Source: Pelagomonas calceolata (Eukaryota > Sar > Pelagophyceae > Pelagomonadales > Pelagomonadaceae). Taken from it: DNA of 64,000 nt. The DNA lies in the NCBI GenBank assembly GCA_918797485.1, contig CAKKNE010000003.1:3286001-3350000 (forward strand), read 5' to 3'. The position numbers and the translations under genes were made by a program. Within the stretch, counting starts at the first letter, position 1. Each line of letters starts with the position of its first letter. Below the pieces are notes generated by a model that saw only the letters and a program-made list of their open reading frames with translations, did no database searches and had not been told where the DNA came from. Positions 1 to 64,000 of this stretch are shown here, piece by piece.

Positions 1-2520
1 TAAAACCCGTTTTCTCTCAAAGGGGCGGGTGACATCGAGGCAAAAGGCCTGATTTACGCCAACCCCCCCAATCAGCCCGCAGCCGTTCTTAGAGGTCTTC
101 TTGGACCTCCGCAGTGCTGCGGCCGCGAGGAAAAAAATTCTCGGCGCGCCGCCGCGGCGCACCAGGGCGCCTCGGCCAGGCGCTGCTACGGTACCTCGTT
201 ATTGCTGGAACGGCGCGCGCGGTCGCGACCCGCGGCCCAAAATCACCTCAGCGGTAGCATTTAGCCCTAACTGGCGACCGAGGGACGTCGTCGCTTAGGT
301 TACAACGAGTTTCGGCGGCCGCGAAACCGTGCCGTGCGGACTCGAAGGCTGCGGCGTTATCGCTGTGAATAAGCACGCGCCGCGTGCCGTCATTGGCGCA
401 ATGGTCAATCAGAACGCTTGGAGCCGTCGCCGGCGGTGGGACGCCGCGGAAAAAACGCGTGGCACCTTTGCACGAGAATGGGCGCCGAAAGATGTTGGCG
501 CGCTTCAGTAAGTCGGCGGCCTGTTTGATATCACGCTTGCCGCGTGACTTCGAGTGTGAATGCGTCGGTCTCTGTCCGCGATCATGGCTCGTCTAGGCCC
601 TCCTACATCGCAGGCGCGCGCCCTCGATCCACATGCCTCAATCGGGCTGGCCCAATCGTGCCAGCAGCACTGGGGTTACTTTAGGTAGTGTGCTTGTATG
701 ATTCCTTACCCTACTCGGCAATGTTAGAGAAAGTAGGGACCCGTGATGGGCGAGCGCCAAGGCAAAAGCCCTCGTCCCCGGTCTGAGCCGCGGCATATAC
801 GCCATGGACGCTGGCGGACGAGGCCACCCTCCGCCACCTCTGAAACTCGGCGAAGGCCTTCTCGTATATCCTCTCGCACTACTGTCAAAGCCGCGTCGTT
901 GCATTCTAATGCAAACGTCCAATAGAGGCCCGGGGATGTCTCGAGGGCAGTTTCGAGATCGGGCGTGGCGACCCTCCAAAACTCCCAGAACTCCGTCCAG
1001 AGCATCTAGCAGGACACATCAACGCCCCGCATAAGTGAAAGCTCCTCACTCGATCGGTTGCGCTTGAATCTGGCCGATTTGGCCGAGGGGCGGCCGACGG
1101 TTCTCGGCCGCTGACGGACGAGGCCACCCTCCGCCACCTCTGAAACTCGGCGCAGCTCTTCTTGGGTACTCTCTCCCGCCGCTGTCGAAGGCGCGTCGTT
1201 GCATTCTTCTGCAAACGTCCGCTAGAGCGCCGCGCAGACCTCGCTTTGAAGAGCGCTGAAACGAGCGCCGCGCGCGCGGTTTTAATTAAAGCCGCTCAGC
1301 CCAGCGGTCGACATGCATGTAGGGCTTCGGCACAGGCCGTTCTGGCCAGCCTTGATGGTCTCTGCGCGGAGTTATCGCGTGTTTTACGGAGGCGCTGAAA
1401 CGCTAGCGCGTTTACACCGTTAGATAACTGCCTCGATGTCACCCACCCCTTTTTTCGGGAGGAAAAAGGGGTAGCACCCCGAACGACGTAGGAGAGAGGG
1501 GTGGTACCCCTTTGACGACGTAAAAGAGGGGTGGGGTCTTTACGCACCAGACCTCTAGTGCACACTTAACCTCGGTAGGGGGCGCTGCGGGTTGGCGGTA
1601 GCGTGACAGCCGCAAGAGAAGCTTATAGACTGAGTGAATCATGATCATCCTGATGACTCGGATCATGCCGCCGGCCAGTGATGATGATCATGATCATGAT
1701 GTTGGCGGCTCGGGAAGCGTCCGCGGTTGCCAGTGGCTTTCTGCTATCATGATGCCATCATCATCATGGCGTGACTTGGATGCATCTCAGCCATAGTATC
1801 CGAGTCCAAGTCGTCGAGTTAGGCCACTGGCACGGCTCGTAGCACGAGCCCAGCCCACTTACTTGTACGCAATCACGCGCACCGTGACGCTCAGGCTCTC
1901 GCGGTCCATACGACCTCGGCTTCTGACGGGTCAAGACCTGCGCGAATTACCGTCACGTCATTTCTGCCGGCCCGGGCCCGGGACCAGGAATCAGAGCTAA
2001 TTTGAACTTGAAGAGAAAAAGGCAAATCAAACCCTACGTCTAGATACTCTACGATTCGTTGCGGAGTGTCAAAACTGTGCTGGCTGGACGAGATACGTAA
2101 TTATTGACTGGCTCAGGCTGTCAAAGAACAGCCCGGGCCGCGGCGAATACAAATCATAGTAGTAGTAGGTGTCAAAGAACAGCGGCCAGTAGACTCGGAA
2201 CCGCGACCCCAATTAATTCTCTAAATTAACTCACTGACGGTAAGCCTGAATTACTAGGAGTGGGAGCCTGAGGCGACCCCCCCCGGGCCCGGGCCCTCAG
2301 GCTATTAACTTGAAGGGGACTCGGATATTGCCGCGGCCAGTGCAGTGGTACCCGGGGCCGGACCCTTGGGATATTGGTACTTGTATTACCCGGGGTCTTA
2401 ATTCAAATACGTGGTGTGCTTGGAGACGTCCCAGTTGAACATTACAATCTCGCTAGAAATGTACTTCTGCTATGCTACGAGCTTGTACTAGTGTGTTGGC
2501 CGGCGTAGCGACTGGAGACG
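1..2520. other. Gene-poor, repeat-rich left flank
   Basis: I see no supported gene here. Short ORFs on both strands show no recognisable domain and overlap one another. The stretch holds a spaced direct repeat (812-925 and 1115-1227), a low-complexity tandem region near 1430-1560 rich in GGGGTGG and ACGACGTA units, and ATCATG-rich inverted low-complexity sequence at 1636-1770. Base composition swings between GC-rich blocks and mixed sequence. Confidence 0.6.
812..1227. repeat. Spaced direct repeat, two copies of about 112 bp
   Basis: Positions 812-925 and 1115-1227 share a start of about 37 identical bases (GGACGAGGCCACC onward) and then diverge mildly, ending in a shared segment with GCGTCGTTGCATTC and TGCAAACGTCC. 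The repeat start-to-start spacing is about 303 bp. The end segment is partly self-complementary (TTGCAT...ATGCAA). No coding function is evident. It may be a local duplication or the two ends of a short element. Confidence 0.7.
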
Positions 2521-3864
2521 ATGCAGAGCGAGGAGGCAAGTTGTTCTAGCCGAATTACATATGAAGCCGGAGCGTACAGGTTGAGAGGGACGATAAAGAG
2601 CTCGACATCTCGAACAACGATGTTTGCACCAAGTAGACCTCAGCCCCTTATATGTATAGTTAACTCCGACGTACCAGGTACCGTGAGGCTGGAAAAATTG
2701 TCAACTTGGCGCTACACGGACTAATACTGCAAGTGAAACCAGGTGTTAAGGTTCTGGACCTGTGCAAGTTCGGAGATACTGTTATCACACAGAAATGCGG
2801 CACAATCTATCAGAAAAAAGTTAAAGGTAGAGCCATTGAGAAGGGGGTCGCATTTCCGACGTGCAATCAGCGTGCAGAAATGCCATATTATCATCAGGAA
2901 CAGTAGTTCACTTTTGTCTTGTGCCTTTTTGATAATAAATAAATCCCTACATAGTTGTGTCTCTGTGAATGAGTGTGTCTGCCATAATTCACCACTTGAG
3001 TCGGACGTTCCCGGTGACACCCTTTCATCAGGAGACCTGGTTAAGTTGGACCTTGGGTGTTACGTTGATGGATATATCGCGGTGGCAGCGCACACAATGG
3101 TCTGCGGCGAGCAGCCGTGCCCTGAGAAACCGTTATCTGGTCCTCGTGCAGATGTGTTACATGCTGCTCATATTGCCGGGGAGGTGGCAGTGAAGTTGCT
3201 GCGACCGGGAAACACAAATTCGCAAGTCACTAAGGCAATTGAGAAGGTTGCTCACGACTTTAACGTGAATGCTTGCTCTGGTGTGCTGTCACACCGCATG
3301 AAGCGGTTCGTTGTAGATGGAAACAAGGTCATTTTGCTGCGTGAAGACACCGATCAGAAAGTTGAGGATTCTTCTTTTGAACTTAATGAGGTATACTCGA
3401 TCGACATCGCCATGTCAACAGGTGATGGCAAGCCAAAAGAGATGGAGTCTCGGACCACCATTTTCAAACGGTCTGTTGATAAGAATTATATGCTTAAGAT
3501 GCGCTCCAGTCGAACTCTTTTCAATGAGATAAATGCGAAATTCCCTGCGCTGCCCTTTGGGTTGCGTTCTCTAGATGATGAGCGCCAGGCTCGCATGGGT
3601 ATAGTGGAGTGCCTCAAGCATGAATTGGTCCACCCTTATCCCGTTCTTTTTGAAAAGAAAGGTGATCATGTGGCCCACTTCAAATTCACCGTGCTGATCC
3701 TACCCAGTGGCCCTACTCGCATTTCGGGCCTGAAGCCATTTGAACTTGGTGCTGTCAAAACTGAAAAGCGACTTTCAGATGAGATTAGTGCCATCATGTC
3801 CCTTGCATCAAAGAAAAAGAAAAAGAAGAAGAGCAATGCAGCATTGAAGGCAACCTCCTGCTGA
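2521..3864 (+). CDS. PA2G4: PA2G4/EBP1-like, methionine-aminopeptidase-fold protein
   Basis: Proliferation-associated 2G4/EBP1 family: a catalytically inactive pita-bread (M24) protein that binds ribosomes and RNA in cytoplasm and nucleolus. The inferred exons are 2521-2535, 2580-2632, 2678-2860 and 2955-3864, giving 386 aa (human protein about 394). Visible matches include CTKYREAGKIVN, LCKFGDTVI, GVAFPT, DLVKLDLG, AHTMV, LSHRMKRFVVDGNK, RTTIFKR, ARMGIVECLKHEL and FKFTVLILPSGP, with a C-terminal lysine run (KKKKKKK), the usual nucleolar/RNA-binding tail. Intron 1 (2536-2579) needs a GC donor, GCAAGT. Introns 2 and 3 are 45 and 94 nt with GT-AG ends. The start ATG at 2521 gives MQSEE, acidic like the human N terminus. 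The first exon is only 15 nt, so it is the least certain part. Confidence 0.9.
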
Positions 3865-4204
3865 TGAGAATCGCCGTTTTGATGGTTTTAAGCCAGTTGC
3901 TTGGTCGCTACCGAAATAACGACGCCAATTAAGACTATCAGAAAGCCGCCGGCCTGGTCGTCCGAGCGGAGCGTCTCGCCTGGCTTACTTTGACGCTGCG
4001 ACCCAGAGCCGGCTTTAGGTGGTGTACGGTGAGGAACGAGGCGGCACGTGAGAAACCACCTCCATAGACACCCCTACTAGGATGCTAATGAGATAGTAGT
4101 AACTTGAAAGGGATTTTGTATACGCTTTTTCTCCACCCCCCTCACGGAGATACTGAGTACATATCTTCCTTTATTTATTTATTTATTTATTTATTTATGG
4201 GTAG

Positions 4205-5580
4205 CTATCAATATAGGAGGGGCTTAAGCACCAAAAATCAATATAGACAGGCGTTAGTAAAGGGTAAATTTTAATATGGGGAAGCCTTAATTAAGCCAAA
4301 ATATGTCAATATTTTGCAGACACCCCCTATTTCGAGCCCGCGTGCGCGCATAAGCCCAATTTGATAAGTAGCCATATGGCGATCTCATAGGATGTCGGTC
4401 GCCGACTACACCGTATTCGGGGAGATCGTGACCGGAAGTAAAATTCTGGTTGCTGAATATCCTTCAAAGCCTGGATTTAGCAGTTGATGAGCACTGGGCT
4501 GGGCTGGACGCTCGGACGCTCGGACGCTCCGAGTCGGACGCCGCGGCGCGGACGCGCGGACGCGTGCGCGTCCGCGCACTTGGGTGCTATATAAACCCCA
4601 AAGACGCCTCTTCATAATTTGAAATTATCTCAATTTTTTTGGGGGTCCTATGCAACTACGTGACCAGGTTGTTAGAGTGGCTATAAAATAATAGTACGAG
4701 CCCCAGGTCAGGGGCCGTGCAAATCAACGAGCCCGACCCGGACCCCAAGAGAGGTACAGGGACCGCTCCGTGCCATTGGCAGACATTGCGGGCTGGCTGG
4801 TATTATGGACTGCTGGCATACATGTGGTCCAGCGCAGCCAAAGCAGCAGTTCACAACAAGGCTGCCCTAAAGCTCCTGAGGGAACGATGTTGAGCATCAG
4901 GTGTGTAGATTCAGCCGTTTCGCAGGGCTCTAGCTAGCCCTATACCTGGCCCAGCGCAGCGCCTGCATAAGATTAATTAACGACAGCCCGCCACTATAGC
5001 CATTCAAGCACAAGCAGAGCAACCTCACGATTCCCTGGGACACGACCCATTACTAGACATTGACCAGAAGGTTTGCCAGCGAACCCAGCTGGGCCGGCGG
5101 TGCAACGCGTACTGGCAGCCCCGTTATGCAATTCGTGTGGATAGTAGCGCAGTCCATAGACCCAATGATTATAGGCACGGAGCCATGATAGTTGCACGCG
5201 TAATATATATCGCAACCAAGCATCAGTAAGCCCCCCAGCTAGCGCGGCGGACGCCGCGCCCTACTATTGATGACGTTTGCGAGCCCACAAACGCTGTGGA
5301 GCCTCTATAATGCCCAAGAAGCGAAAGCACGATGCCTTAGCATTGCCAGATCGCGCGCTCACCGCGACGGGACGCTTGAACCCAGGTATCGCAGTCTCCA
5401 ATATGGTCAGGTCTTAAACTGCATATGTCAATATGGAAAGCGCTTACGTAGCATATGTCAATATGCAGAACTTCTCAAATTGACATTTGCTAGATAAGGT
5501 TTCTTATATTGACATTAATTCTTTAAGTCATGTCTATATTGATTGGTTTTAAAGACTTGTTATATTGACTATTCCCTTAC
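4205..5580. mobile_element. Candidate non-autonomous DNA element with subterminal ATATTGAC repeats
   Basis: The left part (4205-4330) carries several TCAATATA or GTCAATAT motifs. The right part (5400-5580) carries at least six copies of the reverse form ATATTGAC, two of them inside CATATTGACATATG or similar. Opposed clusters of a short motif at two ends are typical of subterminal transposase-binding repeats. I could not find clear terminal inverted repeats or a target duplication, and nothing between them encodes a recognisable transposase, so boundaries are approximate and the call is tentative. Confidence 0.3.
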
Positions 5581-5829
5581 AGAATCCTCCCTTTCTTACC
5601 AACTATTTAAACACAGTACGGCGTTGTGGTGAGTTGTCGGAACCGGGAAAGCGTTGACTCGGCACGAGTTATAAAAGAAGGTTCAGCTAGGATGCACTGG
5701 CAAATGGCGGGTCCGGCCGTCGTGCCGTCCAAGCCGCCGTCCCGCGAGCATCGCCGGGCGTCCTGGCGTCCTGGCCGCCCCCGCCGTCGCGTTACCTACT
5801 CATCTCACCCGTGTGTTTGAATCGCTCGG

Positions 5830-6030
5830 AGGGGATCCGGGGTTAATAGCCCGCCGTCAATAACCCGACGGGTTTTCGACTAAACCCGTTTAGTGAGATT
5901 AGCGAAAGACCCCTCAGGACGAGCGGATGGGCGCAAGCAGCCCGTTGGGCTTTTGGATACGTACAGGTGCGCCAAGGCAAGTACCAAGTCATGTGGCCCG
6001 GCGCGGCCCAGGCGCCAGTTGCAGAAAATA
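5830..6030 (+). repeat. Dispersed repeat R2, copy 1
   Basis: About 190 bp (GGATCCGGGGTTA..., CCCGTTTAGTGAGATTAGCG, GTGCGCCAAGGCAAGTACC, ATGTGGCCCGGCGCGG) recurs as reverse complement at about 36900-37090 with high identity. No coding content is seen. The family is unidentified. Confidence 0.8.
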
Positions 6031-6366
6031 AGTAGGGTGCGGTGGTATACCGACCCTCTGCAACGGTGTGAGTGAGTTTGGCGTAAGTGACTCCCCGTGT
6101 AATACTAGCACTAAGAATGAATGTGGTGTAAACCTTCATTACGTCAAGGTGGGACTAAGTAGGAGAGTAAGAGGGGCCTAGTGCCAGTGTAGTACTAGCC
6201 TGAGGGGATATATTCTTCGCACTCCCCCTGAACCTTGATATGGTTTGGTTTTTCTTTTTCTTTCAGTTTATAGAGTAGAGCTTCTGTGTCTACTCTATAT
6301 TGTGAACCACAAGCAAACAGTGCTTGTGTAGTTCTCGGTCGGTGTGTCTAAAGTAATTCGCGGACA

Positions 6367-6666
6367 TGATGATATTTACCAAAATGCACATTTCAATGAA
6401 ACGAACGAAAAGGATAGGGGACAATTTTCACCCCATATTCTCCTAAGGGAAACAAGAGCTTACCCTCATGAAAAGGGGGAGTGCGATAAATAGGGCGAAA
6501 TACCCCCCCTATCCTATACCCTTCCTATACACTTACATCACCCTTCAACACGCAACGCGTAATAAACACAGTTAAAACCAAAACTACTTAGTGTATTTAA
6601 GGTAGCTCCGCGGCAGACTATCTCAGCCGCCGTACTCCCAAAGGTGCGTACTCCTTTGGTCTTGCA
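6367..6666 (+). mobile_element. Solo LTR of a Ty1/copia-type element (fossil)
   Basis: About 300 bp beginning TGATGATATTTACC and ending near GGTCTTGCA (a TG...CA end pair) matches, in reverse complement, the terminal repeat at about 21576-21870 that adjoins reverse-transcriptase-like sequence. No internal region is attached here. Similarity between the two copies is high by eye, which suggests fairly recent insertion. It lies about 250 bp past the 3' end of the TTL-like gene. Confidence 0.65.
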
Positions 6667-6915
6667 TATTCGCAGTTAAAAGAGAGAGTGAGAGCTAAGA
6701 GAATGGTGTTTTTTTTGCGGGGGCCGCCGTCGGCGAGCTGAGGAGGTCCCGCTGGGGGAGTTGGACGTGGACCCAACAGACTCGGAGGAGCCAGTGGCCA
6801 ACGTTGCGGGCGCGGGAAGTTCATGATTCCGCACATGCTTCGCCTAGGTGGGTGCGGGCCCGGGGCCACTCTGAACCTAGCTGAAGCACACTTTGAGGCA
6901 CTGCAGAACCTATTG

Positions 6916-7983
6916 TCACGGCGCCGCTGCTGAAACTTGGAGCTTGATCCAGGCTGGGCCGAGGTGGTTCGGGCGTGATTTACCCTCGAAAATTCTGGCG
7001 AGATCCAAGATGGCACAGTCAGCCAAACTCCTCACGAGTTCACTTGGAAACTGAGCAGCGAGGTCCGCATACCTCAGCGGTGGCTTGACGTTGGCCTCTA
7101 TGAGCCAAGCACGCGCCCTATGGTCAACAATGAAGTCAAAACCGACAAATGCAAGTGTGCCGTAAGGAAGGTCGTACCAGATGGCGTCGTGAACGAGCCC
7201 GACAACCGCTGCGATGTCTGGTTTCGTTCGTGTGTCAAACGTATTTCCCTCAAGAGCGTCTCGAACAGTCGCCTCTGATGCAATATTTGAGGTATAGAAC
7301 CGACCAAAAGCGTCTAGATCCCTTTGAACTTTCCTATTCATAAGCCCTGAAACTGCGGTCTTTGCACGGTGGCATTCAAACAGCCAACAGTCCGTCCTTC
7401 GAAGCAAAGCCCACACGCGAAGCTCAAATATCGATGGGCCAATCGGGAGTATTGCTGGATCCACGGCACGCTGGATTACAACTGCGTGACAAGCAACCAT
7501 GAGCACTTTGGCGAATATGCGTGCCGCTTCAACATTGCCCGCTGGAAATGTGCCAGTGCCCCCGCTGGTACGCGGGTGTTTCACGAAAAAGTGGGTTGTG
7601 GTAGGCAGCGTATAACTGATTATAGATTCCGCTCTCCATGCTGTTACGGCTCCATTGCTCCGAAGGATCCATGTCTCAGGCCATCTTCGTCTTATGTTGC
7701 TCCTCAACGCTAACTGCTCCAGCCGTTCAAACAGATGTGCCTTACATGTTAACGGGGGGCATATTGCCAGCCAGACCCACTGGTGTACTCGCGGGGCGGC
7801 AGGGGGGGGGCGTTCTGTTGCTAGAACCACAGTCGCCTCACAAAAATGATGTGTATGTTTCCAGCCACGCTTGCGCAACTGTAGCGCTATTGCGTGCCGG
7901 TGATTGTTGCAGAGGAATATTCGTGAGCTTCTTCGCTCATCCTTTCCTTCGCTATGAGTGCATTCGGTCGATAGACAGGGCAT
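6916..7983 (-). CDS. Tubulin-tyrosine-ligase (TTL) family-like protein
   Basis: This 355-aa ORF shows the ATP-grasp pattern of TTL/TTLL amino-acid ligases, which add tyrosine, glutamate or glycine to tubulin, often on axonemes. Visible segments are FFVKHPRTSGG (ATP-binding lysine and glycine-rich loop, about residue 140), VIQRAVDP, FELRVWALL (the family's D/E-x-R-x-Y/W strand) and near the end GFDFIVDHRARAWLIEANVKPP, the conserved metal-binding D...E-x-N. It lacks the extra domains of long TTLLs. ATG 7983 is the first in frame, with a GGTACC 28 bp upstream, and it is divergently arranged with kinesin-2. The N-terminal 100 residues match nothing I recognise. The subfamily and substrate cannot be assigned. 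Confidence 0.7.
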   Translation of the reverse strand: MPCLSTECTHSEGKDERRSSRIFLCNNHRHAIALQLRKRGWKHTHHFCEATVVLATERPPPAAPRVHQWVWLAICPPLTCKAHLFERLEQLALRSNIRRRWPETWILRSNGAVTAWRAESIISYTLPTTTHFFVKHPRTSGGTGTFPAGNVEAARIFAKVLMVACHAVVIQRAVDPAILPIGPSIFELRVWALLRRTDCWLFECHRAKTAVSGLMNRKVQRDLDAFGRFYTSNIASEATVRDALEGNTFDTRTKPDIAAVVGLVHDAIWYDLPYGTLAFVGFDFIVDHRARAWLIEANVKPPLRYADLAAQFPSELVRSLADCAILDLARIFEGKSRPNHLGPAWIKLQVSAAAP

Positions 7984-8232
7984 CTTCTTGTAGTACTAGC
8001 CTGCACAGCAGGTACCTATCCGCTGTAGAGAGAGAAACCTACTAGCCCATCCTACCCTAGATATGTATCTCCCACTCTCTAAATTTGAGTCTATACATTG
8101 AGTGTGTATCGACGCTACGGTGTAAACCAATTTGCTAAAAAACACTCTCGTAGTTAGGTTGGCCCAGCCTCTGGCTGGTGAGCTAGGACCCTGCTACCTT
8201 ACATAACGCTGCGACATACTCTTGCTACGCTG

Positions 8233-8316
8233 ATACCTACGGTACCGCAGTACGGTACCTACGGTACCTACGGTACCAGCAAGTACCGTAGGTACCGTGG
8301 TACCGGTACCTACGGT
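8233..8316. promoter_or_regulatory. GGTACC 9-mer array in divergent promoter (TTL-like / kinesin-2)
   Basis: Seven GGTACC hexamers occur in about 84 bp (8241, 8254, 8263, 8272, 8291, 8299, 8305), largely as tandem GGTACCTAC units followed by their reverse complement GTAGGTACC. The array lies 59-142 bp upstream of the kinesin ATG at 8375 and about 250-330 bp upstream of the TTL-like start at 7983. A regulatory role is inferred from recurrence at other divergent pairs. Confidence 0.5.
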
Positions 8317-8374
8317 GGAGGGCAGATTTTACAACTGGACTGTCATAAGAACTCGGCAAGGCCGTCAATTTAAT

Positions 8375-10504
8375 ATGCCAGATGAAAGTGTTAAGGTAGT
8401 TGTACGCGTACGACCGTTGTCGCGTAAGGAACAGCAAGATGGGCACCTTGCGACGACCGTGGCTGACGAAGATCAAGGCACAATAACCTGCAATAACCCT
8501 AAATCTGATATCGCAGATCCACCAAAAGTCTTTACTTTTGACGCCGTCTTTGCTTCCGGCTGCAACCAGAAATCTATTTATGATAAATGTGGAGCTACGG
8601 TAGTGGAAGCGGTACTTGATGGTTACAATGGAACAGTCTTTGCCTATGGTCAGACAGGTGCAGGTAAGACCTTTACCATGGAAGGTTTATCAGAACCCCC
8701 CGAGTTGCGTGGCATTATCCCAAATGCATTTCAACATATCTTCGACAAGGTGGCGCTCGCCGCGGAGCAACAGCACTTTCTAGTGCGCGCATCATACCTC
8801 GAGATTTACAACGAAGAGATACGCGACTTGTTGTATTTATCACGTGTCGGCTACTAATCTTTAAAATAGTTTATTTTATTCTAAAATGGTTGTGTGTAAT
8901 AGCGTCAAAAACACAGGTCCAAGGAACCAAAAAATAGATTGGATCTCAAAGAAAATGTGGACTCGGGTGTATACGTCAAAGATCTGACCTCTTTTGTGGT
9001 CAGGTCGTCTCATGAAATTGATCAAGTTATGCAGGCAGGTAAAAAAAATAGATCCGTTGGGGAGACGCTAATGAATGCTGGTTCGTCCCGGTCTCATGCC
9101 ATATTTACAATCATTGTGGAATGCGCAGAAGTAGATGAGAAGCGTGGTGAGCACATTCGCGTAGGAAAATTAAATCTCGTGGATTTGGCCGGGTCAGAAC
9201 GGCAGTCAAAGACAGGAGCAACTGGCCATCGACTCAAAGAAGCCACAAAAATTAATCTCTCACTGTCTGCACTTGGAAATGTGATATCTGCTCTTGTTGA
9301 TGGCAAGTCACAACATATCCCATACCGCGACTCTAAACTTACTCGATTACTTCAAGATTCTTTGGGCGGAAATACAAAAACAGTGATGTGCGCCAATTGT
9401 GGCCCAGCAGGCTATAATTTTGAGGAGACCATTTCGACTTTACGATATGCCAATCGAGCCAAAAACATCAAGAATAAGCCAAAGATTAACGAGGATCCCA
9501 AGGACGCTATGCTCCGTGAATTCCAGGACGAGATAAAGCGGCTCAAAAACCAGTTAGCTAACCAAGGCAACAGAAATCACAGGGCTACTATGAATGAGTT
9601 CATGCTGGAAGAAAAAGTCGTGGAGAAAATAGTTGAAGTGGAAAGAATTGTTGAGGTGCCGGGCGCAGCGACGGAGGAAGAGCTGGCTGAGCTTAAAGCA
9701 ACAGTGGATAAGGAAGCAGAACAAATGCGTCTCCGAGCTGAGGCTGAGATGAAAGAAGTCATCGACTCCCAGACGCGCACGACCAAAGAGCATGAGAAGC
9801 TACGTCAAAAACTCGATGCAGAAGCAGGTCGCGCTGCGCACTCTGAGAAGCAGCGCATTCTGTTGGAGAGGAAATTACGATCCATGCAAGAAAAACTGAT
9901 GCAGGGGGGTAGACTGTTGGATAAGGCAGCCAAACAGGAAGCGATGTTACGCCGCGCTCAGCTTGAACTTGAGGAACGTAAAGAACAAGAACAGGCCCTT
10001 GCACGCCAAGTCCGGGCGAAGGAAGAGGATGTATTTGCCCTGGAGGAAAAGTATGCGAGTAAGCAGGATGAAGCAGATGATAAGACCAGGAAACTAAAAA
10101 AACTTTGGCAGAGGCTTCAGTCGTGCCAAGCAGAAGCTCATGACGTGCAGGAGGAGTTCCAGCGTGAACGAGAGGACATGCTCGACACGATTCGTGAGCT
10201 TTCAAAACAACTTAAGCTAAAAGAGTTTCTAATGAAAAATTTTATACCCATTGGGGAGGAGCGGAAATTTGAAGTCCGTGCCACTTGGAATAACGAAGAG
10301 GAACTGTGGGACCTTGCGTGCCCCGCATTTTCTCATAGCCAACACCACTTTAAAGGGCACTGTTCTTGGTGTTCGGCCGGTGTGATAGACCTAAATCGAG
10401 ACTACACAGACGCAGACGAGCCCAGCAGCCATATACCAAATCCTTATCACAATTATGATAAAAGAGATGGAATTGCCAAAAAAGTAAGTTCATCTAAGGT
10501 TTAA
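8375..10504 (+). CDS. KIF3A: Kinesin-2 motor (KIF3/FLA10-like)
   Basis: Plus-end microtubule motor, most likely a heterotrimeric kinesin-2 motor of anterograde intraflagellar transport. Exons 8375-8832 and 8917-10504 give 681 aa. The N-terminal motor domain shows VKVVVRVRPLS, AYGQTGAGKTFTMEG (P-loop), NAGSSRSHAIF (switch I), LNLVDLAGSER (switch II), YRDSKLTRLLQDSLGGN and the family neck start YANRAKNIKNKPKINEDPKDA, which is diagnostic of kinesin-2. A long coiled coil follows (about residues 370-590), then a small tail. The start ATG 8375 gives MPDESVKV; an in-frame upstream extension would be translated from the GGTACC array and is rejected. The 84-nt intron starts GTATTT, has TACTAAT as a likely branch point, ends ACAG, and interrupts the conserved IRDLLSK segment. 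KIF3A versus KIF3B is not settled. Confidence 0.93.
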
Positions 10505-11399
10505 AACTGAAATGAATGATAAACGCACTACTTTGTATCTCCTGCAACATGAAATATATATACTACTTATGTCTTGGACGGTATGCTGCAGTCTATTACA
10601 CTCGTGGCTCATGTTGCAGTATTTGAGCTGTCTGAACCGCCGGCGAATAATTGCAAGCTGGAGCTGGTGGTCTAGTGGTTTTAAAAGAAAACATACGGCA
10701 ACGGAAATGAGCCGAGGTCGGCCGAGTGGCTAGGCGGTCCTGGCTAAGCAAAGCAATATTACTAGTACTACTCCTCCCCGGTACTACCGGCGTGACTCCT
10801 AAGGTGCAATTTACGTGGGAAAAACGCGCAAACTACGCGTAAAGCACCGCTACAGGAGATCCGAGTCCCACTGGCACGTAAAAAACGGCGTAAAAAAGGA
10901 GCCGAGCCAATCGCTAGTTTTATGCTGTTGCGAGGTGCGTACTCTAGGTGTGCGCTTGCGCCGTACTCTAGGTGGCCACCAAGGCCTCGTTTAGTCGCTC
11001 TGCTGCGTATGTGCGGGTTTTACAAATAATTAAAAAGCCCGCGTAAATTGCGCGTAAAACACGCGTAAATTTACGCTGGACCGTTTCTCACGTAAAAAAC
11101 GCCGCACGTAAATTGCACTTACTGTAACTCCTCCTCCTCCTCCTCTACTACTACTTAGCGGGGACGCGACTCGGACACGAAACGCCACTGTAATCGTGAC
11201 CTCAGGTTGACTGGCGCAATGTTCCAGCTTATTTTGGGAGGAGCCCTGTCCGCAGCTAAGCGCACGATTGACCACAAACTCACAAGGACATCCTAGACGT
11301 ATAATGTATTCTAGTTAAATAAATAATCGGACGTTGTTAGCTTAATAGAATCGTCGAGTCATGCACCACCGAGCCTACACCGAGCCACCAAGATTGAGT
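10505..11399. other. Intergenic stretch with a MITE
   Basis: The stretch between the kinesin stop and the separase stop (tail to tail) holds no gene. It contains tRNA-A-box-like fragments near 10665-10735 without a matching B box, an ACTAGTACTA palindrome, the TA-flanked MITE at 10802-11119 and a CTC triplet run at about 11129-11145. Confidence 0.6.
10802..11119 (+). mobile_element. Tc1/mariner-like MITE, copy 1
   Basis: 318 bp with terminal inverted repeats AGGTGCAATTTACG / CGTAAATTGCACTT, flanked by TA on both sides (10800-10801 and 11120-11121). Internally it carries CACGTAAAAAACG motifs in opposite orientation near both ends. It is homologous to the element at 43420-43865 over most of its length. 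The TA duplication and lack of coding capacity fit a non-autonomous Tc1/mariner-superfamily element. Confidence 0.8.
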
Positions 11400-14300
11400 T
11401 TAGTTCTGGTCCTTGCAATGAAATTTTGAACAGCGTCGCGTATGCTCAATGATGGAGAGGGATATCGGGAGACCATAGCACACTGGGGCGGCACCATTAA
11501 GGTTTCTTAGTTTTGTCTCTCTCCTAGCTGCGTTTAGAATGTCAGGTATCGGACAACTTGGGCTTTTAGCCATTGACTGTAGCAGATACAAAGTGATACG
11601 ATCAATATCACGATCTGTGACGTCCCACAGCATAGCAACAACGATCGGAGTCCCTCTAGCAAGCAGCTCGAGAGCCATTCCCTTTGCTTCAAAATCACCT
11701 ACTCGCGAGAGAGCACCCGAGGAACAGCCCATAAGCAGCACTGCAGACATGAAATTAGATGCAACAGCAGACTCCAGGTAAGCGCCTCCATAGCCGTGAC
11801 CGCAAAAAAGAAATGCAGCACAGTTCGGCATCTTGGCGGTCAGCTGTGCTGCGACATCACGGGGTGGCATATCACCGAGAGCAGCATATGACCACACAAG
11901 ACCACTCGTGGCGTTTGTCTTAGTATCGCCCAGATATTTTGCCAGCTTATGACGGGTAGAGGGCAAGTTCGCCTGTGGATCGACAACGCAGCAGGCACGC
12001 ATAGGAATATCATTATTGATGGTATCCGAGACACTTAGATTCATCCCTGTTGCAAGTGATAATGCAAATGCGAGGGAAGGCACGCGTGATATTGGTGCAG
12101 AACGTGGGACAGACAGAGCTTCGAAAGGCAAAAATTGGAGCTGCTTGTCCAGTGCTAAAATCATAGGTTGGCGAGCTTTCGCTACCTTTCGGGGTTGCAT
12201 CACACATTGTGATGTAATGGCCGCCTTTTGAAGCACACCAGCGAGCCGACCAAGCAGTGGCCTTTTTAGGCCCAAGTTGCTGAGCCTCAGGTCATCCAAA
12301 GCGGCCTTGAGATCCAAAATCGTCAGCTTGTAGAGAAGAGTGAGCCACAGACGAAGCAACATCTTCATGATGCAGGGGGAAGCGGTTCCTCTTATGTCAA
12401 CAACCCCAAACCTACTGGCACAGAGAAGCGTGTTGGCTTCCAGTAGAGTTATATTGGGTGCAGCCCAGAAGCATAGCTGCATGATCTGGTATTCAACACT
12501 AATCGGAACTTCGGCACTTTGCTTAGGACGGAGTATGGACGCAGGCTTCGTTGCAAAAAGCGCACGCATTGCACCAAGCCAAGACTTGTCAAAGCCAACA
12601 AGCCCAGCATGTAGGACTGAATCGAGAGAGTGCCGTTGGCACCACCAGATTCTGCGCGCAGCAGTATGATTGCTCCTGCTGGTAAAAAGCAGCTTCGAAC
12701 GTTGAGGCAGCAAGGACGCATCTGCGCGAAGACCAGCAGCAGAGGCCTTCAGAGCCTTAGCAGAAGTTCCAAGGGGAGAAGTCGAAGTATCTGAATCGTA
12801 CCAGCTTTCTGGGAGGCCTGAGCATAGTGTGATTGGTTGTTGACCACGCTGAAGCCGTGAAATCACAAGGTGCCCTGTTGGCGATATGAAACCTGCAACA
12901 AGGGAAAACGTTTTAGGAAACGGCGCCAGCAGCCGATCGAGAACATTCCGATCATGTGTTTCAAGAGTGTCGCACCAGCCTAGAGCTCCTGCATTTGGAA
13001 CTTCAAGTAAGCCCATGAGGAGATCATCTACTCCTGCCATTGCTCGGCTCAAGAGGCTATTTGAGTCGTTAGAAGTAGCAAACGCATGGCGTGCACGTCC
13101 CAATGACGAGTGTGCGAGAAGCGCCACAAGTGGGGACGAAACCGCACCTGGGACAAAGTGAAGTGCAGCCACAGTGAGGGCGCGAGCACTCTTTGCCGCA
13201 AGTTTCCACTCGCATTTTCGCCGGGCATAACTAAAGGCATGACGAAGCAAATCCAGGACTTCCGATGCAGCAGCAGTGTTGCTAGATGCCACATTGAAAA
13301 GTTGTCGAGCCAGGCGGTATCTAAGCCAGGAACTTCTTAGCATGATGGATGATGACTGAATGCGCAGTGACTCGCGATAAGTGGCCACTGCCCGAGACCT
13401 GCGACATCCAATGTCGATAAGACGGGCGCCGCTGCTTATAAGAAGCTGACAATGCCGCAATAAGCCAGCGTGACTTTGTTTGCCACTGATGGCATCGACC
13501 TGCCAAGGTGACGATTCAGTGAGGCATTCGTCTATGACTTTGAGGACTTTACTTGCTGACTTGTAGCACCTACCTGCAATTTCCAGTTTACCTATGCGCC
13601 TAAGTAGATCGCCCTCATTAAGAACCTGCTCAAGACATCGGATATTCTCAGGAAAGTCGATGCTATTATCATGACTAGCAAGGTCTAGAACCAATGCTGC
13701 ATCACCCCAATCCTGCAAGGAGATAGCAAGACACAATTCAAGCCCTCTTGCCGCCTGCCTTAATTTGTGACATTGCTTGATACTAGCTGCACGCTGTACA
13801 TATTTGGATGCACGTGCACTGCATCCCCGAACAAGCCAGAGCCGTGCAAGATGAAGCCAGAGTACACCCTGGATCATTGCCTTCGACTGTGCAGAATCTC
13901 GAATGGCATATAAATTGCGTTCACACCAGCAAGGTGGGAACCTCGAAAGTATCTCGAGAGAACCAAGAGCATTTGTGGCGCCCGAAATATTTGCAAGATG
14001 CATTTGTGTAGCGAACATTTCAAGCCCAATTTCTGCAGCTGCTCGCCGTTGCATATGGATAAGTGCTTCGTCCAACGCAATAGCTAGGTGTGCTTCAGCT
14101 ACGTTGCCACTCGGCTTGCCTTGCACACGAAGTAAATGATGCCGGTCATCGAAGTAAGGCGGGGTTCCAACCTCACAGCAACATAGATTTTCAAATGGTG
14201 CTACAACAGAGTCCCCACCGACAGTGACTAACATCGAAGAAGACGGCCCTATTGATCCACTACGAAGAGCCGCAATCGCAGACGACGCGATAATTGCACT

Positions 14301-16382
14301 GTGCAGCTGTGGTACTAGCCTCGCCAGTGCACCACATGAACGAATCTCACAAATGACGTTTTCGACAGATGCAAATGCATCCCGCAACAATGCTGTCGCT
14401 AACGCCAGATGTTCTACGTGTACTGAATGTAGATCGTGCAGCCCCTCAAGGCCTGAAAGCGCAGATGCTTCGTGGGTCACATCTCTGTAATGATTATTTG
14501 CATTCGACTCGCAGCCTATTGCTAATGCTAGGGAGCAACACGCAATGGAATCAGTAGCTGAATTAGAACCTGGTGACCCCATGCAATAATTTGCAAGTAC
14601 GGCACCAGCAGTATAAGAACCTCGGCGCACAAGCGCGATACTCGCGCGAGACAATGTTAGCGCAGCTCTAGCTACATCACATGTTGCCAGCTCCTCGGCC
14701 GCAGTGATAAATGTTGAGATGCTACTTTGTCTTTCGCAGATCCCGAGTCTTTTTCTAAGTACATCCTTGACATGCATCAAACCTGAAGATTGGAGTAAGT
14801 CGAGGAGGGATGGAGGTAACATAGTGTTAACTACAGCCCGCGAATAGCATGTGACAGCATCAAAAATCGAGGCCTCGTCAATGCAGTAGCAGGTCGACCA
14901 CGCAGCAGCCGCAGCAGCATCAAAGTCTCGCTTAAGCCGGTCCAGACAATTTGCAATCCCAATCCATGGCACGGCGCTGCCACTTGTCCGCAGACTAGCA
15001 CGTTTTAGAAGTGCAGCAGCCACGCCAAACGTACGAGTATCTGTTGCTCTGCGAAGAACTACGAGGCCAGTTGCTGCATAGCCCATCGCAGCTCGCTGAG
15101 CTGACGACATGCCCTCAGCAGACTTGGAATGTGTGGCTACTTTGTCGAGCGCACTACGCTTGGCAGCAAAACTGGCTGCAAGCCAACATGCATCTGCACG
15201 CTGGTTGCATGCACTACTTTCCTTCATATACTTCCCCCATTCATGGCGCGCCAGAGTAAGAAGAACTGTCTCATAATGTGAGTAGCCACATGCTTTTGAA
15301 TCAGAGTAATGTCCAAATGCGGTTGGCGCATTAGAAAGTGCTATCCATGCACGCCGCCACACAGAAGAAATATATTGGTCTGTCTTACTTATCTCCAGGG
15401 CACAATTAAAACACCTGTTAGCCTCGGCAAGTGCTATTGTTGGCTTTCTTTGCTTTCCAAGATCTGAACAGTAAAGAACTCCGTGAAACAATGGCCAGTC
15501 CCCTAGCTGTGCCCGACCCCTAGCTCGGACGCGCGCCGCTCCAAGCTTATCGCCAGATGCGTCTAAAGTTATCGCGCGTCGCGTGCACCACTCAAACATG
15601 ATGTGTGGCGTGGCCCTCCACGGATCAAGCTGTCCGTCAAGAGACGAAAACCACTGCACACGAGCAACAACAGAAGCAGGAGCCATCTTTTTGTGTGTCG
15701 AAAGGCCATGTAGGGCTTCACTCGTGACAATATCCACAGCTTCAGGTGCTACGGCGACAAGTACTTCTAATGCTGTGCGTCTACAGGTCCATGCTATGTC
15801 TGCCAATTCTGGAGATGCCGCCTCAAGTGCAAAAGCACCTTTCCAAAGTGTCGCTCGTAGTTTGTCTGCATACTCTCGCGGAGATATTGACTGCACCCTG
15901 CATTGCTCCTCTGTGGACATCACATAGAGTAATGTGGTAATAGCCCTGGCACTCCACGCACCTTTAGCAGCCAGTGCTTTTGCCCCCTTTAAGCTTGGGG
16001 TGGTGACGATACTGTTAAGTTGCAGCCGTGCAGCATTCACGCTAGCTCCCGCTCCGAGTGCTACTGCAGTGAAAGACCACGCATCTGCTCGTCGTTCTAG
16101 TCGTTCTTTAAGAACATCCGCCAATAGCAACGCGTGGATATTCGTGACCTTGTTTTCCACTGCGCGACTGATGGCTTGGTAGAGCCACTTATCACACGAT
16201 GAATCGTCTCCAGGGTAAGCCGCAAGATCATTGAGAGCTACAACTGCATCCTCGAAAGCTCTACGGCTGGCATGCTGCTTCAACCCAAGCTGCGTGCGTA
16301 ATACTAGTGACCTCACCTCTCCACCGCCCTCTAGTTCTACCCTATTGCAGCGTGCATTCGCACTTGCCTCCCGGCGCGGCAT
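11400..16382 (-). CDS. ESPL1: Separase (C50 peptidase)
   Basis: The cysteine protease that cleaves cohesin at anaphase onset. One uninterrupted frame of 1660 aa from the preferred ATG 16382 (MPRREASANARC). The C-terminal catalytic domain shows the conserved histidine motif FCGHGYGGAYLES and the catalytic cysteine motif VLLMGCSSGALSRVG, followed by GTPIVVAMLWDVTDRDIDR, all hallmark positions of separase and CHAT-like proteases. ILALDKQLQFLPFEAL precedes them. The long N-terminal region is alpha-helical and TPR/ARM-like in look, as in other separases. A longer start at 16424 would add a stretch encoded by the GGTACC array and is less likely. There is no intron in 5 kb, unlike several neighbours. 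It is divergent with RSP3. No securin is seen in the window. Confidence 0.9.
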   Translation of the reverse strand: MPRREASANARCNRVELEGGGEVRSLVLRTQLGLKQHASRRAFEDAVVALNDLAAYPGDDSSCDKWLYQAISRAVENKVTNIHALLLADVLKERLERRADAWSFTAVALGAGASVNAARLQLNSIVTTPSLKGAKALAAKGAWSARAITTLLYVMSTEEQCRVQSISPREYADKLRATLWKGAFALEAASPELADIAWTCRRTALEVLVAVAPEAVDIVTSEALHGLSTHKKMAPASVVARVQWFSSLDGQLDPWRATPHIMFEWCTRRAITLDASGDKLGAARVRARGRAQLGDWPLFHGVLYCSDLGKQRKPTIALAEANRCFNCALEISKTDQYISSVWRRAWIALSNAPTAFGHYSDSKACGYSHYETVLLTLARHEWGKYMKESSACNQRADACWLAASFAAKRSALDKVATHSKSAEGMSSAQRAAMGYAATGLVVLRRATDTRTFGVAAALLKRASLRTSGSAVPWIGIANCLDRLKRDFDAAAAAAWSTCYCIDEASIFDAVTCYSRAVVNTMLPPSLLDLLQSSGLMHVKDVLRKRLGICERQSSISTFITAAEELATCDVARAALTLSRASIALVRRGSYTAGAVLANYCMGSPGSNSATDSIACCSLALAIGCESNANNHYRDVTHEASALSGLEGLHDLHSVHVEHLALATALLRDAFASVENVICEIRSCGALARLVPQLHSAIIASSAIAALRSGSIGPSSSMLVTVGGDSVVAPFENLCCCEVGTPPYFDDRHHLLRVQGKPSGNVAEAHLAIALDEALIHMQRRAAAEIGLEMFATQMHLANISGATNALGSLEILSRFPPCWCERNLYAIRDSAQSKAMIQGVLWLHLARLWLVRGCSARASKYVQRAASIKQCHKLRQAARGLELCLAISLQDWGDAALVLDLASHDNSIDFPENIRCLEQVLNEGDLLRRIGKLEIAGRCYKSASKVLKVIDECLTESSPWQVDAISGKQSHAGLLRHCQLLISSGARLIDIGCRRSRAVATYRESLRIQSSSIMLRSSWLRYRLARQLFNVASSNTAAASEVLDLLRHAFSYARRKCEWKLAAKSARALTVAALHFVPGAVSSPLVALLAHSSLGRARHAFATSNDSNSLLSRAMAGVDDLLMGLLEVPNAGALGWCDTLETHDRNVLDRLLAPFPKTFSLVAGFISPTGHLVISRLQRGQQPITLCSGLPESWYDSDTSTSPLGTSAKALKASAAGLRADASLLPQRSKLLFTSRSNHTAARRIWWCQRHSLDSVLHAGLVGFDKSWLGAMRALFATKPASILRPKQSAEVPISVEYQIMQLCFWAAPNITLLEANTLLCASRFGVVDIRGTASPCIMKMLLRLWLTLLYKLTILDLKAALDDLRLSNLGLKRPLLGRLAGVLQKAAITSQCVMQPRKVAKARQPMILALDKQLQFLPFEALSVPRSAPISRVPSLAFALSLATGMNLSVSDTINNDIPMRACCVVDPQANLPSTRHKLAKYLGDTKTNATSGLVWSYAALGDMPPRDVAAQLTAKMPNCAAFLFCGHGYGGAYLESAVASNFMSAVLLMGCSSGALSRVGDFEAKGMALELLARGTPIVVAMLWDVTDRDIDRITLYLLQSMAKSPSCPIPDILNAARRETKLRNLNGAAPVCYGLPISLSIIEHTRRCSKFHCKDQN

Positions 16383-16397
16383 GGGACCGTAATACAC

Positions 16398-16420
16398 CGT
16401 AGGTACCGTAGGTACCATTA
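16398..16420. promoter_or_regulatory. GGTACC pair in divergent promoter (separase / RSP3)
   Basis: GGTACCGTAGGTACC at 16402-16416 lies 20-34 bp upstream of the preferred separase start (16382, minus strand) and about 330 bp upstream of the RSP3 start. It is the same self-complementary unit as at 8233-8316. Confidence 0.45.
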
Positions 16421-16739
16421 TCAAAGAAGTAAAATCGACTCTTAAACTGGTTTCTCAGGGCACTCCTCTATCAACGACCGACGACGAGCTACGCCCAAGG
16501 GCGCCTAGCGCGGCGGTGGATGCGGCCTCTCCTCCTAAGCTTGAGATACGAGCTTGTACTGGAGCACTTGGACTGGAGCACTTGCATTTGAAATTGGAAT
16601 TGCAAGTTAGTAGTCAGTCACTTAGTCACTTTAATCGCTAGCGCTAGGCGGCCCACCCGTGGAACGAGCGTTGTACTTTCTTCTGTACATTGTAGCCCTA
16701 CCGCAGTATAATATTATATCGAAATTAACGCACTCAAAC

Positions 16740-17792
16740 ATGGCTAATTCAGCTTACACACACACAACTTCTCCTAAGCCCTTGTTGTCAAAGATGAAAA
16801 AAACGACGTACAGAGCAGAGGACGAAGAAAACATAATAACAAACAACATAATGTTTGATCGACGTGTTGTACGCGGCAATACGTACGCCGCCCAGGTTGT
16901 AACTCACAACACGCAGCGGGAAGTTGAGCGTATGAGATATGAAAGCGAGCGGACGCTACGGAGGGACGCAACATGCCAACGCAAGGAGCGGCTAGCTAAG
17001 CCAAGCACCCCTCCGCCCGCAGAAGGGAGAGCTCACATCAAAGCTCAAACAGACACTTTCCTCGAAGAACTGTCTGATCGCCCGGTGGAGAGTGAGGCTG
17101 TGACGCAAACTGAGGCTATTTTGGACCGACCTCCATCGCCTTTGTTCATCCCATCAAAGACTGGAGTTGACAAAGAAACGGATATACCTGGCGGTGACCT
17201 TTTTGATTTTGACATTGAGGTAAAGCCAATACTCGAGGTATTAGTTGGTAAGACCCTGCGCGTTTCAATGATGGAGGTAATGGAAGAGGCCGAGCTTGAT
17301 GCTATTCAGCGCCGCCAGATGGAATTTGAACAAATGCGGAATGCTGAGCTTGTTGAGGTCCAGCGCCTTGATGCAGAAGCCTCGAGGCGTTTCGCAGAAA
17401 AGCAGCGGCGTTTCACTCAGGAGACGGACCGGCTTCGTCAGCAGGCAGAGCTTGGGCAAAAGGTTGCAGCCCGTGCATTTGCCAGGAGCTATCTTGCGAA
17501 TCTTTCCGAGCTTGCCTTCGACCAGCTTGAAGACTCAGGCCACTTTGTTGATCCTGTTGAGAAGGAGATTCAGGATAGCTTCATCCCATGGTTATTCGAT
17601 AGTGTAGTTGAGACCACCAATAATCATATCAGCTCAAGTAGCTGCGTTGATGCTCTCATTGTCGACGCAATTGAACTAGCCAGCAACCTACAGAGCGATG
17701 TCATTAAGCAAATAAAACAAAAAGAACGTGCTCGGGTCTTTGCCGTCGAGGATGCACAAGAAATAAAAGAGGCTGAGGGGACGGCAAAATGA
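16740..17792 (+). CDS. RSPH3: Radial spoke protein 3 (RSP3)
   Basis: Structural base of the axonemal radial spoke and A-kinase anchoring protein, located in the flagellum. The 350-aa frame begins MANSAYTHTTSPKP, like the Chlamydomonas YTH-AEPK start, and contains the family signature NIMFDRRVVRGNTYAAQ (about residues 38-54), a PPSPLFIPSKTG segment, the glutamate-rich helix with VGKTLRVSMMEVMEEAEL (about 170-190), and SFIPWLFDSVVE near residue 285, which corresponds to the amphipathic anchoring helix region. The C terminus is shorter than in algae. The ATG at 16740 was chosen because upstream in-frame codons do not match the family. No intron is seen. The gene is good evidence that the organism builds a motile 9+2 flagellum. 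Confidence 0.94.
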   Translation: MANSAYTHTTSPKPLLSKMKKTTYRAEDEENIITNNIMFDRRVVRGNTYAAQVVTHNTQREVERMRYESERTLRRDATCQRKERLAKPSTPPPAEGRAHIKAQTDTFLEELSDRPVESEAVTQTEAILDRPPSPLFIPSKTGVDKETDIPGGDLFDFDIEVKPILEVLVGKTLRVSMMEVMEEAELDAIQRRQMEFEQMRNAELVEVQRLDAEASRRFAEKQRRFTQETDRLRQQAELGQKVAARAFARSYLANLSELAFDQLEDSGHFVDPVEKEIQDSFIPWLFDSVVETTNNHISSSSCVDALIVDAIELASNLQSDVIKQIKQKERARVFAVEDAQEIKEAEGTAK

Positions 17793-19349
17793 TGCCCTTT
17801 GCACGCAGCCCTAACCATACAGTAGCTGGAAACAGCGACGTGGTATAGTAGCTCGCTGGTGGTCTGTGACTTTACTGGAAGTACACTGGCAATAAAAGAG
17901 GGCAATGAATATGACCTAGAATTGGAATCATCGGCAACTTGCCTCCAATTTGTCCCCAAGAGAGCATCGGGCGAACAACCCGGTCAGGTTTAATACCCTC
18001 AGGCTAATAAACTCGATACTAGATGGTGTTGCCAAAAAATACTAGTACATTGCGCGACTCAATTGCGGCACGAAACGCCACCGCGACTTACGCGTTCACC
18101 GGCCACCACTAAATGACTCAATAAAAGACGAAATCGAGATGAGAGGACACATCACAAAACGAGGTCCCCAGGGTCCCAAGGGCTACCTAGGCGAGCTCGA
18201 GAGAGACAGGGACTGCGTGTTGCCCCAGAGCGTAATCGCTCTTAAGAACACTCATCCCCCTGACTGAACTTGAATGCTTCCAATAAACGACAGTTATTAG
18301 TAGTATGTCAGTTACGATGTCCACACACGGACTAATTTGAGATTCGAGTTCCCAGCCACTGGCACTTGTGTTCCGGCAATTTCGGATACGGGCCCCAAAG
18401 AGTCCCTTTGTACGCCCCGAGACAGGGCTGGGGGAAAGGGGTCACTTTCGCGTGCCCAAATGGGCCTAACGTGCGGACTTAGCCTAACTTGCGGGTTTTC
18501 AGGATGAAAATAAAACCTCGCTTCCATGCTGGTAATTTGGTCTCCCAGGGGGCCTCGGTACCTATGGCGTGGGGAAGATACGTAGGCGCGGCCGGGTACC
18601 CGATGGGCTGCCAGATAGGTCGCCTGACGTGGCACGAAACGCCACCATGACTCCGATTCAGGCTGGCGACGTTCGCAGGCCACTAAAGTCGTTTCGCCCG
18701 CCCGTTTCGGTCACGTCCCAGAGGGGTACCTAGGCCCCCCTGGCTCGACTTGCCGGAACACCGGACGCCTAGGTATAGAGCTTCGTATCATTTGGGTTCG
18801 GGGGTCACCCCCCTTAACAACACTGGCCGTGGCAAGGTACAAATCCCAAAGAGGTGTAGTAGAAAACCGCCATCAAGGGCCTTTCTTTAAGTCTTCCTTA
18901 ATTTACTATTATTTCAATTCAAGTTTTTTGCCAGTGTTTTTATCTGGTAGCGACTCGGACCGAGAAATGGCCAAACAGAGCTATATGAACACCATCAAGA
19001 GAAATGAAGGTGTGAACTACTCCGAGTCCACGGTTAGCTGCCCTCGGACCTTTTTTTTGCCCGGCCGGGGGCTGCTCCGCGAGGTTTAAACCCCGTCGAT
19101 TTTAGTGCTATCCGAGCGCAGGGTAAAAAACCCGACGTGGGAAGCGTCCGTTGCAGATTGAAAACGTATGTCCGAGAATCATAAGGTCATCTGGGCTGCC
19201 ACGATTTATCCCTCTAATAACGTAGGTACCGTAACATAAGGCTTCAGCAAAGCTGCGTCGCCAACTCAATACTGCTGGAAGCAGGCCGTGGGCCGAGCTC
19301 GCGCAATCGATCATCCTCGCCAGCGAGTTGGCGCCACGCGGAAAGCAAT
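17793..19349. other. Repeat-bearing intergenic stretch
   Basis: No gene is recognised in about 1.55 kb. Repeat R5 (about 18330-18450) and repeat R1 (about 18450-18690) lie next to each other. A single GGTACC at 19225-19230 lies 120 bp upstream of the helicase start. Short ORFs here overlap the repeats and look non-coding. Confidence 0.6.
18330..18690 (+). repeat. Adjacent copies of repeats R5 and R1
   Basis: 18330-18450 begins with AATTTGAGATTCGAGTTCCC and includes CCCTTTGTACGCCCCG, shared with 21435-21540 and, inverted, with 25325-25470 and 59155-59325. 18450-18690 carries TTAGCCTAACTTGCGGGTTT, CATGCTGGT and CACGAAACGCCAC, shared with 30860-31190 and 52825-53095. Confidence 0.7.
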
Positions 19350-20981
<1,632 letters not shown>

Positions 20982-21575
20982 ATTCATTGCAGTGGTTGTT
21001 ATCTCATCCCTTTTAACGCCACAAAAATTACGCCAAACACTCAAAATCAGGCGACTCGCAGCAAACTTACAAAAATCTTTGCGGTTCTGCTACTGGGCGC
21101 CAACAACTTGAACTTCAAGAACTTCCTCCATTCCCCCTTTCGTAGGCTCATGCTTGTTGGAGCTGTACACAAAACTAAGGAATCACGCGAAATACTACTC
21201 AGCATGCAAAGAAATCCACACTGGCAAGGCTGTATTCCTGAATGGGGTCCTGACAACTTGAAGGGGGAGCCCGATTTTTAAATACATTGAATCCTCTCCG
21301 TGCACGGGCATACACAAACAATGGGAGATGCACGAAAATGGTCATCTCAAAATGGTTTGGCCCTCCCGCTCCTGGCAGCCGTTATACTAGTAACTGCACT
21401 AGTTAGTAGTTACCGTGACGGTACGGGGGCGGTCTCCTAATTTGAGATTCGAGTTCCCAGCCACTTGGCCGCCGGCGATTTTGGTTGTGGGGTCCCTTTG
21501 TACGCCCCGTGACCGGGCTGGGGGGAAGGGTCCACTTTCGAGGCGAGACGCGGTCGCGAAGTTGCGATTATGCAA
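20982..21575. other. Intergenic stretch with R5 copy
   Basis: No gene is seen downstream of the helicase. The R5 repeat (AATTTGAGATTCGAGTTCCC onward) occupies about 21435-21540, immediately before the terminal repeat of the copia-type fossil. Confidence 0.55.
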
Positions 21576-23055
21576 GACCAAAGGAGTACGCACCTTTGGG
21601 AGTACGGCGGCTGAGATAGTCTGCCGCGGAGCTACCTTAAATACACTAAGTAGTTTTGGTTTTAACTGTGTTTATTACGCGTTGCGTGTTGAAGGGTGAT
21701 GTAAGTGTATAGGAAGGGTATAGGATAGGGGGGGGGGGGTATTTCGCCCTATTTATCGCACTCCCCCTTTTCATGAGGGTAAGCTTTTGTTTCCCTTAGG
21801 AGAATATGGGGTGAAAATTGTCCTCCATCCTTTTCGTTCGTTTCATTGAACTGTGCATTTTGGTAAATATCATCAGGTAGCACATGGGCATTTGCCTCTC
21901 AATGAATACACTTAATACTACACAGAAGAATTGGTAGAGTGTTCTGTAGATTGTTTTGTGGTAGGTCGTGGTGGTCGTAGTTCGTGGTAATGTAGCGTTG
22001 AGATGTCGAATAATTAGCAATCATTTGGGCCACCATAAGAGCTAGGAGCTTCATTAGGGTCAAAGCGTACCGCACGTCTCACTTGTGGAGTACGAGGAGT
22101 CGTACTAGGAGAAGGTGCGTCAGGCTCATTGAGTTGCTTCTCGAGAATGCGGAGAGCATATCTGTGTAATGGATCACTCATGCCTGCTATTTCAATCCGC
22201 TGACGCTCCTGAGTGGCGACAATGTGATCTAAAGCGATCATAACTACTTGGGTATATGAAGTTCCATCTCCTTTCTCCTCGTCATCTTGTGTTTCAGTCC
22301 ATACAGGGCCCGCTTGAGCTTAACAGTTGTGTGAAGCTTGCCGTCGGTGTCCCGTTACCTTATACCTTTGGGTAGGTCCATATATGACTGCTTTGAATCA
22401 AGATCGGACTGAATAAATGCTTGCGGAATATCGGAGTGCTTGATCGGGAAGCTACCCATCTACTGTCGTCGATATCCTCGGGTGCGTCTAAAATATCATT
22501 CAATGGCTTAGGAAGTCGTTGCAATTTGGACCTCCCTTGTGCGTTTTGACATCTAAAAAGACGACCAGCAGCTTGTACAGTTGTGCACTCATTATGTCAA
22601 ATTGTTCCTTTGTACAAGTGTTGCCAAGATTTATTGACCTCTTATAGCCATCCTCTTCATCCTGATCGGGATCGAGAGGCCAACCTGGAGGTGTCTCGGT
22701 CTGCAACCTAACAAATCTTGAGAATTCAGGTAATCTCTCTCTCACATTCTATGGCAAACGCGGTTCTCCAGAGAATGCCTCTTCTGAGGGCATAACCGTG
22801 TGGAGAAGACTGACATTTTTCTATGTTCGATATGTAGCTTTGACCAGGTTTGCAGATTGCGACATAGTCTTCTGATATCTTTGCTCTACGTGCGCCGGCA
22901 GAATGTTCCTTGAAGTACTTAATGAGCTTGGGTAACTTTTGCCAGTTGCAACCCAAGAAGTATAACATTCTTCTCGTATAAGTTTCTGTCTCGATACCAT
23001 TATCACTAACAAAAAGTGCAAGATGAGGATCTTTGTCCTTAGTTACTAGTTTCAA
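21576..23055 (-). mobile_element. Broken Ty1/copia-type LTR retrotransposon (fossil)
   Basis: Minus-strand element remnant. A terminal repeat at about 21576-21870 (about 300 bp, TG...CA ends, matched by the solo LTR at 6367-6666) adjoins an internal region up to about 23055. Around 22300-22480 the minus strand encodes DLPKG and RALYGL, typical of copia-type reverse transcriptase. Other internal ORFs (22014-22241, 22500-23055) are not recognised. The element looks incomplete and broken in several places, with only one LTR found. The family assignment rests on the short reverse-transcriptase match. Confidence 0.6.
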
Positions 23056-23069
23056 GTTTAGGCTCTTTT

Positions 23070-23225
23070 CCGCAAATTACGCACAGCCGGGCGTTTTTTT
23101 ACGTGAGAAACGGCCCAGCGCAAATCACGCCGTGTTTTACGCGCAATTTACGCGTGCTTTTATTAATAAACCCGCGCGCACGCAGCCTCACTGCGGCAGC
23201 TGAGCCAGAGAGCGCCTAAAACTTT
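23070..23225 (-). mobile_element. Partial MITE of the Tc1/mariner-like family
   Basis: Reverse-complement fragment of the element at 10802-11119 and 43420-43865: CGTTTTTTTACGTGAGAAACGG, GCGCAATTTACGCGTG and the GAGCGCCTAAA segment are shared. Only one end region is present, so the copy is truncated. It lies between the copia-type fossil and the CFAP57-like gene. Confidence 0.65.
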
Positions 23226-23502
23226 GAAACGACTGCCCGTAGTGGCCGCGGGGATATCGGCGACGTCTCTGCGGGTTGGCCGCGGGGTCACGGTCACGGT
23301 GGCAGGACGACGCATGGGGCGGCTAGGCCCGCGGCCCAAGCCTGAGGACCAATAGATATAATAAGGCCCATATACCGCAGTAAGAATACCAAGTACGTTG
23401 ATTTTAGTGTACTATACTACCTAGAATCCAACGCGTTATCAGATCGATTTGGTGCGTGTCAAAGCTGCTTTGTTGACGCTGCTTGGATCTGAATGTCAGG
23501 AG

Positions 23503-25359
23503 ATGACTACGCCCGAAAAGTCTCCTACCAGAGATCATCCTGAAGAGTTCCCAAGCTCAAAAAACGAGAAAGCCACCATTGAGCTTGAAAATCAATACGA
23601 GCACAAGCTAGCTCTCGAGCTGGAACGCTTTGACCATCTGTCTGAAGAAATAGAATCCATTCAACAGAGATGCGAAAGCTTATTGCAAGCCCAAACAATA
23701 GAACACGAGGCTGCGATTCGAGATGCAGAAGGACGCACGAAACGCGTCGAAAAGGAGCTGCGCCAACAAATAGAGCGCCTGTACGAAGATGCAAAGCACA
23801 ATGAACATATGTTCCGGGAGGTAAATAGAGAATTGTGATACGGTAGGTATTGACCAGCAGCATTACGGTAGGTTCTTGACCAGCAAGAGCATGAGTACGA
23901 AACAGAGCTTCAACAACTTATGGCTGCTGCTCAAGCAGAGTTGGCTATCGAACGTGAATGTACAGCTGAAGCTAGGGGCCTAATTCAGGCTCGAAATACA
24001 AAAATTTCACGACTTGATAAGCGTCTGGATGCGCTCAAGACTGCCAGTCATGCTCGGAATGTCCTCTTGACAGCCGAGAAAGTACGCAATGCGAAGCTTG
24101 AAGCCACCCTACGACACTTTAAGCGCCACATGGAAGAGCGCGAGTCTACGCTTGAAGACAAAGAACTTTCCATTTTAAATCTTCGGCGAAAAAATGTGAC
24201 TTTGGATAATTTCCGGCTTGTGCTGGATCATCGAGTACAACGACTCGTACAGGAACGAGGGCCTATCACTCGACATGTTGAGGGTCTAGAAGCTCATATT
24301 ACCGCGATGTACGATGAACTAGAAGCAGACTATTACGAGAGGAAGAGGAGGAAGCAACAGCTAAATTCCAAGGACTCAAAAGTAATCTCTTTGGGACAGG
24401 AGACTGCAACCTTACGAGGTTTACTTCGGGAGAGAGATGCGTATATTGCCTCCTTTAAGCGCATGTTGTCCACGCTGGTTGAGGTTACGACACCGAAGGA
24501 CTTGGAAGACGCAGTCAAAAATGCATATTGCAAGTATATAAGAGATGAAGGATCACAACATCGATCGAGTGGCAATTCCTTTGAAGAACATCAGGAATGC
24601 AGACAAGTCTATCCTTATGGTCTGGATAATGCACTAGTTGAGGCGCATTCACAGCGAATTCGTGCTCAGAAAGCCACAGAGATTTCAGAGCATCGTCTTT
24701 GGGTTGAAAGGGGCAATGCCCAGCGGCTGCAGAGGGCCAGACTTGGTATGTCTTTGTTCACATTTTCCTTGCATCAACTCGCGATTAGGCGAAAACTCAC
24801 TCTTAATTGCTGAATGCAGTTCGTTAAGAGGCGAAAGCTTATCACTCGCACGAGATATCAGTCATTTGCGACAAGTAATGAAGGACCACGACGAAAAAAA
24901 GCGTCGCAAGGCACCCCAGTCGCACAAAATGGCGCAACATCATGTCTCCCCCACTCATGGTGAAAGTCATTTCGCGCTCGGCCCTAGTCTAGCGCTGCAG
25001 GCAGCTGATTTACCATTGGAATCATCTGGCAGTCAGGGGTTTCCAAGACGTAAATTCGATAGAGAACCGAAGCCGCCTACTTGGCGACCGACTCAAAAAA
25101 GACTTTATCGAGGATCTACAAGGGCACTAAATCTATTGTCTGATCGCGATGCCCGAATCGTTCAAGTAAGTCATCTTTCTTCACACATTTTGTAACTCAA
25201 AAACCATAGATGGAATCTGCACATGATGCAAACACGAGAGTAATTGAAACTCAAAAAATGGAAATCAAGCAGCTTCGTAAACAGTTGCAAAAGGAGCATG
25301 GTCCAGGGGAGTCTAGAGATGGCCAAAGGTCGACCTCTAAAATCATAAAAATGGTGTAA
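23503..25359 (+). CDS. CFAP57: CFAP57 (WDR65)-like coiled-coil protein, no WD40 part seen
   Basis: It resembles the C-terminal coiled-coil half of CFAP57, an axonemal protein linked to inner-arm dynein/N-DRC. Exons 23503-23820, 23884-24745, 24789-25165 and 25210-25359 give 568 aa. Diagnostic segments are YEHKLALELERFDHLSEEIE, LRRKNVTLDNFRLVLDHRVQ, IASFKRMLSTLVE with TPKDLEDAVKNAYCKYI, and ENSLLIAECSSLRGE. The WD40 propeller of the full family (about 700 residues) is absent, and no further ORF of that kind lies upstream before the fossil element. ATG 23503 follows an in-frame non-ATG extension. Introns are 63, 43 and 44 nt, all GT-AG. Intron 1 has two near-identical acceptor blocks. The last codons and the stop lie in repeat R5. 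Confidence 0.75.
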
Positions 25360-25470
25360 AAACTGGCTCAACGCCACGACATAAGTACCCGAGTGACCCC
25401 TTTCCACCAGCCCGGTCTCGGGATCAAAATTCGCCCCCGGAAAAGTGGCTGGGAACTCGAATCTTAAATT
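25325..25470 (-). repeat. Dispersed repeat R5 overlapping CFAP57-like 3' end
   Basis: GACCTCTAAAATC...ATGGTGTAAAA followed about 90 bp later by GTGGCTGGGAACTCGAAT recurs at 59155-59325 with the same order and spacing, and as the reverse complement at 18330 and 21435. The CFAP57-like reading frame ends inside this repeat. Confidence 0.75.
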
Positions 25471-26037
25471 TTGGGTCCGCGTCCTTGTTTAGACTGGAGT
25501 TCGAGCTAATCTTATCGTTCGCTCCCGGAGATGCGTCCCAGACCAGCGAGTGCCCTTGCCCGTTTTTCAAATAGCAGTCTGTGACCCCAAGTCCGACCCC
25601 CTTCAGGGAGTCAGCTACCGTCACACGTGTTATGACCGACCGGGTTATTAACTCCGAATCCCCTCCGAGGGTTATTAACAGGTTACTTACAACCCGCATT
25701 TACCCGCACCAGCCCGCATCTACCCTGGTGGCGCCAGGGGCTGTTAATTTGCGATGTGGCCATTTCACCGCCGCGATCCCATATCGGCGCAGCTATCGGC
25801 GCTCAGGCAGCAGGCCCTCCGAGAGTCTGGCCGGCCCTCCCCCTAGTATCCCAGCTTCAACTTCCCCCATGTCAACGTCAAGTAAACGTAGTCCTACTTC
25901 TGCTGGGTTCTTCCGGGCTCTTTTGGACGTCCAGTGGCCAAGTAGGTCCAGTGGGGCCGTGTAGCATACTTTCTGATTTCAATGCCCATTTGGGGATTTG
26001 TTTGTTTTGGAAAGCACCCAGCCTCACATACATTTAT
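25360..26037. other. Intergenic stretch between convergent genes
   Basis: Apart from the R5 repeat tail and a short GTTATTAAC/TTACCCGC-rich segment (about 25640-25720), I see nothing definable. Confidence 0.5.
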
Positions 26038-27803
26038 TTAGCTTAGCGCACCGGAGGCTGTGCTAGAGACAAGGAAAGTGGACATACCACCGGAGGTACA
26101 CATCTTGAGTATCTTCGCCTCCGAGGATGGATTGTACGTGTCTCCAAGATCACATTGTGTTGGCTCGTCAACGATGTCGGTTTTATTATTGACGTGACCT
26201 AGCGCTTGACCATATGCATTATAGCCCCAGCCGCGTACCATGCCATTTCTGAGCAGAAGAATTCCATGAGCTTCGCCAACAGTACCGAAATTTACTTCAG
26301 TGCCCAACAGCTGCTTGGCAGCGCCTGCGAGCACTCGTGATGTTGCGACACCAGAAAACTTGCATTCTGAGGCTTCGTTTGTACAATGCGCTGTTTCAGT
26401 CTGGAGCGGATCAGAAACTGATATCTCTGGGTCTTTTGAGCCTATTAAACTGCCCCAAAAGTAAGAGCAGTGGCTCTCTGTTGTGCAGAGTGTTGAGTAG
26501 CGACCGCATGCAACTGATGCACAATGTTCGTGCTCCATAGAAGTCACTCCCTGGGGCCTGCCAAAACATTTTCGCAGAACATGGCCTAGCTGCCCCTCGC
26601 TATTACTGCCCCAGGCAAAAAGCTTCCCGTCCCTGAGGGCAGCGGCTGTGTGTAAGCCACCGCAGCTGAGCGCAGATATGGGATTAATTGTTGAGAGGCC
26701 TGGCAGTTTTACCTCTCGCGGCTTTTGCTGACCATGGTGATATGCCTCGTTTTGACCCCAGCCAAGCTGCCAATGTTCATTGTAACCCCAAGAGAAGAGC
26801 TTGCCGCTCGCCATAGCACAGGCAACGTGGGATTCACCAGCGGCAACAGCCAGAATCTTTTCACCTTTTATGCCCTTGTCTCCTTGTTTGTCGTAACCAT
26901 TTGCCCATGTTTCCGTGAATAGCCCCGGCCAGTTTGATGATTGATACCGGCCCCATGACCAAAGCTCACCCTTGTCATCGATAGCAACGGTGAAGTATGA
27001 ACCACAGACAACTTTGCAAAGTCGAACTTCGCGACTCATCTTGCAAAGCACTGGCTCTGCTGATTTGATTTCATTGCCTGTGCCCAACTGTCCAAAATTA
27101 TTGTTTCCCCAGGCTAATGCGGCACCACATTCAAGAGCAACTGCTGTGTGTAGCCAGCCACAATCGACAGAGACGACTCGCGCTTGAAAGACAGAGTTAA
27201 TGAGCCGGGGTTTGATTATCTCTGTTGATTGTAGGGAATCATATCCCCATTGAATGACAGCGTTTGGCGGTTCTTTTTCTCTGTCATTACCCAACATCAC
27301 ATGTAGCACACCATCACATTGCACATATAGAGACAGCTCATCATCGTCTGCCACTAATGTCCCAAATGCGTCCACCAAATATGTAGATTCCATCTGAAGT
27401 GGTGTTTGCGGATGAATCTCGGCATAGCGTTTGAGGAAAGCCTCCTTGACTAAGCGTGGTCTCGACCTACGGCAAAACTAAGAAAAGAAGCGTTTACGTC
27501 GTCGAGGGACAAAGGAAAGAACAGGCCGTTACCCCAGGAGTCATCGCGCGGGCATTTGATGCGTACTGAATGCGGCAGCCGGCGAGAGGCACGGTCGCCA
27601 TGGAATACGACAAAAAATTTAAGCCGACGTTTGCGCTGCTTGCCCAAGTGCGGGCTAAGTGCCGCTTTGTGTCTGCCGCTGTCCAACACCTGAAGTTCGG
27701 GCTCGTCATCAGATTCGCTACCGAGCTGATTCTCTGATCTCGTGACGCGAATCATAATCAGAGATTTGCAAATCAGTGATCCGTTTCTAATCACTACGTC
27801 CAT
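26038..27803 (-). CDS. RCC1-repeat (beta-propeller) protein
   Basis: The main exon 26038-27393 (451 aa from ATG 27393) contains RCC1-type propeller blades: ALAWGNNNFGQLGTGNE, LWSWGRYQSSNWPG, LFSWGYNEHWQLGWG, LFAWGSNSEGQLGHV and VRGWGYNAYGQALGHV, interleaved with CGGLHTAAAL, AAGESHVACAM and CGWLHTAVAL blade strands. Such proteins are guanine-exchange factors (RCC1) or scaffolds in chromatin, cilia (RPGR) or ubiquitin ligation; nothing here chooses among them. An upstream ORF of about 110 residues (27471-27803, with a basic RKRRLKFF patch) can be joined in frame by a 77-nt GTAGGT...CTTCAG intron (27394-27470), which would remove ATG 27393 as the start. That extension is an inference. The 3' end is clear. 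Confidence 0.8.
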
Positions 27804-29004
27804 ACATTAAAAAAGTAGGCTGCTGTATTTTATTTGCTACCAGGTCCGTTTCGATGCCCAAGGCCGCCCGGAGGGCTGCATAGGAAGGGGGGGGATATAT
27901 TCTGTGGGCCCCACCCCGACCTCCCCCCATCCGAGCAATCCCCTCGTTTTCGTGGCCAACGCGGCGGCGTTGCCGCGGCCATGGCGGCGCCCGCGGGTTG
28001 GCCCTGGAAGGCCCCAGGGCACGAACCCGCGCGGCTTGAGCATACCTTGGCTCGCTTGTGTCGACTCCTTTGCCTAAAGTACTGTTTAGCCCGTATAACA
28101 GTGGTTTTCATGTAAACGGGTTTTGTGCGCTTCAAAAATAACCCAGCAGCGGAGTCCGTTGGAGACGCTGTCTGCGGGAGAAGAAAGTTCAGTAAAATTT
28201 ATATCGATCATACAGAGGGTTCTAGGAAGACTAATAATAGCGGCTGGGAGAGCTACGCCCGGGCCGGGCCGATTCCCGCCGAATTTCCTGGACATCCTAT
28301 TTTTTATGTCTGGAGAGGTATATACGCTCCTCAGGTTGGAGATCAGTCGGAAACCTGGACTTGCGGACTCGCAAAGCCGGAAGACGGGTTGAGCCTGAGT
28401 AGTATAAAGAATTTAAAAAAGCAAAACCAGCGCATTTTTATCGACCGGGCTTTAATCGACCGGGTCCCCGATCCCACACTTTCCCCCTAAAACGCCGAAA
28501 TTTTTTACTCAGCCCCGCCCTTTCGGTGCCAACTTGGCTAGCCGCCGCGATTTCCGCCGAGGCGCCACGTGTGAGAGAGAAAACACGAGTCTGCCACCAT
28601 ATCCGGCTTTACGAGCACCTCATACGCCCCGTGTGAACGATTTCTCTACTGGATGCGACCGCCAGAGTGACTTGGCTCCGAGCGCAGCGCGCCGCGAAAG
28701 CGTCGCCCGCCAGGAGTTTCGGCGCGCGCGGGCCGTTTCCGGTGATCTCGGCGACTCTGTCTATTCGTAATATCGCTTCCGCAACCACGTGCAGGCGGAC
28801 ATGGGCCCACGTGTGCGAGGCGTGCCGCACGCCGCCGACGCGCGCCACGGCCACTTCGACCTTGATGGCAAACGCGCTAGCGGCCGTCTGTTGTCTCTTA
28901 CGCGTCCCGGAAATCTCCCGCGGCCCGCTGGTACAAGCTGGTAAGAGTACCGTGGTAAGTCGTAGAGACCCCCCCCCTCGATCCCTCCCCCCTCGAGCGC
29001 GACG
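27804..29004. other. GC-rich divergent intergenic region
   Basis: Between the RCC1 protein gene and RPN11 (head to head) I see no gene. It has a G-run near 27890, GC-rich blocks (27950-28030, 28500-28900) and a C-rich stretch just before the RPN11 ATG. No GGTACC array is present, unlike four other divergent pairs; only GTACCGTGGTAAG near 28947 resembles it. Confidence 0.5.
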
Positions 29005-30419
29005 ATGGACAGGGTATCTCGTTTTTTTGGAAACCTCCCCGGTTTGGGAGGCGGCGCGGCTCCGGCTGACGCACCACTCGTGGATACAGCTGAAAAAGTT
29101 CAGATTTCCTCTCTAGCGCTACTAAAAATGCTTAAGCATGGTACGTGCATGCTCAAGGATCCTCGCACATTTGTCCAGGTCGAGCTGGTGTACCCATGGA
29201 AGTAATGGGTTTGATGTTAGGACAATTTATCGACGATTACACTATAAATTGCGTTGATGTAACTGTACCTCCTTTCGCACGTGATGGCCATGTGTTATGT
29301 CGTCTTAGGTGTTTGCGATGCCACAGTCGGGGACGGGCGTGAGCGTATTCAGTCTGCGTGTATGTGCCTACATAGTGTGTTTTGAAGCTGCATTGCAGGT
29401 TGAAGCTGTAGACCCAGTTTTTCAAACAAAAATGCTCGAGATGCTCAAGCAAACTGGGCGACCAGAGATGGTCGTCGGTGCGCTCCTCTTGACCCCATGT
29501 GCTGCGGCAGCTAAAGTACTATGTTCTTAGGTTGGTATCACTCTCATCCCGGTTTTGGGTGCTGGATGTCGGGTAATCTTTATGATTTTATTTAGACAAA
29601 AGGCACAATTGCAGGTGTTGATATAAACACTCAGCAATCCTTTGAGGCCCTCAATCAGAGAGCTGTCGCCGTAGTCATTGACCCGGTGCAGAGCGTCCTT
29701 ACTTGCGTCTGTGATCTAGTAATTTTGCGCTCTCAAATTCGGTTTGCTGATTCTAGGTGAAAGGCAAAGTGGTGATTGACTGTTTTCGTCTCATCAACCC
29801 GCAACTTATGATGCTAGGCGACAGTCAGCGCCTTATACAATGACTAGATTTATTCTTCAATCAGGGCAAGAGCCGCGACAAACTACCTCCAATGTGGGGC
29901 ACCTGAAGAAGCCTTCAATCCAAGCTCTCATCCATGGCCTAAATAGACATTACTATTCAATGGTATCTACAAGTTAATGGTACTGTATGCATTTGCGTGA
30001 GCAGGTAATTGATTACCGTAAAAATGAACTGGAAGAACAGATGCTTACAAACCTATACAAAAAAACGCGAGTTTTCCAACGGCCCACCTGCTGCTTACCT
30101 TCTTGATTCTTAGGTGGGTCGCGGGCCTAATTACTCTCGACTTTGCTTGCCATACACTGGCAAACCACGAGATAATTGCTAATATGGCGAGGCATTCTGA
30201 AAATTATAACCTTCGAGTCAGAGACGAGGAAGGCAGGACGGTCGAGGAACTGCTAGTAGCCAACGTTGGAAAAGTGGATCCCAAGCGCCATCTTGTAAGT
30301 AATGTGGATACGCACATGTGTGAGGTTTACCCTGAACCTAGGAACATGGCGTCGATGAAGTGATGGCAGCAAACATCATGCAGGTGCTTGGAATTATGCT
30401 CAAGACGCTTGTGTTCTGA
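29005..30419 (+). CDS. PSMD14: 26S proteasome deubiquitinase RPN11 (PSMD14)
   Basis: JAMM metalloprotease of the proteasome lid that removes ubiquitin chains from substrates. Eleven exons give exactly 310 aa, the family length: 29005-29140, 29179-29258, 29309-29344, 29399-29477, 29531-29572, 29615-29694, 29757-29817, 29865-29962, 30005-30066, 30114-30294, 30342-30419. The protein shows [54 protein letters not shown] (JAMM zinc site H-x-H with the downstream D of SGVD), [39 protein letters not shown] and the tail [12 protein letters not shown]. The ten introns are 38-62 nt. Introns at 29818 and 30067 need GC donors (GCGACA, GCGAGT). Eight of ten downstream exons start GT. Frame is restored only by removing all introns. 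Confidence 0.95.
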
Positions 30420-31562
30420 TGAAGGTTGCAGTCAGCACTGCTGTAGCATCCTGTTTCGCCGCGTTGGTCCAAAAGCGGAGTTCTTGGACCAAGGGATTGC
30501 AAAAAGAATAAGTGCAGAGCCACCCCACCGGCAACCCCCCGGCGGCGAACCCGCCGCCACAAGAGGGGTCTGAAAAATGTGCCTGAAAAGTGGCCACGGT
30601 CACTTTCACGGCCTGATCCCCCCCTTATCTTCATAACTATCCCAGCGTTTTGGCCGGTCGCAGTTTTCTGTCGCAGTCTGAAGGGGGGGGGGACTCCAGA
30701 TACGGGGCCGGCACCCCATTGTGACCCCAATTGGTGAGATTTTCAATTGATAGCCTAAAAGCGGGGATTTGTCCCAGGGGGCATCCCCCAGGGGCATCAT
30801 AATCACACGGCGACACTAGCTTGCCACGGAGGTGCCCCCATCGAGATGGAGTGAGGTCCCCAAAATGGCCTAACGTGCGAGGTTTAGCCTAACTCGCGGG
30901 TTTTCAGGGGTGAAAATCAAAACTCGCTACTATGCTGGTGGTTCCCCCCTCGAAGGCCCCCTTGGTATCCGTGGCGTCGGTAGGATGCGCAACCACCGCA
31001 TCCTTTGGTGTATGGTTGCACAAAAGGTCACCTGACGCGGCACGAAACGCCACTGGTGCGACGTTCGCGTGGGGGCCCTTCCGCCCCCTCGATTTTTCAG
31101 GGCCCCGTACTCCGCCAGAATGTGAGGCACCCCCTGAGGATCATTCGCAGCTAGTTTTCGCTTATAGGCTATTAATGGGGAGGCGCTACAGTAGCCGAAT
31201 TAGTCGAGTGCCGGCCCCTTCTCCAGATGGGAGCTCAGATCATGAGTCAGATGGGCCGACTAGCTGGTCGACTCGGAACGGACCACCCGGGCTGTGACCA
31301 TCAGGACTTGCAATCCGAGTCGTGGTCCACCAGTCAGCGTGGCTGCCAGTGGGCGGAAGTAACTTGCCAGTGGCCCTACTAGTAGGCTATTAATGGGGAG
31401 GCACTACCGCGATAAGTTCTGCAGTCGAGTCATGGCCAGCCCCCTGTCAGCTGCTTGACACGGGGGCATCATGGCCAGCCCCCTGTCGACGGGTCAAGGG
31501 CTCCAGAAGGTCGGTTGACCCTGCACATCACCAACTTACTATATTGATGCTTCTCTCGCAAG
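30420..31562. other. Repeat-rich gap downstream of RPN11 and HECT gene
   Basis: Tail-to-tail gap without a gene. It contains repeat R1 (30860-31190), whose end GGCTATTAATGGGGAGGCGC recurs at about 31385, and a duplicated ATGGCCAGCCCCCTGTC at about 31430 and 31470. Confidence 0.6.
30860..31190 (+). repeat. Dispersed repeat R1, copy 1
   Basis: TAGCCTAACTCGCGGGTTTT, ACTATGCTGGTGGTT, CCCTTGGTATCCGTGGCGTC, CGCGGCACGAAACGCCACTG and GGCTATTAATGGGGAGGCGC recur in the same order at 52825-53095, and in part at 18450-18690 and 53170-53330. A more distant inverted match lies at about 50280-50480. The repeat is not translated into anything recognisable. Confidence 0.8.
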
Positions 31563-34440
31563 TCAATCAATATCAAACCCAGTAGCTTCCATTTGAATTG
31601 CCATGGTTAAAAATTTGGTAAGTTTCTTCTTTGATTCATACAAAGGTAGATCTATTCGATTGAAGCAGGTATGTGCTTTTGGGAACACAGAGACAGCTTC
31701 TGGAATTGAATTGATTGTAAATTTTCGAATATTATTATCATTGCCTTGAAGAGCGCAGAAGCCTTGAGCTGGGACCTATCAAACGTTTGGTTAAGAGGCG
31801 CAATTTGGCAATTTCAGCTAGCACACGGTACTTGACTCCAGAAGTCCCCGTGACAAATTGAAGGAGCCTGGCTTTGTGCTCCTCATCAAATTCATCAACA
31901 ACGACCTATGGTGAATCATACACAAACAAACAAAGAGGCATTGGAAAACGCACCTCCCAGAACCACTTGACCACTTTATTTGATGCACCTTTGCGTTCAT
32001 AATCACCCGTGTACCTAACATCACAGTATCGTACATAGCTTATGGATAAATTGGTAACACTAGAAATTGCTCAGTGTTTCGTTTCCAGTCTTCAATATCT
32101 ATTTCAGGGAGTCCACATAGTAGAAGCTCAAGCTCCTGGAAATCAAATACAGAAAGAAGAGCCTACACATCAAATATGCAGATGTGACTCGGAAGCTCAA
32201 AAGAAACCTCAGGAATGACGTCATAAAAACCAACCAAGAGGGCCTTTATCTGCTCCTTTACTCTTTCTAACAGCCGGTAGCGCATTTGAAGCTGGATGTA
32301 TTCATCTACGTTTTTGTTAGTAACCATGCAGTTAGCACCATCGGACTTCAGTTCTATTGTTTGCGCAGTACCCCAGTGGTCTTCGGTCACCGTGAAATCA
32401 AGGCAGCAAACCTATAAACGTCAATCTCAGAGAGATCCGCACATTTACATCTTCAATGAAACCTCAACATCCTCTAGATCCTTTAACTTGCACAAATTAG
32501 CATAGGTGTCTGCGTCAAGCTGTTCCAAGTCCGCCACCGTTACAGGCCAGCCCAGGATATGTTTGTACCTGAGAAATTAGCACATAGCCAAGGAGAATGT
32601 TCAGAAAAGTAGAGCAAACACCGAGACTTTATACAAGGGACGTACAAGATGACCAGCCACTATTTGGCGATCAAAGAGTGCCTTGCCGAGTAGCCTTCCA
32701 GTGAAATGAAAGTAGCGGAGATGTTCGTCATTTGCAACGCCCGACGAAGGATTGATCTGCATGCACATCTGATTTATTGAGCTGTACGACCACAGGGCAA
32801 AATCAGGATTGAACAGCAGGGCAGAGACCAGCCTAGACGAAGTAATAATATATGGATAAAACGCTCCTAGAATTGTGACACAGACTAATGACTGAAACCA
32901 CTCCCTAGCAACACCACCCGCATCTACACCTGCACATGAGCGAGATCACAGGTCCGATGCACCACCCCCCGGGAGAAAATAACCCCGCCAGTGCCTGGTT
33001 CTGAAATAAATTCAAAGCGAAATATCTTGCGCATGTCTCCTTGGGTAATTGATTCTGTCGCTTCCATTGAGTCTTGTAGCAAGTTTTCACGCCGCACATT
33101 GATCTTTATGTGCCCGTCTTCCCAAGGCACTTGAATTTTTGCAATCTGCTGGCGAAACCAGGCTTCTTTGTGCTGAAATGGCATCGCTGCGTACCTTGAG
33201 AGTTCTTGGGCAAGGGACGTGCCGTTGTTGATCGCAGGAACGACAGTAGACAGAGAGGCTTCCTTCGCGGGGACAAGTTGAAGTGAATGGTCAACTTTTG
33301 ATTTTGACGAGACTGTAGCAGAGGACCGGAGCTCTCTTACGAAAGCAATTCGTTCAAATGCCCAGGTAAGGTCTCTACTATCTTTTAGCTGCCCATCAAC
33401 TTCACCCTCGCTTCGAATCCAATGAAAAGTCAGGTCTGTAGATAAGCAACGGACCCAGCCATCCTTTTGATAATTGAGCTTAATCGATTGTATTTCGTCA
33501 GAGCTTAACTTGATCGGCAATTGAAACCTTATCTTCTGCCCCGGTCTTGCGTTTGCCGGGCAGGTGACCATAACACGTTGCCCATTTGCAATGAGTGCGA
33601 ATGCCTGGCCTGATCGCACGCCCTAGGATGAACTTGTTTTTCCTTGAACTTCAATGGCAATTATGCGCAGTTACTCGCTTGGGGCACATTTACCTCAAAC
33701 ATCTGATTGCCAAAGGGGCTTCGCATATGGCTATTAACCCGTGCATTTTCGCTCCCACTCGAAGAGCTGGAGGGGTCCATTTCTTGAGGTGTGCTTAGAC
33801 TTGTGCCTGTGAGACTAAACTATTAGTACATCACTTATCAGCATGACCAGCGAATTATTATCGGAAGATCTGGTGTGCGTACCTCTGCGAGAGGTTGGAA
33901 CCATGATACGAACCTGAGATCGCTTTTAGTTATGTTGAGTTTTTTAGTGCATGACACCTGCATGCCTGGTCGGACACCTATAGTGGTGCTTAAAACAAGT
34001 AAGCCTACACAAAAAATGCGCTGCCTACGCGCCAGGAGGACATGTAACCATCAGCTGTTGATTATTCACTAGTACTGGAAATTGCTCTCCACTTCGGACA
34101 CCATGTGGAACCTTAAAATTGCAGACATGAGTAAAAACTAGCTGTGAACACTGCGAGCAACGGTTGCCATGTAGGCTTGTGTGCCCTGGGAATTTCTTGG
34201 AGCAGAGACAACTATGCGTTCACCTATTTGCCTCCCACCTTCAAGGCATCAAAAGGTAGGCGAGTTTGATAACCTGGACGAATGCCGGGTGGACATCGGA
34301 CCATAAGTTGCTGTCCATTGGCAATCACCTGAAAACTAGTTGGAGATAGGGCAATATGTAAAATCAAGTACAGGGAATTCTTGTCCTGGTCGAATGCCGG
34401 CAGGAACTGTCACATAAAACCTATTGTTGATGGGTGCTTC
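31563..34440 (-). CDS. HECT E3 ubiquitin ligase with tandem V/CPPG-RPGQ repeats
   Basis: Transfers ubiquitin from E2 through a HECT cysteine to substrates. Exons (minus): 34239-34328, 34033-34111, 33958-33977, 33883-33913, 33679-33806, 32995-33622, 32893-32929, 32635-32832, 32463-32568, 32169-32411, 32071-32135, 31954-32014, 31837-31905, 31563-31775, in frame for 655 residues, plus a 5' exon from about 34372 and an unresolved start. The N terminus has three repeats ([42 protein letters not shown], each followed by a V-x-CP segment). [91 protein letters not shown] and catalytic Cys in [14 protein letters not shown]. Four introns use GC donors (32070, 32994, 33678, 34032). One intron is 33 nt and one exon 20 nt. 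Confidence 0.88.
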
Positions 34441-34736
34441 ATTCGTTACAATAAAAAGATAAGACAGGAAGAATACTGGGCTTGTCTCCTTTGAGATCCC
34501 GGTACAGAGTAAGCGCCTATGATGAAGTACTGTATTTTGTTATTTTTTACGGCCGGTCTTTCCCACCGGGGGGCGGCACGCTAGCTGTTGATAGTTGATT
34601 AGGAGGACGTGAGCTGGCGTTAAGCGAACTGGCCCGTGCTTCCCGGCCTCGTGATTCCCTGGAATTGGTAGAAGATTCATTGCCCATGCTGTCCTGCTGA
34701 ACTGAACAAGAAGCGCAGCACTTACACTAGTACCGT

Positions 34737-34765
34737 AGGAGGTACCGTAGGTACCTGCGTACCGT
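34737..34765. promoter_or_regulatory. GGTACC pair in divergent promoter (HECT ligase / MOCS3)
   Basis: GGTACCGTAGGTACC at 34741-34755, flanked by GTACCGTAGGA and CGTACCGTAC, lies 60-74 bp upstream of the MOCS3 ATG and on the 5' side of the minus-strand HECT gene. Confidence 0.45.
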
Positions 34766-34814
34766 ACACTCATACACTCATCTGCGGTGCCTGTTCTACG
34801 GTGTTGCCAGGCAG

Positions 34815-36070
34815 ATGTGCGACACCGCGCGATACGCACGGCAGATGCTAGTTCTCGGGCCGTTAGCTCAGGAAACGATTCGAGAATCATCGGCTCTTGT
34901 TGTTGGGGCAGGTGCGCTTGGGTGCAGCTGTCTACCATACCTCGTCGGCGCGGGTGTGGGCAAAGTCACAGTCTGCGATGGCGACAGAGTAGAAGCTAGT
35001 AACCTTCATAGGCAGGTCTTGTTCGCTGAGTGCGACATAGGGAGGAATAAAGCAGAAGCTGCGGCAAGCCGGCTTCAAGCGATGAATTCAGATGTGGCCC
35101 TGGTAGCCGTCCCACGGCATTGCATGTATGATGAATGCACATCAGATCTAGTAGAGAAGCATAGCATCGTCGTGGATTGTAGCGATAACATAGGGACGCG
35201 TTACCTTTTGAATGACGCGTGTTTCTTAGCAGGTAAGCCGCTTATTAGCGCCGCTGCGCTCGGAATTGAGGGTTCGCTGACGCGCTGGGGCAAAACGGGC
35301 GGGCCTTGCTATAGATGCGTGATTCCTCGGCCGTCATCGCTTGAGGCACGACGGAGATGTGCCGATCAGGGTGTTCTCGGACCAGTACCTGGCGTTCTTG
35401 GTGCGCTTCAGGCTTTAGATGTCCTCCGTTACCTTTCAAAACTTGACGGTATGATAAATAAAATGCATATTTTCGATGGCACGGGTCTAAAAGCATTTGG
35501 GTTGCCTCCCCGGAGGCCAACTTGTGTGCTCTGTGGAGAGGCCCAAACAATCGAATCTCTCCAGGACTCAAAACAATGGGCCCTCGGCCAGGGACTTTAT
35601 GCAGATTTTGATGCTACTCTGTGAATTCTAGCGGCGTCCTGCAAGAGCTTGCTGTTGACTAATTAATAACTCTGCTCAGGTGTAGTTTCGGCAATCCCCT
35701 TCCGTCTGAACCGGTCTCACTTCCTTTTGCGAATGAAATCACCGTAATTGACTTGAAAAAAATCATCGACACAGCAGCTTCTCTCACTCTCGTTGACGTC
35801 CGTGATCCCACTCAATTCGCTATGTGCAAACTTCAATCTTCCCTCTCTCTCCCCCTTCGTCAGATTCTCGAGGCCCCTGACTCTGCCTCTTCATTCCTAC
35901 GCGCAAAGACCGCACTCGATTCTCCTATTTATGTTCTTTGCCGTCGTGGGGCTGACTCTCGGGTCGCTACTGCAGAGCTCCTGAAGCTTGGCTATTCAAA
36001 GGCATGCAACGTCATAGGCGGCCTTGATGCTTGGCGCCGCAGCATCGATCCTGAGTTTCCGTCATATTGA
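34815..36070 (+). CDS. MOCS3: MOCS3/UBA4-like adenylyltransferase-sulfurtransferase
   Basis: E1-like enzyme that adenylates URM1 and/or MOCS2A and then sulfurates the C terminus through its rhodanese domain, for tRNA wobble thiolation and molybdopterin synthesis, in the cytosol. Exons 34815-35620 and 35680-36070 give 398 aa. The ThiF/MoeB domain shows RYARQMLVLGP, VVGAGALGCSCLPYLVGAGV (nucleotide loop), VCDGDRVEASNLHRQVLF, DCSDNIGTRYLLND and the two zinc CxxC pairs CYRC and CVLC. The C-terminal rhodanese domain shows LVDVRDPTQF and the active-site loop VLCRRGADSRVA with catalytic Cys. The 59-nt GT-AG intron (35621-35679, TGACTAAT near its 3' end) separates the two domains. The length is a little under the human protein (460), mainly from a shorter N terminus. 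Confidence 0.92.
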
Positions 36071-37693
36071 TCAACTTTTAATCCTGTGCAAGGTAGGCCA
36101 AGGAAACGTAAGACTCTACTAAGAGTGAGTTTGTGGAAGTCTGAGGGGGTCCTGGGCATCTTCCAACGGCAAGCTAAGGAGCGGACTACGGTGACTGCTC
36201 GCCGCGATCCAGATATAACCGCTCCCTTAGCTGATTGCGGCGCTTCCGAAAATATAACCGCACAAGGGAGTCTGTTATTGTTGTAGCTAGCCCGGACCAC
36301 TCCTGTCGGCACCGCCTCGTGGGTCTTGCCTCTCCCAAGTATCTCAGCTTCAACTTCTCCCAACTTGGCAATGTCGTGGCGTGGCTGATACTGGTAGTCA
36401 TGCGCGGTAGTGCGGGTAGACCACGGATCCTCCCAGGTCAGACTTTCGACTGCCACCCGGCGTGCAGCGTTTTGGTGCGTTTTAGGCGCGGAGGGCAGCT
36501 TTCGGACGCAAAGCGGCGGCTCATTGCTAAGTGCAAAAAAAAAAATAACTTGATGCGACGTAGCAGGCGTCCGAAACCGAACTCTTCACTGTCACGTTCC
36601 GCCACGAAGACTCAATAACGTCCCCCCAAAAACCCGCAATCGGCGAAAGCTCCCCGGCAGAGGAGGAAAAAGGTAGTATGAGCTACTCCACCGTGACGGT
36701 TACCTGCCCTCAGATGTGAGAGACGTACACCTGTCTTGCTACTTCTGCTTCTAGGTACGTCCCACTGGGCTAGGTTGGCACTTACCCGAGGGGTTATTAA
36801 CCCCAATCGTGGCCCGGGGTCAGTAACCCGGGTAATTACCCGTTAGTACGGGTTATTAACCCCGGGATCTTATAGAGGGGTAGGGGGAGGGGGGCTCACG
36901 GGCCACTGGCGCGGGCCTGGGCCGCGCCAGGCCACATGACTTGGTACTTGCCTTGGCGCACCTGTACGTATCCAAAAGCTCAACGGGCTGCTTGCGCCCA
37001 TCCGCTTGCCCGGAGGGGCCTTTCGCTAATCTCACTAAACGGGTTTAGTCGAACCCGTCGGGTTGGGCGGGTACTAACCCCGGATCCCCTCCGAGGGGTA
37101 ATGATAGGTTAAAAACGGGTAATTACAGGTAAGTGCCAACCTAGCCACTGGGAGATGTGGAACTTGGAATTTACATGCTGGAATGTGCGGAACTTGGGTT
37201 CTTGCGAAATCCGGCCACTCGGGCAGCGGGGTGCGCGGACGCCAAGGTTGCGCGCCATCAATAGTGTCCGACGGGGCCGGGCCAATGTTGCTGAAAGCCG
37301 GGTAAGGTAAGCTAGCGTCTCCTTAATGACTCCATCTATAAGCTGTCGTCTTAACCGCCATTGCTTCAAAGATAGATACCCCTAGCAGCAGCGTCATATG
37401 TATCAGGCGGCCTGGATCTATCAACCGGATATATTTTATTTACTTGGTGACGGATACTGCCGTAGTGACACAAAGTTCACATAAGTAGCTGCACTAATCA
37501 TGGTGGTCTGTATCAGCTTAGAAGTGTGTCTCGCTTGGTTTGTGTCCAAAGGGCGATGTCACGAAGGCTGTCTTGACGAAGTGCCTCCTGTATGACTTCT
37601 ACGACAAAGTTTTGTCGGAAATAAACTGAGACCTGTGTAGAAGAACAATCTCAGTGAACTAGGCGAAAGTTGAATATATTAAAAAGACGCCAA
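36071..37693. other. Intergenic stretch with inverted R2 repeat
   Basis: No gene is recognised. The R2 copy (36900-37090, minus) is flanked by short GGGTTATTAACCC-type palindromic units (36795-36860, 37065-37130). TAACCTAGCC/GTGCCAACCTAG motifs occur on both sides (about 36770 and 37135), possibly the ends of a composite element of about 370 bp. Confidence 0.5.
36900..37090 (-). repeat. Dispersed repeat R2, copy 2
   Basis: Reverse complement of 5830-6030: CCGCGCCAGGCCACATGACT, GGTACTTGCCTTGGCGCACC, CGCTAATCTCACTAAACGGG and CCGGATCCCCTCCGAGGGG are shared. Confidence 0.8.
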
Positions 37694-40386
37694 TCACACC
37701 TCTTCAGCATGCTGGACAAGTAGTGTAGCTAGGTCGCCAATAAGCCCGACTGAATTCTTAATGAGGCTTGGGTCGTCTCCATTTTCATTCACTACGACTT
37801 CTAAAAATTGAAAAATATTTCCTAGATGAGGCTTTATGAATGGTGAACCACCACCATCATGTAACCTGTGAAGTTGGGCTCAAATACTACAAGAATCGTG
37901 AAGACAGGCTCTGATGACTAGCCCCTGAACAACGCCAATGTACGCTTCCAAGATGCCCTCGCGCAAGACAGTTATGTACTCCACTAGATCTTCATCATCT
38001 GGCGATATCTTCATCGCTGCGGCCTGCTCGAGCATTTGGAGTGTGGATGGGAGATACTTAACAAAATTCCCACTAACAGCGAGCGCAATGTCACCAAAGC
38101 AAGATAGCACAGCTGGCTTGACTTGTCGATTCAAAGTTGGATTTTGCAGATCTTCTAGCAAACAACGGACGATTTCGTCACAATATGGGAGGATCCGACT
38201 CTCCAACGCACGACACACGTCACCTGCTGTTCCAACCGAAGCGGAACAGACTTGCCAGTCTGCATAATTTCGCAGTCCTTTGATGAGGAAAGGAAAAAAG
38301 TCACCCATGTATTTGTCGAACGCTTGTTCAACTGTAGAGGCAATTGCTCCAAGGGCCATAAAGGCCTCCTCCGATGCTATTGCATGCTCATTATTGAGAA
38401 CCTGTAGGAGCAAAGCAACTATATGATCACAGAACGGCTCGATGTCCTTGTCTACAGCGCGTGTAATAACTTGCATCACGCTACAGAGGAGACTCTGCAA
38501 TTGATAACGCTCCTCTTTGTCATCTTGCGAGACAACAACAGTTGAAAACGTCGAGTGGAGCCGTTGTAGAACTACTTGCATGACCTCAAGAACAACTGGT
38601 CGCATGTCGCGTGCGTGATTTTGAATCAACATGTTGACAGCTTCATAAGCTTGGCCGCGAAGATTATGATCTTGCCAGTCACGCCTTTCGGTCGCAGCAA
38701 GAAGCTGCGTCAACAGAGGACGAAAAAAAGGTGACAGAGCATTCGTTTCACGACTTCTGGGCGCACGCTCAAAGGCTTGTGCAAGATTGTGTAGTGCAAA
38801 GCAAGATTGAGATGCGACTCTAGCACTATCCTGAAGGGCACCGCCTAAGCTCTCGACGAGTGGCTGAAGGTAACCTTGTGGTATTCGCTGCGCGTGGAGT
38901 TCACAGATCCGCCCAAGAGTCCAAGCTGCTGTATCTTTGACCAATGTGTGGTTGTCTTTCAAGGTTCGGACAAGGACGGGCATTGCAGTTTGCACTGGGT
39001 CAGTGAGCAGCTCGGGTTTTGGCCCATCCAGAAGCTGACCGAAGGCCATGATGCTGGCTTCACGCCGCCGCCATTCGGCGTGCAGAATGTTGCTTTCGAC
39101 GAAAGCAAGAACATCGGGGACTATGGCATCGCCGGCGGCTTGGGCTACCAGGCCTAAACAAATCGCCCCAGCGGCACTAAGATTCCAGGTATCTTCATCA
39201 GCATATTCATCCTGTTTGACAAGGGTGGATTGTAACAGCACAGGGACGATATGACTGGCTGCTGCGCACACATACCGCGCACATTGTCGGTGTGACAATG
39301 TGCGCGACTGATCAACCGAATTCGTTTCTTCAAGAATCTCCAATTCTTCCTCACACAAGGACGACCAAAATTCAACAGCCATCATTGAAACCTGTTCGTC
39401 TTTATCTTGTTGTATTGCCGTCAATGTCAACGTGAAAAGAGCTTCAATATACTGTGGAAGCTTTTCATAATAAAGAGCTGCAACGCGAGCTAGGGACTCG
39501 AATGCAATGATGCGCAATTGCTCGTCAGGGCTCTTTGTTGCGGTGCAGAGAACCTGCATGATCATCGTTCGCTCTGTCTCATTGTCAAAATTGTGCCGTG
39601 TAAAAACTAGACTACTCAAAAGAGCTCGTGCAGCGGCAACTCTCACTGTAATAGCACCATCTTCCCTCATGCCATCTACTATGGCAGTCAGGATTTGATT
39701 TGTCTCTGTCTGATCTACCGCCTCTTCTTCAAGATCTTCACAGAGGTAGCCGAGAGCCTCAAGAGTAGATGTTTTCGTGAGGTTGCTGTTTCCAACATCC
39801 TTTGTTGTCATGTTCTTGAGCAACTGTCCAAGCAATTCTGGCCATTGTTTCTCCTGCAGCTCCAATGCACCTATCTTGGCAACGACTAGTGCACCAGCGT
39901 GCGCGGCTTGGGGATTCGCGGACCGCAACACCTTAAGGCATGCTATTTTCACATGAGATCTGGAGTTGGCGTCTACGTCTGTATACCATTTTCTCTTTTT
40001 CTCTGCAGATATATGCGCGTCTCGGGCGAACAGTAAGTTCTTCAGATGAAGTCCTGCAAGTTGTCGCCTGCATTGGATATATTAGCATAAGTCAGATTTT
40101 CAAAGCGAATCGCGTGTTTCCAACACAGCTCTACGAATGCTCATTCCTACCCTCCTCCGAAAGTTCATCTGCAAGCGCGACCATCAATTGTGGCTACAAT
40201 CGAGGCGAGTTATGGTGTTTAAATTAAACAAGGGCTCACCAAAGATTGTGATTCCCATTGGCATAGTTGGTGCTCGGCTGCATTTCTGACGGTCAGTTCT
40301 AAGAGCACAGCATGATACCAAGCCTACTTGCCACAGTTACCTTGACTTTGAGCATTGAGCAAAATTGAACTAAGATCGCGGGCCAT
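37694..40386 (-). CDS. KPNB1: Importin subunit beta-1 (karyopherin beta)
   Basis: Nuclear import receptor made of HEAT repeats that binds importin-alpha, Ran-GTP and FG nucleoporins. Exons (minus): 40341-40386, 40240-40298, 40135-40193, 37923-40067, 37694-37865, giving 826 aa, close to plant and animal lengths of about 870. Start MARDLSSILLNAQSQ. Recognisable segments are RQLAGLHLKN, KQWPELLGQLL, STLEALGYLCEDL, ILTAIVDGMRED, VEFWSSLCEEE, DEDTWNLSAAGAICLGLVAQ, GDAIVPDVLAFVE, KDTAAWTLGRICE, SVGTAGDVCRALESRILPYC, VKPAVLSCFGDIALAVSGNF and the C-terminal GLIGDLATLL. The last intron (37866-37922) needs a GC donor (GCTAGT); stopping in the main exon instead would drop the last HEAT repeat. Introns are 42-67 nt. 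No GGTACC lies near its start. Confidence 0.95.
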
Positions 40387-41673
40387 CACCAAGTCCCGGC
40401 GTCGATACAAGCGTAAAACCTAGTACTAGTACTAGGGGCACTTTAGGTCCGGGTTTTGGGGCCCTGGAGGACGGCTAGCCGCGTTTTTCGCGCGGATTTT
40501 TGTACCGAGCCCTGCACCGGGTCGATTACGACCCCGCGGAGGTGGTTTGGGGCTGGGGGCGACCGCCTCTGATTTAAGGGAATTTATTTCGTGACGAAAA
40601 ATGGCCTCGGGATGGGCAACGGTACACTAAATCGACCCGAGGTGAGCCCTTAGCCCGCGGGATAGCTCCGATGACACCCGGCGATGGCTGAAACGGCCAT
40701 ACCCGCCCAGGTGGGGAGGGGTGGCGTGCGGCCCGGCAGTAGGCTTATCGGCTCGGGGTTCGTGACGGGAACAAGAACTTGCACCCACAGCCACAGCTCA
40801 ACAGAAGCACCCTCGGGGACCACATAGCTTCCCCGCTCCTCGGGCGTGTAGGAGACCATTTCAAAAATGTGAATTTTGGCCGCTTGTTCGATGGCTTTTG
40901 CGGCTCCAGCGCGGAGTCAAAACGCGAGAGGCCCGATCCGGGCACGATTCCGCCGGCTAGAGGGACACATTCGCTCGAGGGGGATGGCGGTCACCGACGG
41001 TGGGGAGCTCGTAACGGCGGATAACGGGGGCGACAATATTTTGGCTTTCCACGCCATCGCCGCGATTCCCATCAGGAAAGCCTCAACCAACTCGAAAGGT
41101 CACCACGCGGTGGTATGAATAGTATCGATGCGCGGGGTACCGCGTTTTCGACCAGGGTGCTGCTACGTGGCTTTCCAAAGCCTCGACAGAAGCGCCGCAC
41201 AAACGCTTCGCGCCGAGCGTCGCGACCTGCCCATCGTCGGTCGTGTCCATTTTCCTACAGCGCAGGTTGGCGTCATCGCTGAAACACCCCTGAACACCCC
41301 ATCTCGCGTCTCGAGATCGTAATCATGGTAATGCTAAGCTGCTGGTTTTGGCGTGCTGGTGGTCCGTGGCGCTGCGGTTGGTTCTCTCTTTCTCGGCAGG
41401 GCTGCGCGATGCAGGGTGAGCCGCTATGTACTCACATCTCTCCTAATCGTCTACGCTGGCCAGCACGCAGCGTTTAAAGACGAAATCGGGCCATCCAGAG
41501 CTCGTCTCGACGCGAGAGCCGATTCGCGCAAAGGAGCTATAACTTTGCGGAGGCGTCGCCGGAGCCCGTCCGACAGCCCTCGAGGCCTAGGGGGAGCTAT
41601 AGTCTCGTTTTCCTTTTGTTTGCTAAACCTGTTTTGTCTTAAAGTGCCCCTACTAGTAGTAGAGCCGGTGTGG

Positions 41674-42147
41674 TTGAGTGATGGCTAGGTTGCAGGTTGC
41701 AGGTAGACTACGGCAGGTACCCGAGGTTGTAGATTTCGAACGCGCGGCCACTTTTACAAAGCCGGAGAAACGCGGCCTGGAGAGGCGCCGGCTAAACATC
41801 ATGGAACGGGCTCCAATTCGCTTGCGTCGTGGAAACTCGTGCCGTTCGGGGCGGTTGCGCTGGCGACTCCAATTTCGCTTTTTTGACGACGTCGAGCTAG
41901 AGAATTTCCGGCCGACGGCGCGAGGCCTCTATAACGCAAGACTAGGTAAGTGAAGAATGAAGCCCTTGTGCTCATCAGATAGCCGCCTTGGACCGGTGTC
42001 CGTTCGCGTGCTTCGCCTCCCATTTGACAAGCGACGTTTCGCCCTTAGGCCCGCTATACTTTAAAAGCGGCAGCGCGTTCAAAACCCATAACCTCAATTA
42101 CCCGCCCTAGTCTTCCTGCAGCAACCTGCAACCTAGCCATCGCTCAA
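41674..42147. mobile_element. Non-autonomous DNA element with long terminal inverted repeats
   Basis: About 95-bp inverted ends: 41674-41770 (TTGAGTGATGGCTAGGTTGC, later TTCGAACGCGCGGCCACTTT) matches the reverse complement of 42052-42147 (TTGAGCGATGGCTAGGTTGC, TTTGAACGCGCTGCCGCTTT). The interior is about 280 bp and has no transposase. I cannot see a clear target-site duplication. The inverted ends with a short core fit a foldback/MITE-type element. Confidence 0.7.
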
Positions 42148-43419
42148 AGATGATGGAAAGTCACTGGCAGGCTTATTAGTACTAGTAGAATACCGCCAAG
42201 GGACAGCAACCGTCACGGTGACTTGAGTTGAACGTGCCAGCAGGCCAATAATATGACCCTGCAAAGAGAGGCGTCAGGAAGACCTCAAACCTCGCAAATC
42301 TCCTGGGTTATTTGGCAGTTCCCTATCCTATCCTATTGACCTACGCAACCGCAGGACCTAGATCACCGTGAGTCCGTGACGGGCCCGTGGGCATTTAAGA
42401 AATTTGGTACTTCGGCGATCCCACAAGGAGTCCAAGTCGTCACTTCGGGGTTTAATTCAAGCCCGCGGCCCGGAGGTCGAAAATTGGGTCCTTGAGTTTT
42501 GTTTCCCCGGCTTTCTTAAGCTCAGGCTGCCGCCGGCGGTGTCACGGTCGGCAAGGCTGCCCTGGGCCCTAAGGGTCTTCAAGTTTGGTGGTCCAAAATT
42601 ATGCACGCCATCTCAATCATGATGATTCCTGAATTATTGTTCTTTGCATTGTTCACTGTAGACAAATCAGGAAGCCAACATAGTTCGAGTTTTATTGGCT
42701 TGACTAAAACAAAAGAACCGACCGGCGTGACCAGCCTGAATTGCAACATCCCAAACAGACGGAATCAGCTTTCAAGGAGCTTATCATGATTGTGTGGGAT
42801 GAGCATAGCCTCAGGCTGAGCAATCTGAATGAGTGCAGATATAATAAAGATAAAAACATAACGTGAATATGCCACTCATATCAGCAACTTGAACTTGAAC
42901 TTGAACCACAGAAGTATTTAGTAGCAAAGCCTTCCAAGCCTGAGTCCTCTCCGAGTCTCAGTCAGGTCGTTCTTACGCTTTGGCGGGTGGACTCGGAGGG
43001 GTCGGTAAGTCCAAGGTCAAAAATGTTGTAAGAGCCATAACTTCCATAACTTGAACTTGAAGAAAAAAAGCACTGGCACCTCAGGCCAGAGTAGTTCGAG
43101 CTTCATCAACTGGCGCTTCTTGATGAATTCGAGTCACAGAAACTCAGGATAAAGTAGCCAAGAAGCGCGCAAGGCCGCGTCTATTGTACTAAAGCCTGAC
43201 TCGCCGCCGCCGGCGGAGGGAGCTGGTAACTTGAAACCCCGCCTCCGGGCCACAAACTTCCGATTCGTAAACTCTGTAACTCAGGCTAATCATTTTTTTG
43301 TCAAAACATGCGCGATTATTTTTGTCAAAACATAGTGGGATGTGTTCGCACGGCCCAGGCCGAGAGGATCACATTGCACGTATTTCAAGTTCAAGTTATG
43401 GATGATGCAAAGAGACCTA

Positions 43420-43865
43420 GGGTGCGATTTACGTGGAAAAAACGCGTAAGTTACAAGTAAAGCACCGCTACAGGAGATCCCACGTAAAAAACGGCGTAAA
43501 AAAGGAGGTATCCAAAAGTCCTTCCAGGGCTCCCGAAGCCGGCGCTAGCAGCCCTTTTAGACACTAGCTCGCGATCAGCACCTCGCAGAGTGTGGCTGCC
43601 CCAAACGTTGTCAGAGCCGAGCCAATTGCTAGTTGCATGCTGTTGCGAGCAAGGTGTGCACTCTAGGTGTGGGCTTATGCGCCGTGCTCGTGCTGCTATT
43701 GAACTGCGTGGCCACCAAGGCCTTGTTTAGGCGCTCTGCCTGCGTGTGTGCGGGTTTTATAAATAAATGCACGCGTAAATTACGCGTAAATTGCGGCGTA
43801 AATGACGCTGGACCGTTTCTCACGTAAAGAACGCCCCGGGCCGGGGCCGTGCGTAAATCGCACCC
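43420..43865 (+). mobile_element. Tc1/mariner-like MITE, copy 2 (larger)
   Basis: 446 bp with terminal inverted repeats GGGTGCGATTTACG / CGTAAATCGCACCC flanked by TA on each side (43418-43419, 43866-43867). It shares CACCGCTACAGGAGATCC, GTGTGCGGGTTTTA and CTGGACCGTTTCTCACGTAA with copy 1, but has about 110 bp more (about 43505-43615), so copy 1 is a deletion derivative or this copy carries an insertion. No ORF of note. Confidence 0.85.
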
Positions 43866-45931
43866 TAGCAGAGCGGAGATTAAGGGAGATTTAACTATTC
43901 TGGCATAGTAAACTTTTGAAAAGCTTTTGAAAACCGGGAAGGTTTTTTGAAAAAAACGCAGGGCTCCGGGGGCTTGCATTCCCTCCTATAACGCGCGGTC
44001 GCGCGGCGGCGCGGCGGCGAGCCACGGGCCTGTCTTCGGCGAACGAAGCGCCATGCAGTCGTATGAGTATCGTTCGGTTCGCTCATGGTCCAAAGAGATC
44101 AATGTGACACTTACTGAGGGGCGAAAAAAATAATTTCTTTAATTCGCGATATTGACGGTCCCGCCATGACGGCCGCGTCGATGGAATCCTGTCGATTTGC
44201 GGCCCGGAGGTCTCCCAGGGGTCGATTTTGGTCGGTGGTAGACGTGCGCACGCGCCTACAGCGCGTGCGCCACCCCTTCCATCAGTCTATACTTATCAAG
44301 CAAGGTGCTCAGCCAGCCAACCAGCTTGAGCCCAAGTCCTCAAAGTTTTGGATCCAGAGTTCTCTGGAGAGCCCCAAGCACCGGCGCATGCGGCGTGGGC
44401 GACTACCCGCCCCAGACCTATCCGAGAGGGAGTCCGCGAGCCGAGCTGCCCCCGAAAAAAGTGTGCAATTTGGACCTGATGGCACCGTTCCCGTCAAAAA
44501 CGCCAATTACCCGAGGGGCCCCAGTAGTCGCCGTAGCGGTCTCGTTGGACCCCATACTACCCCAACGAGTCAATTACAAGTATATGAAAAAAAAAAATAA
44601 GAAGGGTACTTTTGGCTGCCCACGCTCGGGACGCGAACATCTTGATCTGGACCTCGCGTAAGTCCGTCGGTCATAAAATAAATGATCGCGTCATGGTCCA
44701 TGGTGAAGGTACACGGGCTGATGGCCGCAGGTGTAAGTAATTCGCCGTTTTAACCTAGATCGGGGCTCGCAAGACCGACGACCCGCGCCGAGCATCTTGG
44801 GGTCTCGGAGCAATGTAGTACGCGTTCAGGCCAGTTAGCTGGCACGTCCCACAACCGAAGCGCCTGAAACGCGAATTTATTTTACAAACCACCGGTCTGG
44901 GGCCTTTCTGGTGCTCCGTCTCCGCACCGTCGTCCGCGGAGAACGGGCAAGTCGATCGATTGTGAATAGAACAACGGCGTTACGGTCCATCTGGATGGTG
45001 TCGTCGCTGATACTCGCAGGTCCAGGTATTAAGCCCGTTTCGCATGAACGCGGGGTCGCGAAGTCGTCGTTTCGCGAGGCTCTAACGGAGCCCTTAATCG
45101 GTCTCACGGTCGCTGAGGCGAATAGGACGGACTCTACCACCAACAAACGGAAGGAAACGAACATAAACTCGGGAGTTGTCTAGTAGAATTCTCCTCCCGC
45201 CCTCCGAGCGCTTGCCGTCGGCTCCGGTTCCGTCGATTGTGTATGAAAACTGGGCTGGAGTTGATATGATGTCCCATTTGGACGGTAGAAGGCGCCATCA
45301 ATCGCTGGTGTATTTTGGCGAGCCGTAAGACTCATCCGCGAATGTCGCAGGCGGTGCCTTCCGGGAGGCGCGAGGGTATGTTCCCCGGCCGCTACTGTGG
45401 AATATTTGGTCTCGGCGAATGACTAGGATGTATTCTGAATTTTGGTCATTCTTTTGACGCTATCGAAGCGTATCTTTGAATTTGCTAGTAAGTCGATTAC
45501 GCTAGCTCCGTATTTGGCGGTGTGGCCACTACTGTCAAATATTTGGTCGCTTAAGCGACGCCCCGATACCGCTCGTAAAATTCTATAAATACGCGGAATG
45601 TGCTCGTAGCCTGAGGCCCTATCTCAGGTTATCTGCCCGTCTGTTAACAGCACGGGGCACCAGGCTGATACTTTTTGACCTACCCGACGTCCGAAAAGAG
45701 CTACAGCTAAATGCCCCGGAGGCTAATTTGACACCGCTGAAGATCTCGAAGGCCGCCTTGGCATATCCAGCCATAGACCACTAGCAGTCGAGGGCCCTCG
45801 GAGGCCAAATTACCAGCATAGGGGCGAATTTCGTGTTTCGGACTTGATCACGGTGTGATCACCACTTCGTGAGCTGTAGCCTGAGCGAGGGTGTATATAT
45901 ATAACATAAATAATAGTGGCGGGTCGCGTGG

Positions 45932-46717
45932 TTACGCGTCGGTTTCAGCAAGTACGTTGAGATGGCCATCAATCTCCTCTTCGGTGAGTGCATGGCAGCT
46001 TGAGTCGCCCGAAAGGAGCATCGCCTCGATTTCAGACGCCTTAAAGTCAGCGTTGAGAACGGATTGGAGGGCGGCGATGGCGCACTGGACTGTCTTGTCT
46101 GCGTCATAAGTAGCAAATTCGTCGACCTTCTTCTCAAGGAAATTCGTTGCCTCCGACTCCTTGGCTCCTGCGGCTGTCGCGAAGTAGGGGAAATGGTGGC
46201 CCGCGGGATCGACCTTGAAGATCTGGGGTCCCTTCTCTTCGTCGACGGCCGCAATGATGCAGATTGCTGCTAACGCCCGCAGCGAGGCCTTTTGTGTGTA
46301 CACCTGGCATATGTCTCCCACACGCTTAGCAAGCGACGCTACGGGCATGGCATACCCGTACTGAAATTTGAACTCGGCGGCCTCATATCGCAGCCTTGTC
46401 GCTTGTGTCCGACAATCTGCTGACATGCCTGTCATGAGCACCGCCAGTTTTTCTGTCACTTTGTACAAATTTGTCACCGACGTTGCATCGACCAAGCGGT
46501 CTGGCACTTTCTTCTGTGTCACGAGCACGCAGCTGTCTGCGCCGCGGACGGCAACCGAAGTTAGCCCCGACGTGGTCTGAGCGCATTTGATGGCGTACTC
46601 CACCTGATAAAGTTTGCCGGCGGGCGAAAAGATCGTGATGTGGTGGTCTGCGTGGGGAAGCGGGGCGTGGGGGACGATGAATTCGCGACGCGCACCATAG
46701 TTTGAGTCGCGGCTCAT
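45932..46717 (-). CDS. PSMA6: 20S proteasome subunit alpha-1 (PSMA6 type)
   Basis: Outer-ring alpha subunit of the 20S core. 261 aa from ATG 46717 (MSRDSNYG), which matches the family start MSRGSS better than the ATG at 46762. Segments are HHITIFSPAGKLYQVEYA (alpha signature), SGLTSVAVRGADSCVLVTQ, KKVPDRLVDATSVT, VLMTGMSADCRTQATRLRYE, KRVGDICQVYTQ, DPAGHHFPYFATAAGAKE, NFLEKKVDEF, and the end LTEEEIDGHLNVLAE, all of which fit PSMA6. Residues 9-23 (ARREFIVPHAPLPHA) are an insertion between the start and the signature that I do not remember from other alpha-1 subunits. It is intronless and divergent with the NELF-C/D-like gene. The codons are GC-rich. Confidence 0.94.
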   Translation of the reverse strand: MSRDSNYGARREFIVPHAPLPHADHHITIFSPAGKLYQVEYAIKCAQTTSGLTSVAVRGADSCVLVTQKKVPDRLVDATSVTNLYKVTEKLAVLMTGMSADCRTQATRLRYEAAEFKFQYGYAMPVASLAKRVGDICQVYTQKASLRALAAICIIAAVDEEKGPQIFKVDPAGHHFPYFATAAGAKESEATNFLEKKVDEFATYDADKTVQCAIAALQSVLNADFKASEIEAMLLSGDSSCHALTEEEIDGHLNVLAETDA

Positions 46718-47142
46718 TCTCAGATTAGCACCCCAACAAACGCGCCGCAAGGGGTCACGCAAACTCTCCTGAACTAGACGAGGTCCGCAACCCCTGTCCT
46801 AGGGCTATAGGCTAGAGGGAGCGTAAACCTTTGCCGCCGCAAAGCGTTACTGACCAACCCGTGGGAAATTCAACGTTCCGGTCGGCGAATCAAATGCTCT
46901 GAACCATCCGGCACCGTGACGAAGACTCTGGAATCATGAATCGCCATTATTGTACAGGGCAAAGAGCCCAACTAACAGGACAGGTGACATGCGCTCTGCT
47001 GGCTAGCGTGGCGCTCTGCGCTCTGAGCTCGGGCCGTCGACTGGCCCAGCATCGGCTCTAGCCTTCCAGCTTAGTAATGTCGGTCGTGGTATATACTTGG
47101 CTAGAGATTGCGGGCATCAAAGATGGCGAGAGCGTAGCTTTG

Positions 47143-48880
47143 ATGGCGTTGACAAGTGAAATTGCGAATCAAATGGATCCTCAATTTCTAGATGCTGCGA
47201 GTTGAGATTAACGCACCTGAAACTCCTCACCTGAAATCACAGGCGTCACTGCGGCAAGTAAATATTCGGCCCTCGTCACTGGATCAACTTCTGGTAAATA
47301 GACAAGGTCGAAATTTCATTTTGGAGCTTTTCAGCTCCCTTAAAAAACAAGGCTACGGTCGATCAGACTTCCTTAGCCTCTGCCTTCGAGAGATCATAGC
47401 CATCGGGCACGTCAGTGAGTTGCTTAAGGTTTGCCCAGGCGACCATATCCTCATTTAGTCCGGCTTGCCTGCCTGGTTGTAGGCCCGCGATCTAATTCTG
47501 TGCGAAGACTTGCACGTTTTCGATGCAGCATTAGTCTATTTCAGTACATGTGCCAAAAATGCAATGCAAAACGCTGCACCCTATGCGTTGGATGAGCGGG
47601 CTATACCGGCCTCGGTTCTAGTCATAGAAAACGTGTTACAACCATGCAGTATGTGCCTTGAAGCTTCATGCTATGCCTTTCACTTTTTTAAGATGCTCGA
47701 GGAGGGCGACGTCAGGGATGAACTTCTCTGGCTCCGTGCTGGACTGGAAATTAGGCCGAGTGCCGGAATTCCAGAAAGGGTTGTGATTGGCAGCTGTGGG
47801 ATATCGTTAAGAAGCAATTTGCGAGAAGCTGCGCTTCGTTTCTTAAGCAAGGATTCATCTTCGGTCCTGGATAAACTCCCTGACAGTTTCAGTCATAACC
47901 CTTCGTTCCTTGATCTGCCCCTCGTTGCAGATCGCCTCTTTGCAATAGCGTCCTTGCCGCGTTAAGCTCCTGAAATTTTAGTGCATTGTTTGAATTGATG
48001 TAGGTTTGATCCTCAACTTGCACATGGGGTGATTCTCCCAGTCATATCCCTTATGATCGCAGTTGCGGCGACTAGGTCAACAGGTTATCGAAGGAATGAG
48101 CCGCGGGACGATACATCAGCCATCACTGCGGAGTTGGCTTGCACAGCAGCATCAGTTCTTGCTTGCGGCCGACGTTGCCTAGAGGAACGTCTGGTAAGTC
48201 ACCCTAATGAACTCGAAGCTGATGGATCCGTCTCACGTGGGGATGCCCTTCTTTCTCTATCTCGGTATTTTCCAGCAGCGCGGCATGGAGTACTTGTTTG
48301 GCTTAAAAAATGCCTGCTGGACCCTGGGTGGCTCTCGACGAGGCTATCACGATTTAGTCCAACCCTCATTTCTATACTGAAGGTGTATGCTACTTACCCA
48401 CGGTCACAGAGAGAAGTCTTTGAAGTTTTGAAATTGGTTGTTGAAAATCCGTGGAGAGCAATCCCTGCTGCTTCTTATGCGAAATGCGATGGAAGTGCCC
48501 TAAGCCCACATGTCCAAGAAAAGTATGAACTTACTGATGCCCGTAAAGCTGCTCTATTTGCACTTATTGACCTTGCCGTTGCCTGGCATGGTGCCCCCGA
48601 GGTCCTCTACTTTGTTGAGAACAGCAAGGGCATTGATGCGTCTCAATTAAGGCATGTCGTTGTGCAACTCTCCCGTAAGACATTGCCACCATACTCGTTT
48701 CGTTTTGCCCATGCCGTTGCAACTTTGCTCTCTTGCTTCAAGGCAAAGCAGATATGGCACTCAGAAACTTACTCCCACGAAGACCGGCAGCTAATTCGAA
48801 CGCTATCCAGTCAAATTGCAACTACTCTCCGGGGGCGCACAATCCATTACACTTACCTTGCTCAGTTGGGGTGTGGTTAG
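47143..48880 (+). CDS. NELFCD: NELF-C/D (TH1)-like protein
   Basis: TH1/NELF-C/D family: in animals a helical subunit of the negative elongation factor that pauses RNA polymerase II. Exons 47143-47196, 47243-47428, 47483-47958 and 48004-48880 give 530 aa (human about 590). Match by eye to TH1: HGVILPVISLMIAVAA, RYFPAARHGVLVWLKKCLLD (TH1 RFPVVAMGVLKWV), SPTLISILKVYATYPRSQREV, DARKAALFALIDLAVAWHG, PEVLYFVEN, and LRHVVVQLSRKTLPPYSFRFA (TH1 IRYFVTEVLDVIAPPYTSDF). Introns at 47197 (GCGAGT) and 47959 (GCGTTA) need GC donors. The middle one (47429) is GT-AG. Identification rests on scattered similarity in an all-helical protein, so it is moderate. No other NELF gene is in the window. Confidence 0.6.
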
Positions 48881-49164
48881 AGAGTGTGGTATATGACCAC
48901 AACATGACGAAGTGTCTCATGCAGGCTAATAAACATTAGGGTTCGGCGGTCTATTCGGCCGAGGGAGGACGCTGCCGAGAATTCCTCATGCTACGCATGG
49001 GAAGTGCTCCATCCTGGGGACCCGGGGCGAAAAGCGCCGCTGGGATGTAGACCATTGCGTGTCCTCCGTCCTCGATTTTTAATAGGTTATTCAATCAAGC
49101 CATCTAATCAGCTTGGCCTAGACACAAGCCGGAAATTCCCTTAGAGCCCTTGTAGATATGGAAC

Positions 49165-51000
49165 GTTAGGAAATAATTTTTCCGTAATTATGGTTCAATT
49201 TATACGTCTCAGGGGCGAATTTTGGGTTGGGGTTCGGGCTTTATTGCAGCGGCGCGCATGGTCGCACCGCGTCGCGGCTGCTTGCTCTGCGCAAGGCTGC
49301 CCGCATGGTACCAAATTGCGCACAGCCCATTATTTTAGCATACGGAACCTGCGAACTCAGCAAAAATTTCCCGCCATTCGGCCGGCGCGTTGCTGTTACG
49401 CACATTGCGCAAAATCAAAGTCGACTAATTGCGCTTACCCCCCTATAAAATTGGAAGTCTCCACGCAGCATTAGGATTCGCAGGGTAATTCATCTTAATT
49501 AGGACTCATGAAGGATGGGTCAGTTTCTTATTCGAAAAAAAATTACGGCAAGGGGGGGCCCTACTAATCAGCCAAGCTAAGCTACCCGCCGGGCTAGAAC
49601 GAGATCCTGTTTTTTTTTTGTTTTTTCAAATTGTGGGCACTAATGAGCATTGGCTGGCTGTCCCGCCCAAAGCTGCTGCCCCGCCACGCAACTAGAGTGA
49701 CAGACAGCCTTATTATTATGCTGGTCCGCGGCCTCTGTTGCGCACCAATATTGTTGACCACTTCCGAGTCATGAGAAATCACGGCTAGGTGGTTTATATA
49801 ATAAATAAATTTGTAAGCGGGCTATGGTTAAGGTGCACCATAGTAAACGCCAGCGTCGGAGCGTCGCTCACGCTGTTAGGGCTGTGGCGTAAGGACAGTT
49901 TACCGGCAGCCGCAAGAAATTACTTACGATATTTACACTGCGAGGATTCGTCAACCAATTTCCTAAAACTATTCGCAACGCGCCTGGAATAGCGTGCGTT
50001 CTACAGTTGCAGTAACTGTTCCTCAAAAGTTCGTACACATCAAAAATCTTAAAGCTTTTGCGTTTTTTTAGGCTTTCTTGCAACGAGGTGAGCTAGGAGC
50101 TGCCGCGGCAGTGGACAATAGGTGAACAATAGGTCAACAAAGGTTGCCCGTACGTCGCGGCCGCCATATTTGTTTTAGCCTGGAAATCGTGCCGTCGCTA
50201 TCTCGCTCATTGCTACATTACACGCATATTTTCCTCGTCCCTGGGCTCTGTCTAAGCTTGGTCTACTATGACCCCCGGCAGCGCCAAGTCGTGGGAGGTA
50301 TTTCCGTGATAGGCTTAGCTGTGGTGCCTCAAAAGTCGGCCCCGTGCGAAGCGAAACCCAAGATGCATTTTTCATAAAAGCCGCCGTGTTTGCGCATCCT
50401 AACGACGCAACGGGTACCAAAGGGGGCTTCGGGAGAGGGGGATCCACCCGCGAGTAGGCTATATACCCGAAGCCCATCTCGAGGCACCTCCGTGGCAGGC
50501 TAGTATCGCCGTGTGCTTAGGATGGATGCCCCGAAACCCCAACGGGAGAAGGGAAGGCGCCCCCTTCGGACTACCAATTGAAAATAAGACCAATTTGGGG
50601 TCCGGCCCCACCGTGAGAGCCAACTTAAAAATCCTTCAATTTGACCTTGAGACTTATATCTACAGGGAAGGAACGGTGCTAACTAGTACTAGTAGGAAAT
50701 ATTTTTTTCGTAATTAAGGGTCCATTTATTTGTTTTATACGCCGGAGTTTGCATGCAGGCGATTCCTGGTTTTGGCGGGTTTTATCATCCGGCCTTTGCT
50801 GCTTTGCATCGCACCGCGTCGCAGCTGATTAGCGCGAGGCTGCCCGCAAGGTACCGATTTTTTGCGCAGCCCAAATTTAGCATACGGAACCTGCGCCTCA
50901 GCAAAAGCCCCCTCCTCCATTTGGCCGGCTTTTGCTTGATCCGCGGCCCTATAAACTTCGAACTTGAAGTTCCAAGCAGTTTTTTTTTTATCACCTCGGT
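49165..51000 (+). repeat. Direct repeat pair R4 (about 310 bp each)
   Basis: 49165-49480 and 50690-51000 share, in order, TAGGAAATAATTTTTCCGTAATTA-like sequence, GCACCGCGTCGCGGCTG, AGGCTGCCCGCATGGTACC and TTTAGCATACGGAACCTGCG, and end near TATAAAATTGGAAGT/TATAAACTTCGAACT. They lie 1.2 kb apart in the same orientation. They may be two insertions of one short element or the ends of a larger one. The sequence between them has no gene. Confidence 0.7.
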
Positions 51001-52824
51001 AATCTGACAAGCATGCGAATGAGGTCTCTGCGAGCCACACACGGCTCTATGGCGGCGTTCTTTTGAGTGACAGAGAGATGTCTTATTTGATCAGGACAAA
51101 AAAAAAAAGCTCCTGTCTCCTGCTGGCCAGCAAGCCGCGGAACCATGTACTACGTGGTACGTAGACTGGACCGTCGAAGGGAACTAGGTTCCATGTTCCG
51201 GTTGGTCTCTGATTCCGTTCTGCTTCAAACCGGCCCGAGTTCAGGTTCGTTCCATTGCCATAGACTAAGCCAGCGGTCGCCTTGGCGAGTCACACGACCC
51301 AGCAACAGCCACGCGGTTGGCCCGGGAGCAGACGTTATATAGCCTGGGCCACCAGCCGGCTTGATTTAAATAAGCAATGCAATGATTAGGCTGTTGGAAA
51401 TTCTCTGCTGAATATCATGCGGCTATGTGCTCGCTCGGCACGACATGCAGGCAATTAAGCGAACTTAAGACTTGTTTGTCAGGCCCGATTGTAATCCGGC
51501 GCAAAAATTTGATACGCCCCCTGGATTAGAGGCTAAGATCGGAGGATCAAAGTCGGGCAGCGGCACGCGGACTGCATAGTGATCTGTTTCCAGGGTTGTT
51601 TTTGGTTCGTTCAACCGCTCGTGACGCGCGCTAGGAAGCAGTATCTTACTTGCGACAGCTCCCTGGGGCACAAGCTTCTTCCCGTGGGCCGAAGGTTCAC
51701 GTGGCCACGAAAGGGAATTGATTTGACCAACGCTATTTTGTCGTTTGCGCAAAAACCACTGATACATGTAATGAAAGAAAGTTAATACGTATCGCAAGAA
51801 TTTGCTCCTCTCGTCAGTATTACGGCCCTCGCGTCGCTCAGGCAATTAATTAATTACCTGCCTGATTTGAGTTTTCGAGTTTCGGGTTCTAATCAATTTT
51901 AGTCACTCGGACGCTGGGGCCAAGACAGGCGATTACGTGATTATAGCTATATTTCAGTGTCGCTCTGGCCCCAAGCCCAGATGGCTGCGATAGCGGGTCG
52001 GGCCGCAGGACGGCACCTTCGTCGCAGTCTACGCGCGCGGGCTGCCCGTGGCGACGCGTTTCGTGGTTTTATGGCGTGCTGAAATGCTCCTGGGGCGAAA
52101 TCTCACGCAGAAATCGCAGCACTAGTTCGCGATGAAGCCGCTGCCCGGCGGTCTCCGCAAGCAAGGTGGAAGTTGCTCTGGGATGCCTTGAGTGTGCCGC
52201 GGTGGTAGTGGCGGTCGGGCACGATGCGGCCAAGAAAAGCTGGCCTGAGCTCGGCCCTTGACGCGCCCATAACGAGCCTCGTGGGGCTCCGCGCGAAAAC
52301 TTTCGCTGAACCGAGGCTGCCCGAGAAGGTAACAAAGCCAGTTGAACGCGCAGGGGCAGTTATTTGCACCAATTCCGTCGCTGAGATCATGCTCGGCGTG
52401 CCGCCCCGCGGCGCGACGCAGCAGAAATCGCCAGACGGCATGCCCTAAAGAAGACATTGGGTCAGACACATGCGTGGGGTACTCTCGGACACTGCGGCCG
52501 CGTTCAAGCGCTCGAGAAGCTGGAGATAGTGTCGTATTATGTGTCTCGGTCGGGACCGTCTCGCAGTCGACTAAAAGCACCGAAACGACCAAACCCAACT
52601 TACGCGAGGGCAGTCGAGGGTACTATCAGTCCCTGTGAACGATAATTGACGCTGAGGAGCCCCGGAAGGCGATGTGAGGGGAGGCGCCGCGAACGGAGAA
52701 TGGGGGACGCATCTAAATTTTCCTAGGAGTCCGTGTCTCGGGCGCCCAGGGCTCCAAGCGGCCCCCCTCGCGCCGACAGCGTATTTTTCAAATGCTCGGT
52801 TTTAGCGTGATTTTAGCAGCGTCG

Positions 52825-53330
52825 CAGCGTGATCAGCTACTATGCTGGCGGTTTCCCCCTCGAAGTCCCCCTTGGTATCCGTGGCGTCTGTAGGAAGCGC
52901 AAACACGGCAACCTTTGGTGTATAGTTTCCCAAAAGGTCGCCTGACGCGGCACGAAACGCCACTGGCGCGACGTTCGCGTGGGGGCCCTTCCGGCCCCTC
53001 GCCTTTTTAGGGCTCCACACTCGGCCAGAATGTGGATCACCCCCCTGGGGTCCATTCGCAGTAAGTTTCGACGTTCGGGCTATTAAAGGGGCGGCGCTAC
53101 AGCCCCCGATTTAATCGGGGTCCGGCCCCGTACATACCCGGGCCAAGTTACATTACATAGTGTAGGTCTACCATGCCAGTCGCGGCGCGAAACGCGGCGC
53201 GACGTTCGCGTTTGGCCCAACTTTTGGCCCTTCCGGCCCCTCGCTTTTTTGGGGCCCCACACTCAGGCTCCGCCAGAAGAAGTTCCCCCCTTCGGGCTAT
53301 TGACGGGGAGGCGCCACGGCCCCCGTTTAA
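52825..53330 (+). repeat. Dispersed repeat R1, copies 2 and 3 in tandem
   Basis: 52825-53095 matches 30910-31190 closely. 53170-53330 repeats the second half (GGCGCGAAACGCGG, GACGTTCGCGT, CCTTCCGGCCCCTCGC, GGGGAGGCGCCACGG) with more divergence, so the family occurs here as a partial tandem. Confidence 0.75.
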
Positions 53331-53828
53331 TCGGCCGAGTGGGGGCCGGCCCCTTGCTAGGCCGACAGGATTTTTTTACGGCACAGGTTATCACGTAGCC
53401 CATGATTAGAGCCCATGATGTGGACTCTTTTTTTGCTGGAAGCCGTCAAGAAACTGTGCAAGAGCACAAGCCTCGGTCGCCTGCGGCTGCCAAGGCGATG
53501 CCGTGGGCCGATGGAGCCAAGGTCGCTCGAAACGGCCAGCGCACGTCAAACTCGCGCACGCCACTGACGAGCTGCACGCCCCACTCGTCGACATTGATGA
53601 CACATGGCGTGTCTGAGCGCCACCGGGGACGTAGCCAAAAGCGCCCGCGAACCGCATCCGCTTAATATCGTGTCTTCGTGTATGTTGCCTCGTCGAACTT
53701 GCAGCCTTGGTTGAACGCCTTGATTGGCACTTTGTCGTGCTGTTACACTCAAAATCGATAGTTTCGGTTTTAACGCGATCTGATGTGCTACCGCACTAAA
53801 ATGGCAAAACCGATTCGCAATCACAATG

Positions 53829-55892
53829 CTAATAATTGCTTCGGAGGTCGATTAACAAGTGCGAGGACCTTAAACTACCAGGTCTTACAAATTGTGAATT
53901 TTGTGATTTTAAGTTAAGAATTTTGACTCTACTGTCACCTTCCAGCCTGGACTGGCGATTGTATTCACAAGAACGGTATAGTTCTGTTAGTTCAGTGAGA
54001 ATCTCGTGGGACGAACAGCGTCCCTTGTCACGCCAGCCAATGACAATTAGACCATTTTCATCTTGGGCATCTTCGTCGAGTTGCATATCAAATCTGCTTG
54101 AGGCCAGAATGGTTTTGTTGCTGTTTAGACCAACATTAAGCATGTGGCCACCACAGGCAGAGATACAGTTCTGCCTTAAATCTAGTAGAACTAAGACAGG
54201 TGAAATGGGAAGAAGCTTCGATGCAAGTAAGGATGCTGCAATGTCTCCAAGGCTGTTATTACACAAGACAAGGTGGGATAGTAAATCACCTGGTTTTGGC
54301 CAAGGTGGGATGCATAGAGGGTGGCCTTCAGACGCAATGTAGGCTCCGAGCTTCCTCAATATGTCTATAATCACATGATCCTTTAATCGCAGTGCCGAGA
54401 GATTTATCCTTAACAAATGTGTCCCACCAAGTTGAGTCGAGTGATAGCAAACAGCTTGAATATACCGAAATGTTGCCTCTTGACTGGGTGGCTTCACTTC
54501 GATATTTGACATGTTCTTGGTTTGATTTAATACTCGCAAGATTTCAGCAAGCTTCAATGCGATAAGTTTGTGTGTAAGGAAGTTTTTCCAATCGAGCTCT
54601 TCCACAGCGCATAGTAGGTTGTCGGACACACCATCCTCTCGGTTGGCTGTAAAATGCCGCCAGCTATTTTGTTGTTTGCATGTTTCCATTGAAGCATTTT
54701 TTCTGAAGCTCTGTAGGGAGCTACTTGTCTTAATCGTTTTGTCTTGCAGGTGCCGATGATCCGCCAATTGCTGCGCTACTAGACTAGTCTGTGCTGGTGA
54801 ACAACCCTCTAAGGACAGTTGCTGACGCCAAAGAATATCGGCAACGGCAATGGCATTCATCTGGTGCTGAAGAAACATGCAATACATAGCCAAACGATTT
54901 CTTTCTTTCGCTAGTTTGTGGTCAGTTTCACTATCTAAGGCGCTGTTGTGGCACTTGTGGTGCATTTTATGGCTCGAAATTTCTGGAATAGGCGATGCTG
55001 TGGTACTTGTGATTGCATTCGACTGCACGTCATCTAGTATATGTGCGGAGGGGGTCTCCTTCATATTCTGCACAGTGTTTATCTTGGTTGCCAGTGTGCA
55101 TTTCTTCATTGACTGATGCTCCTCGCAAACTTTGTCTTGATAACACCTATTGTTCTCCAAGGCTATCCGATCATGTTTTATTTGGCATACACCCTTGCGA
55201 AGTAGTTCGAATTTCAGCATGCTTAAACTCTGGTCCAGCAGGTGTGACTCTTGCCTTTTGTGTAGCAACTTCTGCCGGACACCCGTAGCTACGCACCTTG
55301 GAAGCCCCAACCGCCGGATTACAGCCGCATAGTTTGTGGAAGTTTCAACGACGATGGCTTTTTCCATTTCTGCTGCGGAAACTTCACATGCACGCAGTGC
55401 GAACCCTCTCGCTGTGTACTTGCTGCTACTGCGGCTAGCCAAAGCAAGAATACGTCCACATTTCTTTCTGTAGCCGCTAGTTTCTGCGACCGAGATCCTG
55501 TACTTGTTAGAGGTATTTCTTGCAATGTCTTGCCACTTCGCAACTTCATCATGGGCTTGACACATAATTGCAGAAGACTTTATTTGATCGTCCTGTCTTG
55601 CTCTATTAGCATTAAATACCTTGCTTTGTTGATTACTAGCTATGTACTGTGTTGCGTTTAGTGCTGTTAGCCAAAAGCGCGTTTGCAGCGTGACAGTTCC
55701 TTGCTGAATGAGAACACGTTTCATCGCTTGCTGTAAGTTTGCCTGGTTGCCAGTTTCAGTCTCGGTAGGTTCAAGTTGTAAACGAAGCAAAGATCTATGT
55801 GTGTTGTCAAAGTATTCCCTTAAGGCCTTTTGCCTGAATTTTGTCGAAGCTGGCAGCTTATCCACTTGGTTTTTACTTCGGCGAACCACCAT
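53829..55892 (-). CDS. Coiled-coil protein with C-terminal leucine-rich repeats
   Basis: One frame of 687 aa, ATG 55892 (MVVRRSKNQVDKLP). The first 450 residues are hydrophilic, helical and glutamine/lysine-rich without a domain I recognise. Residues about 495-620 have ribonuclease-inhibitor-like leucine-rich repeats: LLRINLSALRLKDHVIIDIL, LLSHLVLCNNSLGDIAASLL and LVLLDLRQNCISACGGHML. After that a basic tail runs to the stop. Proteins with this layout often act in cilia or basal bodies, but I cannot name the family. AT-rich codons contrast with its GC-rich divergent neighbour. The gene is intronless and its promoter holds a GGTACC array. Confidence 0.7.
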   Translation of the reverse strand: MVVRRSKNQVDKLPASTKFRQKALREYFDNTHRSLLRLQLEPTETETGNQANLQQAMKRVLIQQGTVTLQTRFWLTALNATQYIASNQQSKVFNANRARQDDQIKSSAIMCQAHDEVAKWQDIARNTSNKYRISVAETSGYRKKCGRILALASRSSSKYTARGFALRACEVSAAEMEKAIVVETSTNYAAVIRRLGLPRCVATGVRQKLLHKRQESHLLDQSLSMLKFELLRKGVCQIKHDRIALENNRCYQDKVCEEHQSMKKCTLATKINTVQNMKETPSAHILDDVQSNAITSTTASPIPEISSHKMHHKCHNSALDSETDHKLAKERNRLAMYCMFLQHQMNAIAVADILWRQQLSLEGCSPAQTSLVAQQLADHRHLQDKTIKTSSSLQSFRKNASMETCKQQNSWRHFTANREDGVSDNLLCAVEELDWKNFLTHKLIALKLAEILRVLNQTKNMSNIEVKPPSQEATFRYIQAVCYHSTQLGGTHLLRINLSALRLKDHVIIDILRKLGAYIASEGHPLCIPPWPKPGDLLSHLVLCNNSLGDIAASLLASKLLPISPVLVLLDLRQNCISACGGHMLNVGLNSNKTILASSRFDMQLDEDAQDENGLIVIGWRDKGRCSSHEILTELTELYRSCEYNRQSRLEGDSRVKILNLKSQNSQFVRPGSLRSSHLLIDLRSNY

Positions 55893-55997
55893 GGAAGCCA
55901 GCGCGATCGTTGGCTGTTTTCGCGTCCCCGAATCTCCAACACCGTCTTACATTACATGCCAATATAGTCGAATAACCATCGAATATTTAATTCTCCG

Positions 55998-56090
55998 GGT
56001 CCGGCTACCTACGCACCGTTGGTACCTACGGCCCGGTTACCATGGTACCTACGGTACCGTGGGTACTACCTACGGTACGGTAAGGAGCTA
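55998..56090. promoter_or_regulatory. GGTACC 9-mer array in divergent promoter (LRR gene / SFI1-like gene)
   Basis: Three GGTACC hexamers (56021, 56044, 56053) plus near matches (CTACCTACG, GGTTACCATGG, GGGTACTACC, TACGGTACGG) within about 95 bp. It lies about 130-165 bp upstream of the LRR gene start and 95-160 bp upstream of the first plus-strand ORF. Confidence 0.5.
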
Positions 56091-56280
56091 CACCTACAGA
56101 TCTTACCTCCGATACCTACCATAATGCCGTACGGCAGCGTGTTATGCAGCCGATGAGAATAATGGTACAGAGAATATCGTGACGAGTATATGCGTTAAGT
56201 TGTTTTCGTCTACGCGGGATATCCATCCACTCGTGCTAAAAATTAACGAGGCGCCAGAGGAGCTCTCCTTGAGGCCCTCA

Positions 56281-58466
56281 ATGCCAAGAGAAAACCATCA
56301 GTTGGAACCAGGGCCGCTTGGGACCGCGGAGTTCTGCTCAAAAGATGCTGGGTCCTTGTTACAGCTCTTGGATCTTCGGCGCACCCGGGACTCGATAGCA
56401 CATTCGATGGGGGAGACACTGGCATACAATGTGCCGGCTCCTAATCGTGCCAGCTGTCCCCCAGCTCTGGCGGTCATTGAGGCAGAGGTCTCGCGCGTTG
56501 AGGCCAGCATTCAGGGAGGGCTTCGCAAGGTGTGGCTGGGACAGCAACAAGCATGCAAGACTTCCGGCCCATCACATGGGACTTACCCCTTGTGCGGGCC
56601 CGGCGGCGACGTCTGGGTGTCGGCCGCAATGACGTCGCGAGCGGCGTAATTGTGGGGGGCGGGGTGTGGGGGCGTATAGAGGGGCAGATCACAGGTCAAT
56701 ACAAGCGCTCGAGCACCGGTGCGCGCAGCAAGCGTGCGCAATAGAAGACCTCAGATGTGTGCAGGTGGCGCTTGGAGCCGAGGCAAACCGCGAGGCGGAG
56801 GCAAAACTTGCTCTTGCTCGCGAGCTGACAGCTGCGCACACAGTTTGTTGCTGTGTGGTACACTTAGGTCTTGTTATGAAAAACCTAAATGTAGGCAGCA
56901 CTCATACAAGCCAAGGCGCACACGCAAGAGACCCAGGATAAGTGGGACTCATACTCGCGCATGGTCGCGGTCGAGACGGCGTGTGCTGTCGACCGCGCGG
57001 CGTGTGCTGGCATGTCCGGCATCGCGCGCATTCGCAGCGCACGGACGATTCGGCGCCTAGTAAGAGCACCGTTAGCACGCTCTTTGATGGCGTGGGCGCA
57101 GGTGGTGGCGGAAAAGCGTATGCGTGAGTCAATGACACATAAACCTCGCCTGGCCTGGTATGCTCGAAGCTCGCTACGTGTGCTCAAGCGCCTTGAGCGC
57201 CTTGACACATGGTTGGCTTTACGAGCCTGGGTTGTCACCACTGCCCACCTTCGTTCATTGGATGATATGTGCCTGCGCGCGATGACACGGGTTGTAGCCA
57301 ACGCTACCGATCGTACTTTGAGTCGTGGGTGGGCGACGTGGGTCACCCGGACGAGTCGAGCGCGGGTGACCACAGCGCTCCTGCACACCTGGGCGCGGCA
57401 GCATATGGCGATGGTGATGCGAATATGGGCGACGGCTGCGCGCGACGCAAGTAGACGCGCGTGCTTCGCAGCACGGAAAAGCCTGAACCATGCGTGGGTG
57501 GCTTGGGTGCGCGCGGCAGGAGGGACCCTTGGGTCATGTGATGTGCACAGAGGCGCATTACAATGTGTCTTGCGGTGTCTCAAGGCGACAGTGATGCGCC
57601 AGACAATTTTGTGCTGGCGAAAGGCTGCGCATTGCGTGCACTATGAGCTGCTCAGAGATGTTCGGGTGCGCGGCTGCGCCGACGTATCATCGCTCGGCAA
57701 GCCATTTGTTGATATCGATGGCCCATACCACGTGCAGGGACGGGCTGAGAGGCGCGCGCTCCGGCGTCGATACCGTGCGCTGGCTTGGCGCTTGGCGCTT
57801 CAAAGACGCGTGCGGCGCGCGCTTCAGGGCGCCTGGGGTGCCTGGTATAGTGCCACAGCGCAGAGACTGGCAGCTGGGCGGCGGCGGCGGCGGCTCGCTC
57901 GCACTTCCACGTGCCGCGCATTTGGCCGGCCAGCGGCTGCGTCGAGCATGTTGGGCAGGAGCGCAATTGACAGCTATGATGGCCCTCGCAGGTGGGCGGC
58001 GATGGCAGCAGCGAGTGATCGACGTGCAGCGGCTGTGGTACGCGCGCTAAGCATAGCCGCTCGGGGAGATCGCGTTGCGCTTGTCCGCGCGGTAGCTATT
58101 TGGCGCCATGCGTGGAGACCGGAGTCCAGCGCCATGATTACACTCAAAGCGGTGCCTGCCGGTCAACTTGCACGTAATGACCGCGCGATAGCCTTGCAGA
58201 GCGCACTCAATGCGTGGCGCATGGTTGCCAGCCGCACCACCCGCCTCCGTACATCAGATGGCATGCGCCTGCGCGCTGCCGGGGCAGCCTGGGGTCACTG
58301 GGTAGCGCACAGTGTATCATCGTGGGATATAATGCTAATATGTGGCTTCCACACGCAGGTACTCCAGGTTGCGGTTGGCCGAGAACTGAAGCAACTCGAA
58401 GACGCTGTGGCTCAGCTTGCGACTCGTGGACGCTGTGGGCGGCCTCGGCGAAGTCTTCTCCGCTAA
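56281..58466 (+). CDS. SFI1-like W-repeat protein (centrin-binding type)
   Basis: Not a named family match. The C-terminal exon (from 56895, open to 58466) has many spaced tryptophan-centred helices: LMAWAQVV, LALRAWVV, SRGWATWV, LLHTWARQ, MRIWATAARD, NHAWVAWVR, ILCWRKAAH, QGAWGAWYS, VAIWRHAW, LNAWRMVAS and AAWGHWVAHS. Alternating W/R-rich segments about 25-35 residues apart resemble SFI1, a centrin-binding protein of centrosomes and basal bodies. Before it, a coiled-coil exon (about 56690-56842, with ALEHRCAQQACAIEDL) joins by a 52-nt GT-AG intron (56843-56894). Further upstream, exon joins are unresolved; the first exon may start at ATG 56281 or from a non-ATG codon at 56179. Strongly GC-rich and arginine/alanine-rich, unlike the neighbouring LRR gene. 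Confidence 0.55.
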
Positions 58467-59395
58467 CGAAGAACAGCCAAGTCCACATCTCGCCACTTTG
58501 CGGTCTTCGCCTCTCGCCCCGGCGGCCCCGCAGCCCCCGGCTTCCCAAGAGCAAAATGGCTAGTTTCTGGTTGCTGCACACTCCCGGCTAAGTAGCCACC
58601 TATTTAGTGCCATTCCACCCCCTCAATGGCCCGGTGGCGATTGGGGGTTCAGATATCCAGTCTGTGAAAACGGAGATTAAAAGCCAAAATGACCACCAGA
58701 CCCTTGACAAACGGCGTATAGATTTCTTGCAATTGGATTATCGAATTTCACATTCATGTTACGTGAAGGCAAACACTGGCAAATTGTTTATCCTGGTAAA
58801 TCCCTCGAGAGTTATATCCGGCGGGTCGGTACCTTATTGCTATTTCAAGGCTCCGGTTGGGCATCCTGACCGAGCAGGGAGAAGGCTCTTAGGAGCTTGT
58901 TCCTTTTTTAGGTCCGGCGAGTCTTCCTAAATTAAATAATTATAATATTTATTTATGATTTATTTATGTATGTATTTATTTATTTATTTATTACGCTGCA
59001 CACGGGCGTCGTCCCGGAGGCGGGCGTACGCGTCGCCGGCGCGGGCGAAGTTTTCCGCGGCGGCGGCGCGGTAGCGCGCTTTGCGGTGTAGCGGTCGGTT
59101 TTACATCATTTTTATGATTAGAGGTCGTCCTATGAGCCTGAGCGCAGCAAATAGAACTAAATCGGCCTCTAAAATCTTAAAATGGTGTAAAATCAGCCAC
59201 AACTTATATCATCATCGTCTCGCAGTGAAAGTGACCCCTCCCTATCAGTACGGTCTCCGGGCGCGCAAAGGACCCCTCTGAGACTTCGTAACTCGCAACC
59301 AAAATCTCACAAGTGGCTGGGAACTCGAATACCAAACGAGGGACCGCCCGGGCCCCACAGCATGACAATTAGATCCAAGGAAGTAAAGTTAGGAC
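58467..59395. other. Intergenic stretch with microsatellite and R5 repeat
   Basis: Tail-to-tail gap. An ATTT/TTTA microsatellite (about 58945-58992) is followed by a GC-rich block (58995-59095) and R5 (59155-59325, minus). No gene is seen. Confidence 0.6.
59155..59325 (-). repeat. Dispersed repeat R5
   Basis: Contains GGCCTCTAAAATCTTAAAAT, GGTGTAAAATCAGCC, GTGACCCCTCC and GTGGCTGGGAACTCGAAT in the same order as 25325-25470. The reverse complement of the last motif (ATTCGAGTTCCCAGCCAC) heads the copies at 18330 and 21435. Confidence 0.75.
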
Positions 59396-61582
59396 TCAGG
59401 AGTCAACTGGACCTGCCCAAAGAGCCTCACATTGTTCATCAAAAAGTGTGCTAGCTACATCATAGATTTGATTGTCATTAATGAGGAGATGCCGTAGTGA
59501 TTCTATTGACCTAGAGTCAAGGGAGCTTAGGATTTTACGGCCCTTCGCATCATGCATTGCAGCATTCATTACAGCTTCCCTTGCAGATAGGATGGCATCT
59601 GGCCGAGATTCAAGGACAGAATTCAAGAGTTTAATCGATTTTTGTTTTTCTGAGGCGAGGAGGATCAAGTACGTATCAGTTTCAAGTCTAGAAATGGCAT
59701 CTGCAACCTCGGCTTTGTTACCTGGACCAAATTGCTTGACTCTTGCAGCTCTTGGGTCATTGTGTCTTTCTAGCTCGTCGATCCTCAAAGGCAAAAGAGC
59801 ATCAAGCAGTGTGTTGCCTCCAAGAACAGTTGCCTTTGCATGATTACGTAGTCGCTCCTCTAGAATGCTAGGGTCTATGGCCTTGGGACTCTCGTTGTCC
59901 GCTGCAAGTTGAGTCAGGGGGTCCATGATCACAATGATTAAAGCACATGCTCTTGATTCAGTTGCACAGGCGTCTTTTGCCATAGAACCAACAATAACTT
60001 TGACATTTCGCCACCTGCCTCGCCGCCAGTCAGTGGCAGTATCAACGACAGCATTACTACTCAGTTCTTGAGGCGCAAAAGAAAAAACTGCAACTCTTTC
60101 CTGCGGCACCGAACTGTTATGGGCATCCTTAGTTTTGCGAGTATGCCTATCTTGCGTAGTTCTTCTATCCCCCCTTTTTGCAGATCGGGCAAGCTCGTCG
60201 AGGCCAAATCCAAGCAATCTGTGCATTAATATTAACGCATTGCGTTGGAAGATTGCCCTGTGCTCGGTGAACCTTGGAATCGCATGCGAGTGAAGTACAG
60301 TGCAGCCTCTGCCGCCTAAAATACCGTCAACAGCTTTGATGGAGGCGGCCGTTATTAGCGTAGTACCAACTGCATCTAATATGCTAGATTGTGTAATCAC
60401 CTTCCAATGTGATGCATCGTACCCACCACATCGCAAGGGAAGAGGAGCATTCAAATTCTTTATGTGCCCTCGGCAATTTAAAGTCCCTTGGAGAGCTATC
60501 CAAGGCGCTACCTCGAGAAACAATGCTGTTCGAAGCGCTGGCTGATCCATCGGATTCTGGATCAGTGAGAGTGCCAAAGACTCATGCCAGTAAACCTCAC
60601 TCCAGCGCCGCAACACACGCCTTGAGCCATCACATGAGGAGACGGCCATGACACCCGTGTTGGGTTCTGGGATATCTCCGCCTTTTAAAATTCCGAACAT
60701 GCGCCCAAGCATTGGCCGGTGATGTTCTGAAGGTGCAGTCACAAATGCAAACCAAGGACCCTCATCAGACACCATTTGAAATGCAGAGATCAGTATCGCG
60801 GGATCACAAACCAAAGTGTCCGCATCCAAAAAAATGGCGGCCGTACCAAAAGTTTCTAAAGCCAGTCGGAGTGCAACCATTTTGGCGCTGCGCAATTGGC
60901 GGACAGCCGCCCAAGCTGTCACTTTTGAGCTCCTTCGCTCCCTCTCTTTTTTTCTATTCAACTCGATGGTTGCACTCAAACTGTTGCCTTTGTTTCGTAT
61001 TCTGGGGTCAGCAATAGTGAATGCTTCGAATTCGGGAAGAGATGTAAAATTCATACCTAGCCCATCTACTGATGCGACAAAATCCCACCAATAAGCTTGG
61101 CCATAGAATAATGCCTGCGATGCGGACAAATGCAGTCCGAAATCAGATGTCACCAGGAGGGTGCCCACGCTGTTATCCATGATTCTCCGCACACTGGTTG
61201 CAGAAACGGATGCCTTTTGAATTGTTCCATGGCCGACTGCAGCGTACACAACACCATACTGCATTGATATGGGGTTATTTGACGAACTAGAAGTAAACAG
61301 CCGTTTGTGACCAGGGGATAAGTCCGTTGTGACTCTTTCCAGGAAATTAGCTGCTTTTCGAGCCAAATTAAGGCAATGAGATATCATGGGTGATTCAATC
61401 AGTTGCGGCGTCATTTTTTTAGAGTCCCCTCTTGAGTTCTCGCGGAGGTTTGCATTTCTCCCCAGATCCTCGCGCGTTTGCCATTTCGTCCATTGCACAT
61501 TCCCATGATTCCCTGATAGTACCCATGCGAAGATTCGAAAATTGAGGAGCAGGACAAGCGCCCTGACCAACTTTTCTGGCAT
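59396..61582 (-). CDS. Putative type II membrane glycosyltransferase (GT-A-like)
   Basis: 728 aa in one frame from ATG 61582. A hydrophobic N-terminal stretch (residues 5-22, VRALVLLLNFRIFAWVLS) looks like a signal anchor, fitting a Golgi lumenal enzyme. The middle resembles nucleotide-diphospho-sugar transferases: AKMVALRLALETFG, AAIFLDADTLVCDPA with the DxD-type metal motif DAD, EPNTGVMAVSS and NPMDQPALRTALFLE (N-x-x-D-Q-x-A acceptor-side motif), about residues 240-370. The last 220 residues form a separate helical region with no match I recognise (LEERLRNHAKATVLGGNTLL, ILSAREAVMNAAMHD). Substrate unknown. A single GGTACC lies 115 bp upstream of the ATG. Intronless. Confidence 0.6.
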   Translation of the reverse strand: MPEKLVRALVLLLNFRIFAWVLSGNHGNVQWTKWQTREDLGRNANLRENSRGDSKKMTPQLIESPMISHCLNLARKAANFLERVTTDLSPGHKRLFTSSSSNNPISMQYGVVYAAVGHGTIQKASVSATSVRRIMDNSVGTLLVTSDFGLHLSASQALFYGQAYWWDFVASVDGLGMNFTSLPEFEAFTIADPRIRNKGNSLSATIELNRKKERERRSSKVTAWAAVRQLRSAKMVALRLALETFGTAAIFLDADTLVCDPAILISAFQMVSDEGPWFAFVTAPSEHHRPMLGRMFGILKGGDIPEPNTGVMAVSSCDGSRRVLRRWSEVYWHESLALSLIQNPMDQPALRTALFLEVAPWIALQGTLNCRGHIKNLNAPLPLRCGGYDASHWKVITQSSILDAVGTTLITAASIKAVDGILGGRGCTVLHSHAIPRFTEHRAIFQRNALILMHRLLGFGLDELARSAKRGDRRTTQDRHTRKTKDAHNSSVPQERVAVFSFAPQELSSNAVVDTATDWRRGRWRNVKVIVGSMAKDACATESRACALIIVIMDPLTQLAADNESPKAIDPSILEERLRNHAKATVLGGNTLLDALLPLRIDELERHNDPRAARVKQFGPGNKAEVADAISRLETDTYLILLASEKQKSIKLLNSVLESRPDAILSAREAVMNAAMHDAKGRKILSSLDSRSIESLRHLLINDNQIYDVASTLFDEQCEALWAGPVDS

Positions 61583-62252
61583 GTTGACAGGGATCCTAAG
61601 AAATGCAACATAGCCGCATGGTGACGCTACGTGCGTGTCGGGTGTCGCTCTGATGCTTCGCTCCAGCGCGGGGGTCCAGCTTACTTTCTAACTTTAGGTA
61701 CCGCAGTATGATAATACATTGATATTAAGCACTCAGGGTACTTTGAACCAACTCGGATGAGTGCGAGTTTCTTGCACCGCTGCCCATCACGCGGTCCATT
61801 ACGACGGGGTTGCGCCGGCTTGGGGTTGCCCGAGACGCAGCAGCCTATAGTAGTACGAGTGAGTACGCTGTATTTCACTATTAACGGCCGTGTCACGGTG
61901 ATTTGCCAGTCAACTCTCTCTCTCGTTTCACCCGCGGAGTGCTTGCCAGCCCAGGGGCGGTTCGTTGCCAAAAAATGATCTAAGCGACGGGATTTTGTGC
62001 GGGGGGTGTCCGGGCGCCTTGTGCATTCAGCCACGGGGCCGCAACAAGCGTGAAGACAACCCAAACTTCCTGACCGCCCACCACTAGTGCGGCGGTGGAG
62101 CCCAAGCTGTGGGGTATGATTCGCACCAACCCGTGTCGGCCGGACATACAATGGCGCTGAGCGCAGGACTACTCCCATTGCAGCATGAAGCGTGTGCAAA
62201 ATACCGGCCATTCGATCAGACGCCGCTCAGATCCAGAAAATTTCCTGCAGCT
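61583..62252. other. Short intergenic region
   Basis: Upstream region of the glycosyltransferase-like gene and downstream region of the degenerate kinase, both on the minus strand. Apart from GGTACC at 61697-61702 I see nothing definable; the ORF at 61681-62211 lacks any motif. Confidence 0.5.
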
Positions 62253-64000
62253 TCACAAATTAGCAGACAGGATACGAACAAGGTCGTTTGCATCCGCCCG
62301 TGCAGACGGACAAGGCTGCAGCGCAAGGCTGATGGCAGAATACATGGGCCCGATGAATCTCCTGGGTATTTTCTCAAGTATGGAGGGGAGGGGTTCGGAA
62401 TGCACAGATGGCAGAGCACCGGTAAGCCACTGATAAAGGCAACAGCCAAAGGCCCAGACATCCGCTTTTGGGGAGACTGCGCGATATGATTGTAAAATCT
62501 CCGGTGCAATGAGATCTCTGGAAATCGTTCCGTAGTCTGATCGACCATGTGAATAGCCGCAGTGTCTTTCACGTGCGTCCAACATGAAGAGGAAGTCATC
62601 TAGAACCACGCGACCTCCATCGTCAAGGCATATCGCACCAGGATGAATGTTCTGGTGAATGAGACAATTTTGATGCAAGTTAGCTAATGCACAGACAGCT
62701 TGGCGGCCCCATGCTTGGAGCATTTTGGGATTAGACCATTGATTAATTGCATCGGTTACTGAAATCCTAGCACGAGAGGTCACAATAGCGACGAGTATGC
62801 AAATCTGACTACAGGTGCCGTGCAAATTGAAAGAACTAACCTCATGTGAGCAAAGGAACTGGATCTTAACAACACCAGGACAATGAAGGTTGTGGAGAGC
62901 CTCAGCAATTGACATTATATATTGAGCATCTGCAACATGCTGCAGCCGCAAAAAACGCAGAAGAAGGGAGCAATTTGTGGTTTTATCGTGCATGATGTGT
63001 CCTACGGGGCGGTCGCGGCCACTCTCAATGGTCTCGGTCCATTTGAGTCGTGCGAGGAATGGAATCACATTACGTCCATTGAGCTCGGCAATAAGTTCTT
63101 GGAAAGATCCCCGAGCTTTTTCTTGCTGCATCATAATAGTATGCTCGATGCTTTTCCGTATGATTCCTACTACAGCACGCATCTGGCATTCTTCCATGGT
63201 CATTTTTTGCCGTTCAGATTCAGCCAACAAAGCGTCAGGCTCGGCCGCACGAGAAGACCACTTTCCGATGTGGCTTAAGCTAGACACTGATCGATGAGAC
63301 ATCTGCAGAGAACTGTGGCCCAAGTAAGCCCATGGCCCATCAGCGCTATCTTCAGCCCATACCGGATTTGGCGTGTTCCACTTCATTGAGGTTCGACCAA
63401 CCTCCCTGTTTTGGGCATAGATAATACAGTACATGTCTAAAGGTGTGACTTTTGATATTACGCCTTCGAGCAAAGCCAGTTTGTTGGTTTTTAATTGTAC
63501 AATCGGCTGATGTGCGATGTCATCAAAGTACGACGGAGCCAAATTCTTTGCTCTCAGGATGCATAAATGCGAAGTAGTATTTCCAGCATGATCCGACTTT
63601 AATCTTATGACAAGTGCTGGGCGTCGGCCAAGCCCTGGACTCAATTTAAGTGCCAGTGGTGTTGTTGGAGGGTACGATAGGAAAGCATCTGGAATGTTCA
63701 CATGAGCAAGAAGGCGGTCCTCGCCACAGTGAGCCTGAGCTAGGAGAGCAATGCGAACTGGCGAACTTTTGTGTTTGATCTGCAGAGCGCAGCCCAAATC
63801 GCTTTTCCAGTGGTCAAGGTACGACCTATCTGATGTTACTACCGAAGATACTGCTGCATTGAGGATGGTCGAAACAACGCAACTTCGCTTCTGTAGGGCC
63901 ATACCTCCATCTAGTACCCAGTTGTGCTTGACTTCACTTCGCGGAGTCTCCTCAAGCAAATTGACTGCTTTCGCACCGGCCTGTTGACGAGTTCGAGCGT
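62253..64000 (-). CDS. Protein with degenerate kinase domain (pseudokinase), 5' end beyond window
   Basis: The frame is open from the right edge to the stop at 62253; the first in-window ATG-like start is not convincing, so the gene is partial. The last 230 residues have the C-lobe layout of a protein kinase: a short N lobe, then LANLHQNCLIHQNIHPGAI at the catalytic-loop site (HQN replaces HRD and no lysine follows), RVVLDDFLFML at the DFG site (DDF, no DFG), LIAPEILQSY (APE present) and SPKADVWAFGCCLYQWLTG (the DxWxxG helix). Loss of the HRD aspartate and DFG makes it likely inactive. The first 250 visible residues may include a C2-like beta-rich domain (YILYAQNREVGRTS-type strands), but this is weak. 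Partners unknown. Confidence 0.65.
   Translation of the reverse strand, partial: ARTRQQAGAKAVNLLEETPRSEVKHNWVLDGGMALQKRSCVVSTILNAAVSSVVTSDRSYLDHWKSDLGCALQIKHKSSPVRIALLAQAHCGEDRLLAHVNIPDAFLSYPPTTPLALKLSPGLGRRPALVIRLKSDHAGNTTSHLCILRAKNLAPSYFDDIAHQPIVQLKTNKLALLEGVISKVTPLDMYCIIYAQNREVGRTSMKWNTPNPVWAEDSADGPWAYLGHSSLQMSHRSVSSLSHIGKWSSRAAEPDALLAESERQKMTMEECQMRAVVGIIRKSIEHTIMMQQEKARGSFQELIAELNGRNVIPFLARLKWTETIESGRDRPVGHIMHDKTTNCSLLLRFLRLQHVADAQYIMSIAEALHNLHCPGVVKIQFLCSHEVSSFNLHGTCSQICILVAIVTSRARISVTDAINQWSNPKMLQAWGRQAVCALANLHQNCLIHQNIHPGAICLDDGGRVVLDDFLFMLDARERHCGYSHGRSDYGTISRDLIAPEILQSYRAVSPKADVWAFGCCLYQWLTGALPSVHSEPLPSILEKIPRRFIGPMYSAISLALQPCPSARADANDLVRILSANL

Follow-up and report, generated by a model that had tools for sequence, protein, structure and literature searches.

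Results

Exact tandem arrays of the palindrome GGTACC in the genome of Pelagomonas calceolata are restricted to a small set of chromosomal blocks, lie just upstream of genes wherever a gene start could be resolved, and in some cases adjoin short dispersed repeats, the last of these observations being new here. We read the arrays, tentatively and as something close to an even call, as a compartment-restricted, repeat-borne, promoter-proximal motif that is putatively bound by a protein.

GGTACC arrays in the window

The window, by which we mean the whole 64-kb stretch of DNA that was analyzed, holds 31 copies of GGTACC, compared with a mean of 9.07 and a maximum of 17 in 100 dinucleotide shuffles. 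An earlier note on this DNA had put the number expected by chance at about 16, which is an overestimate because the shuffle mean is only 9.07. The sequence GGTACCNNNGGTACC occurs five times (at 8254, 8263, 16402, 34741, and 56044; shuffle mean 0.01), and the exact core TACCTACGGTA, counted on both strands, occurs eight times, confined to four 5′ regions with core centers 27 to 180 bp from the closest candidate start codon. A recount bore out the arrays described in the earlier note, together with their coordinates, and its remark that the RCC1/RPN11 and PSMA6/NELF-C/D gene pairs are without the motif: there are zero copies of GGTACC in 19702–34740 and 41722–49306, and these two pairs therefore indeed lack it. 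Two further details held in part. The hexamer is self-complementary as claimed, but the 9-mer GGTACCTAC is not, its complement being GTAGGTACC, and the 9-mer is seen in either orientation. All seven hexamers assigned to 8241–8310 are present, but only three of them (8254, 8263, and 8272) keep the 9-bp step. The features of the window are as follows:

8011..8018, unstranded, GGTACCTA, across repeat F1 from the array
8026..8232, plus strand, window copy of dispersed repeat F1, ending at the array start
8233..8317, unstranded, largest window array, seven GGTACC boxes plus partial units with TAC and GTA spacers mixed
8375..10501, plus strand, kinesin motor gene (Pfam PF00225; motor domain divided between two ORFs)
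11403..16382, minus strand, separase (C50; Pfam PF03568)
16394..16416, unstranded, array of two to three units on the 5′ side of separase
16740..17789, plus strand, radial spoke protein 3 (RSP3; Pfam PF06098; candidate ATG 16740)
31566..32945, minus strand, HECT domain (Pfam PF00632; three ORF pieces, three exons)
34729..34765, unstranded, array 5′ of the ThiF/MOCS3-like gene (ATG 34815)
34815..35621, plus strand, ThiF/MOCS3-like gene (Pfam PF00899)
56012..56080, unstranded, array between ORF 53832–55946 and ORF 56125–56646
58828..58914, unstranded, dispersed repeat F9 joined to a single GGTACC, also present at the chromosome 3 right end (L032:4644–4731)

The largest array stands 58 to 142 bp upstream of the kinesin ATG at 8375. 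Separase is on the minus strand; counted from an ATG at 16382, its array lies about 20 bp upstream, whereas an ATG at 16418 would put the array among the first codons. The array at 56012..56080 separates a minus-strand ORF (ATG 55892) from a plus-strand ORF (ATG 56281). No start was found for the HECT gene that neighbors the array at 34729..34765. Pfam matches agree with most of the gene names proposed earlier, namely kinesin, separase, RSP3, ThiF/MOCS3-like, RCC1, a proteasome alpha-type subunit, HECT, the C terminus of RPN11, and, weakly, TTL-like (20.5 bits against a cut-off of 20.1), but not with LRR, SFI1-like, and NELF-C/D, as the ORFs at those places have no Pfam match.

Units at the 9-bp step are oriented at random: the four TAC/GTA combinations in 42 neighbor pairs number 14, 11, 9, and 8. 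Folding predictions indicate that the large window array could form a strong hairpin (z −5 to −6), while the three smaller arrays are unremarkable (z −1.8 to −0.7).

The arrays are confined to about a tenth of the genome

A scan of the whole assembly, as proposed in the earlier note, found the motif strongly over its control. Pairs of GGTACC number 187 versus 13 in the reversed control, and those with a TAC or GTA spacer 170 versus 0; the 13-mer gives 307 versus 1, and another motif count 497 versus 12. All 170 TAC/GTA 15-mers, in 110 clusters, fall inside eight segments covering 3.3 Mb, about 10% of the genome, which comprise one internal block per chromosome plus two end stretches: the final 1.05 Mb on the right of chromosome 3 and, on chromosome 2, the left end. 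Occupied 100-kb bins number 37 versus 93 expected (2000 simulations, minimum 84), and on contig C1 (6.28 Mb) all seven 13-mers sit inside one 100-kb stretch. At fixed sampled places on C3, the core 11-mer was found eight times in 30 kb of the right end versus zero times in 140 kb outside, and a core was present in 4 of 13 right-end promoters versus 0 of 65 outside (p = 5e-4). Confinement to promoters, as first described, thus survives as a restriction to about 10% of the genome, but not to promoters in general.

The internal array-bearing blocks are probably pericentromeric. Low-GC regions are interpreted as centromeric in the available sections of the Pelagomonas genome paper (PMC9481584), and low-GC blocks contact one another in published Hi-C. 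The most array-rich block, the right end of chromosome 3, has an overall GC of 0.62 to 0.68 in three loci, a high GC3 (0.866), and a low noncoding GC (0.527 versus 0.636). Recombination suppression by itself was set aside as an account of this block, in which overall GC is normal and GC3 is high despite the low noncoding value.

Most examined arrays lie just upstream of probable gene starts

Among 17 arrays examined, 11 have core centers 27 to 187 bp upstream of a probable ATG, and the other six are without a resolved start; the suggestion that the arrays mark promoters stands to that extent. Seven of the 11 genes are supported by Pfam and four were called from an ORF plus a codon score, and these ORF calls are approximate because the loci scored by the hexamer coding models also served to train them. 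Array genes beyond the window that Pfam could name are ketopantoate hydroxymethyltransferase (PanB), GT61, alpha/beta hydrolase, and FPL. The arrays had been said to mark divergent gene pairs, which is true of the four in the window and of two in L031 (L031:2323 and L031:6783), but of the five outside arrays for which both neighbors were called, the remaining three (L030:4470, L032:6863, and L011:1501) lie between same-strand genes. Divergence is therefore not required; half of elements placed at gene starts would be expected to fall between divergent genes by chance.

Some arrays adjoin the ends of dispersed repeats

Repeats F1 (about 200 bases) and F2 (about 170 bases) are nonhomologous. All 47 scored copies of F1, counted from part of the candidates (70 of 110 unscored), and all 31 copies of F2, for which every one of the 31 candidates was scored, lie in or near array-bearing blocks, the limits of “in or near” covering 11.4% of the genome and having been widened partly to include F1, F2, and single 13-mers; one F2 copy on C1 is 53 kb past the last array. 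Both repeats are shorter than the repeats of more than 500 bases plotted in the available part of the genome paper (PMC9481584), which states that repeats do not accumulate in low-GC regions, its figure showing repeats of that length.

An exact 15-mer accompanies 9 of the 28 complete F2 3′ ends at a distance of 30 bp or less but none of the 18 complete F2 5′ ends (null mean 0.10), and it accompanies 7 of the 78 complete F1 ends (null mean 0.17). In this null, ends may fall at any place in the blocks; limiting them to noncoding or promoter DNA would increase the mean severalfold, still short of the F2 count. In four F2 copies, the array and the F2 3′ end share an identical 3-base overlap. The idea of a short promoter-targeting repeat gains from these junctions, but most repeat ends are array-free: 19 of the 28 complete F2 3′ ends and 71 of the 78 for F1 lack an exact array within 30 bp, and most of the 110 clusters are therefore unlinked to F1 or F2. 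An array at the repeat end was not found for F1 in L030, nor for F2 in L032 and L012.

Two broader comparisons carry less weight. A repeat end of any family lies within 70 bp of 7 of the 17 arrays examined, and random places in the same loci, outside long frames, average 4.9; since 7 or more were reached in 376 of 2000 trials, this general nearness is not beyond that of noncoding DNA and was dropped as evidence. Within the window, 10 of 31 GGTACC copies are near repeats versus 10 of 127 for seven other palindromes, a weak contrast because the F1–array junction accounts for two to three of the ten and the control words also occur in coding DNA.

F1 (47 scored copies) and F2 (31) are present, as a MITE would be, in multiple dispersed similar short copies. 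By eye, the ends of the window F1 are complementary only in part, and no terminal inverted repeats were seen in three F2 copies. TACCTA flanks the window F1 on both sides (the second at 8234–8239), a single example that could be a target-site duplication, and was not seen at the L030 copy.

Discussion

We propose that the arrays would be a tandem palindromic motif common to a set of short interspersed repeats limited to one compartment, made up of one internal, probably pericentromeric block per chromosome plus one end each of chromosomes 3 (right) and 2 (left). We infer that a protein, probably a dimer or one with tandem domains, would bind GGTACC-TAC-GGTACC; a dimeric factor, suggested in the earlier note, is possible. 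This binder may be a transposase mobilizing MITE-like elements, in which case the array would be a terminal or subterminal repeat or a target site, or it may be a host factor whose site was carried to gene starts by repeats. The two options are compatible, as a mobile element may deliver a promoter or chromatin element within one compartment.

The strong rival to this repeat-borne reading is a plain transcription-factor site: a host promoter element at which a dimeric transcription or architectural factor keeps genes active or insulated in pericentromeric-type chromatin, with repeats adjoining since open promoters attract insertions. We consider it possible, if on balance doubtful. The 27- to 187-bp spacing before a probable ATG in 11 of 17 arrays argues for it, as do the functionally unrelated carrier genes (kinesin, separase, RSP3, MOCS3-like, FPL, GT61, ketopantoate hydroxymethyltransferase, and alpha/beta hydrolase), the occurrence of both orientations, which fits a symmetric DNA site, and an overall array–repeat nearness no greater than in noncoding DNA. 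However, incidental insertion would not be expected to produce the same-base F2 3′ junction in four copies or its one-sidedness (9 of 28 versus 0 of 18), and the core is in just 4 of 13 sampled right-end promoters. Co-regulation of flagellar and cell-division genes (kinesin, RSP3, SFI1-like, and separase) is very improbable, even though two to three of the four window arrays adjoin such genes (counting SFI1-like, the earlier note's name for an ORF lacking a Pfam match), because the array genes that Pfam identifies elsewhere in the genome (PanB, GT61, alpha/beta hydrolase, and FPL) are metabolic or unrelated. In L031, moreover, a dynein attachment factor gene starts more than 250 bp from any core, the GT61 array being 1.4 kb away in the intergenic space common to the two genes, and a regulon leaves the regional restriction unexplained.

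A purely mutational origin, in which GGTACC arms act as direct and inverted repeats whose units are expanded or flipped by slippage and template switching with no function, would suit the random TAC/GTA orientation in 42 neighbor pairs and the predicted hairpin of the large array. We judge it improbable: the other three window arrays fold normally, and 110 clusters of the same sequence, their confinement, and their position at gene starts are all unaccounted for. As for chance or base composition, the low-GC blocks do differ in composition, but the counts against controls (170 versus 0, 307 versus 1, and 497 versus 12) and the overall GC of 0.62 to 0.68 in the most array-rich block make this explanation almost certainly wrong.

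Genes of this abundant ocean alga lie within DNA read as centromeric in its genome paper. A cis-element and repeat set confined to one compartment offer a handle on gene activity in such regions and a sequence label for them; the label also covers a 1-Mb chromosome end that the available sections of the genome paper do not single out. A more speculative and rather unlikely extension is a compartment address code, in which the repeat-carried palindromic array would label gene starts in the centromere-associated blocks and two chromosome-end regions, and a single protein may link loci and tune transcription in centromere-type chromatin.

Among open-licence PMC papers, core 11-mers turned up only in papers with unrelated titles, and searches on pelagophyte promoters brought up no account of the array; the main text of a P. 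calceolata nitrogen paper does not mention promoter, motif, centromere, or low-GC (PMC12054182). A known RNA was set aside, as no Rfam match at gathering score was found in the window, L012, L030, L031, or L032. A viral origin was rejected: a triple-box scan of IMG/VR, from which close-genome records were possibly excluded, returned 63 stretches, whose spacers were in no case TAC or GTA. The Aureococcus giant virus has an early motif, AAAAATGA, that differs from the GGTACC array (PMC5917014, available sections).

Pelagophyte introner elements are dispersed repeats of about 200 bp in the Pelagomonas genome (PMC9481584, available sections). Of 14 C3 loci sampled outside the blocks, 6 contain an introner-like family with inverted ends, which had no match in 94 kb of block DNA and differs in sequence from F1 and F2. 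MITEs and the subterminal repeats of DNA transposons such as En/Spm combine unrelated interiors with common short tandem terminal motifs bound by transposase. F1 and F2 likewise have unrelated interiors and a common short tandem motif; of inverted ends and target-site duplications, the window copy of F1 is a lone suggestive case.

In Plasmodium falciparum, the bipartite SPE2 motif forms tandem arrays upstream of genes, with 777 predicted sites and PfSIP2 binding exclusive to subtelomeric heterochromatin; the arrays are mostly sense-oriented, with 12-bp spacing, about 2.2 kb upstream of var genes (PMC2829057, available sections). As far as that description goes, the Pelagomonas arrays are also tandem and upstream of genes in one type of chromosomal domain, but they are randomly oriented, about 30 to 190 bp from the starts of unrelated genes, and in mostly internal blocks. 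BEAF-32 and class I insulators, mapped genome-wide in Drosophila, are bound near promoters and enriched between divergent ones (PMC2797089, available sections); the likeness lies in promoter proximity. In Drosophila miranda, the ISX transposable element spreads a short protein-binding motif to 77 places in one chromosomal compartment (PMC4384637, abstract). The Pelagomonas motif, too, may be dispersed by a putatively mobile repeat inside one nuclear compartment, and it offers a case in which the spread of a possible regulatory site by mobile repeats can be tested; unlike ISX, its unit is a palindrome array with a putative binder, and its compartment is an internal block per chromosome plus two chromosome-end stretches.

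Genome-wide distribution of GGTACC arrays

In the window, GGTACC occurs 31 times against a shuffle mean of 9.07, and GGTACCNNNGGTACC occurs 5 times against 0.01, its copies sitting at the four array places that the earlier note had named. The self-complementarity which that note ascribed to a 9-mer belongs to the GGTACC hexamer, which is palindromic; the 9-mer is not. Across the genome (32,445,274 bases, 8 contigs), we found 187 spaced GGTACC pairs versus 13 for the reversed control, with a TAC or GTA spacer in 170 of the 187 and in 0 of the control. These 170 pairs, a complete catalogue (next base T in 82, G in 71, and A or C in 17), form 110 clusters in 8 segments totaling 3.3 Mb, or 10% of the genome; 94 of them lie in the right end of C3.

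Array segments by contig
C1, 2.776-2.873 Mb
C2, 0.051-0.063 and 3.476-3.659 Mb
C3, 3.096-3.566 and 4.319-5.371 Mb
C4, 1.478-2.298 Mb
C5, 1.481-1.802 Mb
C6, 1.608-1.962 Mb

Shorter forms of the motif were also counted: the 13-mer has 307 copies genome-wide (control 1) and the 11-mer core 497 (control 12), with positions taken from the matches listed, among which the C1 and C2 sets appear complete. On C1, all 7 13-mers and 10 of the 16 cores lie at 2.776-2.873 Mb; the remaining 6 cores lie elsewhere on the contig, against about 2 predicted from the control rate. On C2, the two forms together stretch the left-hand block to 27-230 kb. Of 49 CCTACGG copies in block sequence, 69-84% retain the flanking letters of GGTACC-TAC-GGTACC, a count that comes in part from loci selected for containing the motif. 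There are 17 pairs with other spacers, and among the 8 listed, three fall outside the blocks.

Other-spacer pairs outside blocks
C1:992385, within a high-scoring frame
C1:2554426 (sampled locus L002:1501-1515), GGTACC-GCA-GGTACC, flanked by the start codons of two divergent, high-scoring frames
C2:4789332

The position of the second shows that a promoter-like pair with a different spacer can occur outside blocks.

Composition of the array-bearing blocks

The portions of the genome paper drawn on here describe P. calceolata RCC100 as a 32.4 Mb genome in which six contigs are nuclear, one is plastid, and one is mitochondrial, with a mean GC of 63% and one region of 52% GC per chromosome (average 259 kb), interpreted as the centromere and backed by Hi-C contacts among these regions (PMC9481584). 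The window spans C3:3286001-3350000; its GC of 0.51, versus 0.72 and 0.61 at the C3 loci at 3.00 and 3.60 Mb, places it in the chromosome 3 trough. GC was measured on C3 and in 3-kb loci on C1 (0.50-0.61) and C2 (0.65 at 3.476 Mb; between 0.51 and 0.65 near the left end), and each internal block is probably pericentromeric. The C3 right end (C3:4319274-5385517, 1.05 Mb), not named as special in those portions of the paper (PMC9481584), has the motif and repeats common to the internal blocks.

Along a C3 transect of 17 fixed-place loci, the core has 8 copies in three right-end loci and 0 in the other 14. Non-coding GC is 0.527 in the right end (three sampled loci, L030-L032) versus 0.636 outside, coding share 0.58 versus 0.71, and GC3 0.866 versus 0.792. 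An introner-like family of ~205 bp with inverted ends matches 6 of the 14 C3 loci outside blocks (L018, L021, L022, L023, L024, and L029) and has 0 matches in 94 kb of block DNA (the window and L030-L032).

Introner-like repeat copies
L018:5303-5503
L021:1556-1769 and 5786-5984
L024:4036-4240

These contrasts indicate that blocks differ in intergenic DNA, not in the motif alone.

Arrays and gene starts

For 11 of 17 arrays examined, we measured how far the core centre lies from the nearest first in-frame ATG; 7 of these genes have a Pfam match. No reliable start is available for the other six: a pair in L004, single arrays in L005 and L009, L031:9412, and L032:9597.

Array-ATG distances
Window: kinesin, 86-136 bp; separase, 27 bp; ThiF/MOCS3-like, 67 bp; ORFs at 56 kb, 159-180 bp
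L011, 88-97 bp; L012, 169-187 bp; L014, 70-100 bp
L030, 79 bp; L031, 54 and 94-103 bp; L032, 105 bp

Divergent frames flank each of the four arrays in the window, as well as L031:2323 and L031:6783; L030:4470, L032:6863, and L011 lie between same-strand frames. Counter to upstream placement, the L011 array is inside an open frame with hydrolase similarity, and the separase array can be read as the first separase codons. Core-bearing promoters number 4 of 13 in the C3 right end versus 0 of 65 outside (Fisher 5e-4), and 4 of 6 right-end clusters fall in predicted promoter, which makes up 19% of non-coding bases (p 0.014). The placement of the resolved arrays, a short way upstream of genes, makes a regulatory effect likely; the functions of the genes that carry them are unrelated.

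The 250-bp regions upstream of genes in L016-L032 show enrichment for CACTAG, GCTAGT, and GGCTAG (CACTAG in 13 of 78 versus 2.3 expected), which could be a general promoter signal of this genome.

Repeats at array edges and proposed origin of the arrays

Copies of two short repeats end at or near arrays.

Repeats abutting arrays
F1, window 8026-8232, stops where the largest window array starts
F2, L031:6609-6775, stops 7 bp before an array

Genome searches gave 47 F1 matches from 40 of 110 candidates scored; for F2, all 31 candidates were scored and there were 31 matches. All of these lie in the blocks once the limits are extended to cover 11.4% of the genome, an extension made to include single 13-mers and these repeats themselves. 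By the complete 15-mer catalogue, an array lies within 30 bp of 9 of 28 complete F2 3' ends versus 0 of 18 complete 5' ends. For F1, the counts are 5 of 40 at the 5' side and 2 of 38 at the 3' side. Placing ends at random gives 0.10 for F2 and 0.17 for F1, underestimates by a factor of a few since this null spans coding and non-coding block DNA. At 4 of the 9 F2 junctions the overlap is exactly 3 bases, so that F2 passes directly into GGTACC. The window F1 copy has GGTACCTA at left and TACCTACGGTACC at right, as though insertion into a GGTACCTACGGTACC had produced a TACCTA duplication, a single case whose pattern is absent at the other F1 copies examined. Some repeat end (five families) lies within 70 bp of 7 of 17 arrays examined; non-coding positions drawn at random from these loci give a mean of 4.9 and reached 7 in 376 of 2000 trials, and we therefore count only the F1 and F2 junctions as evidence.

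Other duplications were seen: in the window, the dispersed-repeat pairs 6364-6674/21563-21878 (96.5% identity) and 5825-6013/36915-37095 (91.5%), and near the C2 left end a 735-bp inverted duplication (L010:1-735 and L011:1-731; 99% identity, ~6 kb apart).

Because two non-homologous repeats join the same palindromic array, we suggest that the array is the common end of a non-autonomous element family or their preferred target. The main rival is a host promoter factor, with the repeat insertions incidental. Spacer orientation between neighbouring units is random; this is consistent with a symmetric double-stranded site and speaks against an mRNA signal. The majority of F1 and F2 ends are without an exact array and the majority of array clusters without a link to either repeat, so our claim of a shared end or target is a limited one. 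We do not assign F1 or F2 to the MITE class, since the signs of inverted ends and target duplications are equivocal. Functionally, the closest parallels are ISX of Drosophila miranda, an element reported to have spread dosage-compensation complex binding sites across a neo-X (PMC4384637), and SPE2/PfSIP2, a tandem motif whose binding is confined to subtelomeric domains (PMC2829057).
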